DNA from: Mya arenaria
Lineage: Eukaryota; Mollusca; Bivalvia; Myida; Myidae
Length of the DNA: 64,000 nt
Assembly (NCBI RefSeq): GCF_026914265.1
Contig: NC_069135.1
Coordinates: forward strand, 60,130,738-60,194,737
Direction of reading: 5' to 3'
Positions 1-64,000 of the stretch are shown here, in pieces; the stretch's first letter is position 1, and each line of letters begins with the position of its first letter. Under the pieces are notes generated by a model. The model was given only the letters and a program-made list of their open reading frames with translations, was not told the DNA's origin and ran no database searches. The position numbers and the translations under genes were made by a program.

Positions 1-1325
1 TGCACGGTGTTCCCGTTGGCAATGCCGGATGTATGCTACTGTATTATGTTATAATGTATGTCCCCCAGTGCATAATGTTCTCGTTCACAACGCCTGATGT
101 ATGCTTCTGTAACATGTTTTGATATTCGTCCCTAGTGCATGGTGTTCCCGTTGGCAACGCCGAATGTATGCTTCTGTATCATGTTTTAATGTTCGTCCCC
201 CAGTTCATGGTGTTCAAGTTGGCAACGCCGAATGTATGCTTCTGTAATATGTTTTAATGTTCGATCCCCAGTGCACGGTGTTCCCATTGGCAACGCCGGA
301 TGTATGCTTCTGTATCATGTTTTAATGTTCGTCCCCCAGTGCACGGTGTTCCCGTTGGCAACGCCGGATGTATGCTTCTGAAACATGTTTTAATGTTCGT
401 CCCCCAGTGCACGGTGTTCCTGTTGGCAACGCCTGATTGATGCTTCTGTACCATGTTTTAATGTTCGTCCACGAGTGCACGGTGTTCCCGTTGGCAACGC
501 CGGATGTCTGCTTCTGTTTAATGTTTTAATGTTCGTCCCCCAGTGCACGGTGTTCCCGTTGGCAACGCCGGATGTATGCTACTGTTTTATGTTTTAATGT
601 CTGTCCCCCAGTGCACGGTGTTCCCGTTCACATCGCCGGATGTATGCTTCTGTATCATGTTTTAATATTCGTCCCCCAGTGCACGGTGTTCCCGTTGGCA
701 ATGCCGGTTGCATGCTTCTGTATTATGTTTTAATGTCTGTCCCCCAGTGCACGATGTTCCCGTTGGCAACGCCGGATGTAAGCTTCTGTATTATGTTTTA
801 ATGTTCGTCCCCCTTTGCACGGTGTTCCCGTTCACAACGCCTAATTTATGCTTCTTTATTATGTTTTTATGTTCGTCCCCCAGAGCGCGGTATTCTTGTT
901 GGCAACGCCGGATGTAAGGTACTGTATTATGTTTTAATGTTCGTCCCGCAGTGCACAATGTTCCCGTTGGCAACGCCGGATGTATGCTTCTGTATTATGT
1001 TTTAATGTTCGTCCCCCAGTGCACGATGTTCCCGTTGGCAACACCGGATGTAAGCTACTGTCCTATTTATAAATGTTCGTCCCCCAGTGCATGGTGTTTC
1101 TGTTTGCAAGGCCGGATGTATGCTACTCTAGTATGTCAAAATTTTCGTCCCCCAGTGCACGGTGTTCCAGTTCACAACGTCGGATGTATGCTACTGTTTT
1201 ATGTGTTAATGTTCGTCTCCCAGTGTACGATGTTCCCGTTCACAATGCCAGACTAGTGTTACTGTATAATGTGTTATGTTTGTCCCCGTGTGTTTGGTGG
1301 TCCCGCTCGCGCCGGCAAGGCGAAC
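1..1325. repeat. 68-bp tandem array of unit A
   Basis: About 19 head-to-tail copies of a 68-bp unit recognisable by GTGCACGGTGTTCCC, GGCAACGCCGGATGTATG and ATGTTTTAATGTTCGTCCCC. The left end lies outside the window. The last unit is degenerate and runs into GCGCCGGCAAGGCGAACTTT, exactly as the second array does. The period is not a multiple of three, so open frames across it rotate through the units and are not evidence of coding. Confidence 0.95.
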
Positions 1326-1531
1326 TTTTTACATTGTTATTCATAAAGCATCGCCAAGAAATGAAACCCAACAGAATCAGCGGGGGAAATATGATATCTT
1401 TAATATTTTTGGAACAATGCATTAGGAAGGTTGTTGTTTGTTTCAATCAGGGAAATATGGTAACTCATTGCGTGATAAAGGTTGACATTAAAGCAGAGAT
1501 TATTAGTATCAAATTATCACCAAGCTTCCTT

Positions 1532-1871
1532 AAAGCTGCAATCTCACAGATTTACCATTTTTAAAACTGTTTTATTTATTGTCTTGGAAAGAGCAATATT
1601 TTGCGTAAATATCTGCAAACCAATGATATAAGATTGCTGACAAAAAACCAGATCGTATTTTTAAAAATTAATGTTTTATGGCTTAAACCTTTACTAACGG
1701 TTTAAGAAAAATACATAAAACATCAATTCTTGAACTTGAATATAAAAATCTGCGATCTATTTTTTATCAGAAGTCCTATATAACTGGTTGCCATGGATTT
1801 TTGCAAAATATGGCTCGTTCAAAACAAAAAATAAAAAAAGTTGTCAAAACGTTCAATCTGTGAGAGTGCAG
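1532..1871. mobile_element. Long-palindrome MITE, copy 1
   Basis: The left end AAAGCTGCAATCTCACAG is mirrored by CTGTGAGAGTGCAG at the right. The inverted similarity continues through almost the whole element (GCGTAAATATCTGCAAACCA against TTTTTGCAAAATATGG, and CAGATCG against GCGATCT) to a centre near TTTACTAACGGTTTAAG. No coding capacity, so non-autonomous. Unit B at about 12,815 runs from CTTCCTTAAA straight into matching flank, so this insertion (or B's loss) followed the segmental duplication. A better preserved relative lies at 49,416-49,776. Confidence 0.85.
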
Positions 1872-2038
1872 AATGTAGAACTATAAAAAAACCATCTTAC
1901 AACGTTTCGTATTTGTTAACAGATAGTAATGAGTAAAGTGGTTGAATTAAAATTTCAATATCCTATCATGCATCGAAACATATCCGGAAACCGCCTCAAC
2001 TTAAACAATTTATTAGAATAAGCATTACTTAAGCACAC

Positions 2039-3687
2039 TATTTGTGTGTGTTTGGTAATCCCGTGGAGATGCCACCTTGTTCTCCTGGCTCTGTGTTCAG
2101 CTCCAGCTCCAACGTTTGTGTTCCTAAAGGTTCTACGTTTGATGACTGCAAGAAAACAACAGATGGTAGCGGTGGCCACATGACCGCATCGCCCGATCAA
2201 GGTGAGCTCTAGCGATGTTTTGAAAGTTTTTGTTTTTTCTTGTTTGGTGTTGATCCATAAATAATAGAGAATTTAATTCGAACATAGGTCAAAAGAGTCG
2301 ACCAGCAGCTCGTTTATATCAAATAAGGAGATAGTTAGGAGAATTCTCAAAATCATGTTCACATGACTCATTATTTGTTTCGAATATTTTGTTTCAATAT
2401 AAATTAATTAATTCACACATGGAAAATCCAACTCCATTGTAATAAATATTCATGTTGCTGTTGCTGCAGACCAAAGAAGGCATTAATATATAGTAGATGA
2501 AGGTAAAAGTCAGTTGAGAACAATTATATTTGCTTTTCAGGGCATCTTAGCCCAGAGGAACGATGTAACTTAGATGGTGGCGTGTTCCATCACCCAACCG
2601 AATGCCAAGCCTTCTACAACTGTAGTGTTCGTTACATACCGATACCCCGATTCTTTGAACAACATCTTGTTGAATGTGTCTACCCCAAGCTGTTCAACAC
2701 AGAGACCAAACAATGTGATCATTTTGAGAATGTCAAATGTGGAACCAGGAAGGAATTTAAGGATGGCTGTAAGTTGGCATCTATTTATGTATTCGTGGTA
2801 AGAATTTAAAAAAAAAATAGTATACATGTATTTAACATTTTACTTCAAAAGGGCTCTACCAAAAATATCTCATTATGCTGGGATTAACTATTCGAAGTTA
2901 CAAACTTATTGCATAGGCTTCATAATAAAAAAAACAACGATCATATGATACTGTCTTCTTCAGGTCAATACAAAAGCAATATGTGCCGAACTTCCCATTG
3001 TATGCCTTGTAAAGTCAGACTACCAAGCTGTGAAGGTAAACCTGACGGAATAAATGTTCACCCAGTCAGACTATGGACCCCATTCTACGCCGTATGTTAC
3101 AAGGAGCGCACAGTCAAGCAGGACCGATGCCAAGATGACGTAGACGGCCGAGCACAGTTGTTCCATCCGGAAAAGAACGAATGCGTTTCATTGGATATGA
3201 TTCCTCGAGAACATGGAGGAATGATGCCCGAGTGCGGTACGAAAGTAGATGGGTTTTATCTGGACGATTTTGGACGATGTGATCGTTACGTTCATTGCCA
3301 GGGCGGGAAATACATTGGCACGATCAAATGTGCTGTTGGAGAAGCGTTCGATGATACGAAAGGCGGATGCGTTCCGGAAGAAAAAGCGTGTGGACCCTGT
3401 GGGACACTCGACCATTGGTAAATATGCTAACATAGTTTTTCCCTTTACTGGTACATACAACAGTATGCGTTTCATATCTCTATTGAGGTACAAGCTTATT
3501 TAAGGGTACATTATGCTAAGTCACATTTAACAAAAAAGGGATAAAACATCCATGTTCTTACCAATCTACAGTGGTGTGTATATATAGTGTTTAAACTATG
3601 CTGTTATTCATATCAATTCTTGCGATATAATTATAAACTATGCCATAACGTTATGCCAATTAAATATGTTTGACATTTTTCAGCTAA
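2039..3687 (+). pseudogene. 5'-deleted CBM14 chitin-binding gene (unit A copy)
   Basis: Paralogue of the intact gene at 13,325-15,082. What remains: the end of exon 1 (2,039-2,201), exon 2 (2,541-2,768), exon 3 (2,964-3,417) and exon 4 with the stop (from 3,684; TAA 3,685-3,687). All junctions keep GT/AG and the same phases (1, 1, 2), and the residual frame is open throughout. Missing: promoter, 5'UTR, ATG, signal peptide and the first two cysteines of CBM14 domain 1. AAGCACAC, which lies upstream of the promoter in unit B, is joined directly to TATTTGTGTGTG in exon 1, a loss of about 466 bp. Domain 2 and the C-terminal domain retain all their cysteines. It is probably non-functional unless another promoter supplies a new first exon; the open frame suggests a recent event. 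Confidence 0.85.
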
Positions 3688-4192
3688 ACAAGTTGCTTGC
3701 ATGAGGGTCGTGGTTAGAATGATATAAAGAAGGACGAAGTCAGGAAACGCCAAGATCATCATAAGTTGTTATTTTATCTAAGGACGTACTCACGTCTCGT
3801 GATAACATTTGCTAAATAGAATGTGTTATTATAAATAGATTATTCCAATGAGCCTTCTTAAAGGTTTGTTTTATAAGTTTGCCCAAATGTATAATTTATT
3901 AAATGTGTGCTTCTTAAACCATGTTATATTTATATTAGTTCGGAATAATCATAAATGATGTATAAATGTATGCAGCACGGACATGAATCAAGTAAACTGA
4001 AAGGTTAGCGGACATTTATCAGATGGTGTAAAAAACAGAAAAGAATAACGGATTAAACACACAAAATGATTTGATACGATGCAATAAAATCATTTTAAAA
4101 TATAAAAAACTCATTTGTAAATAGATTGTGTAAAATCTTTATATAAATGTTTCTTGTCACGTGCAATGCATTTGAAATCCATCCATTGTTTT

Positions 4193-4198
4193 AATAAA
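4193..4198 (+). terminator. Poly(A) signal AATAAA of unit A gene
   Basis: AATAAA inside a stretch (GAAATCCATCCATTGTTTTAATAAAAC) conserved at the same place behind all four CBM14 genes, about 0.5 kb after the stop. Confidence 0.7.
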
Positions 4199-6034
4199 AC
4201 TGCGAAACTCATTTCATTTTATTATCTTTCTACTTGCCCTTATTTAATCTATCGTCATTATCGCACACTGAGGTTTATTTACCGACTGGATGCAAACGGA
4301 CATACCAAATTGAAAGTTTTAAATTAACAACCTTAATAATGAAACATTAATGAGAGCTTAGAGTGCTTGTTATCATTTAACACGTTTTTTTTATCATCCT
4401 ACTCTTGATTTGTCAGATCGCTTCGCCATTTTAAATTCAAAACCCTGAAATATTTTACTCAGGGGTTTGATCCACGGAAACATGCCATTGAGCAACCACG
4501 AACGATTTCTTTCGTTCTTAAAACCGACTTCATCAGTAGATTGTAGAGAATGGGGGAATCAATCAGAAAGCACTATGTATATTTCTTAGATTGATTAAAA
4601 ATTCCACTGATCAATGGTAGACTCACTGCTCACACCACCATGAGTAACAGTTAACAGGAAGTGTTGCATGCATATACATGTTAACTATAAATAAGGGTAA
4701 TCGAATGTGAAAAGCATTGCATAAAAGTTCGAACACGGAAGTACACAGTTTTATTCCTATTATAGATTCCCATTCACTTTCAAGTATACAAAATATTTAG
4801 TGCAGTAATAAAAAACAAAAAAAAAGTATTTGCTCAGTCTTGTTGAGATTTGCTTAAGGCACAAATAAATGCTAAAAGGAGCTCGCCTTTTTGTGAATAT
4901 GTTATTAAAATGAGGGTTAACACCGCCAAACAATTGGTCGCCGACCATACCTTTGATAATACGCGACGACTTGAACAACTCTAGCAGAGGTTAAACAATA
5001 GAACATTCATGTGAAAATATTTCGGATTCGGCCATCCTTTTTTACAATATAAATTTTTAACGGTTATTTCTTATAAAACATGTTGACGGCTTGAACATAA
5101 AGAAATATGTATGTGAATTTCCAGTCCATACTTTTTTTTCGAATCTTGAAAATCTGAAAAAATAAAATAATACAGCACGCCGTGTCTTACAAGATAGTTT
5201 TGTGTTTTTATTAATAGCTGTTGCTGCAAAGTGAGTTATGTACTGAAAACAACTATTTATTTGAACACCGTAATAAAGCACCACAAATGGATCATTTGTA
5301 ATATGATTTACCACCAGCGGCTTATGGAATGGTATTTGAATGATGGATGATTATAAAAGTTAATCCATTGCTTCGTACGAATAAATAAACATTATTTATT
5401 TAAAACAAGTGTTGTTGTTTTTTTTATAAATAAGTAATTCAAATGGTTTATGACAAGGATGCACGAATTGATCATATATACCCACTATTTGCATATACCC
5501 AAACAGGAGTTTAAGCAAACAGACTTTTATCACGTAGTCTACGAAAATGAGTTCTGCAGAGGTAACTTCTGACAGGGAATGCGCGTTTTTGCCAAGTATT
5601 GTATTTTTTTAGCAGGCAATCAGTGCTAATTTGATTTATTGTAATACTTATTTAAACGTTATACATGTTTAAGTTTTATTTTATAATCTGATGATTTGCT
5701 CAAATTTGATTAAGTTCAACAACGTCGATAACTTAACAGAATTCTTAAGAATTATTTACATCTGTAACGTCTGTGGAACGCAAAGCGTCTACTAACACGG
5801 ATGTTTTCATCTATAGTTAATGTGCGCTTCATGATTGCGTCCAGGAGCTTAAGAAAGCAAGAAATCTATTTTTAGAATGCACCCGAAGCTAATACTAAAA
5901 TTATCACATGATACATTACAGAATAGCTAATAATGAATAAAGGTAATTTTATAATGGCAAAGTCACGTAAATTACAATAATTACAGTTCTAATACGGTTT
6001 TTGATTGGCTCAGTATTGGATACATATTGACCAA

Positions 6035-6320
6035 GGCCTAAAAAAAATACATTTGGTTCGGGTTACCCGACCCTACCTACGGAATAGGCGCCGACCCTAC
6101 CGTTTTTATAGTCAGTTTGAAAAAAAATGAAAAACTAAAAAAAAAAAAAAAAATGTTTTGCTTTTTTTTGGCTTTTCAATATGCAGTTTAAAATCTTAAT
6201 TGATTATATAGAAGATAACTTTAACACCATTCTCCAATGATGAAAATGACATTCTTATATAAAGCCTTATAAAAAAAAGCCTACCTACCCTACCTATTTT
6301 TGAAAAGGATGTAACCCTAA
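6035..6320. mobile_element. GGCC-ended MITE, right end incomplete
   Basis: Begins GGCCTAAAAAAAATACAT, carries TTCGGGTTACCCGACCCTACC, and ends near CCTACCTATTTTTGAAAAGG with GTAACCCTAACC, like the complete relative at 48,069-48,400. The right terminal inverted repeat is cut short or strongly diverged. Unit B (about 17,678) reads GACCAA directly into TCATGTTTAAA, which is the empty site; here GACCAA is followed by the element and then ACATGTTTAAA. Confidence 0.8.
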
Positions 6321-7190
6321 CCACATGTTTAAAAATACGACTTAACAGTTGTATATTCGTTTTCCTCATGTTACTGTTCTTTCATTTTGACTATTTTATG
6401 TGCTTCGTATGTAACAAATTGCTTTGCACAAGAGCGTTCCTTCTGTTCAACCTCATAATTCCCAAATGCAATCCATGCTTAAATGAAATAGCCATTTTCA
6501 ATATTTGCAATGATTTGAATCACAAAGGCATCGTATTCATACGAGTTTCAAATATAATTTAATTTGACAGCTTCGGATTGATTATATATACCCGCTATTT
6601 ATATATGAGGATATGAGTCGGTAGCAATAACAATATTTGTTGGCCATGACCACTGAGAAATATTTTTCAAGTTTTATGAAATTGTTTATACAAGTCATTT
6701 GATTCATGCAATGAACACCGCAACATGTTCACTATACGTGTACCTTTACGTGTGAGCTACGTATGTGTACTTAATTGTATAAACCTGCTTATCTGTTTGG
6801 TATGGTCAAGATTATCCAAACTTGTAAATGACTGATCAATATTTATAAAAGACTAAGTATACACCAATCAAAGCATTTAAATATAAGTAATTGCTAAAAG
6901 GTTAACCTTACCCTACCCTATAAGGTAACGAAATAACACGTGGACAACATAACTAATTTGTATACAATTGGCTGCGGAAGTATAAAGCGTGTAGTCGCCG
7001 ATATCCAGGTCACGTGTAGAAATGTGATCGATTTCATACATGAATGAGAAGGCTTGTCTAAGGTGAATGGTAATGACATCTTAAAAATTCCGAATAAACC
7101 GTTTTATGCGAGAGGAGTATCGTACATGTACACGTAGAGCAGGGCATTGTTCACAAACTGCAGCTTGTAGTTGTAAGTATTTAATCGAAT
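6321..7190. other. Noncoding segment partly unique to unit A
   Basis: About 6,440-7,160 has no counterpart in unit B, where CACAAGAAAGATCCTTG joins straight to TTGTAAGTATTCAATCGG. It is either an insertion in A or a deletion in B. No terminal repeats, gene or tandem structure recognised. Confidence 0.5.
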
Positions 7191-9364
7191 AACTCTGGTT
7201 GAGACTTGCTTTAGGAACAAATAAATTTATTTGATATTATCTATACCAAAGCACTTTACCCATTTTTTTCAACAATACCATGTCCGTAGTATATCTAGCC
7301 CTTTTCCGGGTATGTAATTTCTTTAGTCTAGCCGAATTGAACATTTTTTGCGGAGGTTAAAACATAGAACATTGATGTGAAATAATTTCGATTTCGGTCT
7401 TCCTATTTTGACAATATGAATTTCTACGTTTCCGAATGCCTTTCTAACGGTCATTTCTTCTACTTTGCCAACAAGAAATATTTCTGAATTTATCAGTCAA
7501 TATATAAAGAATTAATTTCAAACACAGGTCATTGGGTTCGGCCGAGAACGAGTTTGAATTTTTCGCTTCAGCCAACAAGTCAAGATTTTTAAAATAAAAC
7601 AAACCGTTTTTTACATTTTTTTTTATTTTATATATGCATATCTGATGCTGCAAAGTAGATTTATGTACTGGAACAACTATATAATTTAATAACTTTGAAA
7701 TGTCATTTCCTTGCAGGCTGATTTACTACCAGCGGCTTATATAATGGCATTTGAATGATGGATGATTATAAAAGTTAATCGTTTGCTTCGTACGTACGAA
7801 TAAATAAACAATATTTATTTAGAACAAGTGTTATTATATATAGGTTCTTCATCATACAGTTTATAACCAGGATGTACGTCGATGTCATGAATGGATAATA
7901 TATACCCACTTCAAAAACATTTTAAGCAAACATACTATTTCAACGTTGTCTGTGAAAATGAGTTCTACAGCAGTTAACGTCGGGAATATTCAATTGTTCA
8001 AACAATTGTGCTAATTAGCAGGCAGTAAATGCTTATTTGATTCATTTCAATAGTTATCTCGTATTCTAACTTTATACATTGTTTCAAGTTTTATTTTATT
8101 ATACAACGTATTTGTTGAAATTTGCTTTTTTGGCAACAACGTCGTTGACATAACATAGATCTGAACAATTGTATACACCAGTTAAGTCTGCGGAACGTTA
8201 AGCGTCTACTTACATGGATTTTAACTAGAGTTATTAAGCGTCTTGTGATTGCATCAAGATGCTTAAGAGAGCAGGAAACCCTCATTTAGGATGAACGCGC
8301 GGGTAGTGCTAAAATTATCACGTGATTAATAACAAAATAACTAATCATGATTGTAGGAAAAATTACAAAGGAAAAGTCTAGTGAGTTAAGATAATTACAG
8401 TTCATATATGATTTTTGATTGGCTCAGTATTGTATACATATATAAACTTATTTTACGTTCAACACAATATTACCATGACATATTATCGGCATTTTAAAGG
8501 AAATAAGTATACTAAAATATGGATATTGACTACAACGAAATAAAATGTGAAATAATATTCTAATTTTCGAGTACAACAGGTCATGCATTGACCTAAACTT
8601 TATTCATGCAACGTTAAATTCAGATTCCTACATGAAAATTTTGTATAGTGGATTGATGGACAAAATATATCATTATGGGTAGTGTGGAAAGCAATGTTGT
8701 AATATCCTTACGACCAGGCCATTGAACATACCTTCATGTAGCATGTACCTGTCAGTATCATTTCCTTTATGAAACCTTTCGACATTTTTAGTCTTGCTTA
8801 ATTCATTGTAAAACAAGATATGACCAAATACGATAAATAAATTATGTTCCTTCATGATTTTTTCCATTTCCAACTCATTAAAAATCATCAATCATGTCAA
8901 CGAGAACATTTCCTGATAGCAGCAAAATGTATATAACGTTACGAAATCACATCACACAATTAAAAGGCTACCTTAATATTTCGATCAAGTCCCTCCAAAA
9001 AAGTTTTGCTACGCTCACTATTTTTCTTATCATAATTATATGTATTATATGTTGTGTAGTGTAAAAACGTACCCTATGTTTAATGAGCATCTCGATTGTC
9101 TTTCTTTTTCATTTGTACAAGGCAGTCCAAAGGACGGCTATATCCCGCGCCGTTGTTTTTAGAACATTTTGTTTGTCTTTGAACTCGACTGGTGCGTTTA
9201 ATCTGACCAAAAGTGTACACTCTCGCTGGTCACAAGTGGGAAGATAGGAAAAAATGTTTGATCGGTAACCTAAATATTCTCACATACATGAACATGTTGT
9301 AAAAGGATATGTAATAAAGTTATTCAGATTGTGTGTAGTGTTTGTCAGATCACTGTCAATGTTA

Positions 9365-10505
9365 CTGCACATCATCTCAATGAGGACAACATTTGTACTA
9401 TTTCTACATCATCTCAATGAGGACAACATTTGTACTATTTCTACATCATCTCAAGTAGGACAACGTTTGTACTATTTTATATGGTCATTCATAAATGCAT
9501 GTTATGACGAGGGGACGAGCAAGTCTACTCTGACATTTTAAATACCTCGTGTGATCTTGACCTTTTAGGAATGGACCCGGGTTAAGGACACTGCATATCG
9601 TCTCTATGACGACAACATTTGAACTATTTTATATGGTTATCCATCAATGAATATTTAAGTTATATTGCGGACAGGAGCATGTGTACTGCGACCTTTAAAA
9701 TGTCTCGTGTGACCTTGATCTTTGAAGTATGGACCCTGGTCAAGCTCACTGCACATCGTCTCGAAGAGGACAACATTTGTACTTTGTTATATGGTCATCC
9801 ATCAGTGCATAAGTATAGTATAGCACGGATACAACCATGTGTACTCTGATCAATAAATATCTCGTGCGTCCTTGACCTTTTAATGTAAGGACACAGGTCA
9901 TTGCACCTAACCTCAATGAGGACAAAATATGTACCAAGTCATATGGTAATCCAACAATGCATAGGGTAGTTATATCGTCGACACAGGAGTGTATACTACG
10001 ACCTTAAAATGTATCTTGTGAAATTGACCTTTGAGGTATGGACGCTGCACATCGGCTTAATGAGGACAACATTTGTACTATTTTATATGGTCATCCATCA
10101 GTGCAAAGTAAGTTATATCGCAGACACGACGATTTGTACATTGATATTTAAATGTCTCGTGTGACCTTGACCTTTGATGTATGGACCCGAGACAAGATCA
10201 CTGCACATCATCTTAATCTGGACAGCATTTGAATCAAGTTATATAGTATTCCATCAATGCATACGTAAGTTATCGTGCAGACACAAGAATGTGTACTCCG
10301 AACAATAAATGTCTCGTGTGACTTTGACCTTTGCGGTATGTACCAGGGTCAAGTTCGCTGCACATCGTCTCAATGAGGACAAAATGTGTACCAAGTTGTA
10401 TAGTAATCCATCAATGCTTAATTAAGTTATAGCACGGACACGAAATGTTACGGACAGACAGACAGATTGGCGGACGAAGTGCATTCCTATAATCCCCTTC
10501 ACACT
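9365..10505. repeat. About 155-bp degenerate tandem array ending in a GACAGACAGAC tail
   Basis: Seven or so units, each with CACATCGTCTCAATGAGGACAAC, TATGGTCATCCATCA, a GTGTACTCCGACC region and CTCGTGTGACCTTGACCTTTG. Starts of the shared block near 9,596, 9,753, 9,903, 10,047, 10,205 and 10,360. The right end is GGACAGACAGACAGATTGGCGG followed by a GC-rich stretch with CCCC and GGGG blocks able to fold (10,485-10,515). The family resembles dispersed bivalve repeats with GACGGAC-type tails. Noncoding. Confidence 0.85.
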
Positions 10506-10540
10506 CCGTGGCGGGGGATTGAAGTAGGTGTAATTATTCA

Positions 10541-11036
10541 AGATTCAAGATTCAAAATATTTATTAAAGTAACTTAAACATATACATGCTTCTCGTTACA
10601 TGCTATTATGAGTTAGACAAACATATGATCAACGTGAATATTTTTAGAATAAAACGAGAAAAAGAAAGAAGAAAAAAATAGATAATAATATAACATATAT
10701 CATTAATGTTGTATCACAGCAAGATGGTTGTTTAATTAATAGACACAGTAATTTGTAAAATCATGAAATGATAAGTAAGTAGTAATGCATGTGTGGCTAT
10801 AACAAAAAAGATACCAACGCTTGTTTTTTAAACATCTTCGGCAGCCAGTGTTTTTTCTTCAGTAACACTTCATACATATCGTAAAATTGAATCTGCAATA
10901 AACCTGTATTTTAGTTGTCTCTGTAAGTAATTGTTGTCATTGACTGTTTTAAAATTATTCACGATATTTTCCTCGTTATATCGCCCACGGTACACAGCGA
11001 AGCATAGGGCAATAGTGTATCTAAGGTTTCCGACAC
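10541..11036 (-). mobile_element. Possible 3' end of a non-LTR element with heptad tail
   Basis: On the minus strand a 50-odd-codon open stretch (about 11,036 to 10,870) contains the peptides CFAVYRGRYNEENIV and NYLQRQLKYRFIADSILRY and then stops. About 330 bp further on, the strand ends in repeated TTGAATC units (10,541-10,558), the kind of short-repeat tail many LINEs carry. The peptide is clearly coding-like in composition, but I do not recognise its family, so the LINE call rests mainly on the tail. Confidence 0.4.
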
Positions 11037-11280
11037 CGGTTATTTAAGTAAATGTATTGAAGAAAGTAAAATTCTCAAACAGTCCCCAAACAAGCTAAGA
11101 GTACGTACTTATAACAAAGAGTACAATTAGTTCATGCTTTTATAGATAGACCGAGAATCATGCTTGTATATGTATATTTGGACAAAAGGTAGACTATTTC
11201 ACTTGCAAGGGCCTTTGCATAGGAACAATGATTGAAACAGATGCAAATGATTAGCCTTCATACAATCTGAAAGAAAACAA

Positions 11281-11347
11281 TGTCGGTCGTAGGTCTAGAA
11301 ACACCGATCGCCGGATTTCTAACAAAAAGCGCTACCAACTGAACTAT
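11281..11347 (-). mobile_element. tRNA-like SINE head fragment
   Basis: The minus strand reads GCAATAGTTCAGTTGGTAGCGC, a good A box of a tRNA-like promoter, followed about 30 bp on by a weak B box (GCGATCGGTGTTTC). No matching acceptor stem, so a decayed SINE head or tRNA pseudogene rather than a working tRNA. Confidence 0.4.
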
Positions 11348-12000
11348 TGCTTTGACATAATTATCTTATCGCAAACTATAATCCTTAAACCTTACCTTGC
11401 CATAAAACATTAGGATTAAGATCAAACCACCTTAAAAGGAGGATGCAACACTGTTTCGTGACTTTTGGTTCATAGACACATAAAAATAAATCGTACGACA
11501 ATGTCATTGCTTTGTGGAGTTGGTTCTTGTATATCTGTACATTTGTGTCTCACGTCCAGTGTCGGGCCCTTGACTTGTGCTTCTTTAATTTTAACTGGGT
11601 TTATATATTATTTTGAGTACGCTATATTAACCGTTCAAGTCCTAGATTCTTATATCCATGTAAAAACCGGGGTTAGAGAGCTCATTGTGCAAAACGTAAC
11701 ACTATAGGTTATCTTATTCACGAGATCACATGACCAAAACCTACGCTAAAAGTTAACGTATTACTGATAATAATTGCCGATCGCTGTCTCAAACGCATTT
11801 AGCTCCCCTAAATATAATTTCTGACTGGTTAAAAGTGAAATAAAACACTGTTCTTTATAAATATATAGATCGTAAGTTGGTTTTCGCGGAAGCCAGGTTC
11901 AATTACTATAATGTTTTTTTTATTCAGGAAGTCATTACATCAGTTATTTACTTCTTCGTTCATTTTATTTTTCTCAGACCATTTCATAACATCTGTCACT

Positions 12001-12570
12001 ATGCTACTGTAATATGTTATAATGACTGTCTCCCAGTGCACGGAGTTCACAACGCCGGCGTATGCTACTGTATTCTCGTTGGCAACGCCGGATGTATGCC
12101 ACTGTATTATGTTTTAATGTTCGTCCCCCAGTGCACGGTGTTCTCGTTGGCAACGCCGGATGTATGCTAGTGTATTATGTTTTAATGTTCGTCCCCCAGT
12201 GCACGGTGTTCCTGTTCGCAACGCCGGATGTATGTCACTGTATTATGTGTTAATGTTCGTCTCCCAGTGTACGGAGTTCTCTTTCACAACGCCGGATGTA
12301 TGCCACGGTATTATGTGTTAATGTTCGTCCCCCAGTGCACGGTGTTCCCGTTGGCAACACCAGATGTATGCCACTGTATTATGTGTTAATGTTCGTCCCC
12401 CAGTGCACGGCGTTCCCGTTGGCAACGCCGGATGTATGCTTCTGTATCATGTGTCAATGTTCGTCTCCCAGTGTACGGTGTTCCCGCTTACAATGCCTGA
12501 CTAATGTTACTGTATAATGTGTTATGTTTGTCCCCGTGTGTACGGCGGTCCCGTTCGCGCCGGCAAGGCG
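12001..12570. repeat. 68-bp tandem array of unit B
   Basis: About eight units of the same 68-bp sequence as at 1-1,325, ending in the same degenerate last unit and GCGCCGGCAAGGCGAAC. The number of units differs at least twofold between the two paralogous arrays. Confidence 0.95.
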
Positions 12571-13070
12571 AACTTTTTACACTGTTTACCATAAAGCATC
12601 ACGGTGACCAAGAAATGAAACCCAACAAAATCAGCGTGGGAAACATGATATCTTTAATATATCTGGAACAATGCATCAGAAATGTTGTTGTTTGTCTCAA
12701 TTAAGAAAATATGGTAACTCATTAATGTATATTACAGTTTTTACTACACTATGCGGGATAAAGGTTGACATTAAAGCAGAGTTTATTAGTATCAAATTAT
12801 CACCAAGCTTCCTTAAAAGGCCTAATGTATAACAATACAAAACCATCTTGTGACGTTCCGTATTTGATAACAGATATTAACGAGTTAATAGTTAAAGAAA
12901 TTTTAAATATCCATTAATGCAAAGAGACATATCCGGAAGCTATTTTACCTAAATTGATTTATTGAAATAAGTATTACTGAAGCACACAATAAACGCTATG
13001 AGCCATGAAACTTGGGTATTGCATTTTCAGTTTTGCAAATACGTCATAAGGCCAAGAGCAAATATTAAAC

Positions 13071-13126
13071 CTGCTAGGCATGCTACAAAGACCCGCCTAC
13101 ATGCGGGTAACGAACAGTTATATATA
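13071..13126 (+). promoter_or_regulatory. Conserved TATA promoter of unit B CBM14 gene
   Basis: CTGCTAGGCATGCTACAAAG, ACCCGCCTA and TATATATA (13,119-13,126) directly followed by CTCGCATCCTACAAC. The same sequence of blocks precedes the genes at 51,811 and 58,608 (GCTAGGC, AAGCCCCGCCTA, TATATA, CTCGCATC). The TATA lies 206 bp before the ATG. Here the GC element forms a small inverted repeat, ACCCGC-CTACAT-GCGGGT. Confidence 0.7.
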
Positions 13127-13324
13127 CTCGCATCCTACAACTTGAAACCATTCTCAAATCGAAGATTGGAAAGTATTATAGCAAAGCTAGGCTTACTGTA
13201 TCGAGGGCTGTACTTATAGAAAAACATTAAATTACATGTTGTAGGATACTAAAATAAATACATTTTTTGATATATTTTATTAAATGTAATATACAAAACA
13301 AAACGCAAATTTTATAGCGAAACA

Positions 13325-15082
13325 ATGATCGAATACATCACATCGTTGTATGCTTTGGTCGCCGCAACTTTGGTCATTGCTGGTCAAGACGAACTTGTGA
13401 AATGCACCCCGGGTGAATATCATATCATCGGAAAGGCCGACTGTACGGGCTACTATTTGTGTGTGTTTGGTAATCCCGTGGAGATGCCACCATGTCCTCC
13501 TGGCTCTGTGTTCAGCTCCAGCTCCAACGTTTGTGTTTCTAAAGGTTCTATTTACGATGACTGCAAGAAAACAACAGATGGAAGCGGCAGCCACATTACT
13601 GAATCGCCGGATCAAGGTGAGCTCTAGCGATGTTTGGAAAGTTTTTGTTTTTTTCTTGTTTGATGTGGATCCATAAATAATATAGAATTTAATTTGAACA
13701 TAGGTCAACAGAGTCAACCAGCGGCTCATTTATATCAAATAAGGAGATAATTAGGAGAATTCTCAAAATCATGTACTGACACATGACTCATTCTTTGTTT
13801 CGAATATTTTACTTCAATATAAATTAATTAATTCACACATGGAAAATCCAACTCCATTGTAATAAATATTCATTTTGCTGTTGCTGCAGCCCAATGTTAT
13901 AATTCAGTTGAGAACAATCATATTTGCTTTTCAGTGCCTCTTAGCCCAGAGGAACGATGTAACATGTTCGGAGGCGTGTTCCCACACCCCACAGAATGTC
14001 AAGCCTTCTACAACTGTAGTGTCCGGTACACATGGATACCCAGATTCTTTGAACAACATCTTGTTGAATGTCCTTACCCCCAGTTGTTCAACACAGAGAC
14101 CAAAAAATGTGACCATTTTGAGATTGTCAAATGTGGAACCAGGACGGAATTTAAGGATGGCTGTAAGTTGGCATCTATTTATGTATTCGTGTTAAGAATT
14201 AAAAACTAGTATACATGTATTTAACATTTTACTTCAAAAGGGCTCTACCAAGAATATCTCTGTATGCTGGGATTAACTATTCGAAGTTACAAACTTATTG
14301 CATAGGCTTCATAACAAAAACTGAACGATCATATGAAACTGTCTTCTTCAGGTCAATACAAAACCAATATGTGCAAAACTTCCCATTGTATGCCTTGTAA
14401 CGTCAGACTGCCAAGCTGTGAAGGTAAACGTGACGGAATAAACGTTCACCCAGTCAGACTATGGACCCCATTCTACGCCGTATGTTATAAGGAGCGCACA
14501 GTCAAGCAGGACCGATGCCAAGCTGACGTCGACGGCCGAGCACAGTTGTTCCATCCGGAAAAGAACGAATGCGTTTCATTGGATATGATTCCTCGAGAAC
14601 ACGGGGGAATGATGCCTGAGTGCGGTACGAAAGTAGACGGGTTTTATCTAGACGATTTCGGACGATGTGATCGTTACGTTCATTGCCAGGGAGGGAAATA
14701 TATTGGCACGATCAAATGTGCTGTTGGAGAAGCGTTCGATGATTCGAGAGGCGGATGCGTTCCGGAAGAAAAAGCGTGTGGACCCTGTGGGAAACTCGAA
14801 CATTGGTAAATATGCTTAAATAGTGTTTCCCTCTAGTGGTTCATACAACAGTATGCGTTTCATATCTATATAAAGGTACATGCTTATCTAAGGGTACATT
14901 AGACAAGATGCTAAGTCACATTTAATAAAAAGGAGATAAAACAACCATGTTCTTACCAATCTACAGTGGTGTGCATATATAGTGTTTAAACTATGCTGCT
15001 ATTCATATCAATTCTTGCAATATAATTATAAACTATGCCATAACGTTATGACAATTTAACCTATTTGACATTCTTTAGCTAA
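13325..15082 (+). CDS. Secreted multi-domain CBM14 (peritrophin-A) chitin-binding protein, unit B
   Basis: Four exons: 13,325-13,616, 13,935-14,162, 14,352-14,805 and from 15,079 (stop 15,080-15,082), all GT/AG, phases 1, 1, 2; 325 residues. A hydrophobic N-terminus of about 20 residues looks like a signal peptide. Domain 1 (exon 1) has cysteine spacing C-12-C-5-C-10-C-12-C-9-C, domain 2 (exon 2) C-12-C-5-C-17-C-12-C-7-C, and the C-terminal domain in exon 3 C-14-C-5-C-10-C-12-C-6-C, all as in CBM14. Between them exon 3 holds a CBM14-like block whose second cysteine position is occupied by other residues, and a CXXC-rich linker. The last intron splits TG|C, so the protein ends His-Cys, not His-Trp as unspliced reading suggests; this gives an even 28 cysteines. 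Known for the family: extracellular chitin binding in shell, gut or cuticle-like matrices. The site of expression here is unknown. Confidence 0.9.
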
Positions 15083-15717
15083 ACAAGTTGCTTCCATGGT
15101 GGTCGTGGTTAATACGATATAAAGAAGTACGAAGTCAGGAAACGCCAAGACCATCATAAGCTGTGATCTTCATTTAGGAAGAAATCACGTCACGTAAGGT
15201 CTCGTGATGACATTTGCTAAAAAGAATGTGTTATCATAAACAGATTATTCCAATGAGCCTTTTTTTAAATCTGCCATATTTTGAGCATTTAAATTGTATT
15301 GCATTTTCATTTTTATGAGAAAATGTTTAATTCAACTATTGAGTTCCGATATTACTTGTATATGTTATAATGTAAAATGTTTGTTTTATAAGTTTGCCCA
15401 AATATATAATTCATTTAATGTGTGCTTCTTAAACCATGTTATATTTATATTAGTTCTGAATCATCGTAAATGATACCTGATGTATAAATGTATGCAGCAC
15501 GGACATGATTCAAGTAAACTGAAAGATTATTTGACATTTATCAGATGGTTTAAAAAACAGAAATGAATAACGGATTGAAAACACTAATTGTTTTGATACG
15601 ATGCAATAAAATCATTTTGAAATATAAAAAAAACATTTGTAAATAGATTGCGTAAAATCTTTATATTATAATTATTTCTTGTCACGTGAAATGCATTTGA
15701 AATCCATCCATTGTTTT

Positions 15718-15723
15718 AATAAA
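15718..15723 (+). terminator. Poly(A) signal AATAAA of unit B gene
   Basis: Lies in the conserved stretch GAAATCCATCCATTGTTTT before AATAAAA, about 640 bp after the stop codon. Confidence 0.7.
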
Positions 15724-16359
15724 ACTGCGAAACTCGTTTCATTTTATTATCTTTCTATTTGCCCTCATTTAATCCATCGCCATTAACGCCTGCTGTAGTT
15801 TATTTACCGACTGGATTTGCTGTAATGCAAACGTACATACAAAATTGAAAGTTTTAAATTTACAACCTTGTTAACGAAACATTAATGAGAAAGTGCTTGT
15901 TATCATTTAGCACGTTTTTTCATCATCCTACTCTTGATTTGTCAGCTCTCTTCGCCATTTTAAATTTAAACTTTTTTATATTTTACTCAGGGGTTTGATG
16001 TATGTAATTGCGCCATCGAGCACCCACGAACGATTTCTTTCTTTTCTTTAAAACGACTACATCAGTCGATTGTAGAGAAGGGGTGAATCAGTACGAAAGT
16101 AATATGTATATTTCTTAGATTGATTAAGAATTCCATTAATATCAGTGGTAGGCTCACTGCGCACACCAGTAACAGCTAACAGGAAGTGTTGCATGCATAT
16201 ACAGGTTTACTATAAGTAAGGATAATCAAATGTGAAAAGCATTGCATAAGTTCGAACACGGAAGTACTCATTTTTATTCCTATTACAGATTCCTATTCAC
16301 TTTCAAGTATAGAACATATTTAGTGCAGTAATAAATAAAACATAAGTATTTGCTCGGAC

Positions 16360-19100
16360 CGGGTAAGACTTGTTTAAGGAAGAAATAAATTCATATGATA
16401 TTATTCATTACAAAGATTTATAAAGTTTTCAACAAAAATGTTCTTTAAATAGCTCGACTTTTTGGGAATATGTTATTTTAAAAATGAAGCTTCAACAACG
16501 TCCGTACAAGGTTACCGCCGCCAAGCAATTGGTCGCCACCCATACCTTTGATAAAACGACGACTTGAACAACTTTGGCAGAGGTTAAAACATAGAGCATT
16601 ACTGTGAAAATATTTCGAATTCGGCCATCCTTTTTTACAATATAAATGTCTAACGGTCATTTCTTATTCAACATGTTGACGGATTGAACATTAAGAAAAA
16701 AATCTGTGAAGTTATTGCAAAATCAAGACATTCGTTTCAGACATCAGTTTCAGCCATCCAGTCCAAACTTTTTTTTAGAATCTTTGCGACTTGAAGATCT
16801 GAATAAAAAAAGTCACCCCGTGTCTAATAAAATGTTTTGTGTTGTGTTTTTTTATTAATATTTGTTGCTGAAAAGGGTGAGGGTTTGTACTGAAAACAGC
16901 TCTTTATTTAAACACCTTAATATAGTACCACCCAATGTTCATATGTAATATGATTTACCAGCGGCTTATGAAATGGCATTTGAATGATGAATGATTATAA
17001 AAGTTAATCCATTGCTTCGTACGAATAAATAAACAATATTTATTTAGAACAAGTGTTGTTTTTTTTTATTATAAATATGTACTTTAAATGTTTTATGACA
17101 AGGATGCACGAATTGATTATACATACCCACTATTTGTATATATCCAAACAGGAGTTTAAGCAAACAGACTTTTATCACGTAGTCTACGAAAATGGGTTCT
17201 GCAGAGGTAACTTCTGACAGGAAATGTTCGTTTTTGCCAAGTATTGTGGTTAATTAGCAGGCAGTCAGTGCTTATTTGATATATTGTAATACATATTCAA
17301 ACAGTATACATTTTAAAGTTTTATTTTATAATATGATGATTTGATCGAATTTGATTTAGTTCAACAACGTTGATAACTTAACAGAATTCTGAAGAATTAT
17401 TTACAACTGTAACGTCTGTGGAACGCAATGCGTCTACTTACACGGACATTTTTCATCTATAGTTAATGAGCGCTTGATGATTGCGTCCATGAGCTTAAGA
17501 AAGCAAGAAATCTTTTATAGAATGCACCCAAGGGTAATACTAAAATTATCACATGACGCATTAAAGAAAAACTAATTATGACTATAGGTAATTTTATAAT
17601 GGCAAAGTCACGTAAATTACTATAATTCCAATTCTAATACGGTTTTTGATTGGCTCAGTATTGGATACATATTGACCAATCATGTTTAAAGACACGACTT
17701 AAACAGTTGTATATTCGTTTTTCACGTGTTACTTCTCTTTCATTTTGACTTTTTTATGCGCTTCGTATTTAACAAATTGCTTTGCACAAGAAAGATCCTT
17801 GTACTTGTAAGTATTCAATCGGATAACTCTGGTTGAGACTTGCTTAGGGGGCAGATTAATTCATTTGATATTATCTATTACAAAAATTTATGTCCGATAT
17901 ATAGATCCGATTTTTGCTGGAGCATTATATTTTCTTAAGAATGAGGTTTAAACAACGTCGGTTCAGGGTTACTGCCACCAAGTAATTGCTCGCCGACCAT
18001 ACCTTAAATTCTTCTCGGCGACTTGAACAACTTTTGCAAATAGAACATTCCTGTAACAAAATCGAATTTGTTATTAAAACAATGAATTTTTATGTTTCCC
18101 TATGATGTTCTAACGAACATTTCTTCCACTTGGCCAACAAGAAATATTACTGAATTTATCATTCATTATATAAAGAATTAATTTCAAACTAAAGACATTG
18201 GGTTCGGGCGAGAACGAGTTTTATTCCCTTTAGCCAACAAGTCAAAATTTTCTAAATAAAACACGTCGTTTCTAACAAGATTGTTTTTGTTTTACATTTA
18301 TATCTGTTTTTAAAAGTTTATGTATGCACTGAAACAATTGAACAACTTAAAAATTTCACTTCCTTGCAGGCTGATTTTCTACCAGCGGCTTATGTAATGG
18401 CATTTAAATGATGTATTATTATAAAAGTTAATCGTTTGCTTCGTACCAATAAACAAACAATATGTATTTAGAACAAGTGTTTTAATATTTATATATATAC
18501 TTCATAATATAGTTTATAACCAGGATGTACATCGATGTCGCGAATTCATTTATATACATCCACTTCAAAAAAAGTCTAAGCAAACATAATATTTTGACGT
18601 TGTCTGCGGAAATGAGTTTTGCAGCGGTTAACGTCGAGAATATTCAATTGTGCAAACAATTGTGCTAATTAGCAGTCAATCAATGCTAATTTGATTCATT
18701 TAAATAATATTTTCTTATTAAAACTTTAAACATTGTTGCAAGTTTTATTTTATTATAGAATGTGTTTGTTGAAATTTGCATTTTTGGCAACAACGTCGTT
18801 GATTTAACCAAGTTCTGAACAATAGTATACACCTGTAGCATCTGCGGAACGTTAAGCGTCTACTTACATGGATTTTAACAAGATTTAATAAGCGTCTTGT
18901 GATAGCATCAAGGCTTAGCAAGAAATTATTTTTTTAGAATGAACGCAAGGTAGTGCTTAAAATATCACATGATAGATTACAGAATAATTAATGACTTCTA
19001 GGTTAATTTATGAAGAAAAAGTCACATGAGTTAAGATAATTACATTTCATATACATGTATGCGTTTTGATTGGCTCAGTATTGGATACATATTGACCAAT
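16360..19100. repeat. Internal duplication in unit B noncoding DNA
   Basis: Blocks at about 16,360-17,680 and 17,815-19,100 correspond to the pair in unit A. They share ACCAGCGGCTTATG, TGATTATAAAAGTTAATC and TTGATTGGCTCAGTATTGGATACATATTGACCAATCATG. No gene seen; 19,101-19,705 continues unit B without a recognisable gene. Confidence 0.8.
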
Positions 19101-19705
19101 CATGTTTTATAGACACATAAAAAGCAATCGTACGACAATGTCATTGCTCTGTTTGTGCCGTTGGTTTGTGTATATTTGTACATTTGTGTCTCACGTTCTT
19201 TGCCGTTCGGGCCCTTGACTTGTGCTTCTTAATCAGGGTTTATATTTGATTTTTAGCCTGCTATCTTAACCGCTCAAGTCCTAGTTTCATAATCCATGTA
19301 AATACCGGGGTTCCAGAGTTCATTGTGCAAAACGTAGTTTATCTTATTCCTCAGTGCAGGATTTCAGCAATGACGAAGCGCGATCACGTGACCAAAACCC
19401 ACGCTCACGGTTACCGTACACTGATAATAATTGCCAATCGCAATCTCAAATGCATTTACCTCCCCTAACTATAATTTATGACAAATTGGCTTGTCCATGT
19501 AAAATTAAAGTGGTATTAAACAATAATCCAACTTAGTATGCAACTTATTCTTCATAAGTACAAAGATCATAAAATTGTTTTCACGGAAGCCATTTTCAAT
19601 ATCTATTTTATTTCATTCAGGAAGTCATTACAGATGTTATTAAGTTCTTGATTTAAGTAAAATCATGGTTTTATTTTCTCAGACCCCTCCATAACAATTG
19701 TCGCT

Positions 19706-20830
19706 TGCTTAACATAACCACAAACAACAATTTACAATAAATTTTAGATTTTATTTAATTTATACTCTTGCCTTCACTAATAATTGAATGAATTGACAAC
19801 CGCACATGTTCAAATATCTCCATATCCTACATATCTAGCCTTTCGCGTGTGAAATTACATCTTAGCTAAAGATAAAGATTAAATTTCAAATCTAGTTGAG
19901 AAATATACCATGTACCTCCTTAATACGTTCAAACTAATATATAAATGATATCGTTTCCTGCTATGTAATTTATGCTGAGTGTATTCATGGCATAATAAAT
20001 TCCCCACTTTGAACTCGGTAATATAAATCTATGGATTGACACATGCTATAAACCATAAAGTTGCCTACCCACAGGCAAGCCAGTTAGCTGATAGCTCTAT
20101 TGTCATCAAGTAAAATGTTGATGCCTACAGCCCCCATATAATTTTAATATAATTTGAAATGATATTGCTTGCTGGGTCATAAAATGAAAAAAAAAATGAC
20201 GAACATTACATTATACATGCAATTTTAGGTTGAATTAAAGCTAAAATCGTTCGTAGAAAAACGTATTTTTCTCCAGATCTTAAAAGCTTATTTGTTATTT
20301 TCTTACACATTATAATTTACTCCAGGACATTATTTAACATATAACGTGAATAATGCAGCAATTTTCAACATTTGCTGGTGAATCAGGGAGTCACCTCCAT
20401 GCGATCTTCAATTGTTCAGTATTAAAACATAACCACATTCATATGTTTCATATATTTGAGTACATTCGAACTTAAACTGTGCATAAACGTACTTCATTGG
20501 CAACAGAAATGGCTTAAAATAGCATGCCAATTAATTTCAAAAAGGAACATCCGAAGAAACGAAAATTGCTCATCACATTTGTAAATATCTCCGCCACCTA
20601 GATACACAATATATATATATTTAAATTACACTCAGTGTTAAACATTTCTTTAATAACAAAATGTGCACAAAACAAATAACAAGTTCATTTCTACTGTTGT
20701 CACCATAAGCATGTTTTCATCTATAAGATATACAACATTGCGACGTACAGTGTATTATTTAAAAGAAATAAGGCTAGAAATGGGTCACTTCTGTGTCAAA
20801 ACACATCATTCTAGTATTTAGTTTATAGAA
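19706..20830. other. AT-rich intergenic stretch
   Basis: No gene, RNA or clear repeat recognised after the end of unit B. Confidence 0.5.
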
Positions 20831-20834
20831 AACT

Positions 20835-21345
20835 AGAGGTGATAAGTAACCCCGAGACGCCGCTTGGACACAGGAACGGTATTTTTTATCAGAACATTAC
20901 TATTGTTAGAGAGAGTGAAATGTCACATGCCGATGAATGATTTCCAACATTACTATGAGCTATCAACGATGTGATAAATCCCCACAGACGCCGATTAAAC
21001 ACTTGTAAGAGCGAGTAAAATATCAGACAAGTTGCAAATGCAGATTATCTATGCTGACCAACATATCTATGAGCTATCAAAAATGTGATAAATAGCCCCA
21101 GACGCCGTTTCAACACTAATGCTGACCAACAGGAGCTTTCAAAGATGTGATTAATACCCCCAGATGCCGATTGAAAACTTGTAAAAACGATCGAAATGTT
21201 ACACAAGTTGCAACTGTACAATGTTCTATGCGGACCAACAGGAGCTATCAATGATGTAATAAATATCCCTAAACGCCGATTAAACAGTTGTAAGACGACG
21301 CTTGAACACTTGCCAAAGCTAGTGAAATGTCACACAAGTTGAAGG
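20835..21345. repeat. Degenerate tandem repeats, about 65-130 bp period
   Basis: Five or six decayed units containing GAGCTATCAA-GATGTGATAAAT, CCCCAGACGCCGATTNAACACTTG and GTGAAATGTCACACAAGTTG (near 20,838, 20,970, 21,082, 21,147 and 21,254). Noncoding. Confidence 0.75.
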
Positions 21346-21739
21346 TGTACGATTTCTGCTGCTGTAAAACATTATTATACAATTACATGAGGATAGGTGC
21401 AATATTTATGCTTACCAACGTTTCTGGAGTGTGAGTGCAAATCTTTTGGAGCTACATGCGACACCATAATTATTTCATGGATGCGACGAAGTGACATGAC
21501 GTGACGGACGCAACTCCTATACAGCGTATTCAATGTATATGTAAATAACTGTCTTAAATTGGTTTATAAAAAAAGCAAATAGAAATCAATCTAAACAATG
21601 CCCTTTATCTTTAGTAATTAACGCATATATGAAAAGTAGGTATGACAATGAAAGGTGTGCACTGTAAAACATCGTTTCTAAGAACTGTTATCAATGATTC
21701 ATTCACCCATTAGAATGCAACAACGCCATTTGATCTTAT

Positions 21740-22697
21740 TTACCTGGCAGCGTGACAGGCTTCTTTGATGCATTAGACTGACTTGTGACAGGTTTCTTTG
21801 ATGTTCAAAATTGAATAAAAACGTATACATGTGTTGTAATTAGCATATGAACCGCAGCGAGAGACAAATATGATTGATTGTTGGTTTCTTTATAAACAAA
21901 ATAGGAGTCAGATGACCGATAATGATTCCTACAGTATCATATCATACAACAAAAGCAGTGTACGATTATTTAAACGAATTGTATTAATTACCGTCGCCAA
22001 AAACAACCACAATTGAAACGCTTAAGCACAGCAAAAATAATTAAAGTGAACATTATTGAGTTAAGTTATATATATATATTGTTTTTATGTAGTATAAAAA
22101 TATACGAGTTCTTTCGATTTTATAATATATAACTAATTGGTTTAGAAAGCATATACCATACAGCATCTATTTTTAATTTTATCCGATGAATCTTATATAT
22201 TTTTCAAAATAATTATTCTAACGTTTCAATTTAAGTCTTTTACACGAATTAGAATCAACTAATTCGATTGGTTATTGCTCAACTGTGGTGCAAAGTACCA
22301 ACAACTTGTCAACAACGATGTCACGAATGCAATAATGTTGATACACAGTATATACTGAGTGCTTCGAGCGCGAACATGCAAGATGGTATTTTTTGCTGAC
22401 TTCACAAATATGGACGTCTTAACTTGCAAATAAACTGTTGTTTATTATACTTGATACACCTTGGAACAGAAGTGGCAGTGCCGAAATACAATGTGGTGCG
22501 CAAATATTTTCCTTGATGTTATGCCCAGAAAGTGTGTTATAAGTTCTACACAAGGGGTTTTAGGCGGTAAATAGTAATTAAGTTTCGGAACGTTTGAGTG
22601 AACAGATCGAATAATTTGAATATGGTACGTTGTTTCAATGAGCATTTAGCATTATTTAGAATGATTGTTTTAATGTGTGTGTGTGTGTGTGCGTTCG

Positions 22698-22734
<37 letters not shown>

Positions 22735-23450
22735 GCGCGTGCGTGTGTCTGTGTGTGTTTGTGTATGTGTTTTAGTGTAGGCAAATTTTATTTGCTTTCT
22801 AAATTGACTATATCACAGAATACGATTTTCGGAAGTATTGTATATGCACATGTATGTATAGGTCAACGTCCGAGTGCTATTATATGCCTAGGTCAATGAA
22901 TGAATTACAAGTGTGCTTGTCTTTTTAGATACATGGAGTCTTTAACGGATATTATTTTCAAAGACGCAATAGTTAATATATATGCAGTGAATGCTAATTC
23001 CGCGCCATAGTTTAAAAAAATATTATTATATGGAACATGTTCAAATCATTTTTTTTTCTTAATTACATTATTCTTCAAGCAAAGAAAAAACCCGTCTCGG
23101 ATACTTGAAATGCTGGCGACGATGGAGACGTCTTTATTATTGGTGTATAAAAGTAAAAACTACAAAGGAAACGTTTGCAAGCATAGCATGATCTAACCAC
23201 ATCGATATGATACAATACCTAATCAATCTAATTCACTTCATTTTAATTGACATATAATTATCTGTCAATTAAACTGATTCTCAGCATTGAACATTCACAC
23301 AATTGAACATTAAAAAAGAAATAAACTGTCAGTTAACTGTCTTCTTAATTACAAGCGGCATATGACTTTCGCACACGATATAATATTCATCATATTGTTC
23401 ATTTTTGTTGTCACGTTGCATTTATAAGGCTTGTACATAAATGTGTGTCT
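21740..23450. repeat. Segment paralogous to 44,420-45,650
   Basis: Shares in order TGACAGGTTTCTTTGATG, TGATTGATTGTTGGTT, AACTTGTCAACAACGATGTCACGAATGCAATAATG and TTGACATATAATTATCTGTCAATTAAA with the later segment. It ends in a single copy of the sequence that forms the 60-bp minisatellite at 45.6-46.8 kb. No gene is recognised. Confidence 0.8.
22673..22772. repeat. GT/GCGT microsatellite
   Basis: Alternating TG and TGCG units, interrupted. The paralogous segment near 45 kb has no such tract. Open frames through it are low-complexity artefacts. Confidence 0.95.
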
Positions 23451-23557
23451 GTCTTATACTTCCAGTCCTTCAGTTATTGGGGCCTTATAACTTCATTTCG
23501 ATACTAACAGCAGGCAGAATTGAACATAGCCATGTCATTTTTCTTATATGGTTGTAT

Positions 23558-23970
23558 TCATTGTAGAAGGCTAGATGGGGCTCTTTGCGTAAGATATCCC
23601 ATCGTGTCGACGGTCTCACGGTTTAAGCCATGCTTTCTTTGGTTAAACACATTGTATTGAGCGATGAACTGCCTCGAGCAGAGTAATATTGGTTGTTCGG
23701 TGAGGGTGTCATCACCATATAAAAAGAACGGAGGGTTACCTTAGTCAGAGATTGTACAGTAAAGAGCATAATATTAGGTTGCCTTTGTTCAGTGAAGAGA
23801 GGACAAATGAGGAGAAAGCGGTGTGTAGTCTCCTGATTTCCACACCCACCTGATGGTGAGGGAAAACAAATTCTAACATAAGGATGATGGTTCGAGGAAC
23901 AACAATCGTTCCGGAGGTGAGTGTACAGGGCCTGCAGCCGGCATTTCCCATAATATAACAGTCTAGGAGA
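23558..23970 (-). mobile_element. LINE 3' fragment: C-terminus of reverse transcriptase protein
   Basis: Minus-strand frames give a typical LINE ORF2 C-terminus: HLRNDCCSSNHH, then a zinc-knuckle-like CGNQETTHRFLLICPLF, then after one frameshift LYGDDTLTEQ, RQFIAQYNVFNQRKHG and a stop (complement of 23,558-23,560). This order (…H…LR…C-S-N-H, CG-x-ET-H-F-L-CPL, GD-x-L, QFI) is familiar from APE-type LINEs. The reverse-transcriptase core is not seen upstream, so the piece is truncated or rearranged. The longest uninterrupted minus-strand frame here is a shifted frame, not the real product. Confidence 0.75.
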
Positions 23971-25950
23971 TTTTGGCTGCAGGTACGATTATAAACCAGC
24001 AACAGTGTTTACAATAATTGCATCATTTTGGAGACAATTCAATGTAATAAGAAAGGACTTAACTAAAGAACAAGGCTGTCCGGGTTCGGGTACTGGATAT
24101 GTTAGATGAATTTCTAAGAAATCTTGTTGAATCTTGTCCTACTGTCTGGGAACCAAAACCGACAAATAATCTGTTGTTTAACCATTTTTCATTTTAGATA
24201 AGAGATGATGTTTGTGTTTCTCCCTCATGCATACTCGTAAGACTGGCCAAATAAATCAGAGAAAAATAATACCTCAAAAGACCGCCCATCAAGCCGATAA
24301 CATATATGTTTCATTGTATTACCTATGGGTCAGGCTTTATCTAGGATAAACTTAATTAGACAACGGCAACTGCAATAATCAGACAGAAAAATCCCTAGAT
24401 TTGAGATTCAGCAAAAGGTAAAGCACACGCTGTTGTATAAATGGGTTGAATATATTTCGTTTGAATGGACTTTACATTCAAGAATGAAAAAGCGATTCGA
24501 TTTCAAACTCATTTTATTGATATAATAAAAATGAATCTCTGCAGGACAAAAGCAAAATTTAGGTCAATGATACCAAACAATTGTTTTGGTGAATATAAAT
24601 CATTTACATTTAATTTGCATTGCATCCCATTCATTGATATTTGATATACCTGCTACCCATTAAAATGCTATTACCTTTGAATAGAAGCAAAGTATTCATT
24701 TAAATGTAACGAAGAGGTTTTACATTAGATCAATTCATTTCTGTTACAAATACCCCCATAAAACCCACATTATAAACTGCCCATTCTTGTTGCTCTTCAA
24801 ATAGAATGTACACATAAATCTTTTTATAGAAATCTTTTTTAGTCAGAGATTGTACAGTAAAGGGCATACTATAAGGTTGCCTTTGTTCTGTAAAGAGAGG
24901 ACAAATGAGGAGAAAGCGGTGTGTAGTCTCCTGATTTCCACACCCACCTGATAGTGAGGGAAAACAAATTCTAACATAAGGATGATGGTTCGAGTAACTA
25001 CAATCGTTGCGAAGGCGAGTGTACAGGGCCTGCAGCCGGCATTTCCCATAATAGAACAGTCAAGGAGATTTTGGCCAGAGGTACGATTAAAAACCAGCAA
25101 CAGTGTATATAGTATTTGCATCATTTTGGAGACAATTCAATGTTGTAATAAGAAAGGACTTAACTAAAGAACAAGGCTGTCCGGGTTCGGGTACTGGATA
25201 TGCTGGATGAATTTCTAAGAAATCTTGTTGAATCTTGTCCTACTGTCTGGGAACCAAAACCGACAAATAATCTGTTGTTTAACCATTTTTCATTTTAGAT
25301 AAGCGATGATGTTTTTGTTTCTCTCTCATGCATACTCGTAGGACTGGCCAAATAAATCAGAGAAAAATAATACCTCAAAAGACCGCCCATCAAGCCTATA
25401 ACATATATGTTTCATTGTGTTACCTATAGGTCAGGCTTTATCTATGATGTACTTAATTAGACAACGGCAATTGCAATAATCAGACAGAAAAATGCCTAGA
25501 TTTGAGATTCAGCAAAAGGCAAAGCACACGCTGATGTATGAATGGCTTGAATATATTTCGTTTGAATGGACTTTACATTAAAGGATTAAAACGTGATTCG
25601 ATTTCAAACTCATTTTATTGATATAATAAAATATGAATCTCTGCATGACAAAAGCAAAAATTTAGGTTAATGATACCAGACAATTTGGTAAATGGAAGTC
25701 ATTTACATTTAATTTGCATTGCATCCCATTAATTGTTATTTGATATACCTGTTACCCATACAATTGCTAAAATAAAATGATGTTACCTATGAATAGAAGC
25801 AAATGTATTCATTTAAATGTAACGGAGATATTTTACATTAGATCAATTCATTTCTGGTACAAATACCCCCATAGCACCCACTTTATAAAGTGCCCTTTCT
25901 TGTTGCTCTTCAAATAAATTGTACATATAAAACTTTTTATAGAAATCTTT
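23742..25950. repeat. 1.1-kb tandem duplication (23,742-24,841 and 24,842-25,950)
   Basis: Both units start with AGTCAGAGATTGTACAGTAAAG and end with CTTTTTATAGAAATCTTTTTTA, and are roughly 90% alike by eye. The LINE zinc-knuckle segment is inside both, but only unit 1 continues leftward into the LINE C-terminus, so the duplication broke within a LINE fragment. A further minus-strand open stretch in each unit (VGFGSQTVGQDSTRFLRNS) is coding-like but not recognised. Confidence 0.9.
24842..25060 (-). mobile_element. LINE C-terminal fragment, second tandem copy
   Basis: Repeats the GGCGNQETTHRFLLICPLFTEQ zinc-knuckle region of the fragment at 23,558-23,970 but is cut at the tandem junction (24,842), so the end of the LINE protein is missing. 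Confidence 0.65.
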
Positions 25951-26019
25951 TTTATCATCTTTTTACATTTCTATCTTTTTCTTGACTACAGGTTTTGGTT
26001 GTCTACACATCTGCTTTAT

Positions 26020-26735
26020 GTACTGATTCTGTTCATCGAAACTTGCACCTTTTTAGGTTTATCCGGCTGATCGGGAAATGCACCTACACCAAGACCCCCC
26101 TGATATGGGCTACAAATCTGCATCTGGGGATTATAGATTGATGATTATGCTGATAATAGTAACAATTTTGTCCGTGATCTTAATGAGACGGACTTCTGGT
26201 TATGACGTTTTGGTCTGGTGAATGACAATTTTGCCACTTTTGAAACTGCGTATATCAAACGTCCATTTTCTCCTGATAAGATTCCCTTGTTTCTCTTTTC
26301 GCCCTGCTTGAATTATTATCACCATTTGTGAGATGGGTCCTATTTTGATTTTCCTTATGCTGAGTTCTTTTAATTTCTTTAGTTTGAGCAAATGACTTAT
26401 TATTAACCGATACTTTTGAATAACACTTGTCATCATGCTGGCTGTTGTCAGGCAATGGTCGGGATTTTCTTGTGGTGCTGTTTTGTCTCTTGGACATTAA
26501 CGATTTAAATTCATTTCCGTGCTCCCTTTAAGATTCAGATTCATCACTTGAAGACATTGAATCGTCACTTGTATCGTCAGAGCTAGTATATAAATCATCA
26601 TTGATGAGCTCGTAATTACGTTTTTTTGTCATCATTAGGCTCTTTAGAGCTAGTTAACAAATCATCATCGTATTTTGGGTGAAAGCTACCCTTTGTTTCA
26701 GCAACTAGCTCAGTTTTTATCTGGAAAACTACAAA
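26020..26735 (-). pseudogene. Decayed hydrophilic coding remnant
   Basis: The minus strand carries a charged, low-hydrophobicity protein remnant: an acidic Ser/Asp-rich part (NDDLYTSSDDTSDDSMSSSD), a basic part (MSKRQNSTTRKSRPLPD, KEIKRTQHKENQNR), and at its 3' side a short open stretch GGLGVGAFPDQPDKPKK. It is interrupted in a few places. Composition suits an ORF1-like protein of a mobile element lying upstream of the LINE fragments on the same strand, but no diagnostic motif is present and I do not name a family. Confidence 0.4.
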
Positions 26736-26739
26736 AACA

Positions 26740-28120
26740 AGCTCAGTAGCCAAACGTTTATACATAAATCCCTTTTAATGGCGCAGGGAAAACGCCAAAG
26801 ACATAGAACATAAAAACAAAAATATCACAAACAAGAAACAAGTCTATTATTATGTCTAATATATTAAGACAAAGCAATGTGTATGGAAAGGTCCATAACG
26901 CTGACTAATACAGTAATATTTATGCTTAAGTTCTCTTATTGTTAATGTAGTGTGTAAGACTTGGACATTAAGACTTTTTAGATGGAGGTTTAATTCTGTA
27001 TTGACAAACTTCAAAGTCATGCATGGAGATTAAACATTAGAAAATTGTGAAGTCTCTCAAGTTACTCAATCTACTTAGAAGTGCTTGTCAAAGTACTAAG
27101 TGGGAGAAATTATGCTCAATATTACATCAAAATCTAGGTATATATTCACTATGGGCATGTCGGGTCTAAAACTTAAAACGCAATCGGTTGTGCAAAGTCT
27201 TTGAAACCCCTGTTTATGAAAAGTTTTGCAACACAATCTCATCTTACTTATTCAGACTGTTTTGCCTTTTTGAATCTTGTAGAATTTTTTTGAGGCTGGT
27301 AAAATTAACATTTAAAACAAGGTTTTGGTACTTGTGTAAGCGTAAAAGAGATTTTATTCCAAACGTGTTTGTAACACTTTGTTACCTTGTGTTTCTACTT
27401 CGGTAAGTGGCAATGTATTTGTCAACGCCGTTTTGCATATCAATGATCATAACCGGGCGCCTTGTTTGATATGCTCAAACTAGTAATCAATTGAGCGTTT
27501 ACCGCATTATAAGTCCTAAATTTATGCTCCTCTCTTCAAAAACGTTTTAGTTCCGACATAGAAGGTAACTTTAAGTCAGCAAAGCCGAAAGTGTGATCAT
27601 TTAAAATACACGTTTTCTTAAAGTGACACTCTTATTTAAAATCAATACATACACATGTATAGCAAACATAAATTCTGAGAGATACACCTTTAACTACTAA
27701 CTAAATAATGCATTTATGGAAAATATAAATTACTGATAACAAGATTGTAACCGTGTATTTAATAGCTGAAAACGCAAAAATATTTAATGATTGGTGAATG
27801 CTAAAAGATTTACTGTAATTAACTATCGTCTCATAAGGTAGAAATACCGTGTTTTGAACAACTTTCTTTCAAATTAAACTCGGTATCCTTCATAGGAAGC
27901 ATTGTTTTTTATATTTATTCATTCTTTTTGGTATATTTGAACAATTTCATTCATTGTGGTATGATTTGTTTGGGAATAAGAGTGCATCTTCAATAATATT
28001 TACAAGGCATATACTTACACCGACATATGTCAAAATCACGTTGTTGTTGTGTTTATGTTGTGCTTTTTCGTCACTGTCTTTGTTTGCAGACTTAAAAATC
28101 CAATTGAAACAACAAGAGGT
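26740..28120. other. Intergenic stretch without recognised gene
   Basis: AT-rich. The part around 27,600-27,900 (GTGACACTCTTATTTAAAATC, ACAAGATTGTAACCGTG) looks like a dispersed repeat but shows no terminal repeats that I can support. Confidence 0.4.
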
Positions 28121-28125
28121 CTAGT

Positions 28126-28420
28126 GGCGCATCCATGGTTTAGTGGTAACCCACTAAGCTAAAAATCCAGGAATCGTTGGTTCGATTCCCTGCCGCACCA
28201 TTAAACACATTCTAATCGTCTTCCGGTAGGGGCGTTAAATGGTGGTCCCGTGTGACAGTGCTATACACTGTTGCACGTAAAAGAACCAGGGTAGCTCTAA
28301 CCAGGGTTACATTCTGTCAGTGCACTATGCTCCAAAATCCTAAAATGACTAACAATTTTATTGGAGCACTCGCCGAATGAGCAAGGCCCGAGTGCGGGTA
28401 TAAATAAGCTTACACACACA
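28126..28420 (+). mobile_element. tRNA-derived SINE
   Basis: The head has a good A box (TGGTTTAGTGGTAAC, 28,138-28,152) and a perfect B box (GGTTCGATTCC, 28,181-28,191) and ends CGCACCA. The body contains GGGGCGTTAAATGGTGGTCCC, CACGTAAAAGAACCAGGG and GCCCGAGTGCGGGTATAAATAAG, a conserved-looking SINE domain, followed by a short ACACACA tail. The 5' stem does not pair well with the 3' side, so it is not a functional tRNA. Similarity to MetaSINE-type central domains is a guess from memory. Confidence 0.7.
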
Positions 28421-28589
28421 TGGACTTACTTCACCAGATTCCACTCCGCACCACACTAAATAAACCTCCGTTGTATTCTGGGTTCAATTAATTAACAAAC
28501 CTCAATAGTGCTGCCAGGTGCTGATATTTTTTGAATGTGATATCGTCGCAAACAAGAAATGAGCAACGTTTTTCAAAATTTCGAAAGTG

Positions 28590-29115
28590 TATGTAAATTA
28601 TATTAATGCTTACGATTAACTTAATTTATGCATGCATCATGTATAAACGCGAATGATAATCTTTGTTAAAATTGCATGTACATTATAATTACACTTATGA
28701 TAACCTGCGTAGTGAATGTTTATTATAAAAACCCTCATGATAATTTCAGTTACGCATGCATAATGTATTTAAACGCTAATGATAAGCTTCGTAATGCATG
28801 TACATGTATATTGTATAGACGTTTATGATGATTTGGTTAGTATATGTTTATTTTACAAATGCTTATGATAATCTAAATAGTGCATATAAAATGCATAAAC
28901 TATAATGATAATCTTAGTAATGCATGTATATTGTATAAGCGATGATTATAATCTGATTAGTTTATACAAATTCTATAAAAGTTCGTGATCATCTAAGAAG
29001 TGCGTGTTTATTGTATGTGTTCTTGTACAAACGCTTATCTAAATAGTTTATTGTATAACGCTAATGATAACTTAGAAGTGTATGTATATTGTATAAACGC
29101 TTATGATTAATTGTG
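28590..29115. repeat. Degenerate AT-rich repeats, upstream of first B-box gene
   Basis: Repeated GCTTATGATAATCTNAGTAGTGCATGTATATTGTATAAAC with variable spacing of about 50-60 bp, about nine units. The same motif occurs at 29,544-29,600 and 39,085-39,310 before the second B-box gene, so it belongs to the duplicated flank. Confidence 0.8.
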
Positions 29116-29122
29116 TTGTACT

Positions 29123-29543
29123 CAGCGGCGCAGCAAGCTCTCTATTCATGTAGATTCAGAATTGTGCCGGGGGTATTAGAATTTTGAAAACAAGATCATT
29201 CTGGCGCATTCTGTGCGTTCTGATATCATTTATTTAGTACTGAAAAATGGACAGTTTTAGGATAATACATCAACAAATTTGCCCTTTACTCGGCTGATTT
29301 TTGTCTCTAAAATAGCGAACAAACAAAGTCCGACACACACTCAGATTGTCTTGCAAGTCTTATTTTCTGTCCTTTTTGCCATTGTACTGTAAAATACATT
29401 TTCAATGACAATGTCCATATGTCTGGTACATCATGAAATCAAGTGAGCATAGTGATTCTGCAACGTTGGCTGAACTGTTTTATTTTTTTGTTAGAATCAT
29501 GCGAATTCAGCCGCGAACTCACGTATAGGCAGCTACGAGCCTG
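29123..29543. mobile_element. Possible hAT-like non-autonomous insertion
   Basis: Interrupts the repeat array above. It starts CAGCGGCGCAGC and ends GCTACGAGCCTG, whose complement is CAGGCTCGTAGC: 8 of 12 terminal bases match and the pattern resembles hAT ends. No clear 8-bp target duplication is visible, so this is tentative. Confidence 0.35.
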
Positions 29544-30216
29544 GTGCATGTATATTGTTTAAAGGCTTGCGATAATCTGAGTAGTGAACGTATATTATGT
29601 GCTATGTCACTACTGTATATACATGTCGTAAATTTCTTGACCTCATACACATCTGGGCTTGAAAAAGATATAAAGGATATAAACTCCACCAAAAATATTT
29701 ATGACGAAAATAGTGTACATGCATGTACCTCCACATCACTTGTTTTTATCGCGGCGAGGTCACAGCATTTTCAGAAAATGTAAACATCATTGCACATTAA
29801 GATAAACAGTGTATCAACCTTTACAAATCCAAGTCAATGGAGTATTGATAATAGGGGAACACGGAAGTAAATCTGATTTTTCCGTTTTTAGAAAATTGAA
29901 CAATCATTTACTGAAAATGGTTTATGATCGAGTGGTTTAAGGATATTAAACTCCGATAAATTTGTCAAATCGATTCGTTTAGATGCCTTTATCTATGTAA
30001 TCTATCATAAACCATATCTGCTGTAAGCCTGATATAAGCTTGTATATATAATCATTTTCAAAAAAAAAACGTGTTCATGCAAGGACCTTTCACCGAAGTA
30101 AAAATTAACAAACATTAAAATTTGGCATTGGATAACAATAAAACGCTTATATGGTGTGAAATGCAAGTTCACAACAATATACGACGGGCCAGTTAAGGGC
30201 TGGGTGAATGATTAAC

Positions 30217-31812
30217 ATGGCGACAGCGGATGGCTCAGTTGATATTTTGTCAAACAAAGACGGTGACCAAAATTGTGAACCATGCTTCAGTGATGGACGG
30301 ACAAGAACTGTTGAAGGTTTTTGCATGGAATGCGATGAATATATGTGTCAGTCATGTCTGGATACGCACAGGATACTACGTGTGACGAAATCACACCATG
30401 TTAAAAGAGGAAAAGACGTACCAAGAAAGAAGCCAAATAGAAAAGCTCAATATCCCAGCTGCCATGTACACACTGACAGTAAAATAACATCTTTCTGTAA
30501 ATCGCACAAGCAATTATGCTGTGACCAGTGTGTGATTCTGGGGCATAAAGTTTGCACTGATATAAAGTCAATCGATGATTATTCCCAAGTATTCGTGAAC
30601 AGCGAAGACTATAAAAAGGCTTTTCAGATGCTTAAGGACTTACAATCCACATACACCGCGAAAAAGAAAGAGGCAAACATGAATCTTGAGGAAGTTGATC
30701 GTTATTACCACAAGGCAATGGAGACGTTCAAAGCTAAGCTTGACAAAATAAAGATATCAGATAGAAGAACGTTAAAGGCTGTGGTCTCTACATATGATTG
30801 TGTTCTTGATCAGCTTGGTTCCTGGTTTGAAAGAATTGAAACGTATAAAAACAACAATCAAGACAATGAACTCGCCATCCTGGTGTTGAGGTCAATAAGA
30901 GAGGTAGATTCGATCAAAGATAATATTCAAAGGTTATGTAGCGACAACAGTATTGTCAGATATGGCTTCGTGCCAGATAAAACATCACTGCTTCGCCTAG
31001 TCAAAGCACCCTTTCTTGTTCAGACGATTACTATCAAGCATGAAAGTGACGAAAACACATGTCAAATCACAGATATTGCGTTGTTACGAGATGACCTGGT
31101 CTTATTAACCGATTACACCAATTTAAAACTAAAGACATTCAATACTGGCAATTCTACTTTTGTTTCAAACGTCAAATTACAATATGGGCCATGGCAGATG
31201 TCAGTTACAGAGCATGGTGAAGCATACGTGGCATTTTGTGGTGAACCTAAAATACTCCACCTGAAGTCACCAGCGACAGACCTCACCACGTTCCGGGAGA
31301 TAGACGTAGTCGGTAAATGTTACGCCGTAGAATGTTTCAACAAAACCCTGAAAGTTCAGTGTTTGTCTCCTGCCAAAACTATTGAAGTGGATGGAGAAGG
31401 AAACCAAACCAGGGTTATCAGCAATGACTTAAGTAAGGAAACCAACGCGAATGGAGAACAGTTTGTCACTCGTCCATACTGGTCAACACAAGATTCGACT
31501 ACTGGCTCGATGTACGTATCATGTAATAGCAAAAATTCAATAACAGAAATCAAAAGTGACGGTGGTGTTAAGTTATTTGTGAAGTCAGACAAGCTGAGTT
31601 GTCCTCAGAGTCTGTGCATGGACACTGATGGTTCCATACTTGTATGTAGCTATAGTAGCAAGGACGTATTAAGGGTAAAGAAAAATGAAGACATCCAGAG
31701 CGTATTACCACAACCTCTGTATTTTAAACCTAGGGCAGTTGCTCTTGATAAAAGAACAAAGCGTTTGTTTGTCGCTGGATTTTCTGATGAGATGCATGTG
31801 TTTCAAATCTAA
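30217..31812 (+). CDS. RING-less TRIM-like protein: B-box, B-box, coiled coil, propeller (copy 1)
   Basis: Intronless frame of 531 residues from MATADGS. An in-frame ATG at 30,208 exists, but the 30,217 start has the better context (AACATGG) and is the one conserved in the paralogue at 40,023. Residues 20-61: B-box-1-like zinc finger (CEPC, CMEC, C-QSC, then His). Residues 82-112: B-box 2 (C-HVH, FCKSH, CCDQC, GH). About 130-265: charged helical region, likely coiled coil. About 280-531: repeated beta-rich segments (LLRDDLVLLTDY, ALDKRTKRLFVAGF) like an NHL/WD-type propeller. There is no RING finger before the B-boxes, so ubiquitin-ligase activity is not expected from this chain alone. Related bivalve proteins are annotated TRIM56/TRIM71-like and form large families, often linked to immunity (inference). 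Likely cytoplasmic. Confidence 0.88.
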   Translation: MATADGSVDILSNKDGDQNCEPCFSDGRTRTVEGFCMECDEYMCQSCLDTHRILRVTKSHHVKRGKDVPRKKPNRKAQYPSCHVHTDSKITSFCKSHKQLCCDQCVILGHKVCTDIKSIDDYSQVFVNSEDYKKAFQMLKDLQSTYTAKKKEANMNLEEVDRYYHKAMETFKAKLDKIKISDRRTLKAVVSTYDCVLDQLGSWFERIETYKNNNQDNELAILVLRSIREVDSIKDNIQRLCSDNSIVRYGFVPDKTSLLRLVKAPFLVQTITIKHESDENTCQITDIALLRDDLVLLTDYTNLKLKTFNTGNSTFVSNVKLQYGPWQMSVTEHGEAYVAFCGEPKILHLKSPATDLTTFREIDVVGKCYAVECFNKTLKVQCLSPAKTIEVDGEGNQTRVISNDLSKETNANGEQFVTRPYWSTQDSTTGSMYVSCNSKNSITEIKSDGGVKLFVKSDKLSCPQSLCMDTDGSILVCSYSSKDVLRVKKNEDIQSVLPQPLYFKPRAVALDKRTKRLFVAGFSDEMHVFQI

Positions 31813-32429
31813 ATTTCGCTAAAGATGATACAATAGGGTTTGTCTCCGGGTGATCTAAATCTGACAGTGTCGTTTTAATTTGATGAACGGATTGACAGTT
31901 GATATATCTATATGTAGGCTAATGTATTCGTTTTGATAAATGGGCTTGGTAATACTTTTCAGAACTTAATTACCTAGCAGACAGCCTTTGAGGTTGATGT
32001 ACATATTAAGCTCTTAAAACAGTTCATTAAATATAAATAATACTAGTAGATGGTGAATGAATCCCTGATACATAGTAAATAATGTGTAAAGTGTTGCTAA
32101 TTTATAATTCGATTTTATTGTAACAACTATTGAAAGTATTACATGTAGTGTGAAATGCAAATTAAATGTTTGAAAGAGACATTCATCTTGCTTACAGTCA
32201 TCTGTAAAGATTTCGATGCACAATGTCGTACCTTGATATCTTTGAAAAAAAAAATTTGCATTAGGTACTCTAAATTGTATTTCTTCATCTGCAGAGAGAG
32301 TCGGGATCCATAAGCATAGAAGTACTTGGTTGTTACCTATTAGTTTCTATTATTTGTTTTATTATCAAGTTTCCTCAAGTTAATGCATACCTTGATCAGA
32401 TTAACCATTTACGTCTTTACTTTATTCGG

Positions 32430-32660
32430 GATTGTTGGGATAAGAGTGAGGTTGTGCACACAAACTGGTTTAAACCCCCAGTAACTTTACATTTTACTGA
32501 CCTTTTCCAGGCTGTCCCTAACAATCCTTTAAAAACATACCTAGTTATTTTATGTAGTATATATGCATTGTGTTGTGTGTGGAGTTTGGTGCTGTTGTTC
32601 CATGTTTCTGGTTTGTGATTGTTTGTTTTTGTGTTCTCGTATAAATATTTACCATTTAAT
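32430..32660. repeat. Dispersed repeat behind first B-box gene
   Basis: GTTGTGCACACAAACTGGTTTAAACCCCCAGTAA through TGTGTGGAGTTTGGTGCTGTTGTTCCATG. The same sequence follows the second gene (42,240-42,460), and its right half recurs at 42,868-43,030, where it continues with GGCGTTTACCCAGTGCCACTAAACCGGG, a sequence I recall from bivalve interspersed repeats. Confidence 0.65.
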
Positions 32661-32825
32661 ATAAAATAGTTAGATCATGTCAAAATAGACAAGTTAAAGA
32701 TTATTCAGCTGAGTAAGTCTTAATTAATCTATGACCGTTAAAGCTGTTTTGTAAATGCAACTACCTATACATGTATGTACAACTAAGGGCAGACGATGTA
32801 CAAAGTAGCTTCTTATTGCATTGAG

Positions 32826-33157
32826 CAATTGACATTCATATTTAATTTTGATGCCTGATGACCCAATTTGATTGTGGTATCATTTAAAGGGTATCGCTTA
32901 CCCATTGTGTATATGACCGTGTGAAACAAATGACCGAAAATACACTCCAAATAAAATCATAGCAGTTTGTACTTTCGTTCCTTGTTACAACTGAAATCGA
33001 AGACAGATTATTCAATCGTTCAAGATCAAACAGCGTGTTTGCAATAGTTGTAATGGTATAGTATTTATATATTTTCCTCTATACATTTAACCCTTTAAAA
33101 TGATACCAAAATCGTATGGGATCATCAGGCATCAAAATTAAATATGAATGTCATTGA
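32826..33157. mobile_element. MITE with about 67-bp terminal inverted repeats
   Basis: Left arm 32,826-32,892 (ACATTCATATTTAATTTTGATGCC…ATCATTTAAAGGGT) is the reverse complement of the right arm 33,089-33,157 (ACCCTTTAAAATGAT…GGCATCAAAATTAAATATGAATGT) with a few mismatches. The inner 200 bp is noncoding. A left part of the same element lies at the same place behind the second B-box gene (42,612-42,865), so the insertion predates the gene duplication. Confidence 0.85.
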
Positions 33158-33570
33158 ATACTTTCATAGTGCTATCAGTAATTTTGCTGGTTGTAGCCAA
33201 GGAAATGTTATTATACATGAAGCAATTATAGAATGGACGTGTTACCACGGTCCGAGTACACTTTGGAACACTCGAATTTGTTTCCGATGATTTTGTCACT
33301 ATAACATTCTCTGTGTTTATTCTGTGTTATAACATATATGTACATGTACCCGCGGGTAAATGACGATCGGGTTCAAATGTTTTACACGTCAATGCCTTGA
33401 AAACAATAAGGGTTTTAAAATAAACCTATATCCATATCTAAGTAGCAATGTTAACATGCATGCTCATTCCATATTGTATAATTTAACAAGAAACGCCGCA
33501 ATGCAACGAAACTAGGTTTTTAATGATTGACAGAAGAACTTAAGCCTGTGTCTGTTTTTCTATTTTTAGT

Positions 33571-35280
33571 AACAGTGACCTTGCCCCTATGGACCCCAAA
33601 TGCAATCCATTGAAAGGTATCCATAAACTCTTCCTTTATACCAAGTTGGATCAGGATATGTCAACCCTAACTTAAGTTATTCAGTTTCAACCATTTTTCT
33701 ATTTTTAGTAACAGTGACCATAACCTTGAATCTAGGGACCCCAAACGCAGTCCCATGAAAGTATCCATAAACTCTTACTATAGACCAAGTTTGGTCAAGA
33801 TATGTCAACCCTTACTAAAGATATTCAGTTTCAACCATTTTTCTATTTTTAGTAACAGTGACCTTGACCCTAGGGACCCCGAATGCAATCCCATGAAAGG
33901 CATCCATAAACCCTTCCTATAGACCAAGTTTGGTCAAGATATGTCAACCCTAACTAAAGTTATTTAGTTTCAACTGTTTTTCTATTTTAATAACAGTGAC
34001 CTTGACCTTGACCCTAGGGACCCCAAACTCAATCCCATGAAATGTATCTATAAACACTTCCTGTACACCAGGTTTAGTAAAAATACGTCATCCCTAACTG
34101 AAGTCATTTAGTTTCAACCGTTTTCTATTTTAAGTAACAGTGACCTTGACCTTGAACCTAGGGACCCCAATGGCAATCCCATGAAAGGTATCCATAAACT
34201 CTTTCTATAGACCAAGTTTGGTCAAGATATGTCAACCCTTACTAAAGTTATTCAGTTTCAACTGTTTTTCTATTTCAAGTAACAGTAACCTTGACCTTGA
34301 ACCTAGGGACCCCAAACGCAATCCCATGAAAGGTCTCCATAAACTCTTCCTATAGACCAAGTTTAGTCAAGATCTGTCATCAATAACTAAAGTAATTTAG
34401 TTTCAACCGTTTTTCCATTTTTAGAAACAGTGATCTTGACCTTGAACCTAGGAACCCCAAACGCAATCCCATAAAAGGTTTGTATAAACTCTTTCAATTG
34501 ACCAAGTTTGGTCAGGATATGCAACCCTAACTAAAGTTATTCAATTTCAACCTTTTTTCTATTTTAAGTAATAGTGACCTTGACCGTGACCCTAGGGACC
34601 ATAAACGCAATCCAATGAAAGGTATCCATACACTCTTCCTATAGACCAAATTTAGTCAAGATATGTCATCCCTAACTGAAGTTATTCAGTTTCCACAGTT
34701 TTTCTAATTTTAGTAACAGTGACCTTGACCTTGACCCAAAGGACCCCAAACGCAATCCCATGACAGGTCTCCATAAACCATTCCAATACACCAAGTTTAG
34801 TCATGATATGTCATCACTTACTAAAGTTATTCAGTTTCAACCGTTTTTCTATTTTTATTAACAGTGACCTTGACCTTGACCCTAGGGACCCCAAATGCAA
34901 TCCCATGAAAGGGTTCCCATAAACTCTTTCTATAGACCAAGTTTGGTCAAGATATGTCAACCCTTACTAAAGTTATTCAGTTTCAACCGTTTTTCTATTT
35001 TTAGTAGCAGTGACCTTGACCTTGAACCAAGGGACCCTAAACGCAATCCAATGAAAGGTCTCCATAAACTCTTCCTATATACCAAGTTTAGTCAAGGTAT
35101 GTCATCCCTAACTAAAGTTATTCAGTTTCAACCGTTTTTCTATTTTAAGTAACAGTGACCTTGACCTTGACCCATTGGACCCCAAATGCAATCCCATGAA
35201 AGGTACCCATATACTGTTTCTATAGACCAAGTTTGGTTAAGATATGTCAAACTTTACTAAAGTTATTCAGTTTCATAGGT
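33571..35280. repeat. 144-bp tandem array
   Basis: Twelve units, each AGTAACAGTGACCTTGACC, CTAGGGACCCCAAACGCAATCC, ATAAACTCTTCCTATAGACCAAG, TTTGGTCAAGATATGTCAACCC and AGTTATTCAGTTTCAACC. Unit starts near 33,576, 33,714, 33,858, 33,998, 34,140, 34,285, 34,430, 34,573, 34,718, 34,864, 35,009 and 35,155. 144 is divisible by three, so chance open frames span units. The right border is a non-repeat tail, GACGACGCCCGCCCGCCCG. Confidence 0.95.
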
Positions 35281-35365
35281 GAGTTTGACGACGCCCGCCC
35301 GCCCGAACAACGACATTCGCCATTCTAATACTTAGGTTTCACTATGTGAAAACCTGGTTAAAAAG
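35281..35365 (+). repeat. GC-rich tail and stem-loop ending the 144-bp array
   Basis: GACGACGCCCGCCCGCCCGAACAACGACATTCG followed by a short hairpin, AGGTTTCAC-TAT-GTGAAAACCT (35,334-35,355). This looks like the terminus of a mobile repeat whose body is the tandem array. Confidence 0.55.
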
Positions 35366-35479
35366 AGCTATCGCATGAACGTGAAAAATGTCCCCGAAAG
35401 GCCTGGTTTGTCCAGTCTGGACAGTTAGGCTTGGGTTTGTTACACATTTTCGTGATGACCTACCCAATCTTCCTATGAA

Positions 35480-36195
35480 GTTTTGAAGTATTTATCTGTA
35501 ACATTTACAAAGAGCAATTTTGAACATGAAAATGAGAATTCACTGCAAAATGGAGTGGATATTAACACGTCTCTGGGCCTATTCGTTCTCCAATTATTAA
35601 TCGGAAACGGTTTTTGGCTCGATGTCACCACGATCTTGACATTTGACCTACTGACCTCAAAATCGATTGTTTGAATCTAAGGCCAAGTTACTGGGCCTGA
35701 AATTTAATACTTGAGCGACGATCTTGACCCTGGATCGTCTGATATCAAAATCGAATGTTTTCATCTGCTGGTTATCACCAAGCTGCCAAACAGATTTGAT
35801 GTATCTGGACCTAATCATTTTTTATTAATTGCTCAGAAAACGGATTTACAGCTCGAGATTACCACGACCTTGTTCTGCTGACCTCAAAAACAATGTTTCA
35901 CCTGATCGTCATGACCACACTACCTCCTCAGTTTGCGGTCTCTATGCCTGTGCGTTCTTCGGTTATTCAGGAACGGAGTTTTACCTCGAGGTCACCACAA
36001 CCATGACCTTTAGACCCACTAACCTAAATATCAATAGGGTTTTTCATCTGCTGGCAAAATCAAAACTGCCTACCAAGTTTGAAGTCCCTGGACCTAAGCG
36101 TCAATTATTGGTCAGAAACCGAGGCCGCGAACAGACAGACGGAGTGTTATATTACAAAATCCCATCCTTCGGGGTGATAAAAAGAAGAGATAGCC
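35480..36195. repeat. Dispersed repeat with ACAGACAGACGG tail
   Basis: Diverged units with CACGATCTTGAC, CTGACCTCAAAATCGA and CCAAGTTTGAAGTCCCTGGACC, closed by GAACAGACAGACGGAGTG and a fold-back end (CCCATCCTTCGGGGTGATAAAAAG). A frame of 140 codons crosses it but has no protein-like features. A trace of a similar end lies near 39,500-39,545. Confidence 0.65.
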
Positions 36196-36388
36196 GCAGA
36201 GGGAACACCAACGCTAGTCTAGGGTCATCGTCAAAAATCCCCGATACATAATGGCGCTATACTTCGTTGCGTATCGTGGGCGATTTGGCTAAGAAATTTT
36301 CGTTATCATAAATAATTAATGAATCAGTTTCATTGTTTCCAGTGGAAATATGCACTGACACTCATACTAATGTTTTCCTGTAAAAAGT

Positions 36389-36474
36389 ACTCTGGTGAAA
36401 GCTGGAATTGAACTTAAACATTGTCACTACAAATTTTAAAACAGCGACTTAGACCACTCGCTTGTGGAGACAAC
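36389..36474 (-). mobile_element. tRNA-Leu-like SINE head
   Basis: The minus strand reads AGCGAGTGGTCTAAGTCGC, the A box typical of tRNA-Leu, and 40 bp later AAGTTCAATTCCAGC, a B box with one change. The intervening stems do not close properly, so a SINE head or tRNA pseudogene. Confidence 0.55.
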
Positions 36475-36479
36475 TGATA

Positions 36480-37440
36480 ATAAAGGGTTATTGAATTTTA
36501 TTGTTACATGCAATTTCTTTGGAAAATGGGTTGTCTCCCCTGCCACATGCATATTCATTAAAATGAGATTTTGTCAGTCAATTTTCCCACGGTATGTATG
36601 GAGTGTAACAGAAGAAAGTATCATGGTTGGCGACAATGGTCTAGGGGTATTAGTCAACCAGTATTAAAGGCAGAGTCAAAATGAATAAGTCTCTGACAAC
36701 ATGTGTACAATGTCTTATTTGAATATCTTCCATGTTTATAGAGTTAAAGCCAAGATTAAATAATGCCAATGACACCACAGCATTTATGGTTGATACAGAC
36801 ACATGATCTATGATCTGAAGAAGGGGTCTGCACATTGTGTAGGCAACAACCAACTATGCCCTATGCGACAACGGTTTTCTGTAACAATCTTAAACTTGCT
36901 AAAGCTACGAAACTTTTTAGACATCATACTCCCAATTACTAGTTACACGATTTCTTTAGGCCTACTCCCACTATTGGCAGTATTGCACCTTTTTAGAAAA
37001 ATAAAAACTATATTCGCTGTCAATTTCATTCCGATCTGTGAATTCGGGTTTTAATAAGATTTTTCAGCTTAATTGCATTAAAGGTTTAAACCCTTTGTAT
37101 TTAAGATATTTTGAGAAAATCACCCCTAGCAAGTTATGAATTAAGTGTCCAGTCTGTGTTTGAGATCTGTGCAATGTCTTGTTTCAAACCAACAACAAAG
37201 ACCTATTCTAGCCTTAAACATATTTTAGGGTCAAATATGTCTGTTCTCAAGATCTGTGAAGTATCTTCGTCTCATATAACCAATAAACTTATGCAAGCTT
37301 ACCAATGTGTTTATAGAAAATTTCATATTAGGGTCTTGGTTGCTTGTTGCTCCGTGCAGTTTCCAAAATACATGGACAATCTGTATTGACCAAATGTTTG
37401 TACAAATTTGCACTAGAATTTTTCAGTTTTAAATAAGTGT
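36480..37440. other. Intergenic, weak repeats
   Basis: No gene recognised. A loosely repeated phrase (AGTCTGTGTTTGAGATCTGTGCAATGTCTTG near 37,147, and again near 37,435) suggests decayed local duplication. Confidence 0.4.
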
Positions 37441-37444
37441 CTGA

Positions 37445-37810
37445 TCAGTGTTAGAGATTTGTGCAGTTTCTGGGTCCACACAAAGCACATGAACAAACTG
37501 TGTACCGCCTTCCCCCAGCGTGTCCACACTCATGGCAGCTGATACCAGAACTTAGTGAAGGGCATCATAACCCCTGCCTCCTATCTCCAACCCCTCCTCA
37601 TCAAGCAAGAGCTGATCATCACCACCACAGAGGTAAGTTGACTCACTCCCGGGGTGATGTGCACTGTATCCCCACCCTCAACCTGGACCAGGGGCCCTCC
37701 CAGTGCCCACAGGGTCAAGCTCCTGCAACTATTTTTGCTCCGCACACTCTTTTTGGTCCAGATATCATACAGCATGGGTTGGGCTACGGTTGTGTGAACA
37801 GGTAATAAGT
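37445..37810 (+). pseudogene. GC-rich coding-like patch, unidentified
   Basis: Markedly GC-rich against AT-rich surroundings. One plus frame, interrupted once by TGA, reads VHTKHMNKLCTAFPQRVHTHG then YQNLVKGIITPASYLQPLL and IKQELIITTTE, with strong G/C preference at third positions, and meets a consensus splice donor (GAG|GTAAGT, about 37,632). Downstream the frame is unclear; a second donor-like CAG|GTAATA sits at about 37,800. The minus strand also has an open stretch (37,581-37,775), so even the strand is not certain. Possible exon or decayed copy of a host gene or mobile element; product not recognised. Confidence 0.35.
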
Positions 37811-38685
37811 GGTTTGACTGTCAGGCTGCGTAAATGTGTCTCTGCACAGGTCACAAGAGTATTCTGCCTTAATGTGCAATGGTTCGTGTCTCTGAAGGGA
37901 AGCTAAAGGATATAAAAAATTCAAATAGTCATCATAGATAAACACCAACACTATCTATTAATGAACAGTTGTTTCTTTCTTTTTCCTTTGTATTTAAGTA
38001 TACTTTGTAGAAAAGTATATAAAAAATAGACATTCTTAGTAAATTTATGAGCTCTATAATGCATAAATCATGCTTGGCTCAGAAAGTCCAAACATTATTT
38101 TCAAACGAAAATTAAAATTTGTTTAAAGTGGGGTCTTTGTATAGTCTTCACTAACAACACCAATCAGGCTGTTGTGATGTCTATTTGAGGTATTAAAACT
38201 ATTTTAATTATTAATTTGTCCAAATCTACACTATGTGGGTCACTCAAATACTTTTGTTATAGGCTTATTATCAAGCATTACCTACACATGAATTTGCCTT
38301 GTTCAAACCCAATAATATATATCCCCTGCACGCAAAAGAATTTCTATATTCCTTGTAACAATTGTATTAAACCGTGGGAGTTGTCATGTTTATGTTTAAA
38401 GGGCTCATTCATGGTTGGTGAAATACACTTTTAACGAGGTTTTTTTTTAATACGAAATTAAGTTTGTCAGATTGGCAGGAGTGGTAAAAGGAAAATTCTG
38501 ACAGCTGGAACCTTTCAACAAATTGTGCATAAGCTCAAATATTGTCTTTGAAGTCAGCGATTTCCAAAACCGTTGCTAACACATTTCAGCAAAATGCTGT
38601 AGCATGATTGGTTGATTGACATTATCACTCAATGCATTCAATGTATTAAGTAAAGATTTAAATATGCATCAAGTTATGTATGGGT
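37811..38685. other. Intergenic stretch without recognised gene
   Basis: AT-rich; nothing supported. Confidence 0.4.
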
Positions 38686-38688
38686 TCC

Positions 38689-38770
38689 TTAGGCCGATTG
38701 GTTTAGCTATCGGCTTTCTATTTTTTCTTGGCTGTACCAGTGTGGGTTCGCTCCCGACTAAAACCAGATT
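38689..38770 (+). mobile_element. tRNA-derived SINE head
   Basis: TTAGGCCGATTGGTTTAGC (A box region) and TGGGTTCGCTCCCGAC (B box, 38,742-38,757) at tRNA-like distance. The body probably continues to about 38,870, but its end is not defined. No CCA end or closed cloverleaf. Confidence 0.55.
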
Positions 38771-39084
38771 TTCCTGTCATACTTGAATTGTACCTTTTTC
38801 TGGAATTTCGGTTTCATAGAGTTAGAGTTCATAGATTAAACGTATTATAGTATAAGTGTATTCAGATGCATTACCAGGAAATCTATCTGTGCTGCCAACG
38901 CATGAGAGAGTCCCTTTAAGGCACTGATACATTTGTCTGTAAATATAAATACCTTAATTCATTGAGCTTTTTATCATCCTAAACAGTTGATAGATATGAT
39001 TTAAATGCATTGTCTTTAGCAATTGCTTAATATTATCGAAGTAACACATTTTGCTCACGATACTCTGATAAATGCATTAGTCTA

Positions 39085-39310
39085 TTGTGTGAACGTTTAT
39101 GTTATTCTGAGTAGTGCATATATGTTTATAGTTTAACTCTTATGATTATCTGATAAGTGCAGGTATACTGTGTGTACGTTATAATAATCTAAAAAGTGCA
39201 TGTATGTTGTATAAGCGATTTTGAATATATATATATATTTAGTGCATAAGTAGTGTATGAGCTATTGTGATAATCTGAATATTGTTAGCGAATTGAGTGT
39301 TATATCATCA
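39085..39310. repeat. Degenerate AT-rich repeats before second B-box gene
   Basis: Same ATAATCTGANTAGTGCATGTATATTGTATAAGCG units as at 28,590-29,115, fewer copies. Marks the upstream part of the duplicated flank. Confidence 0.7.
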
Positions 39311-40022
39311 CTGTACAAATGATGTTGAAATTTTCACGCCCTCGCAATCCTAGGGGCATCAAAAAGATAAAAAGAAATTGAAATGCAGCAACACTTCACA
39401 AATTCATCATGAATCTATACTTTGGACATTGACCTTGTTACATGCAGTCTTCTCCATGTAGCACAAATGAATTATTTTAATATCCTACCATAAATGAGAA
39501 AGATATGGACCAGACCAAAACGGGATGGACCGACAGACAACACATAGTTAAGAAGGTTGCTGTAACTCGAATGTTTATCGGTGTTTATCGTAACTCGGTC
39601 AATGAGTTTTCAGCAAATATGAAATCCATTTGTTAATATTTGCTTTACATTGGGTTATACAGTGTATAAACCCTACGATCTTTATGCTCGCTGAATGAAA
39701 TATTCAACACGGAAGTATAATATCATCGCCATTTTCAGAAAATTTAAATTACTTTACAGAAAATTGTTTTTGATAGGATGGTTTATACACAAGTAGATCA
39801 AATAGCAAAATATTGGATTTGATACAAGAGTGTAAACGTTATCGTTTTCACAATTGTGCTGAACATTATGCATGGACAGTTCTCCAAATATTAAAGAGAA
39901 CATTTACAAATGTTTGAATTTAGTATGTGATAACAACAAAAACGTTTACAAAGTGTGAATTTAACGTCCATAAAAAATAAGAAAGGTCAACGTTATAGCT
40001 TAGGGGTGGCTAGAAGAATAAC

Positions 40023-41627
40023 ATGGCAACCGCGGATGGCTTAGATGATAATTTACCAAAGAAGGACGACGACCTACATTGTGAACCATGTTTAAGTGAT
40101 GGACAAAGACGGAATATTGAAGGTTTTTGCATCGAGTGCAATGAATATCTGTGTCATTCATGCTTGGATGCGCGCAGAAAAATACGTGCATTGAAAACTC
40201 ATCATATTAGAAGAGGAGAAGACATACCAAGAAAGAAGCCCAATAATCTTATTCAAATTTCCTCTGAAAGCAGCTGCCATGTACACACTGACAATAAAAT
40301 AACATCGTTCTGTAAATCACATAAGCAATTATGTTGTGACCAGTGTGTGATTCTGGGGCACAAAGTTTGCACTGATATTAAGGCCATCGGCATTTATTCC
40401 AAAGAATTCGTGAACAGCGAAGACTTTAAAACGGCTTTTCAGATGCTTAAGGACTTACAATCCGCATATACCGCGAAGAAGAAAGAGGCAAACATGAATC
40501 TTGAGGAAGTTGATCGTTATTACCACAAGGCAATGGAGACGTTTAAAGCTGAACTAGACAAAATCAAGATATCAGATATAAGAACGTTAAAGGCTGTGGT
40601 CTCTACATATGACAGTGTTCTTGGCCAGCTTGGTTCCTGGTTTGAAAGTATCGACACGTATAAAAACAACAATCAGGACAATGAACTCGCCACCCTGGTG
40701 TTGAGGTCAATAAAAGATGTGGATACGATCAAAGATAATATTCAAAGGTTATGTAGCGACGACAGTATTGTCAGATATGGCTTCGTGCCAGATGAAACAT
40801 CACTGCTTCGTCTAGTCAAAGCACCTTTTCTTGTTCGGACGATTACTATCAAGCATGAGAGTGACGAAAACACATGTCAAATCACAGACATTGCGTTGTT
40901 ACGAGATGACCTGGTCTTATTAGCGGACTACATCAATTTAAAACTAAAGATATTCGATACTGGCAATTCTACTCTTGTTTCAAACGTTAAATTACAATAC
41001 AATCCATGGCAGATATCGGTTACAGAGCACGGTGAAGCATACATGGCATATTTTGGCTTACCTAAGATACTCCACCTGAAGTCACCAGCGACAGACCTCA
41101 CCACGTTCCGGGAGATAGACGTAGACGGTAAATGTTACGCCGTAGAATGTTTCAACAAAACCCTGAAAGTTCAGTGTTTGACTCCTGCCAAAACTATTGA
41201 AGTGGATGGAGAAGGAAACCAAACCAGGATTATCAGCAATGACTTAAGTAAGGAAACCAACGCGAATGGAGAACAATTTGTCACTCGTCCATACTGGTCA
41301 ACACAAGATTCGACTACTGGGTCGATGTACGTATCATGTAATGGCAAAAATTCAATAACAGAAATCAAAAGTGACGGTGGAATTAAGTTATTTGTGAAGT
41401 CAGACAAGCTGAATTGTCCTAATGGTCTGTGCATGGACACTGATGGTTCTATACTTGTATGTAGCTACAGTAGTAAGGACGTGTTAAGGGTAAAGAAAAA
41501 TGAAGACATCCAGAGCGTATTACCACAACCTTTGCACTTTATCCCTAGGACAGTTGCTCTAGATAAAAGAACAAAGCGTTTGTTTGTCGCTGGAGTTTCT
41601 GATGAGATGCATGTGTTTCAAATCTAA
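40023..41627 (+). CDS. RING-less TRIM-like protein: B-box, B-box, coiled coil, propeller (copy 2)
   Basis: Intronless frame of 534 residues, close to 90% identical by eye to the gene at 30,217, three residues longer in the linker between the B-boxes (NNLIQISSES). Same order: B-box-1-like finger (CEPC, CIEC, C-HSC, H), B-box 2 (C-HVH, FCKSH, CCDQC, GH), coiled-coil region, C-terminal propeller-like half ending DEMHVFQI in both. Start ATG in good context (AACATGG). Differences are mostly in the two fingers and the linker; the coiled coil and propeller are nearly unchanged. Upstream and downstream DNA is also shared with copy 1, so this is a segmental tandem duplicate, not a new retrocopy; intron loss, if any, predates it. 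Confidence 0.88.
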   Translation: MATADGLDDNLPKKDDDLHCEPCLSDGQRRNIEGFCIECNEYLCHSCLDARRKIRALKTHHIRRGEDIPRKKPNNLIQISSESSCHVHTDNKITSFCKSHKQLCCDQCVILGHKVCTDIKAIGIYSKEFVNSEDFKTAFQMLKDLQSAYTAKKKEANMNLEEVDRYYHKAMETFKAELDKIKISDIRTLKAVVSTYDSVLGQLGSWFESIDTYKNNNQDNELATLVLRSIKDVDTIKDNIQRLCSDDSIVRYGFVPDETSLLRLVKAPFLVRTITIKHESDENTCQITDIALLRDDLVLLADYINLKLKIFDTGNSTLVSNVKLQYNPWQISVTEHGEAYMAYFGLPKILHLKSPATDLTTFREIDVDGKCYAVECFNKTLKVQCLTPAKTIEVDGEGNQTRIISNDLSKETNANGEQFVTRPYWSTQDSTTGSMYVSCNGKNSITEIKSDGGIKLFVKSDKLNCPNGLCMDTDGSILVCSYSSKDVLRVKKNEDIQSVLPQPLHFIPRTVALDKRTKRLFVAGVSDEMHVFQI

Positions 41628-42239
41628 ATTTCGCTTACCATGATACAATAGGGTTTGTCTCTGGGTGATCTAAATCCGACGGTGTCGTTTTAATTTGATG
41701 AATGGATTGACAGTTGATAAAACTATATTTATGCTATGTATTCGTTTTGATTAATGGTCTTGGTAATTATTTTCAGAACTTTACTACCTAACAGACAGCC
41801 TTTGAGGTTGATGTACATAAAAAGCATTTAAACAGTTTATCAAATATAGATAATACATGTACATGGTGAATGAATCCGTTATACATTTGATAAATAATGT
41901 GTTAAAGTGTTGTTAATTTATGATTCGATTTATTGTCATATCTATTTGAAGTATAACATGGTGCGTGAATATGAAATAAATTTTTAATAGAAACCTTCGT
42001 TTTGAAAACAGTTATCGGTAAGCAGTGCGACGCACAATGTCGTACCTTGATATCTCTGAAAAGATTTTTGCATTAGGTACTCTAAATTATATTCCTTCGT
42101 CAGCAGATTCGGGATCCATAATCATAGTACTTGAGTTTTACCTATTTGTTTTTATTGTGTGTTTTATTATCAAGATTCCTCAAGTTAATGTATTCTTTGA
42201 TCAGATTAACCATTTACAGTTTTATTTTATTCGGGATTG

Positions 42240-42460
42240 ATGGGGTAAGAGTAAGGTTGTGCACAGAAACTGGTTTAGACCTCCAGTAAATTAACATTTT
42301 ACTGAGCGTTTCAAGGCGGAACCTAAAAATCCTTGATAAACACCCCTAGTTTTTTTTATATACAGTATATGTGTACTGTGTTGTTTGTGGAGTTTGGTGC
42401 TGTTGCTCCTTGTTTCTTGTTTGTGTTTGTTTTTGTGTTCTCGTATAAATATTTACCATG
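42240..42460. repeat. Dispersed repeat behind second B-box gene
   Basis: Counterpart of 32,430-32,660: GGTTGTGCACAGAAACTGGTTTAGACC through GTTTGTGGAGTTTGGTGCTGTTGC. Confidence 0.6.
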
Positions 42461-42611
42461 TTGGATCATGTCAAAATAAACAATTGAAAGGTGATTCAAT
42501 TGAGTAGGTCTTAATCTATGACCGTAACGGCTATTTTTTAAATGCATTTACATGTACATATACGTACAACTGAAGGTATTCGATGTACAAATTAGCTTTT
42601 CATTGCATTGA

Positions 42612-42865
42612 GCCATTGCCATTAATATTTAATTTAGATGCCTGAGGACCCCATTTAACTGTTGAATCATTTGAAAGGGTATAACTTACTGATTGCTAAT
42701 ATGACCGTGTGAAACGAATGACCGAAAATACACTACAGATAAAGTTATGGCAGTTTGTATGTTCGTTCTGAGTTTCAACTGAAATCGGAAGACAGATAAT
42801 CCAATCATTCCAGGTCAAACAACGTGTTTACAATAACTGTATCAGTATAGTATATATATATAATA
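42612..42865. mobile_element. MITE lacking its right inverted repeat
   Basis: Matches the left arm and interior of the element at 32,826-33,157 (TTTAGATGCCTGAGGACC, GACCGTGTGAAACGAATGACCGAAAATACAC) but stops at about 42,865, where the dispersed repeat 42,868-43,030 begins. Confidence 0.75.
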
Positions 42866-42867
42866 TT

Positions 42868-43030
42868 ATGCACTGTGCTGTTTGTGGAGTTTTGTGCTGT
42901 TCTTCCATGTTTCTTGTTTGTGATTTTATGTTCTATGTCTTTGGCGTTTACCCAGTGCCACTAAACCGGGTTTATGATTAAACTTTTGCTGCTGAGCTTG
43001 TTTCTGTAGCTTTTCGCATAAATTTTTTCA
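42868..43030 (+). repeat. Bivalve-type dispersed repeat, 3' part
   Basis: CACTGTGCTGTTTGTGGAGTTTTG followed by CTTTGGCGTTTACCCAGTGCC, ACTAAACCGGGTTTATG and CTTTTGCTGCTGAG. It sits exactly where the neighbouring MITE loses its right end. Confidence 0.55.
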
Positions 43031-43855
43031 ATGTCGTTTTTTTTATAATATCTGTTAGTTGACATTTTAAGTCCGGCATTATCCATTGTGTGAACTAATT
43101 ATATATGATTAAACTGGATTAAATACCTTTCTGAATAAACAAAAATATTACCCCATTTGTAAGTCATCAAACATTAACATTGTCAAAAAGGTCACCGAGA
43201 ACATTAACAGCTAACAATAGAGGTAACATATATGCTACACTACGAAATGACGACACACAATCAAAAGCGCTGCCCCACGTTATTTCTCGAACAAGTTATC
43301 GCAGAACATGATTAAGCTGAACTCATTCTATTGGTTGTAAATGAAATTATTTATGAGAACATTGATTAACTACCAGTATTTAAAATCTTAAAATAAATAT
43401 TAAGTAAATAAATAAAATATGAGATTTAAGCTTGTTATTTTAAAACTTTTTTCGATACAGTAATGTTTTCAAAACTTCCCAGAATACGTTGAGAATGTGT
43501 GCTTATGACAAAGATTTCATTCAAATCATGTGAATTCAGATAACCTCTTTGTATACAAAAAGGCAGTATAATTAACTTTCTATGGTCTTTGCATTGGTCC
43601 AATTCTTGCAACAGCTTTTTCAAAAAGCATTTGGCTTACATGAAATAACATTTATCATCTCTGCAAAAATGCGCTGTATGTGGTCTGAAAACCACCAACT
43701 GCTGGAGCATCAAAATGATTGTCTACGTCATAAACGTATTACAAACTGCAATCCTTTCACTATACCTTGCCATTTACATAAATGAAATCATAAGCAGTCT
43801 AAATGTTAACGATTTTACAACAGAGAGAGTTTTTAGTACCTTAAAAGAAGCCTGT
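43031..43855. other. Intergenic stretch without recognised gene
   Basis: AT-rich; several short chance frames only. Confidence 0.4.
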
Positions 43856-43859
43856 TTAG

Positions 43860-44092
43860 AAGCACAAGGAGAGGGCATAATGGACAATGAACGGGAGACA
43901 CAGACGTAGAAACACAACCTACCCCCGACATTCAGACTTTCCCAGTACAGGTAGTCAAACAACCGAACATAAACCCTATTTATAAGCACAAGGAGAGGGC
44001 ATAATGGACAATAAACGAGAGACACAGACGTACAAACACCACTTACCCCCGACATTCAGACTTTCCCAGTACATGTAGTCAAACAAAACTGT
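43860..44092. repeat. Two-copy tandem duplication, about 123 bp
   Basis: AGCACAAGGAGAGGGCATAATGGACAAT…GACATTCAGACTTTCCCAGTACAGGTAGTCAAACA occurs at about 43,860 and again at about 43,984, with few differences. Confidence 0.9.
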
Positions 44093-44419
44093 TTTTTAAG
44101 CCTGTTATGATGTATAAGGTAAAGCCCTAAACGACACTCAATAAGCGACACAAATGTAGAAACGCAGAGCCATGACATTGTTGTACGATTGCTTTTAATA
44201 AAATACAAATGAAATACAATGCGCTACATCGTACCGTTTTCTCCATCAACATGCGGCTAGGGCACACCGCTTGCCATTGTGGAAGGCTTCTTTAATATAC
44301 CAATATTTATGCAAAAAGGTACATAGTGCACATACTATATATATATAAAATAGGTATGTTTATCAAGAATTATTAGGTACCGCCTTGGAGCGGTCAGTAA
44401 AATATAAATTTACTGGGGG

Positions 44420-45650
44420 GTTACCAGCCTGAAATGTGACAGGTTTCTTTGATGATTAATTAAACATATTCGCTGTACAGTTAATTCCACATACTACATA
44501 AATGATTGATTGTTGGTTCCTCAAACACAATTTACGCATCAGACGATCGATAATGAATCCGGAAGTATTATATCATGCAATGACAGTCACCATTGAAAGC
44601 GTCGAAATCGGTGCTAAATAATAAATGTTTAAATTATTCAGTTAAGTTCTAGACGTCTAGTAGAAAACATTACGATATTCTAGTGTCCTTACACTTGACT
44701 GGAATGCATATATATTTAATATCTATAAAGCAAATAAAAATATCTGATGAAAGATATATTTTTCAACATTATTTAACCTAGCGTATCATAAGCAATAGTG
44801 TATTACGGATTGACACGAATTATTTACTATTATTTACGGATTCGAATGCTTATTGAAAACTGTGTTGCAAAAATATCAACAACTTGTCAACAGCGATGTC
44901 ACGAATGCAATAATGCTACTGACAGACATAGTGTATAAGAAATCTGCAAGCACAAATATGTAAGTTGGTCACACAGATTGCCGTCTGCCTTGCAGATGAA
45001 ATGTAGTTAATGTTTATGGATTGAACACTATTTTCTGACATATCTTGCAGATGTCGCAGTGCCAGACTTGTGGTATGCAAGATTTCTTACGACGCGATTA
45101 TATATCATGCCGACACATCTTTGCTCGAATGCGTAAGACAAACAATTTAAGTTCAGCATTATATGTATGCAACAACGTTATAATATATTGATTCTGCGTT
45201 CAACCAGTCTTATGTGAAGGTAATATCACCTATTTTCTTGCACATTTTGCCATTGTCACTATAAATTGCATGAATTAATTGTACATACCTATGAATAATA
45301 CCCTCTTTGGTGAAAATAAAATATTTATTATGCGTTTTAAAAGTAATAACTACAAGTTGATCGTGTGTAATGAACACATGCTCTAACCACACCGATATTA
45401 TGAAATATCTTATCAATCTTATAAAAATCATTTTAATTGACATATAATTATCCGTCAATTAAAATGGTTCTAAGCATAAACATTTGTCAAAATTAACATG
45501 CCTTTAATTAAACAATAAAACAGTAATGAACTGTCAGTAAGCTTCTTAATTACATGCGGTGAGCGCCTGTCGCAAACGATAAAATATGTATCATACTGAT
45601 CATTCATATTGACAAGTCGCTTTAAAAGGGCTGACTTGCACTGGTTTATC
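44420..45650. repeat. Segment paralogous to 21,740-23,450
   Basis: Carries the same ordered landmarks (TGACAGGTTTCTTTGATG, TGATTGATTGTTGGTTCC, ACTTGTCAACAGCGATGTCACGAATGC, TTGACATATAATTATCCGTC) and leads directly into the 60-bp minisatellite. Confidence 0.8.
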
Positions 45651-46775
45651 ATACTGATCATTCATATTGGCAAGTCGCTTTAAAAGGGCTGACTTGCACT
45701 AGTTTATCATACTGATCATTCATATTGGCAAGTCGCTTTAAAAGGGCTGACTTGCACTGGTTTATCATACTGATTATTCATATTGTTACTTTGCATTTAA
45801 AGATGCGGGCGTGTACATGTTTATCATACTGACCAAACATATTGTTAAATTGCTCTTAAGGGCGGGCGTGTACGGATTTATCTTAATGATCATTGGTATT
45901 GTCATGTAGCCTTTAAAAGAGCGGCCTTGTACAGGTTTATTATACTATTTATTCATATTCTCACGTTGATTTTAAAAGAGCGGCCTTGTACAGGTTTATT
46001 ATACTATTTATTCATATTGTTACGTTGCTTTTTAAAAGGGCGGGTTTGTACAGGTTTATCATACTGATTATTCATATTGTTACGTTGCTTTTTAAAAGGG
46101 CGGGTTTGTACAGGTTTATCATACTGATTATTCATATTGTTACGTTGCTTTTTAAAAGGGCGGTTTGTACAGGTTTATCATACTGATTATTCATATTGTT
46201 ACGTTGCGATTTAAAAGGGCGGGTTTGTACAGGTTTATCATACTGATTATTCATATTGTCACGTTGCTTTTTAAAAGGGCGGGTTTGTACAGGTTTATCA
46301 TACTGATTATTCATATTGTCACGTTGCTTTTTAAAAGGGTGGGCTTGTACAGGTTTATCATACTGATTATTCATATTGTCATGTTGCTTTTTAAAAGGGT
46401 GGGCTTGTACAGGTTTATGATACTATTTATTCATATTGTCACGTTGCTTTTAAAAGGGTGGTCTTGTACAGGTGTATCATACTGATTATTCATATTGTCA
46501 CGGTGCTTTTTAAAAGGGCGGGTTTGTACAGGTGTATCATACTGATTATTCATATTGTCACGTTGCTTTTTAAAAGGGCGGGTTTGTACAGGTGTATCAT
46601 ACTGATTATTCATATTGTCACGTTGCTTTTTAAAAGGGCGGGTTTGTACAGGTTTATCATACTGCCCATTCATATTGTGACGATGATTTAAATGGGCGGG
46701 CTTGTACAGGTTTATCATACTGACCATTCATATTGTAACGTTGCCTTTAAAAGGGCGGGCTTGTACAGGTAATTT
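45590..46775. repeat. 60-bp minisatellite
   Basis: About 19-20 units of TACAGGTTTATCATACTGATTATTCATATTGTCACGTTGCTTTTTAAAAGGGCGGGTTTG. The first three units carry a shared variant (GGCAAGTCGCTTTAAAAGGGCTGACTTGCAC); the middle units are almost identical, suggesting recent expansion there. Because 60 is divisible by three, both strands stay open for long distances with a 20-residue repeat; I regard these as artefacts. Confidence 0.95.
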
Positions 46776-47945
46776 GTCATACTAAATTCATTTAAGGATT
46801 TTTTGATGATCAAGGTCCGTATGAGCTAAAGTTCAAGTCTCTGAAAAGCTTAATTTAAATTTTGGTGAAAATATGTTTATATATTAAGATAAGAAGGTAA
46901 AACATTATAAATGTGTTACAAATAATCCGCTGTACACTATGGCACTCATTTGTGTTTAGAATTCGTTGTATTATGGATATTTTGAAACATTTAAAACAAG
47001 GTGGGTAGGTCGTGTGATATGTTTTAATGTGTCGGATATCTCATAGTTTAAGCGAACATAATTTAATGCTTTACTTGGAATGGGCTTCCCTTTAGAATAA
47101 TATAAGAAATGCGAATTTGATTCGATTTCATTGTATTGGTACTTTCAAATAGAAAACACTGACGAAATTTTCACAATTATGATAGTATTTTGTGTTGTTC
47201 TGCTTAATGGCAGTATTCTCTTTACATAGCTACCCATCCACTGATATTTGATATACATGTACCAAGTAAAAAGTACCGCTAGGCAACCATAACGTTTGAA
47301 GCAGAAATAAATACAGTTCGAAATCTCTTTGATCGCTTGTCAAATCATGTTAGCTCTGTCAAATAAGTGCGAAAAGTTACTCCTTTTACCAAGCGGTAGG
47401 CACAAAGGCTGACATAGATAAAAACATGAAAAACAAAAAAACAAAAAATTGTGCGTTGTATTTGTCGGGTTCATGGTATTCAAAGTGTTTCTTTGTACCG
47501 GCCAAAACTTAGTCGGCCTGTGGGTACCCGACCGTGCTCTAGTGAATGAATACTTACGTACTGTACAACACACAAACAATAAGGTTCCCTGAAGGATATT
47601 TTTGTACTATTTAAATTCATATTAGTTCAAACGTGAGAAGGCGGATTTACCTCGTGGCCAAGTTAATATTTTAATATCGGAAAAAAAAACATTATCGAGT
47701 CAAAATTTGCAACCATCGTCGGTCATTTGAACATAAATAATCGAAAATTGGTATTCAAATGCACTTTATTATTATGTGTATTTCAACAATGTTCATGTCA
47801 TTAATGAGTCAACGATGGTACGACATAATAATAAATAAAATTAACAAAACATTTTGTACATTAGTAACATTTGGCTATAGTGTTGTGATTCAAAACCTTT
47901 ACACTCGACGAGTATTAAATGATTTTTAGGTAAAATAATAAAAGT
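46776..47945. other. Intergenic stretch without recognised gene
   Basis: AT-rich; nothing supported. Confidence 0.4.
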
Positions 47946-47950
47946 CCGAT

Positions 47951-47984
47951 GATAATCGATTATGGATTAACATAATCGATTATC
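47951..47984. other. Perfect 14-bp inverted repeat
   Basis: GATAATCGATTATG, loop GATTAA, CATAATCGATTATC. Each arm is itself nearly palindromic around ATCGAT, so two nested structures are possible: a hairpin, or a pair of dyad protein-binding sites. Confidence 0.8.
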
Positions 47985-48068
47985 GCTGGTGTTTGATTCC
48001 AATTGTCGACGAGTTTTGATTATATTCGAGTATCGCGGCATTTCTAAGTATATGTTCGTTTTTAATTA

Positions 48069-48400
48069 GGCCTAAAAAAATATGTCTGTTTCGGGTAACC
48101 CGACCCTACCTATAAAAATGCGCCGACCCTAACATTTCATTTTTCCGTTTCTGAGCAAAACAAATATTTGTTACCGAATAGAGAGTTACAAAGGGCGGAT
48201 AAATGCAGATTTTAATCAGAATTATTGTTTATATGATAAAACAAAGTCAGGCAATGACAGTAATGTAGGAAAGACTGCCACGTGCAAGAAAACACTCTGA
48301 ACTTACGACAGATTTTGAAAAATTAAATAAAAAAAATCCCTACCTACCCTACCTAGAAATTTTGGGAAGGTTACCCTAAACAAACATATTTTTTTTGGCC
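48069..48400. mobile_element. Complete GGCC-ended MITE with TTA target duplication
   Basis: 332 bp. Left end GGCCTAAAAAAATATGTCTG, right end the reverse complement of GGCCAAAAAAAATATGTTTG; the inverted repeat runs about 32 bp into GGGTAACC. Flanked by TTA on both sides (48,066-48,068 and 48,401-48,403). A 3-bp TTA/TAA duplication with GG-starting ends is the habit of PIF/Harbinger (Tourist-like) MITEs. Sub-terminal CCGACCCTACC and CCTACCTACCCTACC blocks are shared with the copy at 6,035. Noncoding. Confidence 0.85.
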
Positions 48401-48856
48401 TTAAGAGGACAAACATACATATCTGAATTCTGTTACTTCAGTATGACAATCATGAAATAAAATGACAACGCAAATCTATCAGTGGCTCATTTGACAACCT
48501 AACAACAGAGCGAGACTTGTAATCTTTATTCGAGGGATATTAATAACATTCCACATTAATTAAACTGCCGAATAATTCTATTAAAACAGGCATAAACTGC
48601 ATAACATCATGACATTAATTCAATTAAAACTGAAAGAATGTGAAATTCTTTTATTAAATTGTTAGACAAAAAACGCTGCCTTTCCACACATTCTGATGTG
48701 AACTATTCATAAATATTTCTACAGAACTAAATATGTACAAATAAGTTATTACATCCCTAATTTAGGGAATGTCTTGCTTGACTTTTTACTGCCCGTGGTG
48801 TTTAAGCAAAGCGTGTTAACACTATGTGCGAGGTGTTTCAAGATGGATAGTACGAT

Positions 48857-49036
48857 GTAAACTTTGTGAGTTAGAAGGCATAAGCCCCCGCAGTAAACTT
48901 TGTGAGTTAGAAGGCATAAGCCCACAGTAAACTCTGTGAGTTAGAAGGCATAAGCCCCGCAGTAAACTTTGTGAGTAAGAAGGCATAAGCCCCGCAGTAA
49001 ACTTTGTGAGTTAGAAGGCATAAGCCCCGCAGTAAA
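48857..49036. repeat. 37-bp minisatellite
   Basis: About five units of AGTAAACTTTGTGAGTTAGAAGGCATAAGCCCCGC with small indels in the C run; the last half unit ends AGTAAACTTCGTGTGACGGG. Confidence 0.95.
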
Positions 49037-49415
49037 CTTCGTGTGACGGGTGTTTTGAGGCGGGAACCCCTTACTAGCCTTGCACATCTATTGTTTCATT
49101 GTAATATTATGTTGCAATAGTATGTGGTTTACCAATGGATGTCTCGCAAGGTGTCACATGATGGTACAAATTACAAATTGATATGCTCACGATTGATTTT
49201 CATAATACCAATGACATAATATTGAAAAACTCATGTTTAGCAAATGGTTGTTCCCGCATTTTTAAGCACAGCGATAAACATTGTTCAGACGGAGATTTGT
49301 TTTATTGCGCATAACCTTCATTTTTAGGAATCCCCTGCTTTAAATATTTCACATATGACAATTACTAACTCAGACAAGGATACAACTTGCGTCTATACAT
49401 TTGTTAATAGGATAT

Positions 49416-49776
49416 TTAAAGCTGTACTCCCACAGATTGAACGCTATGACAACTTTTTTTTCTTTTCTTTTTCTTTTGGAACGAGTAAATGTTTTCGTAA
49501 ATATCAGAAAACCAGTGATAAAAGACTGATGACCTAAGATCAGATCGCTGATTTGAATATTTCTGCTCCATAATTGAGGTTTTGTGCATTTTTCTTAAAC
49601 AGTTAGTAACGGTTTAAGCTATAAAACGTTAAATTTGGAATGTAAATATGAAAATCTGCGATCTGATTTTTTGTCAACAGTCTTTCATCACTGGTTTGCA
49701 GATATTTACGCAAAATTTGCAAGACAAAAAATAAAAATGTTGGTTAAACGATAAATCTTTGAGAGTGCAGCTTTAA
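49416..49776. mobile_element. Long-palindrome MITE, copy 2
   Basis: Left end TTTAAAGCTGTACTCCCACAG, right end the inverse CTTTGAGAGTGCAGCTTTAA. The arms pair along most of their length (TTTTCGTAAATATCAGAAAACCAG with CTGGTTTGCAGATATTTACG; ATCAGATCGCTGATTTGAATATTTC with ATGAAAATCTGCGATCTGAT) and meet at AACAGTTAGTAACGGTTTAA. The flanking TTAA on each side could be a TTAA or TA target duplication. Noncoding; its transcript would fold into a long hairpin. Confidence 0.85.
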
Positions 49777-49779
49777 ATG

Positions 49780-50795
49780 AAATATAAAGAGAAAGTTCAT
49801 CAAACCAAAACATGGAAAGTTGTTACAATATATGTATAGCTTTGTTTTTCTTATTCTTTACATAGCAAACATTTTCCTACTGTTGAAGGCTGCAGTATCA
49901 ACTTCTTATCTAACGCGATGAAAGTATGATAAATCTTTGTAACACTTTATGTTCTGTTTTACAAATTGTCATCACAATTGCATTGGCCTTAAGCTTGATG
50001 TTCAAACATGTGTGGTCAGATATTTCCTAGACAAACCCTAAACATTTAGTCACATGAGCTCAATTCCGTAGCCGCCTTAGCCACTGAACTTTGGAAGGGC
50101 AGGGAGTCTTTATTGGTTGTTTAAAATATCAAACCATGATTAAAATAGCTCAGTCCCCAACGAGCAGTCAATTGTTTGTCGTGTTGAAACCGCGAGATGA
50201 TGTAAGACATTTTATACGAAATGACACTTCTATGACTGGCAATGTGTTTACCATGGTGATTAACATGTGGTTTAAACAAATGCAAAAAAGCCAAATTAAG
50301 TGTTTTATTAAAACCATTTGCGCATTTTATTAATATTTATTACATTCACTGTTACGATAATTAACCACACTGCATCACCTCACACTGCTGTCAAAATCAT
50401 AATCTTCGTAATTTCCTAAAATAGAAATGATGTAACGGTTATTTTATAATTATGCCTCGATTCGTGTGGGTTTAATTGCTAATGTTCCACGATGATGTCT
50501 ACTCTAGCTTTTTAGAGGTTATGCTTATAGGATGGGAGATTCCACTACGCTTCAATTTTCGTTTTTTTTTCACGTGATACGCACATTTCTGGAAGGCCGT
50601 TCAAAAAAGCTATAATGCTTATTAAACTTGGTTATTCAGTGTTTATGTATTTAAGCTTATATTAATTAAATATCAGATACAAATGTTAAACAAATTGTTA
50701 AATCCAATTCAGTTCGACTGTAGTATAATGTTAGCGAGTGAGACAAGTCAACCAATCAACATTTATCTATGACAACAGAGAAGTTGAAAATCAAA
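49780..50795. other. Intergenic stretch without recognised gene
   Basis: AT-rich. A few short chance frames; no RNA gene or repeat recognised. Confidence 0.4.
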
Positions 50796-50796
50796 G

Positions 50797-50908
50797 GTGT
50801 ACGTGTACATGGACGCGTAGCTACACGTTCATGTACGAGTAACAGTTGAGTTTCACTTTGATATTGTATCTACAGGTTCACTGATACAATATTAAAGTGA
50901 AACTCAAC
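50797..50908. other. Double hairpin, including a 26-bp stem
   Basis: 50,845-50,870 (GTTGAGTTTCACTTTGATAT…) pairs with 50,883-50,908 over 26 bp with one mismatch that would be a G-U pair in RNA, around a 12-base loop (TACAGGTTCACT). Just before it, CGTGTACATGGACGCGTA (from about 50,800) and TACACGTTCATGTACG form a second, imperfect stem. Size is in the range of a miRNA precursor but equally of a small fold-back element. Confidence 0.7.
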
Positions 50909-51555
50909 CATATGACCTTTCGAAAACTTCTTCTTCATATTTTTCAAGCAAGAATTTGCCCTCTCACTGTGTGTTATAGATATGCACTCACAAAGTCCAT
51001 TCCATGATTTGTCTTCAGTAGTAACCTGCTGACTAAACAAATCTCAGTCAAATATTGCACAAGTTTGATTGAAATAATGTACTAACATGAAATCGTATTT
51101 TGAAAACAGCCGAAATTATTTCCTATCGTTTATTTGTTCGTCTTGAAAATTTCAAACTCATCTTTTTATCAAAAATATACAATTTACGACAAAGAGTATG
51201 CTGGGGAGTGCTAATCTACATTCCAACCGCCTTCTTATATGTAAACACCTTCAACTGTACAAAACAACGATGTCGCTAAAATATCAAACACGCAATAATT
51301 AATTCGATTATTATCTAAACATAACTTTCATGTTTCGTGCCTCTCAATGAGTATGTCAACATGTTACAAATGACTTGAAACAAATGAATCATACAATTTT
51401 TACAATTACGTCTTAATCATTATCAGATGATTAACATTACTTAAACGCTAAGTTAATTAAAAGGGTCACAAAAACTGTAAATCCTGTCGATTACAATTTC
51501 CTACTGAAGTTATGCGCCTACGTCATTAATTTGAGAGCGCGTGTTTACCGCGACA

Positions 51556-51595
51556 GGAAGCCCCGCCTAAGGGTGGTCGCAAATTTCTATATATA
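51556..51595 (+). promoter_or_regulatory. Conserved TATA promoter of third CBM14 gene
   Basis: GGAAGCCCCGCCTAAGGGTGGTCGC, then TATATATA (51,588-51,595) followed by CTCGCATC, as before the genes at 13,325 and 58,608. The TATA lies 223 bp before the ATG. The GCTAGGC block of the other copies is not obvious here. Confidence 0.7.
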
Positions 51596-51810
51596 CTCGC
51601 ATCTTCAACATTTAAATCATTCTAATCTGAGCATTGACAAGGATTTTATATACAATAATCTGACTCCATCGAGGACAATACTAACAAATATCGTCTTAGA
51701 CAACATTGATAAATACAAACGAATTTAAATCTTTAGTTTATTTTATACACGACTTTCAACTAAAGATTTCTTTCTATAAAAAAAGAAAACGATAACTTAA
51801 TAGCGAAACA

Positions 51811-53591
51811 ATGATTGGATACACAACAGCGTTGTTTGCTTTGGTCGCCGGAACTTTGGTCATTGCTGGCCACGACGAACTCGTGCAATGCACACCGGGT
51901 GTATATCAGATCATCGGAAAGGCCGACTGTACGGGCTTCTTCATGTGCGTGTTTGGGAAAAAAGTCGAGATGCCGCCTTGTCCTGCTAGCTCGGTGTTTA
52001 GCTCCAGCGCTAACGTTTGTGTTCCCAAAGGTTCAATGTATGATGACTGCAAGAAAACAACAGAAGGAGGCGGAGGTCACATGCCAGTGCTGCCCGACCT
52101 AGGTACGTTCTAGCGTTGGTTAATTTATTTTCTGATATTTCAATGATTTTCCTTGGTATTTGTTTTCTGAGAAAAGACATACACATGTGTCCACAAGCAA
52201 TACATGTATACCAGTAGGGTTAATTTATTTAAAGTTAATAAATCCTTATTAACATACACATATCAAACCATTAGTTATTATGAAAAAAATGTATTTTTTG
52301 TGGAAAACAGTTGAAACTATTAATTAATTCAATCAATGCATGAATAAAAACTCCATTCTAATTAATATTCATTTCTCTGCGGTTACAGAGCTGTGTTGAA
52401 AACTATTATTGAAAGCTAATTCAATTTAGATTATATCAAAATAAAAATGAGTCAATTTGCTTAATAATTATATTTACCTTCAAGGATCTCTTAGTCCAAA
52501 TGAACGATGCAAAATGTTTGGAGGCGTGTTTCCCCACCCCACGGAATGTCAAGTCTTCTACAACTGCAGTGTTAGTTATACACACGCGTTCTTCGAGCAA
52601 CACCTTGTTGAATGTCCCTACCCTCAACTTTTCAACACCGACACCAAACAGTGTGACCATTTTGAGAATGTAAAATGTGGAAGCAGGACAGAGTTCAAGG
52701 ATGGATGTAAGTTGACTGTCAATTTCGTCTGAAATATTGAAATTCAATAGTCATAATGCATTAGTCATAACACCAGCAAATTACAAATATTTATGTAACT
52801 CTAATCTGTCTGCATATACTAGCTAACTCGCAGAAGCTTATTAAAGCCAACACTCAGACTGTTGAAAACATAACTTGTATTTTGTTGTTTTTCAGGCCAA
52901 TACAGATCCAACCAGTGTCCCGTTTCCCACTGTAGACCCTGCAGTGTCGACCTCCCAAGCTGTGTAGGCAAACCTGACGGAATAAATGTTCACCAAGTCA
53001 AACTTTGGAGTCCATTCTACGCCGTATGCTACAAAGAACGCACGATCAAAGTGGATCGATGCCAAGCTGACGTAAATGGCCGAGCACAGTTGTTCCATCC
53101 GGAAAGGAACGAATGCGTTTCATTGGATATGATTCCTCGAGAACATGGGGGATTGATGCCCGAGTGCGGTACGAAAGTAGACGGGTTTTATCAGGATGTG
53201 TTTGGGCGATGTGACCAGTACGTGCGTTGTCAGGGAGGAAAATATATTGGCACGGTGAAATGTGCGGTTGGAGAGGTGTTCGATGGCACAAAGGGCGGCT
53301 GCGTTCCGCAAGAGAAAGCATGCGGACCCTGCGGAAGAAATGACCATTGGTGAGTGTCTTTATATGTTTTGATAAAGATGAACAGTCATGAAAAATAATT
53401 GCTAGTCTAAACACGATGCAATCTGATTGTTTTAAGTTATTTAGAAACGAATGTGAAGTGTTTCAAGCCTGAAATATGTCAACAAATACATTTTATAACC
53501 GTTTTATTGTTCTTGCCTTTAGAATACTTACGGGTGCAATTGTATGTCGTTAACTTCTAATAATTAAAACAATCTATATATTTTCAGCTGA
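51811..53591 (+). CDS. Secreted multi-domain CBM14 chitin-binding protein, third copy
   Basis: Exons 51,811-52,102, 52,485-52,706, 52,896-53,349 and from 53,588 (stop TGA 53,589-53,591); 323 residues. Intron phases 1, 1, 2 as in the other copies. Signal-peptide-like start (MIGYTTALFALVAGTLVIAG). Domain 1 in exon 1, domain 2 in exon 2 (two residues shorter than the unit B copy between cysteines 3 and 4), then a CQY…C…C…C linker, the block lacking one CBM14 cysteine, and a complete C-terminal CBM14. The exon 2 acceptor is AAG rather than CAG. The final cysteine is again created across intron 3. Clearly more diverged from the unit A/B pair than those are from each other; closest to the gene at 58,608. 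Confidence 0.9.
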
Positions 53592-54299
53592 GAAAACTAC
53601 TTTCACACTTATCGAAATAAAAATGATGAAAATGGGCGAAGTGTCGAATCTCCAAGATGTAAAAGTCGTGTTAGAGACAGCTTAGTGTTGCTCTGAGTTG
53701 ATCTCGCTGTGTTGGCTTTACTACCAACATTTACCATTTTAAAACCAACCAACTACTTTTGTGTTGTTAATTTGCAATGTTTTGTATGTTTTTAACATTT
53801 TTTATCACATTTATGATGTCTTTTGATTAAGGTTCTATACTTTGTTATTTATTGATGTTTTAAAAGTATGCACTTTGCCAGTACATTGAATTTGCGTGTG
53901 TGTCGTTAGCTCTGTGATAAATATTATAAAAAAATACTGTTAAAAGTAATAAAACATAGCATCACTGTATTGCATATACAGATCTATTATGTTTTTATTA
54001 CTATCAATGTTGCAAACCCTTAAATATTATGTTTAGCTAACTTATTTACCATCATTGAGTGTTTATAAACTCATTAGTTATTCAATTGGCATTACATAGC
54101 TGAATGATGTTATATAACTTAAGAAAGAGAAAGAACACAAAAGAACACACGACTTTGAGTTGTTAATCATTGATCCGATGCAGAATGGTACGATTATGTA
54201 TTAATCTTTATTATGATCATTCATTTGTAAATAGATTTTCATTATTTTATTTATGAATTTTGCCTTGTGCAATTCCTTTGAAATCCACACATTTTGTTC

Positions 54300-54305
54300 A
54301 ATAAA
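54300..54305 (+). terminator. Poly(A) signal AATAAA of third copy
   Basis: In the conserved context GAAATCCACACATTTTGTTC before AATAAAATG, about 0.7 kb after the stop. Confidence 0.65.
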
Positions 54306-54309
54306 ATGC

Positions 54310-56270
54310 AAAATATACGTGAATTGTATCATCTTTATTTACCTATTTGTATCCCGCGCTAGTCCACGAAGCTGAACCGTATACAATAAATAGCTTGAAC
54401 GACGAACAAACCTTTCTCCCCCCTCAGATTATTCGATCCGTGCTGGACATTATTATCATGCCTACGGGCAAAGATAACACAAGTACCCGTATGGAAATCC
54501 TTTTTTTGTCATCACACAATTAACTCCCTTGTTGACGACCGTCGTCTGTAGCATTATGGAAACCTTGTATGGTGGCAATATTTAAAATCTAAATTAACAA
54601 ATCAATTCTTTCTAGCAATCAAGAAATAATGCTGCCAACTCCTCAGAACTATTTAAAGAACGATTTGATTATTTAAATAATCTGAATCACTGCGCGCATA
54701 TCTATAAAAACACGAATTATCATATGTCTTTACTCACATTATTTTCACTGCGCATAAAAGAGGGCAAGCTAAAATACATTTTTACTTTATTTTTTTTAAC
54801 TGATGTTGTAGTAAAAGCATCTACAATAGCCGCTCTTGTAAGATATGTTCAACCCTCGCACTGGGTGTTCTGCGGAAACTCGGTAAACGGCTGGGGTTAG
54901 GATTACACTCTCGGCCATAGAAGATTCTTATATTATATCCTTAAAAGTTTACTGTTATCTTAAAAAACGCAACTTGTTTTTTTCAGGACGTGGAACACAA
55001 AATTGTCTAAATCAGAGACACTTAAAAATGAATTATACTACTTTTTGTGCAAATATACATTTAAAATTAAGTTAGTGGGGATTATCTGGAATGTATAGGA
55101 TAAGTTAGTATTTTAACTCATTTCAAAACTTTTTTGAAAATAATACTTTGACTTATTCACTCTTAGAAAATAGATCAATGAGGATAAAAGTAAACTTATT
55201 ACACATTAAACAGTCTGTAATCGAACATAATCAAGGGTGACTTGTTGCGTTTTGTCTCTTAGTTTAAACTTAAATTTAGCATATGGTATTTAGAAATAAT
55301 TCAAGGACGAATCCCTCAGTCTAAACAATAATTAACGACCATGTTTAAAGACACAAATATCAAAGCCTACTCAGATTCGCAACAACACAACAACATACAG
55401 ATTAACATAAAGAAAAATTGTAATTAATGCTGTGGTTTCTACATTAGAACTTTTTGTGAACTATTTAACTTGACCGTTATGCCGAACAGAATGTTAGAAA
55501 AATCGCCTTTCAAAAAGTTCGCCTAAACTAATATCACACAAAAATATGTATAAAAGCATTCTCTATGTTTACTGAACAATTATTTGATATATTTAACAGA
55601 ATATAAATCAAGATCATGATATTAATTAGCGAAAAATATCATCAAAAACGGATGATTCTAACAAATCGCAGTAAGTACAAATCATTTAGGTTCGTTTGTA
55701 TAGCTTTGTTAGGATTGAACTGTAAGATGACGTCATTATCCACGAATATTACTGATACATCTCGTTCTTTAAAGTGAAAATATAGAACAGACGTTAATTA
55801 AGACTACTACTGATGTCGGATAAAGTTATGAAACTTTATATTGATAATGTCAAGTGTATGTACATGTTCAGTGTGAAAATAAGTACACAAGGTATCAAGT
55901 ACAATATTGTTTTTCTAAGAAATAAATAATTATATGATCGCATTTTTTTCTTCCGTTTATGCTGTGTGAATGCAGTAGGGCATAATTTTTCATTTTTATA
56001 ATAAATTAGCAGTATCTTCTGCAATTGAGCATTAATGCATAAAGAAGGGTAGCCGACAACATTCGTTTGTATAAAAAATAGTTGGAATTTGTAAAGTCGT
56101 AGAACATTAAATGAGGTCGCGCTTATCCAATCGAAGCGCAATGTTAAAGTAAACAATCTTATCATCATAATCCCTTGCGAATGATACAAGATGACCATCA
56201 AGTTTTATCTATACAAAGGTATATACCAATGTAAATATACTACGATAATGTTGCAGAATTGAAAACAGTA
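54310..56270. other. Intergenic stretch without recognised gene
   Basis: AT-rich. A 121-codon minus-strand frame at 55,836-56,201 is low-complexity in composition and has no domain features; I do not call it a gene. Confidence 0.45.
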
Positions 56271-56276
56271 TGCTAA

Positions 56277-56902
56277 CAGACGCTGAACAATATAAAGAAT
56301 GATCATTTAGAAGAGCATTGCGATCTTCTACGCGACAAGACATTGCTCACATTCGACATAAAATACAATACAAGAAACGCTCGTTTGCATGCGGGAAGTG
56401 GGAAAGTTTGGAGCTCTTTACCAGGAGGAATACGTAAATTGAACACGGAAAAGACACTTAAAGCCTGCTGCAAGAAGTTCTTTTTACATCCTCAATTGCA
56501 AAAACCGTTTTAAGAAGTGTACGCATAATTCCATGACTATTGTTTTTACATTATGTATATCTCGAGTTAGGTGTTAAATGCATGTGTGACTGTCCTACTT
56601 ACTCAGTTAATTATTTTTAATGATATTTGTTGTTAACCTTTAGGTACAAATTGATGTATTGTTCGGCATTGATGTATTAATTAATGTATTATATTCATGT
56701 TTCTATATGATTTCGTAAAATATTTTAATATGTACCGTTTTGAAATAACATAAATTGATGCTTACGTTTTCATCCTAAGCATTTATGTGTGTGTGTGCGT
56801 GTGCGTGTGTTCTTTCAGAAGGCAACATTGTAAATAACTCGTGTGTTATGTTTGTTTATACTATGATGCCTATGTCTTATTGTGTTACCTTCTTTAAATA
56901 AA

Positions 56903-56959
<57 letters not shown>

Positions 56960-56974
56960 AAAATAATAATAATA

Positions 56975-57046
<72 letters not shown>
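56277..57046 (+). mobile_element. 5'-truncated LINE with ATT-repeat tail
   Basis: 56,277-56,513 is the end of a LINE reverse-transcriptase protein: YNTRNARLHAG, then VWSSLPGGIRKLNTEKTLKACCKKF and a stop TAA at 56,511-56,513, the familiar Y-N-T-R-N…VWNSLP-x-x-IR…FK-x-x-L C-terminus. About 390 bp of 3'UTR follows, ending CTTCTTTAAATAAAGTTATTATT, and runs without break into the (TTA)n tract. Everything 5' of residue QTLNN is gone, as expected from incomplete reverse transcription. Confidence 0.8.
56904..57046. repeat. (TTA)n microsatellite grown on the LINE tail
   Basis: Roughly 45 triplets, with one AT-rich interruption in the middle (about 56,958-56,978: ATAAAAATAATAATAATAATT) where the strand polarity of the triplet flips. 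A poly-isoleucine frame across it is not coding. Confidence 0.95.
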
Positions 57047-57059
57047 ATACAAAATGATT

Positions 57060-58330
57060 CTTTAACCTAACTACAGAGCTTAATGTACTAACAAAAATAG
57101 ATTAAACAGTAATAATCTTTTACAGGGGCTCGTTAACGTTTGATAAGGTCAGACATGGAAAATACCTTCGTGTGAACTCTGAACTAAATGCTTGATACAA
57201 TAAAAACTCTCAAAATAAGTAACCCCGTGCTTTATTGTTAATAAGAAAATAAAGAGACAGATAATGTTCAATTCTAGCAAAAAGGCGTGCTAACATAATT
57301 GAATCATTTTAGGATTGAATGTACAAACGTCTGTTAAAACATGTATATTCGTGTTGCTGTTTGGTGTTTATACATGAAAATAAATAAAATTACTCAATTC
57401 TAACAAAGTTTTAATAAACATAAAACCTGCGAGTGTGTCCCTTAAATGATACATACAGTTTTGTCATGGAACGTTCATCATTAATAAGACAAACCATATA
57501 GGCGTTGACATCGACTCTGAATTGAGTATATCAAAACTCCTCACCAACAAAAATGTTTTAACATATCATGCAGGAGTTATATCTGCAATTATACAAGCAA
57601 AAAACGTTGTCATGATTTCAAAAACAATTAAAAACCCGGAAGAATATACTTTCGTTAATTTTGTTTTTTGTCACTCAGCTTCAATATGACTAATCAGTTA
57701 ATGTGAATATGTTAAACAATTAAGTTCAATCAAGCACGTTTTGTCAAATAATAAGGCATAGCATGTTCGTCAAAAGTAATTAATGTGCACAAATATCAGT
57801 GTTTAATGGTGCTGAGAACTCGTTATTCACGTGGCGCAAATAATATTTAAAAGTCATTTCCTTGTATCGTTTTTAGGAATGTGTCGAAGATATTGACAGC
57901 AATTGAGTCTGAAATGAATGACAAACGTAGCGTAACCCTGCGCCGATAACAGTTTCTGGTGCTGATTAACTTTTTCTTACCTTTTACAACACCCTTAAAA
58001 TTACAATATGACGATTTGTATTTACATAATTAACGACGTCTGATGTCTGTTACTTTTTCTTTTCTTTTACTTATAAGGCAAACAGTTTTTTTATTGCGTT
58101 ATTCCAATTGTGCTGAACTGCATTATAATGTATGATTCATGTATTAGCCATTGCCTCAATTCAAGTTTGATTAAAACAGATATTAAAATGCCAAGTGATA
58201 AAATGAAAATGTCAACTTCTTTCAACGCGAGGAATCAAATGTAATTATTCTATTCAATATAATTAACCTGAATCAATATATTATTGGGAACATTAATAAA
58301 TATTTTTTCTACTCAAGTTATGCACCGTAA
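57060..58330. other. Intergenic stretch without recognised gene
   Basis: AT-rich; nothing supported. Confidence 0.4.
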
Positions 58331-58355
58331 TAATTGAAGAGTGCATATTAACGAT

Positions 58356-58407
58356 GCTAGGCCTGCTAGAAAGCCCCGCCTACCGGTGGTCCGCAAACGT
58401 TTATATA
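58356..58407 (+). promoter_or_regulatory. Conserved TATA promoter of fourth CBM14 gene
   Basis: GCTAGGCCTGCTAGAAAGCCCCGCCTACCGGTGGTCCGC, then TATATA (58,402-58,407) and CTCGCATCCTCCAGC. The TATA lies 206 bp before the ATG, exactly as in unit B. Confidence 0.7.
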
Positions 58408-58607
58408 CTCGCATCCTCCAGCTTAAAACTATTGTTAAAATCGAATATTGAAAAGGATTCGATCAAGCCTAGGCTTATTATTTACTGAGGAATCTACCAT
58501 TTAAAGACATTGTGTTGGATTTTTTTGAAAAATAAAACAGATGTTGAATATATAAATGATTCTATACACGACTGTAAAATAGAAAACGTCAACTTCAAAG
58601 CGCGACA

Positions 58608-60308
58608 ATGATTGGCTACACCACAGTGATGTATGCTTTGACCGCCGCATCGTTGGTCACAGCTAGACCATACGAACTCGTTCAATGCACCCTGGGTGTA
58701 TATCAGATAATCGGAAAGGCTGACTGTACGGGCTTTTTCCTCTGTGTGTTTGGGAAACCCATCGAGATGCCGCCATGTCCTCCTGGCTCGGTGTTCAGCT
58801 CCAGCGTCAACGTTTGTGTTCCTAAAGGTTCAGTGTATGATGACTGCAAGCAACCAACAGAGAAAAGCCGCATCCATATGCCTGTGCTCCCCGACCTAGG
58901 TAATTTCTAGCGATGTTGTTTGTATCTTCGGAAATTTTTACGCTATTCCTTTGAATTTGTTCTCTAAAAAATAATTAAAGCGAAAGTGTCATCTAGCAAT
59001 AAAATGTCATGTATAAAACTAGCGTTAGAATAGTTATTCATAAAAGTACTTATTTATTTTGATGTATTTCATTTGCTTACCAATTTAGACATCTTACTAA
59101 ATTTATACATTAAGAGCGAAATTAAATCAAATCGTTAAGATTTGGGTACCGTCCTCGAAAATGCGTGGAAATATTGGAAACAAATAATTCATGTCAATCA
59201 GTTTGCTTAGAATCATGATAACTTTTCAGGGCCTCTAAGCCCAGAGGAACGATGCAACATGTTCGGAGGTGTGTTCCCTCACCCAAAGGAATGTCAAGCC
59301 TTCTACAATTGCAGCGTCCGCTACACACCTCAGATTCCCCGGTTCTTCGAGCAATACCTTGTTGAATGTCCCTACCCCCAGCTGTTCAACACTGAGACCA
59401 AAGAGTGTGACTATTTTGAGAATGTAAAATGTGGAAGCAGGACAGAGTTCAAGAATGGATGTAAGCTGGCTTATCAAACATCCATTTAAATATGAAATTC
59501 AATAGTCTAAATCCAAATTCAATGAACATTTACCACTTCCTTAAAACCACTAAATCTAGCCAAAACCAATACTACTGAAAAAAGTACGAGTATCCTTTTA
59601 TATTTTGTTCTTCTTCAGGTCAATACAGATCCAACCAGTGTCCCGTTGCGCATTGTATACCCTGCAGTGTCGACCTTCCAAGTTGTATAGGCAAACGTGA
59701 CGGAATCAATGTTCACCAAGTCAAACTTTGGAGTCCATTCTACGCGGTATGCTATAAAGAACGGACGATCAAGGTGGATCGATGCCCAGCTGACGAAAAT
59801 GGCCGAACACAGTTATTCCATCCGGAAAGGAACGAATGCGTTTCATTGGATATGATTCCTCGAGAACAAGGGGGAATGATGCCCGAGTGCGGTACAAAAG
59901 TAGACGGGTTCTATCAGGATGAGTTTGAGCGATGTGACCGGTACGTGCGTTGTCAGGGAGGAAAATACATTGGCACGGTGAAATGTGCGGTTGGAGAGGT
60001 ATTCGATGGATCAAAAGGCGGGTGCGTTCCAAAAGAAAAAGCATGTGGACCCTGTGGAAAAATTGACCATTGGTGAGTATCTTTACATGTTTGAAGAAAG
60101 ATTAATGTTATTGTTATCGGGATAAATAGCTCAATTGCTAAACACAATGCAATCCCATTTTGTAGTTATTTAAGTTTTTTTAATTATGAATTTGTAGTGC
60201 TTTCCAGCTGAACTTTGCCAATAAATACATTGTTTTCACTGCGTTATTGTGCATGCATATGGAATGCTATTAATCTTTAGTTCTGACAAAACTGTTTTTT
60301 TCAGCTGA
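58608..60308 (+). CDS. Secreted multi-domain CBM14 chitin-binding protein, fourth copy
   Basis: Exons 58,608-58,899, 59,230-59,460, 59,619-60,072 and from 60,305 (stop TGA 60,306-60,308); 326 residues, phases 1, 1, 2. Hydrophobic start (MIGYTTVMYALTAASLV) fits a signal peptide, followed by RPYELVQC. Domains as in the other copies: CBM14 in exon 1, CBM14 in exon 2 (one residue longer than unit B's between cysteines 3 and 4), linker, incomplete CBM14-like block and complete CBM14 in exon 3. The final His-Cys is made across intron 3. Introns are short (330, 158 and 232 bp). Exon 3 is the most conserved part across copies; the end of exon 1, a Ser/Thr/Pro-containing linker, varies most. Confidence 0.9.
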
Positions 60309-60815
60309 GAGCACAACTTTCACTTTTTCCGAGTCAAAACTGATGAAAATGAGCGAAGTGACGAATGGCGAAGGTGAATAAGACATGTTTGAAACAAAAA
60401 GCGTTGCTCAAAAACGGACGCGCTGTGTTCGCTCAACGACCAACTTAAATATTTCAAAATGAGCAGTTTTGTTGTTTATTAAACAATGCGTGTTTCTAGC
60501 AATATGTTACCAAACCAATTGTGTTAGTTGATTAAGGATGTATACGCTGTTAAAATTTATTTTATGAATGTACGAATACGAAAAACAAATTTGTGCTCGA
60601 AAAAAAATCTCTCTACCTAAATGCATTGTTAAATTCATTTATTTTACGTCTGTGTCGTTAGCTCTTTGATAATTTTGCTGATCATTGATCCAATGCATAA
60701 TGTAACCAGTATATGTTTATAATGAACTATGATCATTCATGTGTTAATATAATCTCATTATTTTATTTATGGAGTTTGCAATGTGCGGTGCTTTTGAAAT
60801 GCATACATTCTGTTC

Positions 60816-60821
60816 AGTAAA
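60816..60821 (+). terminator. Variant poly(A) signal AGTAAA of fourth copy
   Basis: Lies at the position aligned with AATAAA of the other copies (GAAATGCATACATTCTGTTC before AGTAAAATGC). AGTAAA is a known weaker variant. Confidence 0.5.
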
Positions 60822-60829
60822 ATGCAAAT

Positions 60830-62670
60830 TAAATGCTTTGTATGACCTTTCTCTACTTATTTTAATATTTTGCTTGTCAATCAAGCTAGATCGAATATAT
60901 TTAACCCCGGACCAACATAGAAGTTATGCAAAGGAAACAATAAACCTAGCTGGCAAACCTTTAACGAAGATCAAGCTAAGATTCACAAAGCTTACGTCTA
61001 ATAGACGATGGACACACATTGTATAAAACAACACAGACAAAACACAGATGCATCTTTACATCAAAACAAAATTGAAATATTCGGATCAAATAACTGGAAT
61101 AGACACTAATTGTCCAATTCCATTCATTTAAATGACGCTCTTCATAAAAAAAACATTAACTGGATTGGCGGAAAGAAATCACTGACCATAGATAATCAGA
61201 ATATAGCATGAGAGTATTTGAGAGTTTGGGGTATTTCTATAACAATTTATTAATCAATTAATTTAGTAATAACAAGTTACTTTGTTTTTTCCTTTAACAT
61301 GATTTACTTTGTTCAATTTATATTGGACATATTAACAGCATTTGAACATCAAAGTAATGGAAACCGTGTCGTGGAACCTTTATGTGCCAATGGCAGTTCC
61401 TGACGTTGGTTCCCTTTTTCTTACTTTTGCATCTCCATTTTCGTTACGTAGTTGTAACTTTAAGCTACACGTAAAGTTAAAGTTTATACTATGTTTAAAC
61501 CTCCGTTACGTATCTTTGCTCTAAATTAACAATGTATGTCATGTTGCTTTTATTTTCATCTACTGCGGCACTTTCACAGCAGCGCCATTGCGAACTTATT
61601 ATCGATCTTTGAATATTTTAAGAGACTCATGGACGTTTTAAGCTTCAGATACCGAAAAAATGTAAATACTTATTTCAAAATGTGACCGAAATTGTTCTAC
61701 TTTGCAGACAAAGTGTTAGAAACGTTAATTTATCATTTTAGGCTTGGAGTAAATAAATGTTCAAATGAGTATCTGCCAGTTGATGATTAATATTTTTCAT
61801 AGAAGTGAGTTTAATAACTCAAATTCAACATTTTTAACACAATTGTTGCGCTCATTAATAAATAATAAAACAAAACAGGAGTGCCATTAATCTTCATGGC
61901 TCACACAATTTCATCAATACTTATTTTCGACAAACCTTTTTTATTACGGTTATCCCGAGAGCAAGTTTATTGACAGGGCACATTTTAAAACAAATATTGT
62001 TTTGAACTCGTACTTTCCATACCCGTACCAGCAGAGAAGCAGGTATTCAGTGGTATACACGGATGTTTGTTTTTACAATATCAACTTACTACTTTAATGA
62101 CTATTTTTTATAATATATATATATGCTTACTTTGCAAACTGTTCAAGCACGAAAAATAATACCACAAACATTTTTCCGTGTGAATTTTTAAATCTGATAT
62201 CATTTATAATATTTAATTTAGAATATTATGATATGATGCTTTTGTGACATCCTGTACGATATAACGTATAACGTCGAATTCGGTATGTTAACGCGTATCC
62301 GTCGAAACCGTATAGCGGTCGAGAAGGATGCATGTTTATTCATCAAACGAGACGCGAAACAGGTAGTCAGAAATGCATCTTACCGTGATATTTAATTCAT
62401 AGTGAAATCTGCTTTCATAAGTTCAATGTTTAAACGCATCGCTTTAATTTTCAACCAATAAAACTGCACTCAGATTTTACATAATAGTTCCCGGAACTGC
62501 CATTCAAGAAATGACGTCATCAATGAATAATTATAATCATATTTTTATATCAATGAGTGAGTGCATTTTCTTAAATATAAACACAATTAATGCATTTAAT
62601 AAACTTCTTTTGGAAAAGTGTACGTTCATTAAACTAGTAAGTTGATATTGTAAAATAACTTAAAAACAAA
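60830..62670. other. Intergenic stretch without recognised gene
   Basis: AT-rich; nothing supported. Confidence 0.4.
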
Positions 62671-62674
62671 TCCG

Positions 62675-63215
62675 TGTTTAGCACTCAACACCTGCTACTC
62701 TGATGGTACGGGTTCGTGTGCAGCACTCACACCTGCTACTCTGATGGTACGGGTTCGTGTGCAGCACTCACACCTGCTACTCTGATGGTACGGGTTCGTG
62801 TGCAGCACTCACACCTGCTACTCTGATGGTACGAGTACGTGTGTAGCACTCAACACCTGCTACTCTGATGGTACGAGTACGTGTGTAGCACTCACACCTG
62901 CTACTCTGATGGTACGAGTACGTGTGCAGCACTCATACCTGCTACTCTGATGATACGAGTACGTGTGCAGCACGCAACACCTGCTGCTCTACTGGTACGG
63001 GTCCATGTGTAGCACTCAACACCTGCTACTCTGATGGTACGGGTCCATGTGTAGCACTCAACACCTGCTACTCTGGTGGTACGGGTCCATTTGTAGCACT
63101 CAGCACCTGCTACTCTGATGGTAAGGGCCCATGTGTAGCACTCAACACCTGCTACTCTACTGGTACGGGTCCATGTGTAGCATTCAAGACCTGCTACGCT
63201 GATGGTTATGGTATG
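62675..63215 (+). repeat. 41/42-bp minisatellite with an open cysteine-rich frame in its right half
   Basis: Thirteen units of CACCTGCTACTCTGATGGTACGGGTTCGTGTGTAGCACTCAA. Unit-to-unit spacings are 41, 41, 41, 42, 41, 41, then six times 42 bp. From 62,922 the in-frame units read a 14-residue repeat (NTCYSDGTGPCVAL) up to a stop at about 63,242. The left half cannot code as one frame because of the 41-bp units. No splice sites or start context that would make it a convincing gene. Confidence 0.9.
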
Positions 63216-63920
63216 GAAAACAAAAGAAGCATAATTTGTTAAATACGGTGTTTTGTATTTTCACAGTTGAATATGAAAAAAAAAGAGTTTGATAAGCATA
63301 TTTTTCGAATTCACATCTGTTGTGTTTTCCTATCATGCAAGAACTATTGGATCAAATGATACCGAGTCTTGCAACGCTTATCAATTAACCTTGTTAAAAG
63401 TAAATATATAGAAAAAGAATCATGCATTATATTGTAAGAATAGGCAAAGTCATTTGGTCAAACGAAAGATACATTTTGTCTGAATATGTTTATATTGTTA
63501 TTACCATTGTTGTTATTTTTGGTGTTGTTGCTGGTAATGCCGCAGCTATTTTTATTCGAACTGCGGTTAAACATTTAAATCCGGCAAATTATCAACTTAT
63601 GAAACAAGATGTTTGATTTTTGCGAGAAATATTGTTGACATTTGAAACAGATTAAAATATGTTTATAATATTACCGGGGTTTCCTTTAGTCAACAAAACT
63701 TAAAACTGCGAAGAACCAGGTATTTATGATTTATGTATAAGACATTACATTGTTTAAACTTTAATTAAAATGTAAACAGGTCTTAACACGTCAACTGTTG
63801 ACGTAAAATTTCTGTATCCTTAAACGCATTGAAACAAATAAAGAACACGTTCTATTTGTTCTTATCAGTTATAATGAGCAATACTGAAGCAATAGATTAA
63901 GGGGAGCGGTAGTAAAATCA
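63216..63920. other. Intergenic stretch, one doubtful small frame
   Basis: AT-rich. A 64-codon plus frame at 63,422-63,616 contains one hydrophobic segment; see findings. Otherwise nothing recognised. Confidence 0.35.
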
Positions 63921-63924
63921 GGCT

Positions 63925-64000
63925 TATCTAAATCTAATACTCACCAACGTTATTAAGTGAACAGCGCATATTTACGTTGCTAGGCATGTTAGAAAGCCCC
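63925..64000 (+). promoter_or_regulatory. Start of a fifth CBM14-type promoter, cut by the window end
   Basis: TTGCTAGGCATGTTAGAAAGCCCC (63,977-64,000) matches the block GCTAGGCCTGCTAGAAAGCCCC at 58,356-58,377, and the preceding AGTGAACAGCGCATATTTACG resembles GAAGAGTGCATATTAACGATG there. With the spacing of the fourth copy, a TATA box would fall at about 64,025 and an ATG at about 64,230. Confidence 0.65.

What the first reader, a model, noticed from the sequence alone, without database searches (positions are those of the whole stretch)
13325..60308. Cluster of four same-strand CBM14 genes with identical exon plan
Four copies (2,039, 13,325, 51,811, 58,608), all on the plus strand, share four exons, intron phases 1-1-2, a TATA promoter and a conserved poly(A) context. 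Divergence shows at least two rounds: an older split into the left pair and the right pair, and a recent A/B tandem duplication. A lineage-specific secreted chitin-binding family is being expanded here.
Basis: partly seen in the sequence, partly recalled or inferred. Interest (0 to 1): 0.7.

Follow-up and report, generated by a model that had tools for sequence, protein, structure and literature searches.

The report
Large clam array of chitin-binding genes
The four look-alike genes in this window are a small slice of a clam gene array of more than forty copies that encode small secreted proteins with chitin-binding-type domains, and the copies have swapped pieces with one another and partly decayed; the kind of protein is ordinary, the scale of the array is the interesting part.

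Summary
The four gene copies are real, but only three are complete. B (13325), C (51811) and D (58608) have the stated plan: four exons, phases 1-1-2, and a shared TATA element about 200 bp before the ATG. Copy A lost promoter, start codon, leader and the start of domain 1 to a ~460-bp deletion. The window's own genome (1.216 Gb, 18 contigs; Mya arenaria by inference) shows that the window is a slice of an array of at least 46 units on contig C14, in two clusters 2 Mb apart, on both strands, with two diverged copies on C10. Of 42 units read, 29 give clean models and 27 different proteins (18 groups at 97%). Two subfamilies exist; one chimera (60044531), tree conflicts and a short tract in B point to exchange between them. 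The pairings A+B and C+D do not hold once the array is included. Domain 3, unnamed by Pfam here, looks like a degenerate CBM14 without cysteines 2 and 6. Best reading: a secreted, disulphide-rich chitin-scaffold protein family evolving by duplication, exchange and loss. Expression, chitin binding and lineage restriction are untested; cluster II could partly be the other haplotype.

The parts
2044..3687 (+). Copy A: 5'-truncated CBM14 gene (remainder of exon 1 2044-2201; exons 2541-2768, 2964-3417, 3684-3687); no ATG, leader or TATA element
   Evidence: the same truncation in 62383683
2031..2043 (+). Deletion junction in copy A (about 460 bp, B ~12990-13450, missing)
13121..13134 (+). Core promoter element TATATACTCGCATC of copy B
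13325..15082 (+). Copy B: intact four-exon gene, 325 aa, subfamily I
13935..13984 (+). First ~50 bp of B exon 2: tract closest to subfamily II (probable gene conversion)
   Evidence: 97.8% to the best subfamily II copy, 87% to the best subfamily I copy, B's own block copy 62394949 left out
51590..51603 (+). Core promoter element TATATACTCGCATC of copy C
51811..53591 (+). Copy C: intact four-exon gene, 323 aa, subfamily II; near-identical copies at 60114916, 60266465, 62366799 (the last with a changed exon-2 donor)
58402..58415 (+). Core promoter element TATATACTCGCATC of copy D
58608..60308 (+). Copy D: intact four-exon gene, 326 aa, subfamily II; close copies at 60121622, 60273246 (with a stop), 62155575, 62373477
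14352..14620 (+). Domain 3 of B: degenerate CBM14-like module with a four-cysteine lead-in, lacking canonical Cys2 and Cys6
1..1287 (.). 68-bp minisatellite left of copy A (also 12073-12555 left of copy B), part of the duplicated unit

Best explanation
Shown by sequence: a tandem and segmental array of at least 46 units on C14; the intact ones encode about 325 aa with 28 cysteines, three canonical CBM14 domains and one degenerate CBM14-like domain. Blocks have been copied, exon-sized tracts exchanged, and some copies lost by deletion, frameshift or stop. Inferred: intact copies are transcribed from one kind of short TATA promoter; the protein is secreted, disulphide-bonded, binds chitin or a chitin-like polymer at several points and so cross-links or coats a chitin scaffold, most likely in mantle/siphon periostracum or shell matrix; many copies raise dose and keep a pool of variants partly homogenised by conversion.
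For: Array: CBM_14 hits (150 of 489 candidates scored) and exon-3 search (99 of 99 scored, 76 matches). 42 units read: 29 clean models, 27 different proteins, 18 groups at 97% identity. 28 cysteine columns, 27 invariant in the 29. Promoter element within 2 mismatches in 35 of 38 units with an ATG, exact in 18. dN/dS by parsimony count 0.255. Exchange: 60044531 has 32 of 32 exon-3 markers of subfamily II but 14 of 24 of I (8 of II, 2 neither) in exons 1-2, and its place changes between trees; tract in B. CBM14. Setting: chitin binding is enriched among mantle-specific genes of Dreissena (PMC9210306, passages); a Laternula protein with a chitin-binding domain (and concanavalin-A and LamG domains) is mantle/siphon-specific and in nacre (PMC5105077, passages).
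Against: No expression or binding data. CBM14 folds need not bind chitin: EHEP and Der p 23 do not (PMC10619976, passages). The leader was judged by eye only. 13 of the 42 units read, and the four added, are broken or incomplete. No search for orthologues outside this genome was possible. In exons 1-2 the type I copy 60216135 branches outside both subfamilies (94.3/99), so subfamily I is not a clean clade there.
Confidence: 0.5

Rival explanations
1. Gut rather than shell: the proteins line or protect the gut (peritrophic-type matrix, style sac), or capture dietary polyphenols as the sea-hare protein EHEP does with three CBM14 domains.
For: EHEP is a small secreted multi-CBM14 mollusc protein (PMC10619976, passages) and the best PDB hit of the 12-sequence domain-3 profile (8in3, E 0.0029).
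Against: The full-length profile does not list EHEP at E up to 1; it lists chitinases and a CBM14 protein. Domain number differs.
Confidence: 0.25
2. Immune or haemocyte function: a set of soluble chitin/glycan-binding lectins made variable by exchange in the array.
For: High copy number, a chimera, and a faster-evolving stretch (dN/dS about 0.49 at residues 171-193).
Against: Overall 0.255; the best single site (183) has p 0.023, not significant given the number of sites tested.
Confidence: 0.15
3. Much of the copy number is an assembly effect: cluster II (62.155-62.620 Mb) is wholly or partly the other haplotype of cluster I (60.036-60.482 Mb).
For: Cross-cluster partners are 96-99.6% alike (which kept only pieces of at least 300 bp and 93%, so the figures lean high); the truncated copy A is in both; the presumed source assembly is from one clam, built diploid-aware and purged of haplotigs because of high heterozygosity (PMC10663159, passages).
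Against: Cluster I alone holds 26 of the 42 units and 18 of the 29 clean models; order and content differ; about 8 kb beyond the last genes the flanks agree at only about 80%, and 118 kb out no collinear match was found in the one 10-kb stretch looked at; copies within cluster I are as alike (C 99.6-99.8%).
Confidence: 0.4

Closest known systems
Peritrophin-A / CBM14 multi-domain secreted proteins (Pfam PF01607)
   Same: Domains 1, 2 and 4 of B each pass the Pfam cut-off alone; small, cysteine-rich, with a leader (by eye)
   Different: Domain 3 of B is not matched by CBM_14; exon 4 adds only one coding base and the stop
Pif/BMSP shell matrix proteins
   Same: CBM14 together with CBM14-like domains (PMC11291548 calls such domains CBM_14L; passages)
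   Different: No VWA and no laminin-G match in B or D
EHEP of Aplysia kurodai (PDB 8in3)
   Same: Small secreted mollusc protein of CBM14 domains; weak match to the domain-3 profile
   Different: Three domains, polyphenol binding, no chitin binding; not listed for the full-length profile
Relative at C8:72283501-72287000 in the same genome (L055)
   Same: Same order of leader plus CBM14-like exon, CBM14 exon, domain-3 exon (46% in domain 3)
   Different: Its domain-3 reading frame ends without domain 4; its first exon is below the CBM_14 cut-off (17.2 bits)

Membership tests
CBM14 (PF01607) | Profile match above curated cut-off | tested here: met
   Domains 1, 2, 4 of B: 35.4, 32.9, 33.4 bits against 22.1; domain 3 no CBM_14 match
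CBM14 (PF01607) | Six cysteines in order (pairs 1-3, 2-6, 4-5 after PMC10619976) | tested here: met
   Present in domains 1, 2, 4; pairing itself not tested
CBM14, domain 3 only | Six cysteines in order | tested here: not met
   Cys 1, 3, 4, 5 present, 2 and 6 absent in the family
CBM14, domain 3 only | Homology to CBM14 | tested here: inconclusive
   For: hhalign 88% and E 3e-6 with 12 sequences; PDB hits 8in3 E 0.0029 and 2mfk E 0.035; 4 of 12 members match CBM_14 at E up to 0.1. Against: 24.7% with 6 sequences, whose PDB search listed only YTM1 entries
CBM14 (PF01607) | Chitin binding | not testable with these tools
   needs protein
Pif/BMSP | VWA domain upstream of the chitin-binding domains | tested here: not met
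   full-length B and D
Pif/BMSP | Laminin-G domain downstream | tested here: not met
   full-length B and D
EHEP | Sequence match over the whole protein | tested here: not met
   8in3 not among the 6 hits at E up to 1
Lineage-specific expanded family | Absent or single-copy in other bivalves | not testable with these tools
   no molluscan collection at hand

The most novel reading that the evidence does not exclude
A self-recombining array in which whole exons, each carrying one or two binding domains, pass between two subfamilies and make new domain combinations (chimera 60044531), with copy number probably differing between the two haplotypes of one animal. It may be an unusually large cluster of one CBM14 gene type for a mollusc; this was not compared with other genomes.
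Probability: 0.35. Interest if true: 0.6.

Novelty: new member of a known kind. Interest (0 to 1): 0.4.

Why it matters
One array offers young and old copies, broken copies and a chimera side by side, so the parts played by dose, conversion and domain exchange in building an extracellular chitin matrix can be tested in one animal. It also shows a CBM14-like module without one of the three disulphides that follows a CBM14-type exon in six of the seven other loci read (not seen in L056), and that Pfam mostly does not name.

Tried and rejected
Structure: AlphaFold2 on exon 3 with the four window rows gave mean pLDDT 41.7, too poor for a fold search; none was run. Rfam and tRNA searches of the window found nothing. 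Of 92 window reading frames of 70 aa or more outside tandem arrays, 62 were scanned in Pfam (the rest, mostly over the CBM14 copies, were left out); the TRIM-like pair gave the only telling matches. Branch counts for decay of A (9 silent and 17 replacement changes, against 14 and 10 in B, Fisher p 0.155) are inconclusive and assume A and B are sisters, which one search does not support. The A-B excess in exon 2 (12.3% against 7.5% in introns, p 0.03) was first suspected to be selection; silent sites share it, and one search shows a tract from subfamily II. Literature: nine searches; I saw listings, cut at 20 of 27, 20 of 47, 12 of 94, 12 of 23 and 8 of 10; no title or abstract start shown named this array; most subscription papers are not held. 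One search is a parsimony count, not a codon-model test. One search looked for the B/C/D plan, so phases in other units are partly imposed. Four unclean units (60248740, 60273246, 60452363, 62366799) were in the tree; the first was left out. Stops went in as X.

Full report
The window. It is 64 kb, 35% G+C, at C14:60130738-60194737 of a genome of 1,216,080,610 bases in 18 contigs. A published soft-shell clam assembly is 1.22 Gb in 17 scaffolds (PMC10663159, passages); that this is Mya arenaria is my inference.

The four copies. B, C and D encode 325, 323 and 326 aa in four exons with phases 1-1-2 and GT-AG borders (C's exon-2 start corrected by one base). Exon 1 holds a hydrophobic leader (by eye) and CBM14 domain 1, exon 2 domain 2, exon 3 domains 3 and 4; exon 4 supplies the last base of the final cysteine codon and the stop. 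Without the leader (cut assumed after residue 19) the 29 clean array proteins are 33.5-34.5 kDa, pI 5.5-7.5. Copy A is 5'-truncated: A 1872-2041 matches B 12824-12990, and from 2037 on A matches B from 13452 (one search gives the junction). C, D and 60196321 keep the 5' part, so the loss is derived. A's other exons are open; whether it is expressed from elsewhere is unknown.

Promoter. TATATACTCGCATC stands 204, 221 and 206 bp before the ATG in B, C and D. Of the 42 units, 38 have an exon 1 with ATG; the element is exact in 18 and within 2 mismatches in 35, at -200 to -267. A CCGCCT box lies within 60 bp upstream in 30 of the 38. In 60065933, 60075953 and 60206431 the best match has 4-6 mismatches.

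The array. A CBM_14 search and a search with D exon 3 place this gene type in two clusters: I, 60.036-60.482 Mb, and II, 62.155-62.620 Mb. I read 42 units, 26 in I and 16 in II, 28 plus and 14 minus. In the plus part of cluster I, 15 of 19 gaps between starts are 5.7-11.6 kb; four are 17-38 kb. One search adds four places with broken exon 3 (60097709, 60283932, 60446183, 62164276), hence at least 46 units, and two diverged copies on C10 (54.80 and 56.79 Mb; 61% in exon 3). Of the 42, 29 give clean models and 27 different proteins; 13 show truncation, missing, partial or split exons, stops, or a changed donor. At 97% protein identity the 29 fall into 18 groups.

History. The protein tree splits the array in two (15 and 18 rows, 100/100), as does exon 3 rooted on C10 (94.2/89 and 100/100). 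In exons 1-2 subfamily II is a clade (100/100), but the type I copy 60216135 falls outside all the rest (94.3/99), so I is not clean there. 56 nucleotide markers part the groups. 60044531 carries type I at 14 of 24 markers in exons 1-2 (II at 8, neither at 2) and type II at 32 of 32 in exon 3; it is sister to 60055013 in exons 1-2 (98.1/100) and inside II in exon 3 (100/100). The first ~50 bp of B exon 2 are 97.8% like 60036427 (II) and at most 87% like I copies other than B's block copy; this fits the A-B difference of 12.3% in exon 2 against 7.5% in introns (p 0.03). C and D group in exon 3 only weakly (93.3/68). Blocks were copied recently: four C copies at 99.1-99.8%, and A, B and D again in cluster II. 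Pairwise dS in the window: A-B 0.20, C-D 0.38, across 0.70-0.79.

Is cluster II a second haplotype? Not settled. For: high identity, the shared truncated A. Against: unequal content and order, flanks at about 80% some 8 kb out, no collinear match 118 kb out in the one 10-kb stretch looked at. Cluster I alone is still a large array.

Domain 3. Pfam finds no CBM_14 in it in B. D exon 3, in its first 81 residues only, also matches places on C5 (16 hits), C8, C14 (3.17, 37.8, 38.7 Mb), C3, C15 and C1. I read seven loci there: in six (L050, L055, L059, L060, L061, L062) a CBM14-type exon precedes it, judged by eye except L055 (22.2 bits) and L050 (tblastn); in L056 none was seen. Twelve such sequences share seven invariant cysteines. 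Their profile matches a CBM14 profile at 88%, and its two PDB hits are EHEP and Blo t 12; with six sequences the figures were 24.7% and no CBM14 hit. With the CBM14 pairing 1-3, 2-6, 4-5 (PMC10619976, passages), absent cysteines 2 and 6 would be one disulphide lost cleanly; this is inference.

Selection. The six window pairs have dN/dS 0.16-0.25; the array count is 0.255, highest (0.49) in residues 171-193, the lead-in of domain 3. No firm sign of positive selection.

Function. No experiment or expression data bear on it. A leader, several chitin-binding-type domains, many cysteines and a uniform promoter fit a chitin-matrix protein; mantle-linked chitin-binding genes in other bivalves make shell/periostracum/siphon my first choice at about 0.5, gut about 0.25, immunity about 0.15.

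Verdict. The protein kind is known; the array and its exchanges are the interesting part.

Noticed in passing
window 30208-31809 and 40014-41624, plus strand: Two long open frames with weak B-box and NHL matches (TRIM-like), 85% identical as proteins, inside a 3-kb direct repeat (30101-33072 / 39899-42861, 86%)
   Followed up: partly
window 1-1287 and 12073-12555: 68-bp minisatellite in front of copies A and B, carried along with the duplicated unit
   Followed up: partly
window 33554-35275, 45589-46770, 62671-63206: Tandem arrays of 145-bp, 60-bp and 42-bp units; part of the last is open in one frame
   Followed up: no
window 23741-24841 / 24839-25954: A 1.1-kb tandem duplication, 91.7% identical, with no gene recognised
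   Followed up: no
C16:21109241-21115931: Another dense series of strong CBM14 exons about 545 bp apart
   Followed up: no
C5:36.29-36.34 Mb (L050, L062): Sixteen domain-3 hits, alternating with CBM14-type exons in L062, and a thrombospondin-type stretch (by eye) in L050
   Followed up: partly
C14:3171638 and C3:179336; C3:58.61-58.62 and C7:31.62-31.63 Mb: Pairs of hits with equal scores on different contigs, which suggest recent duplication between contigs or an assembly effect
   Followed up: no
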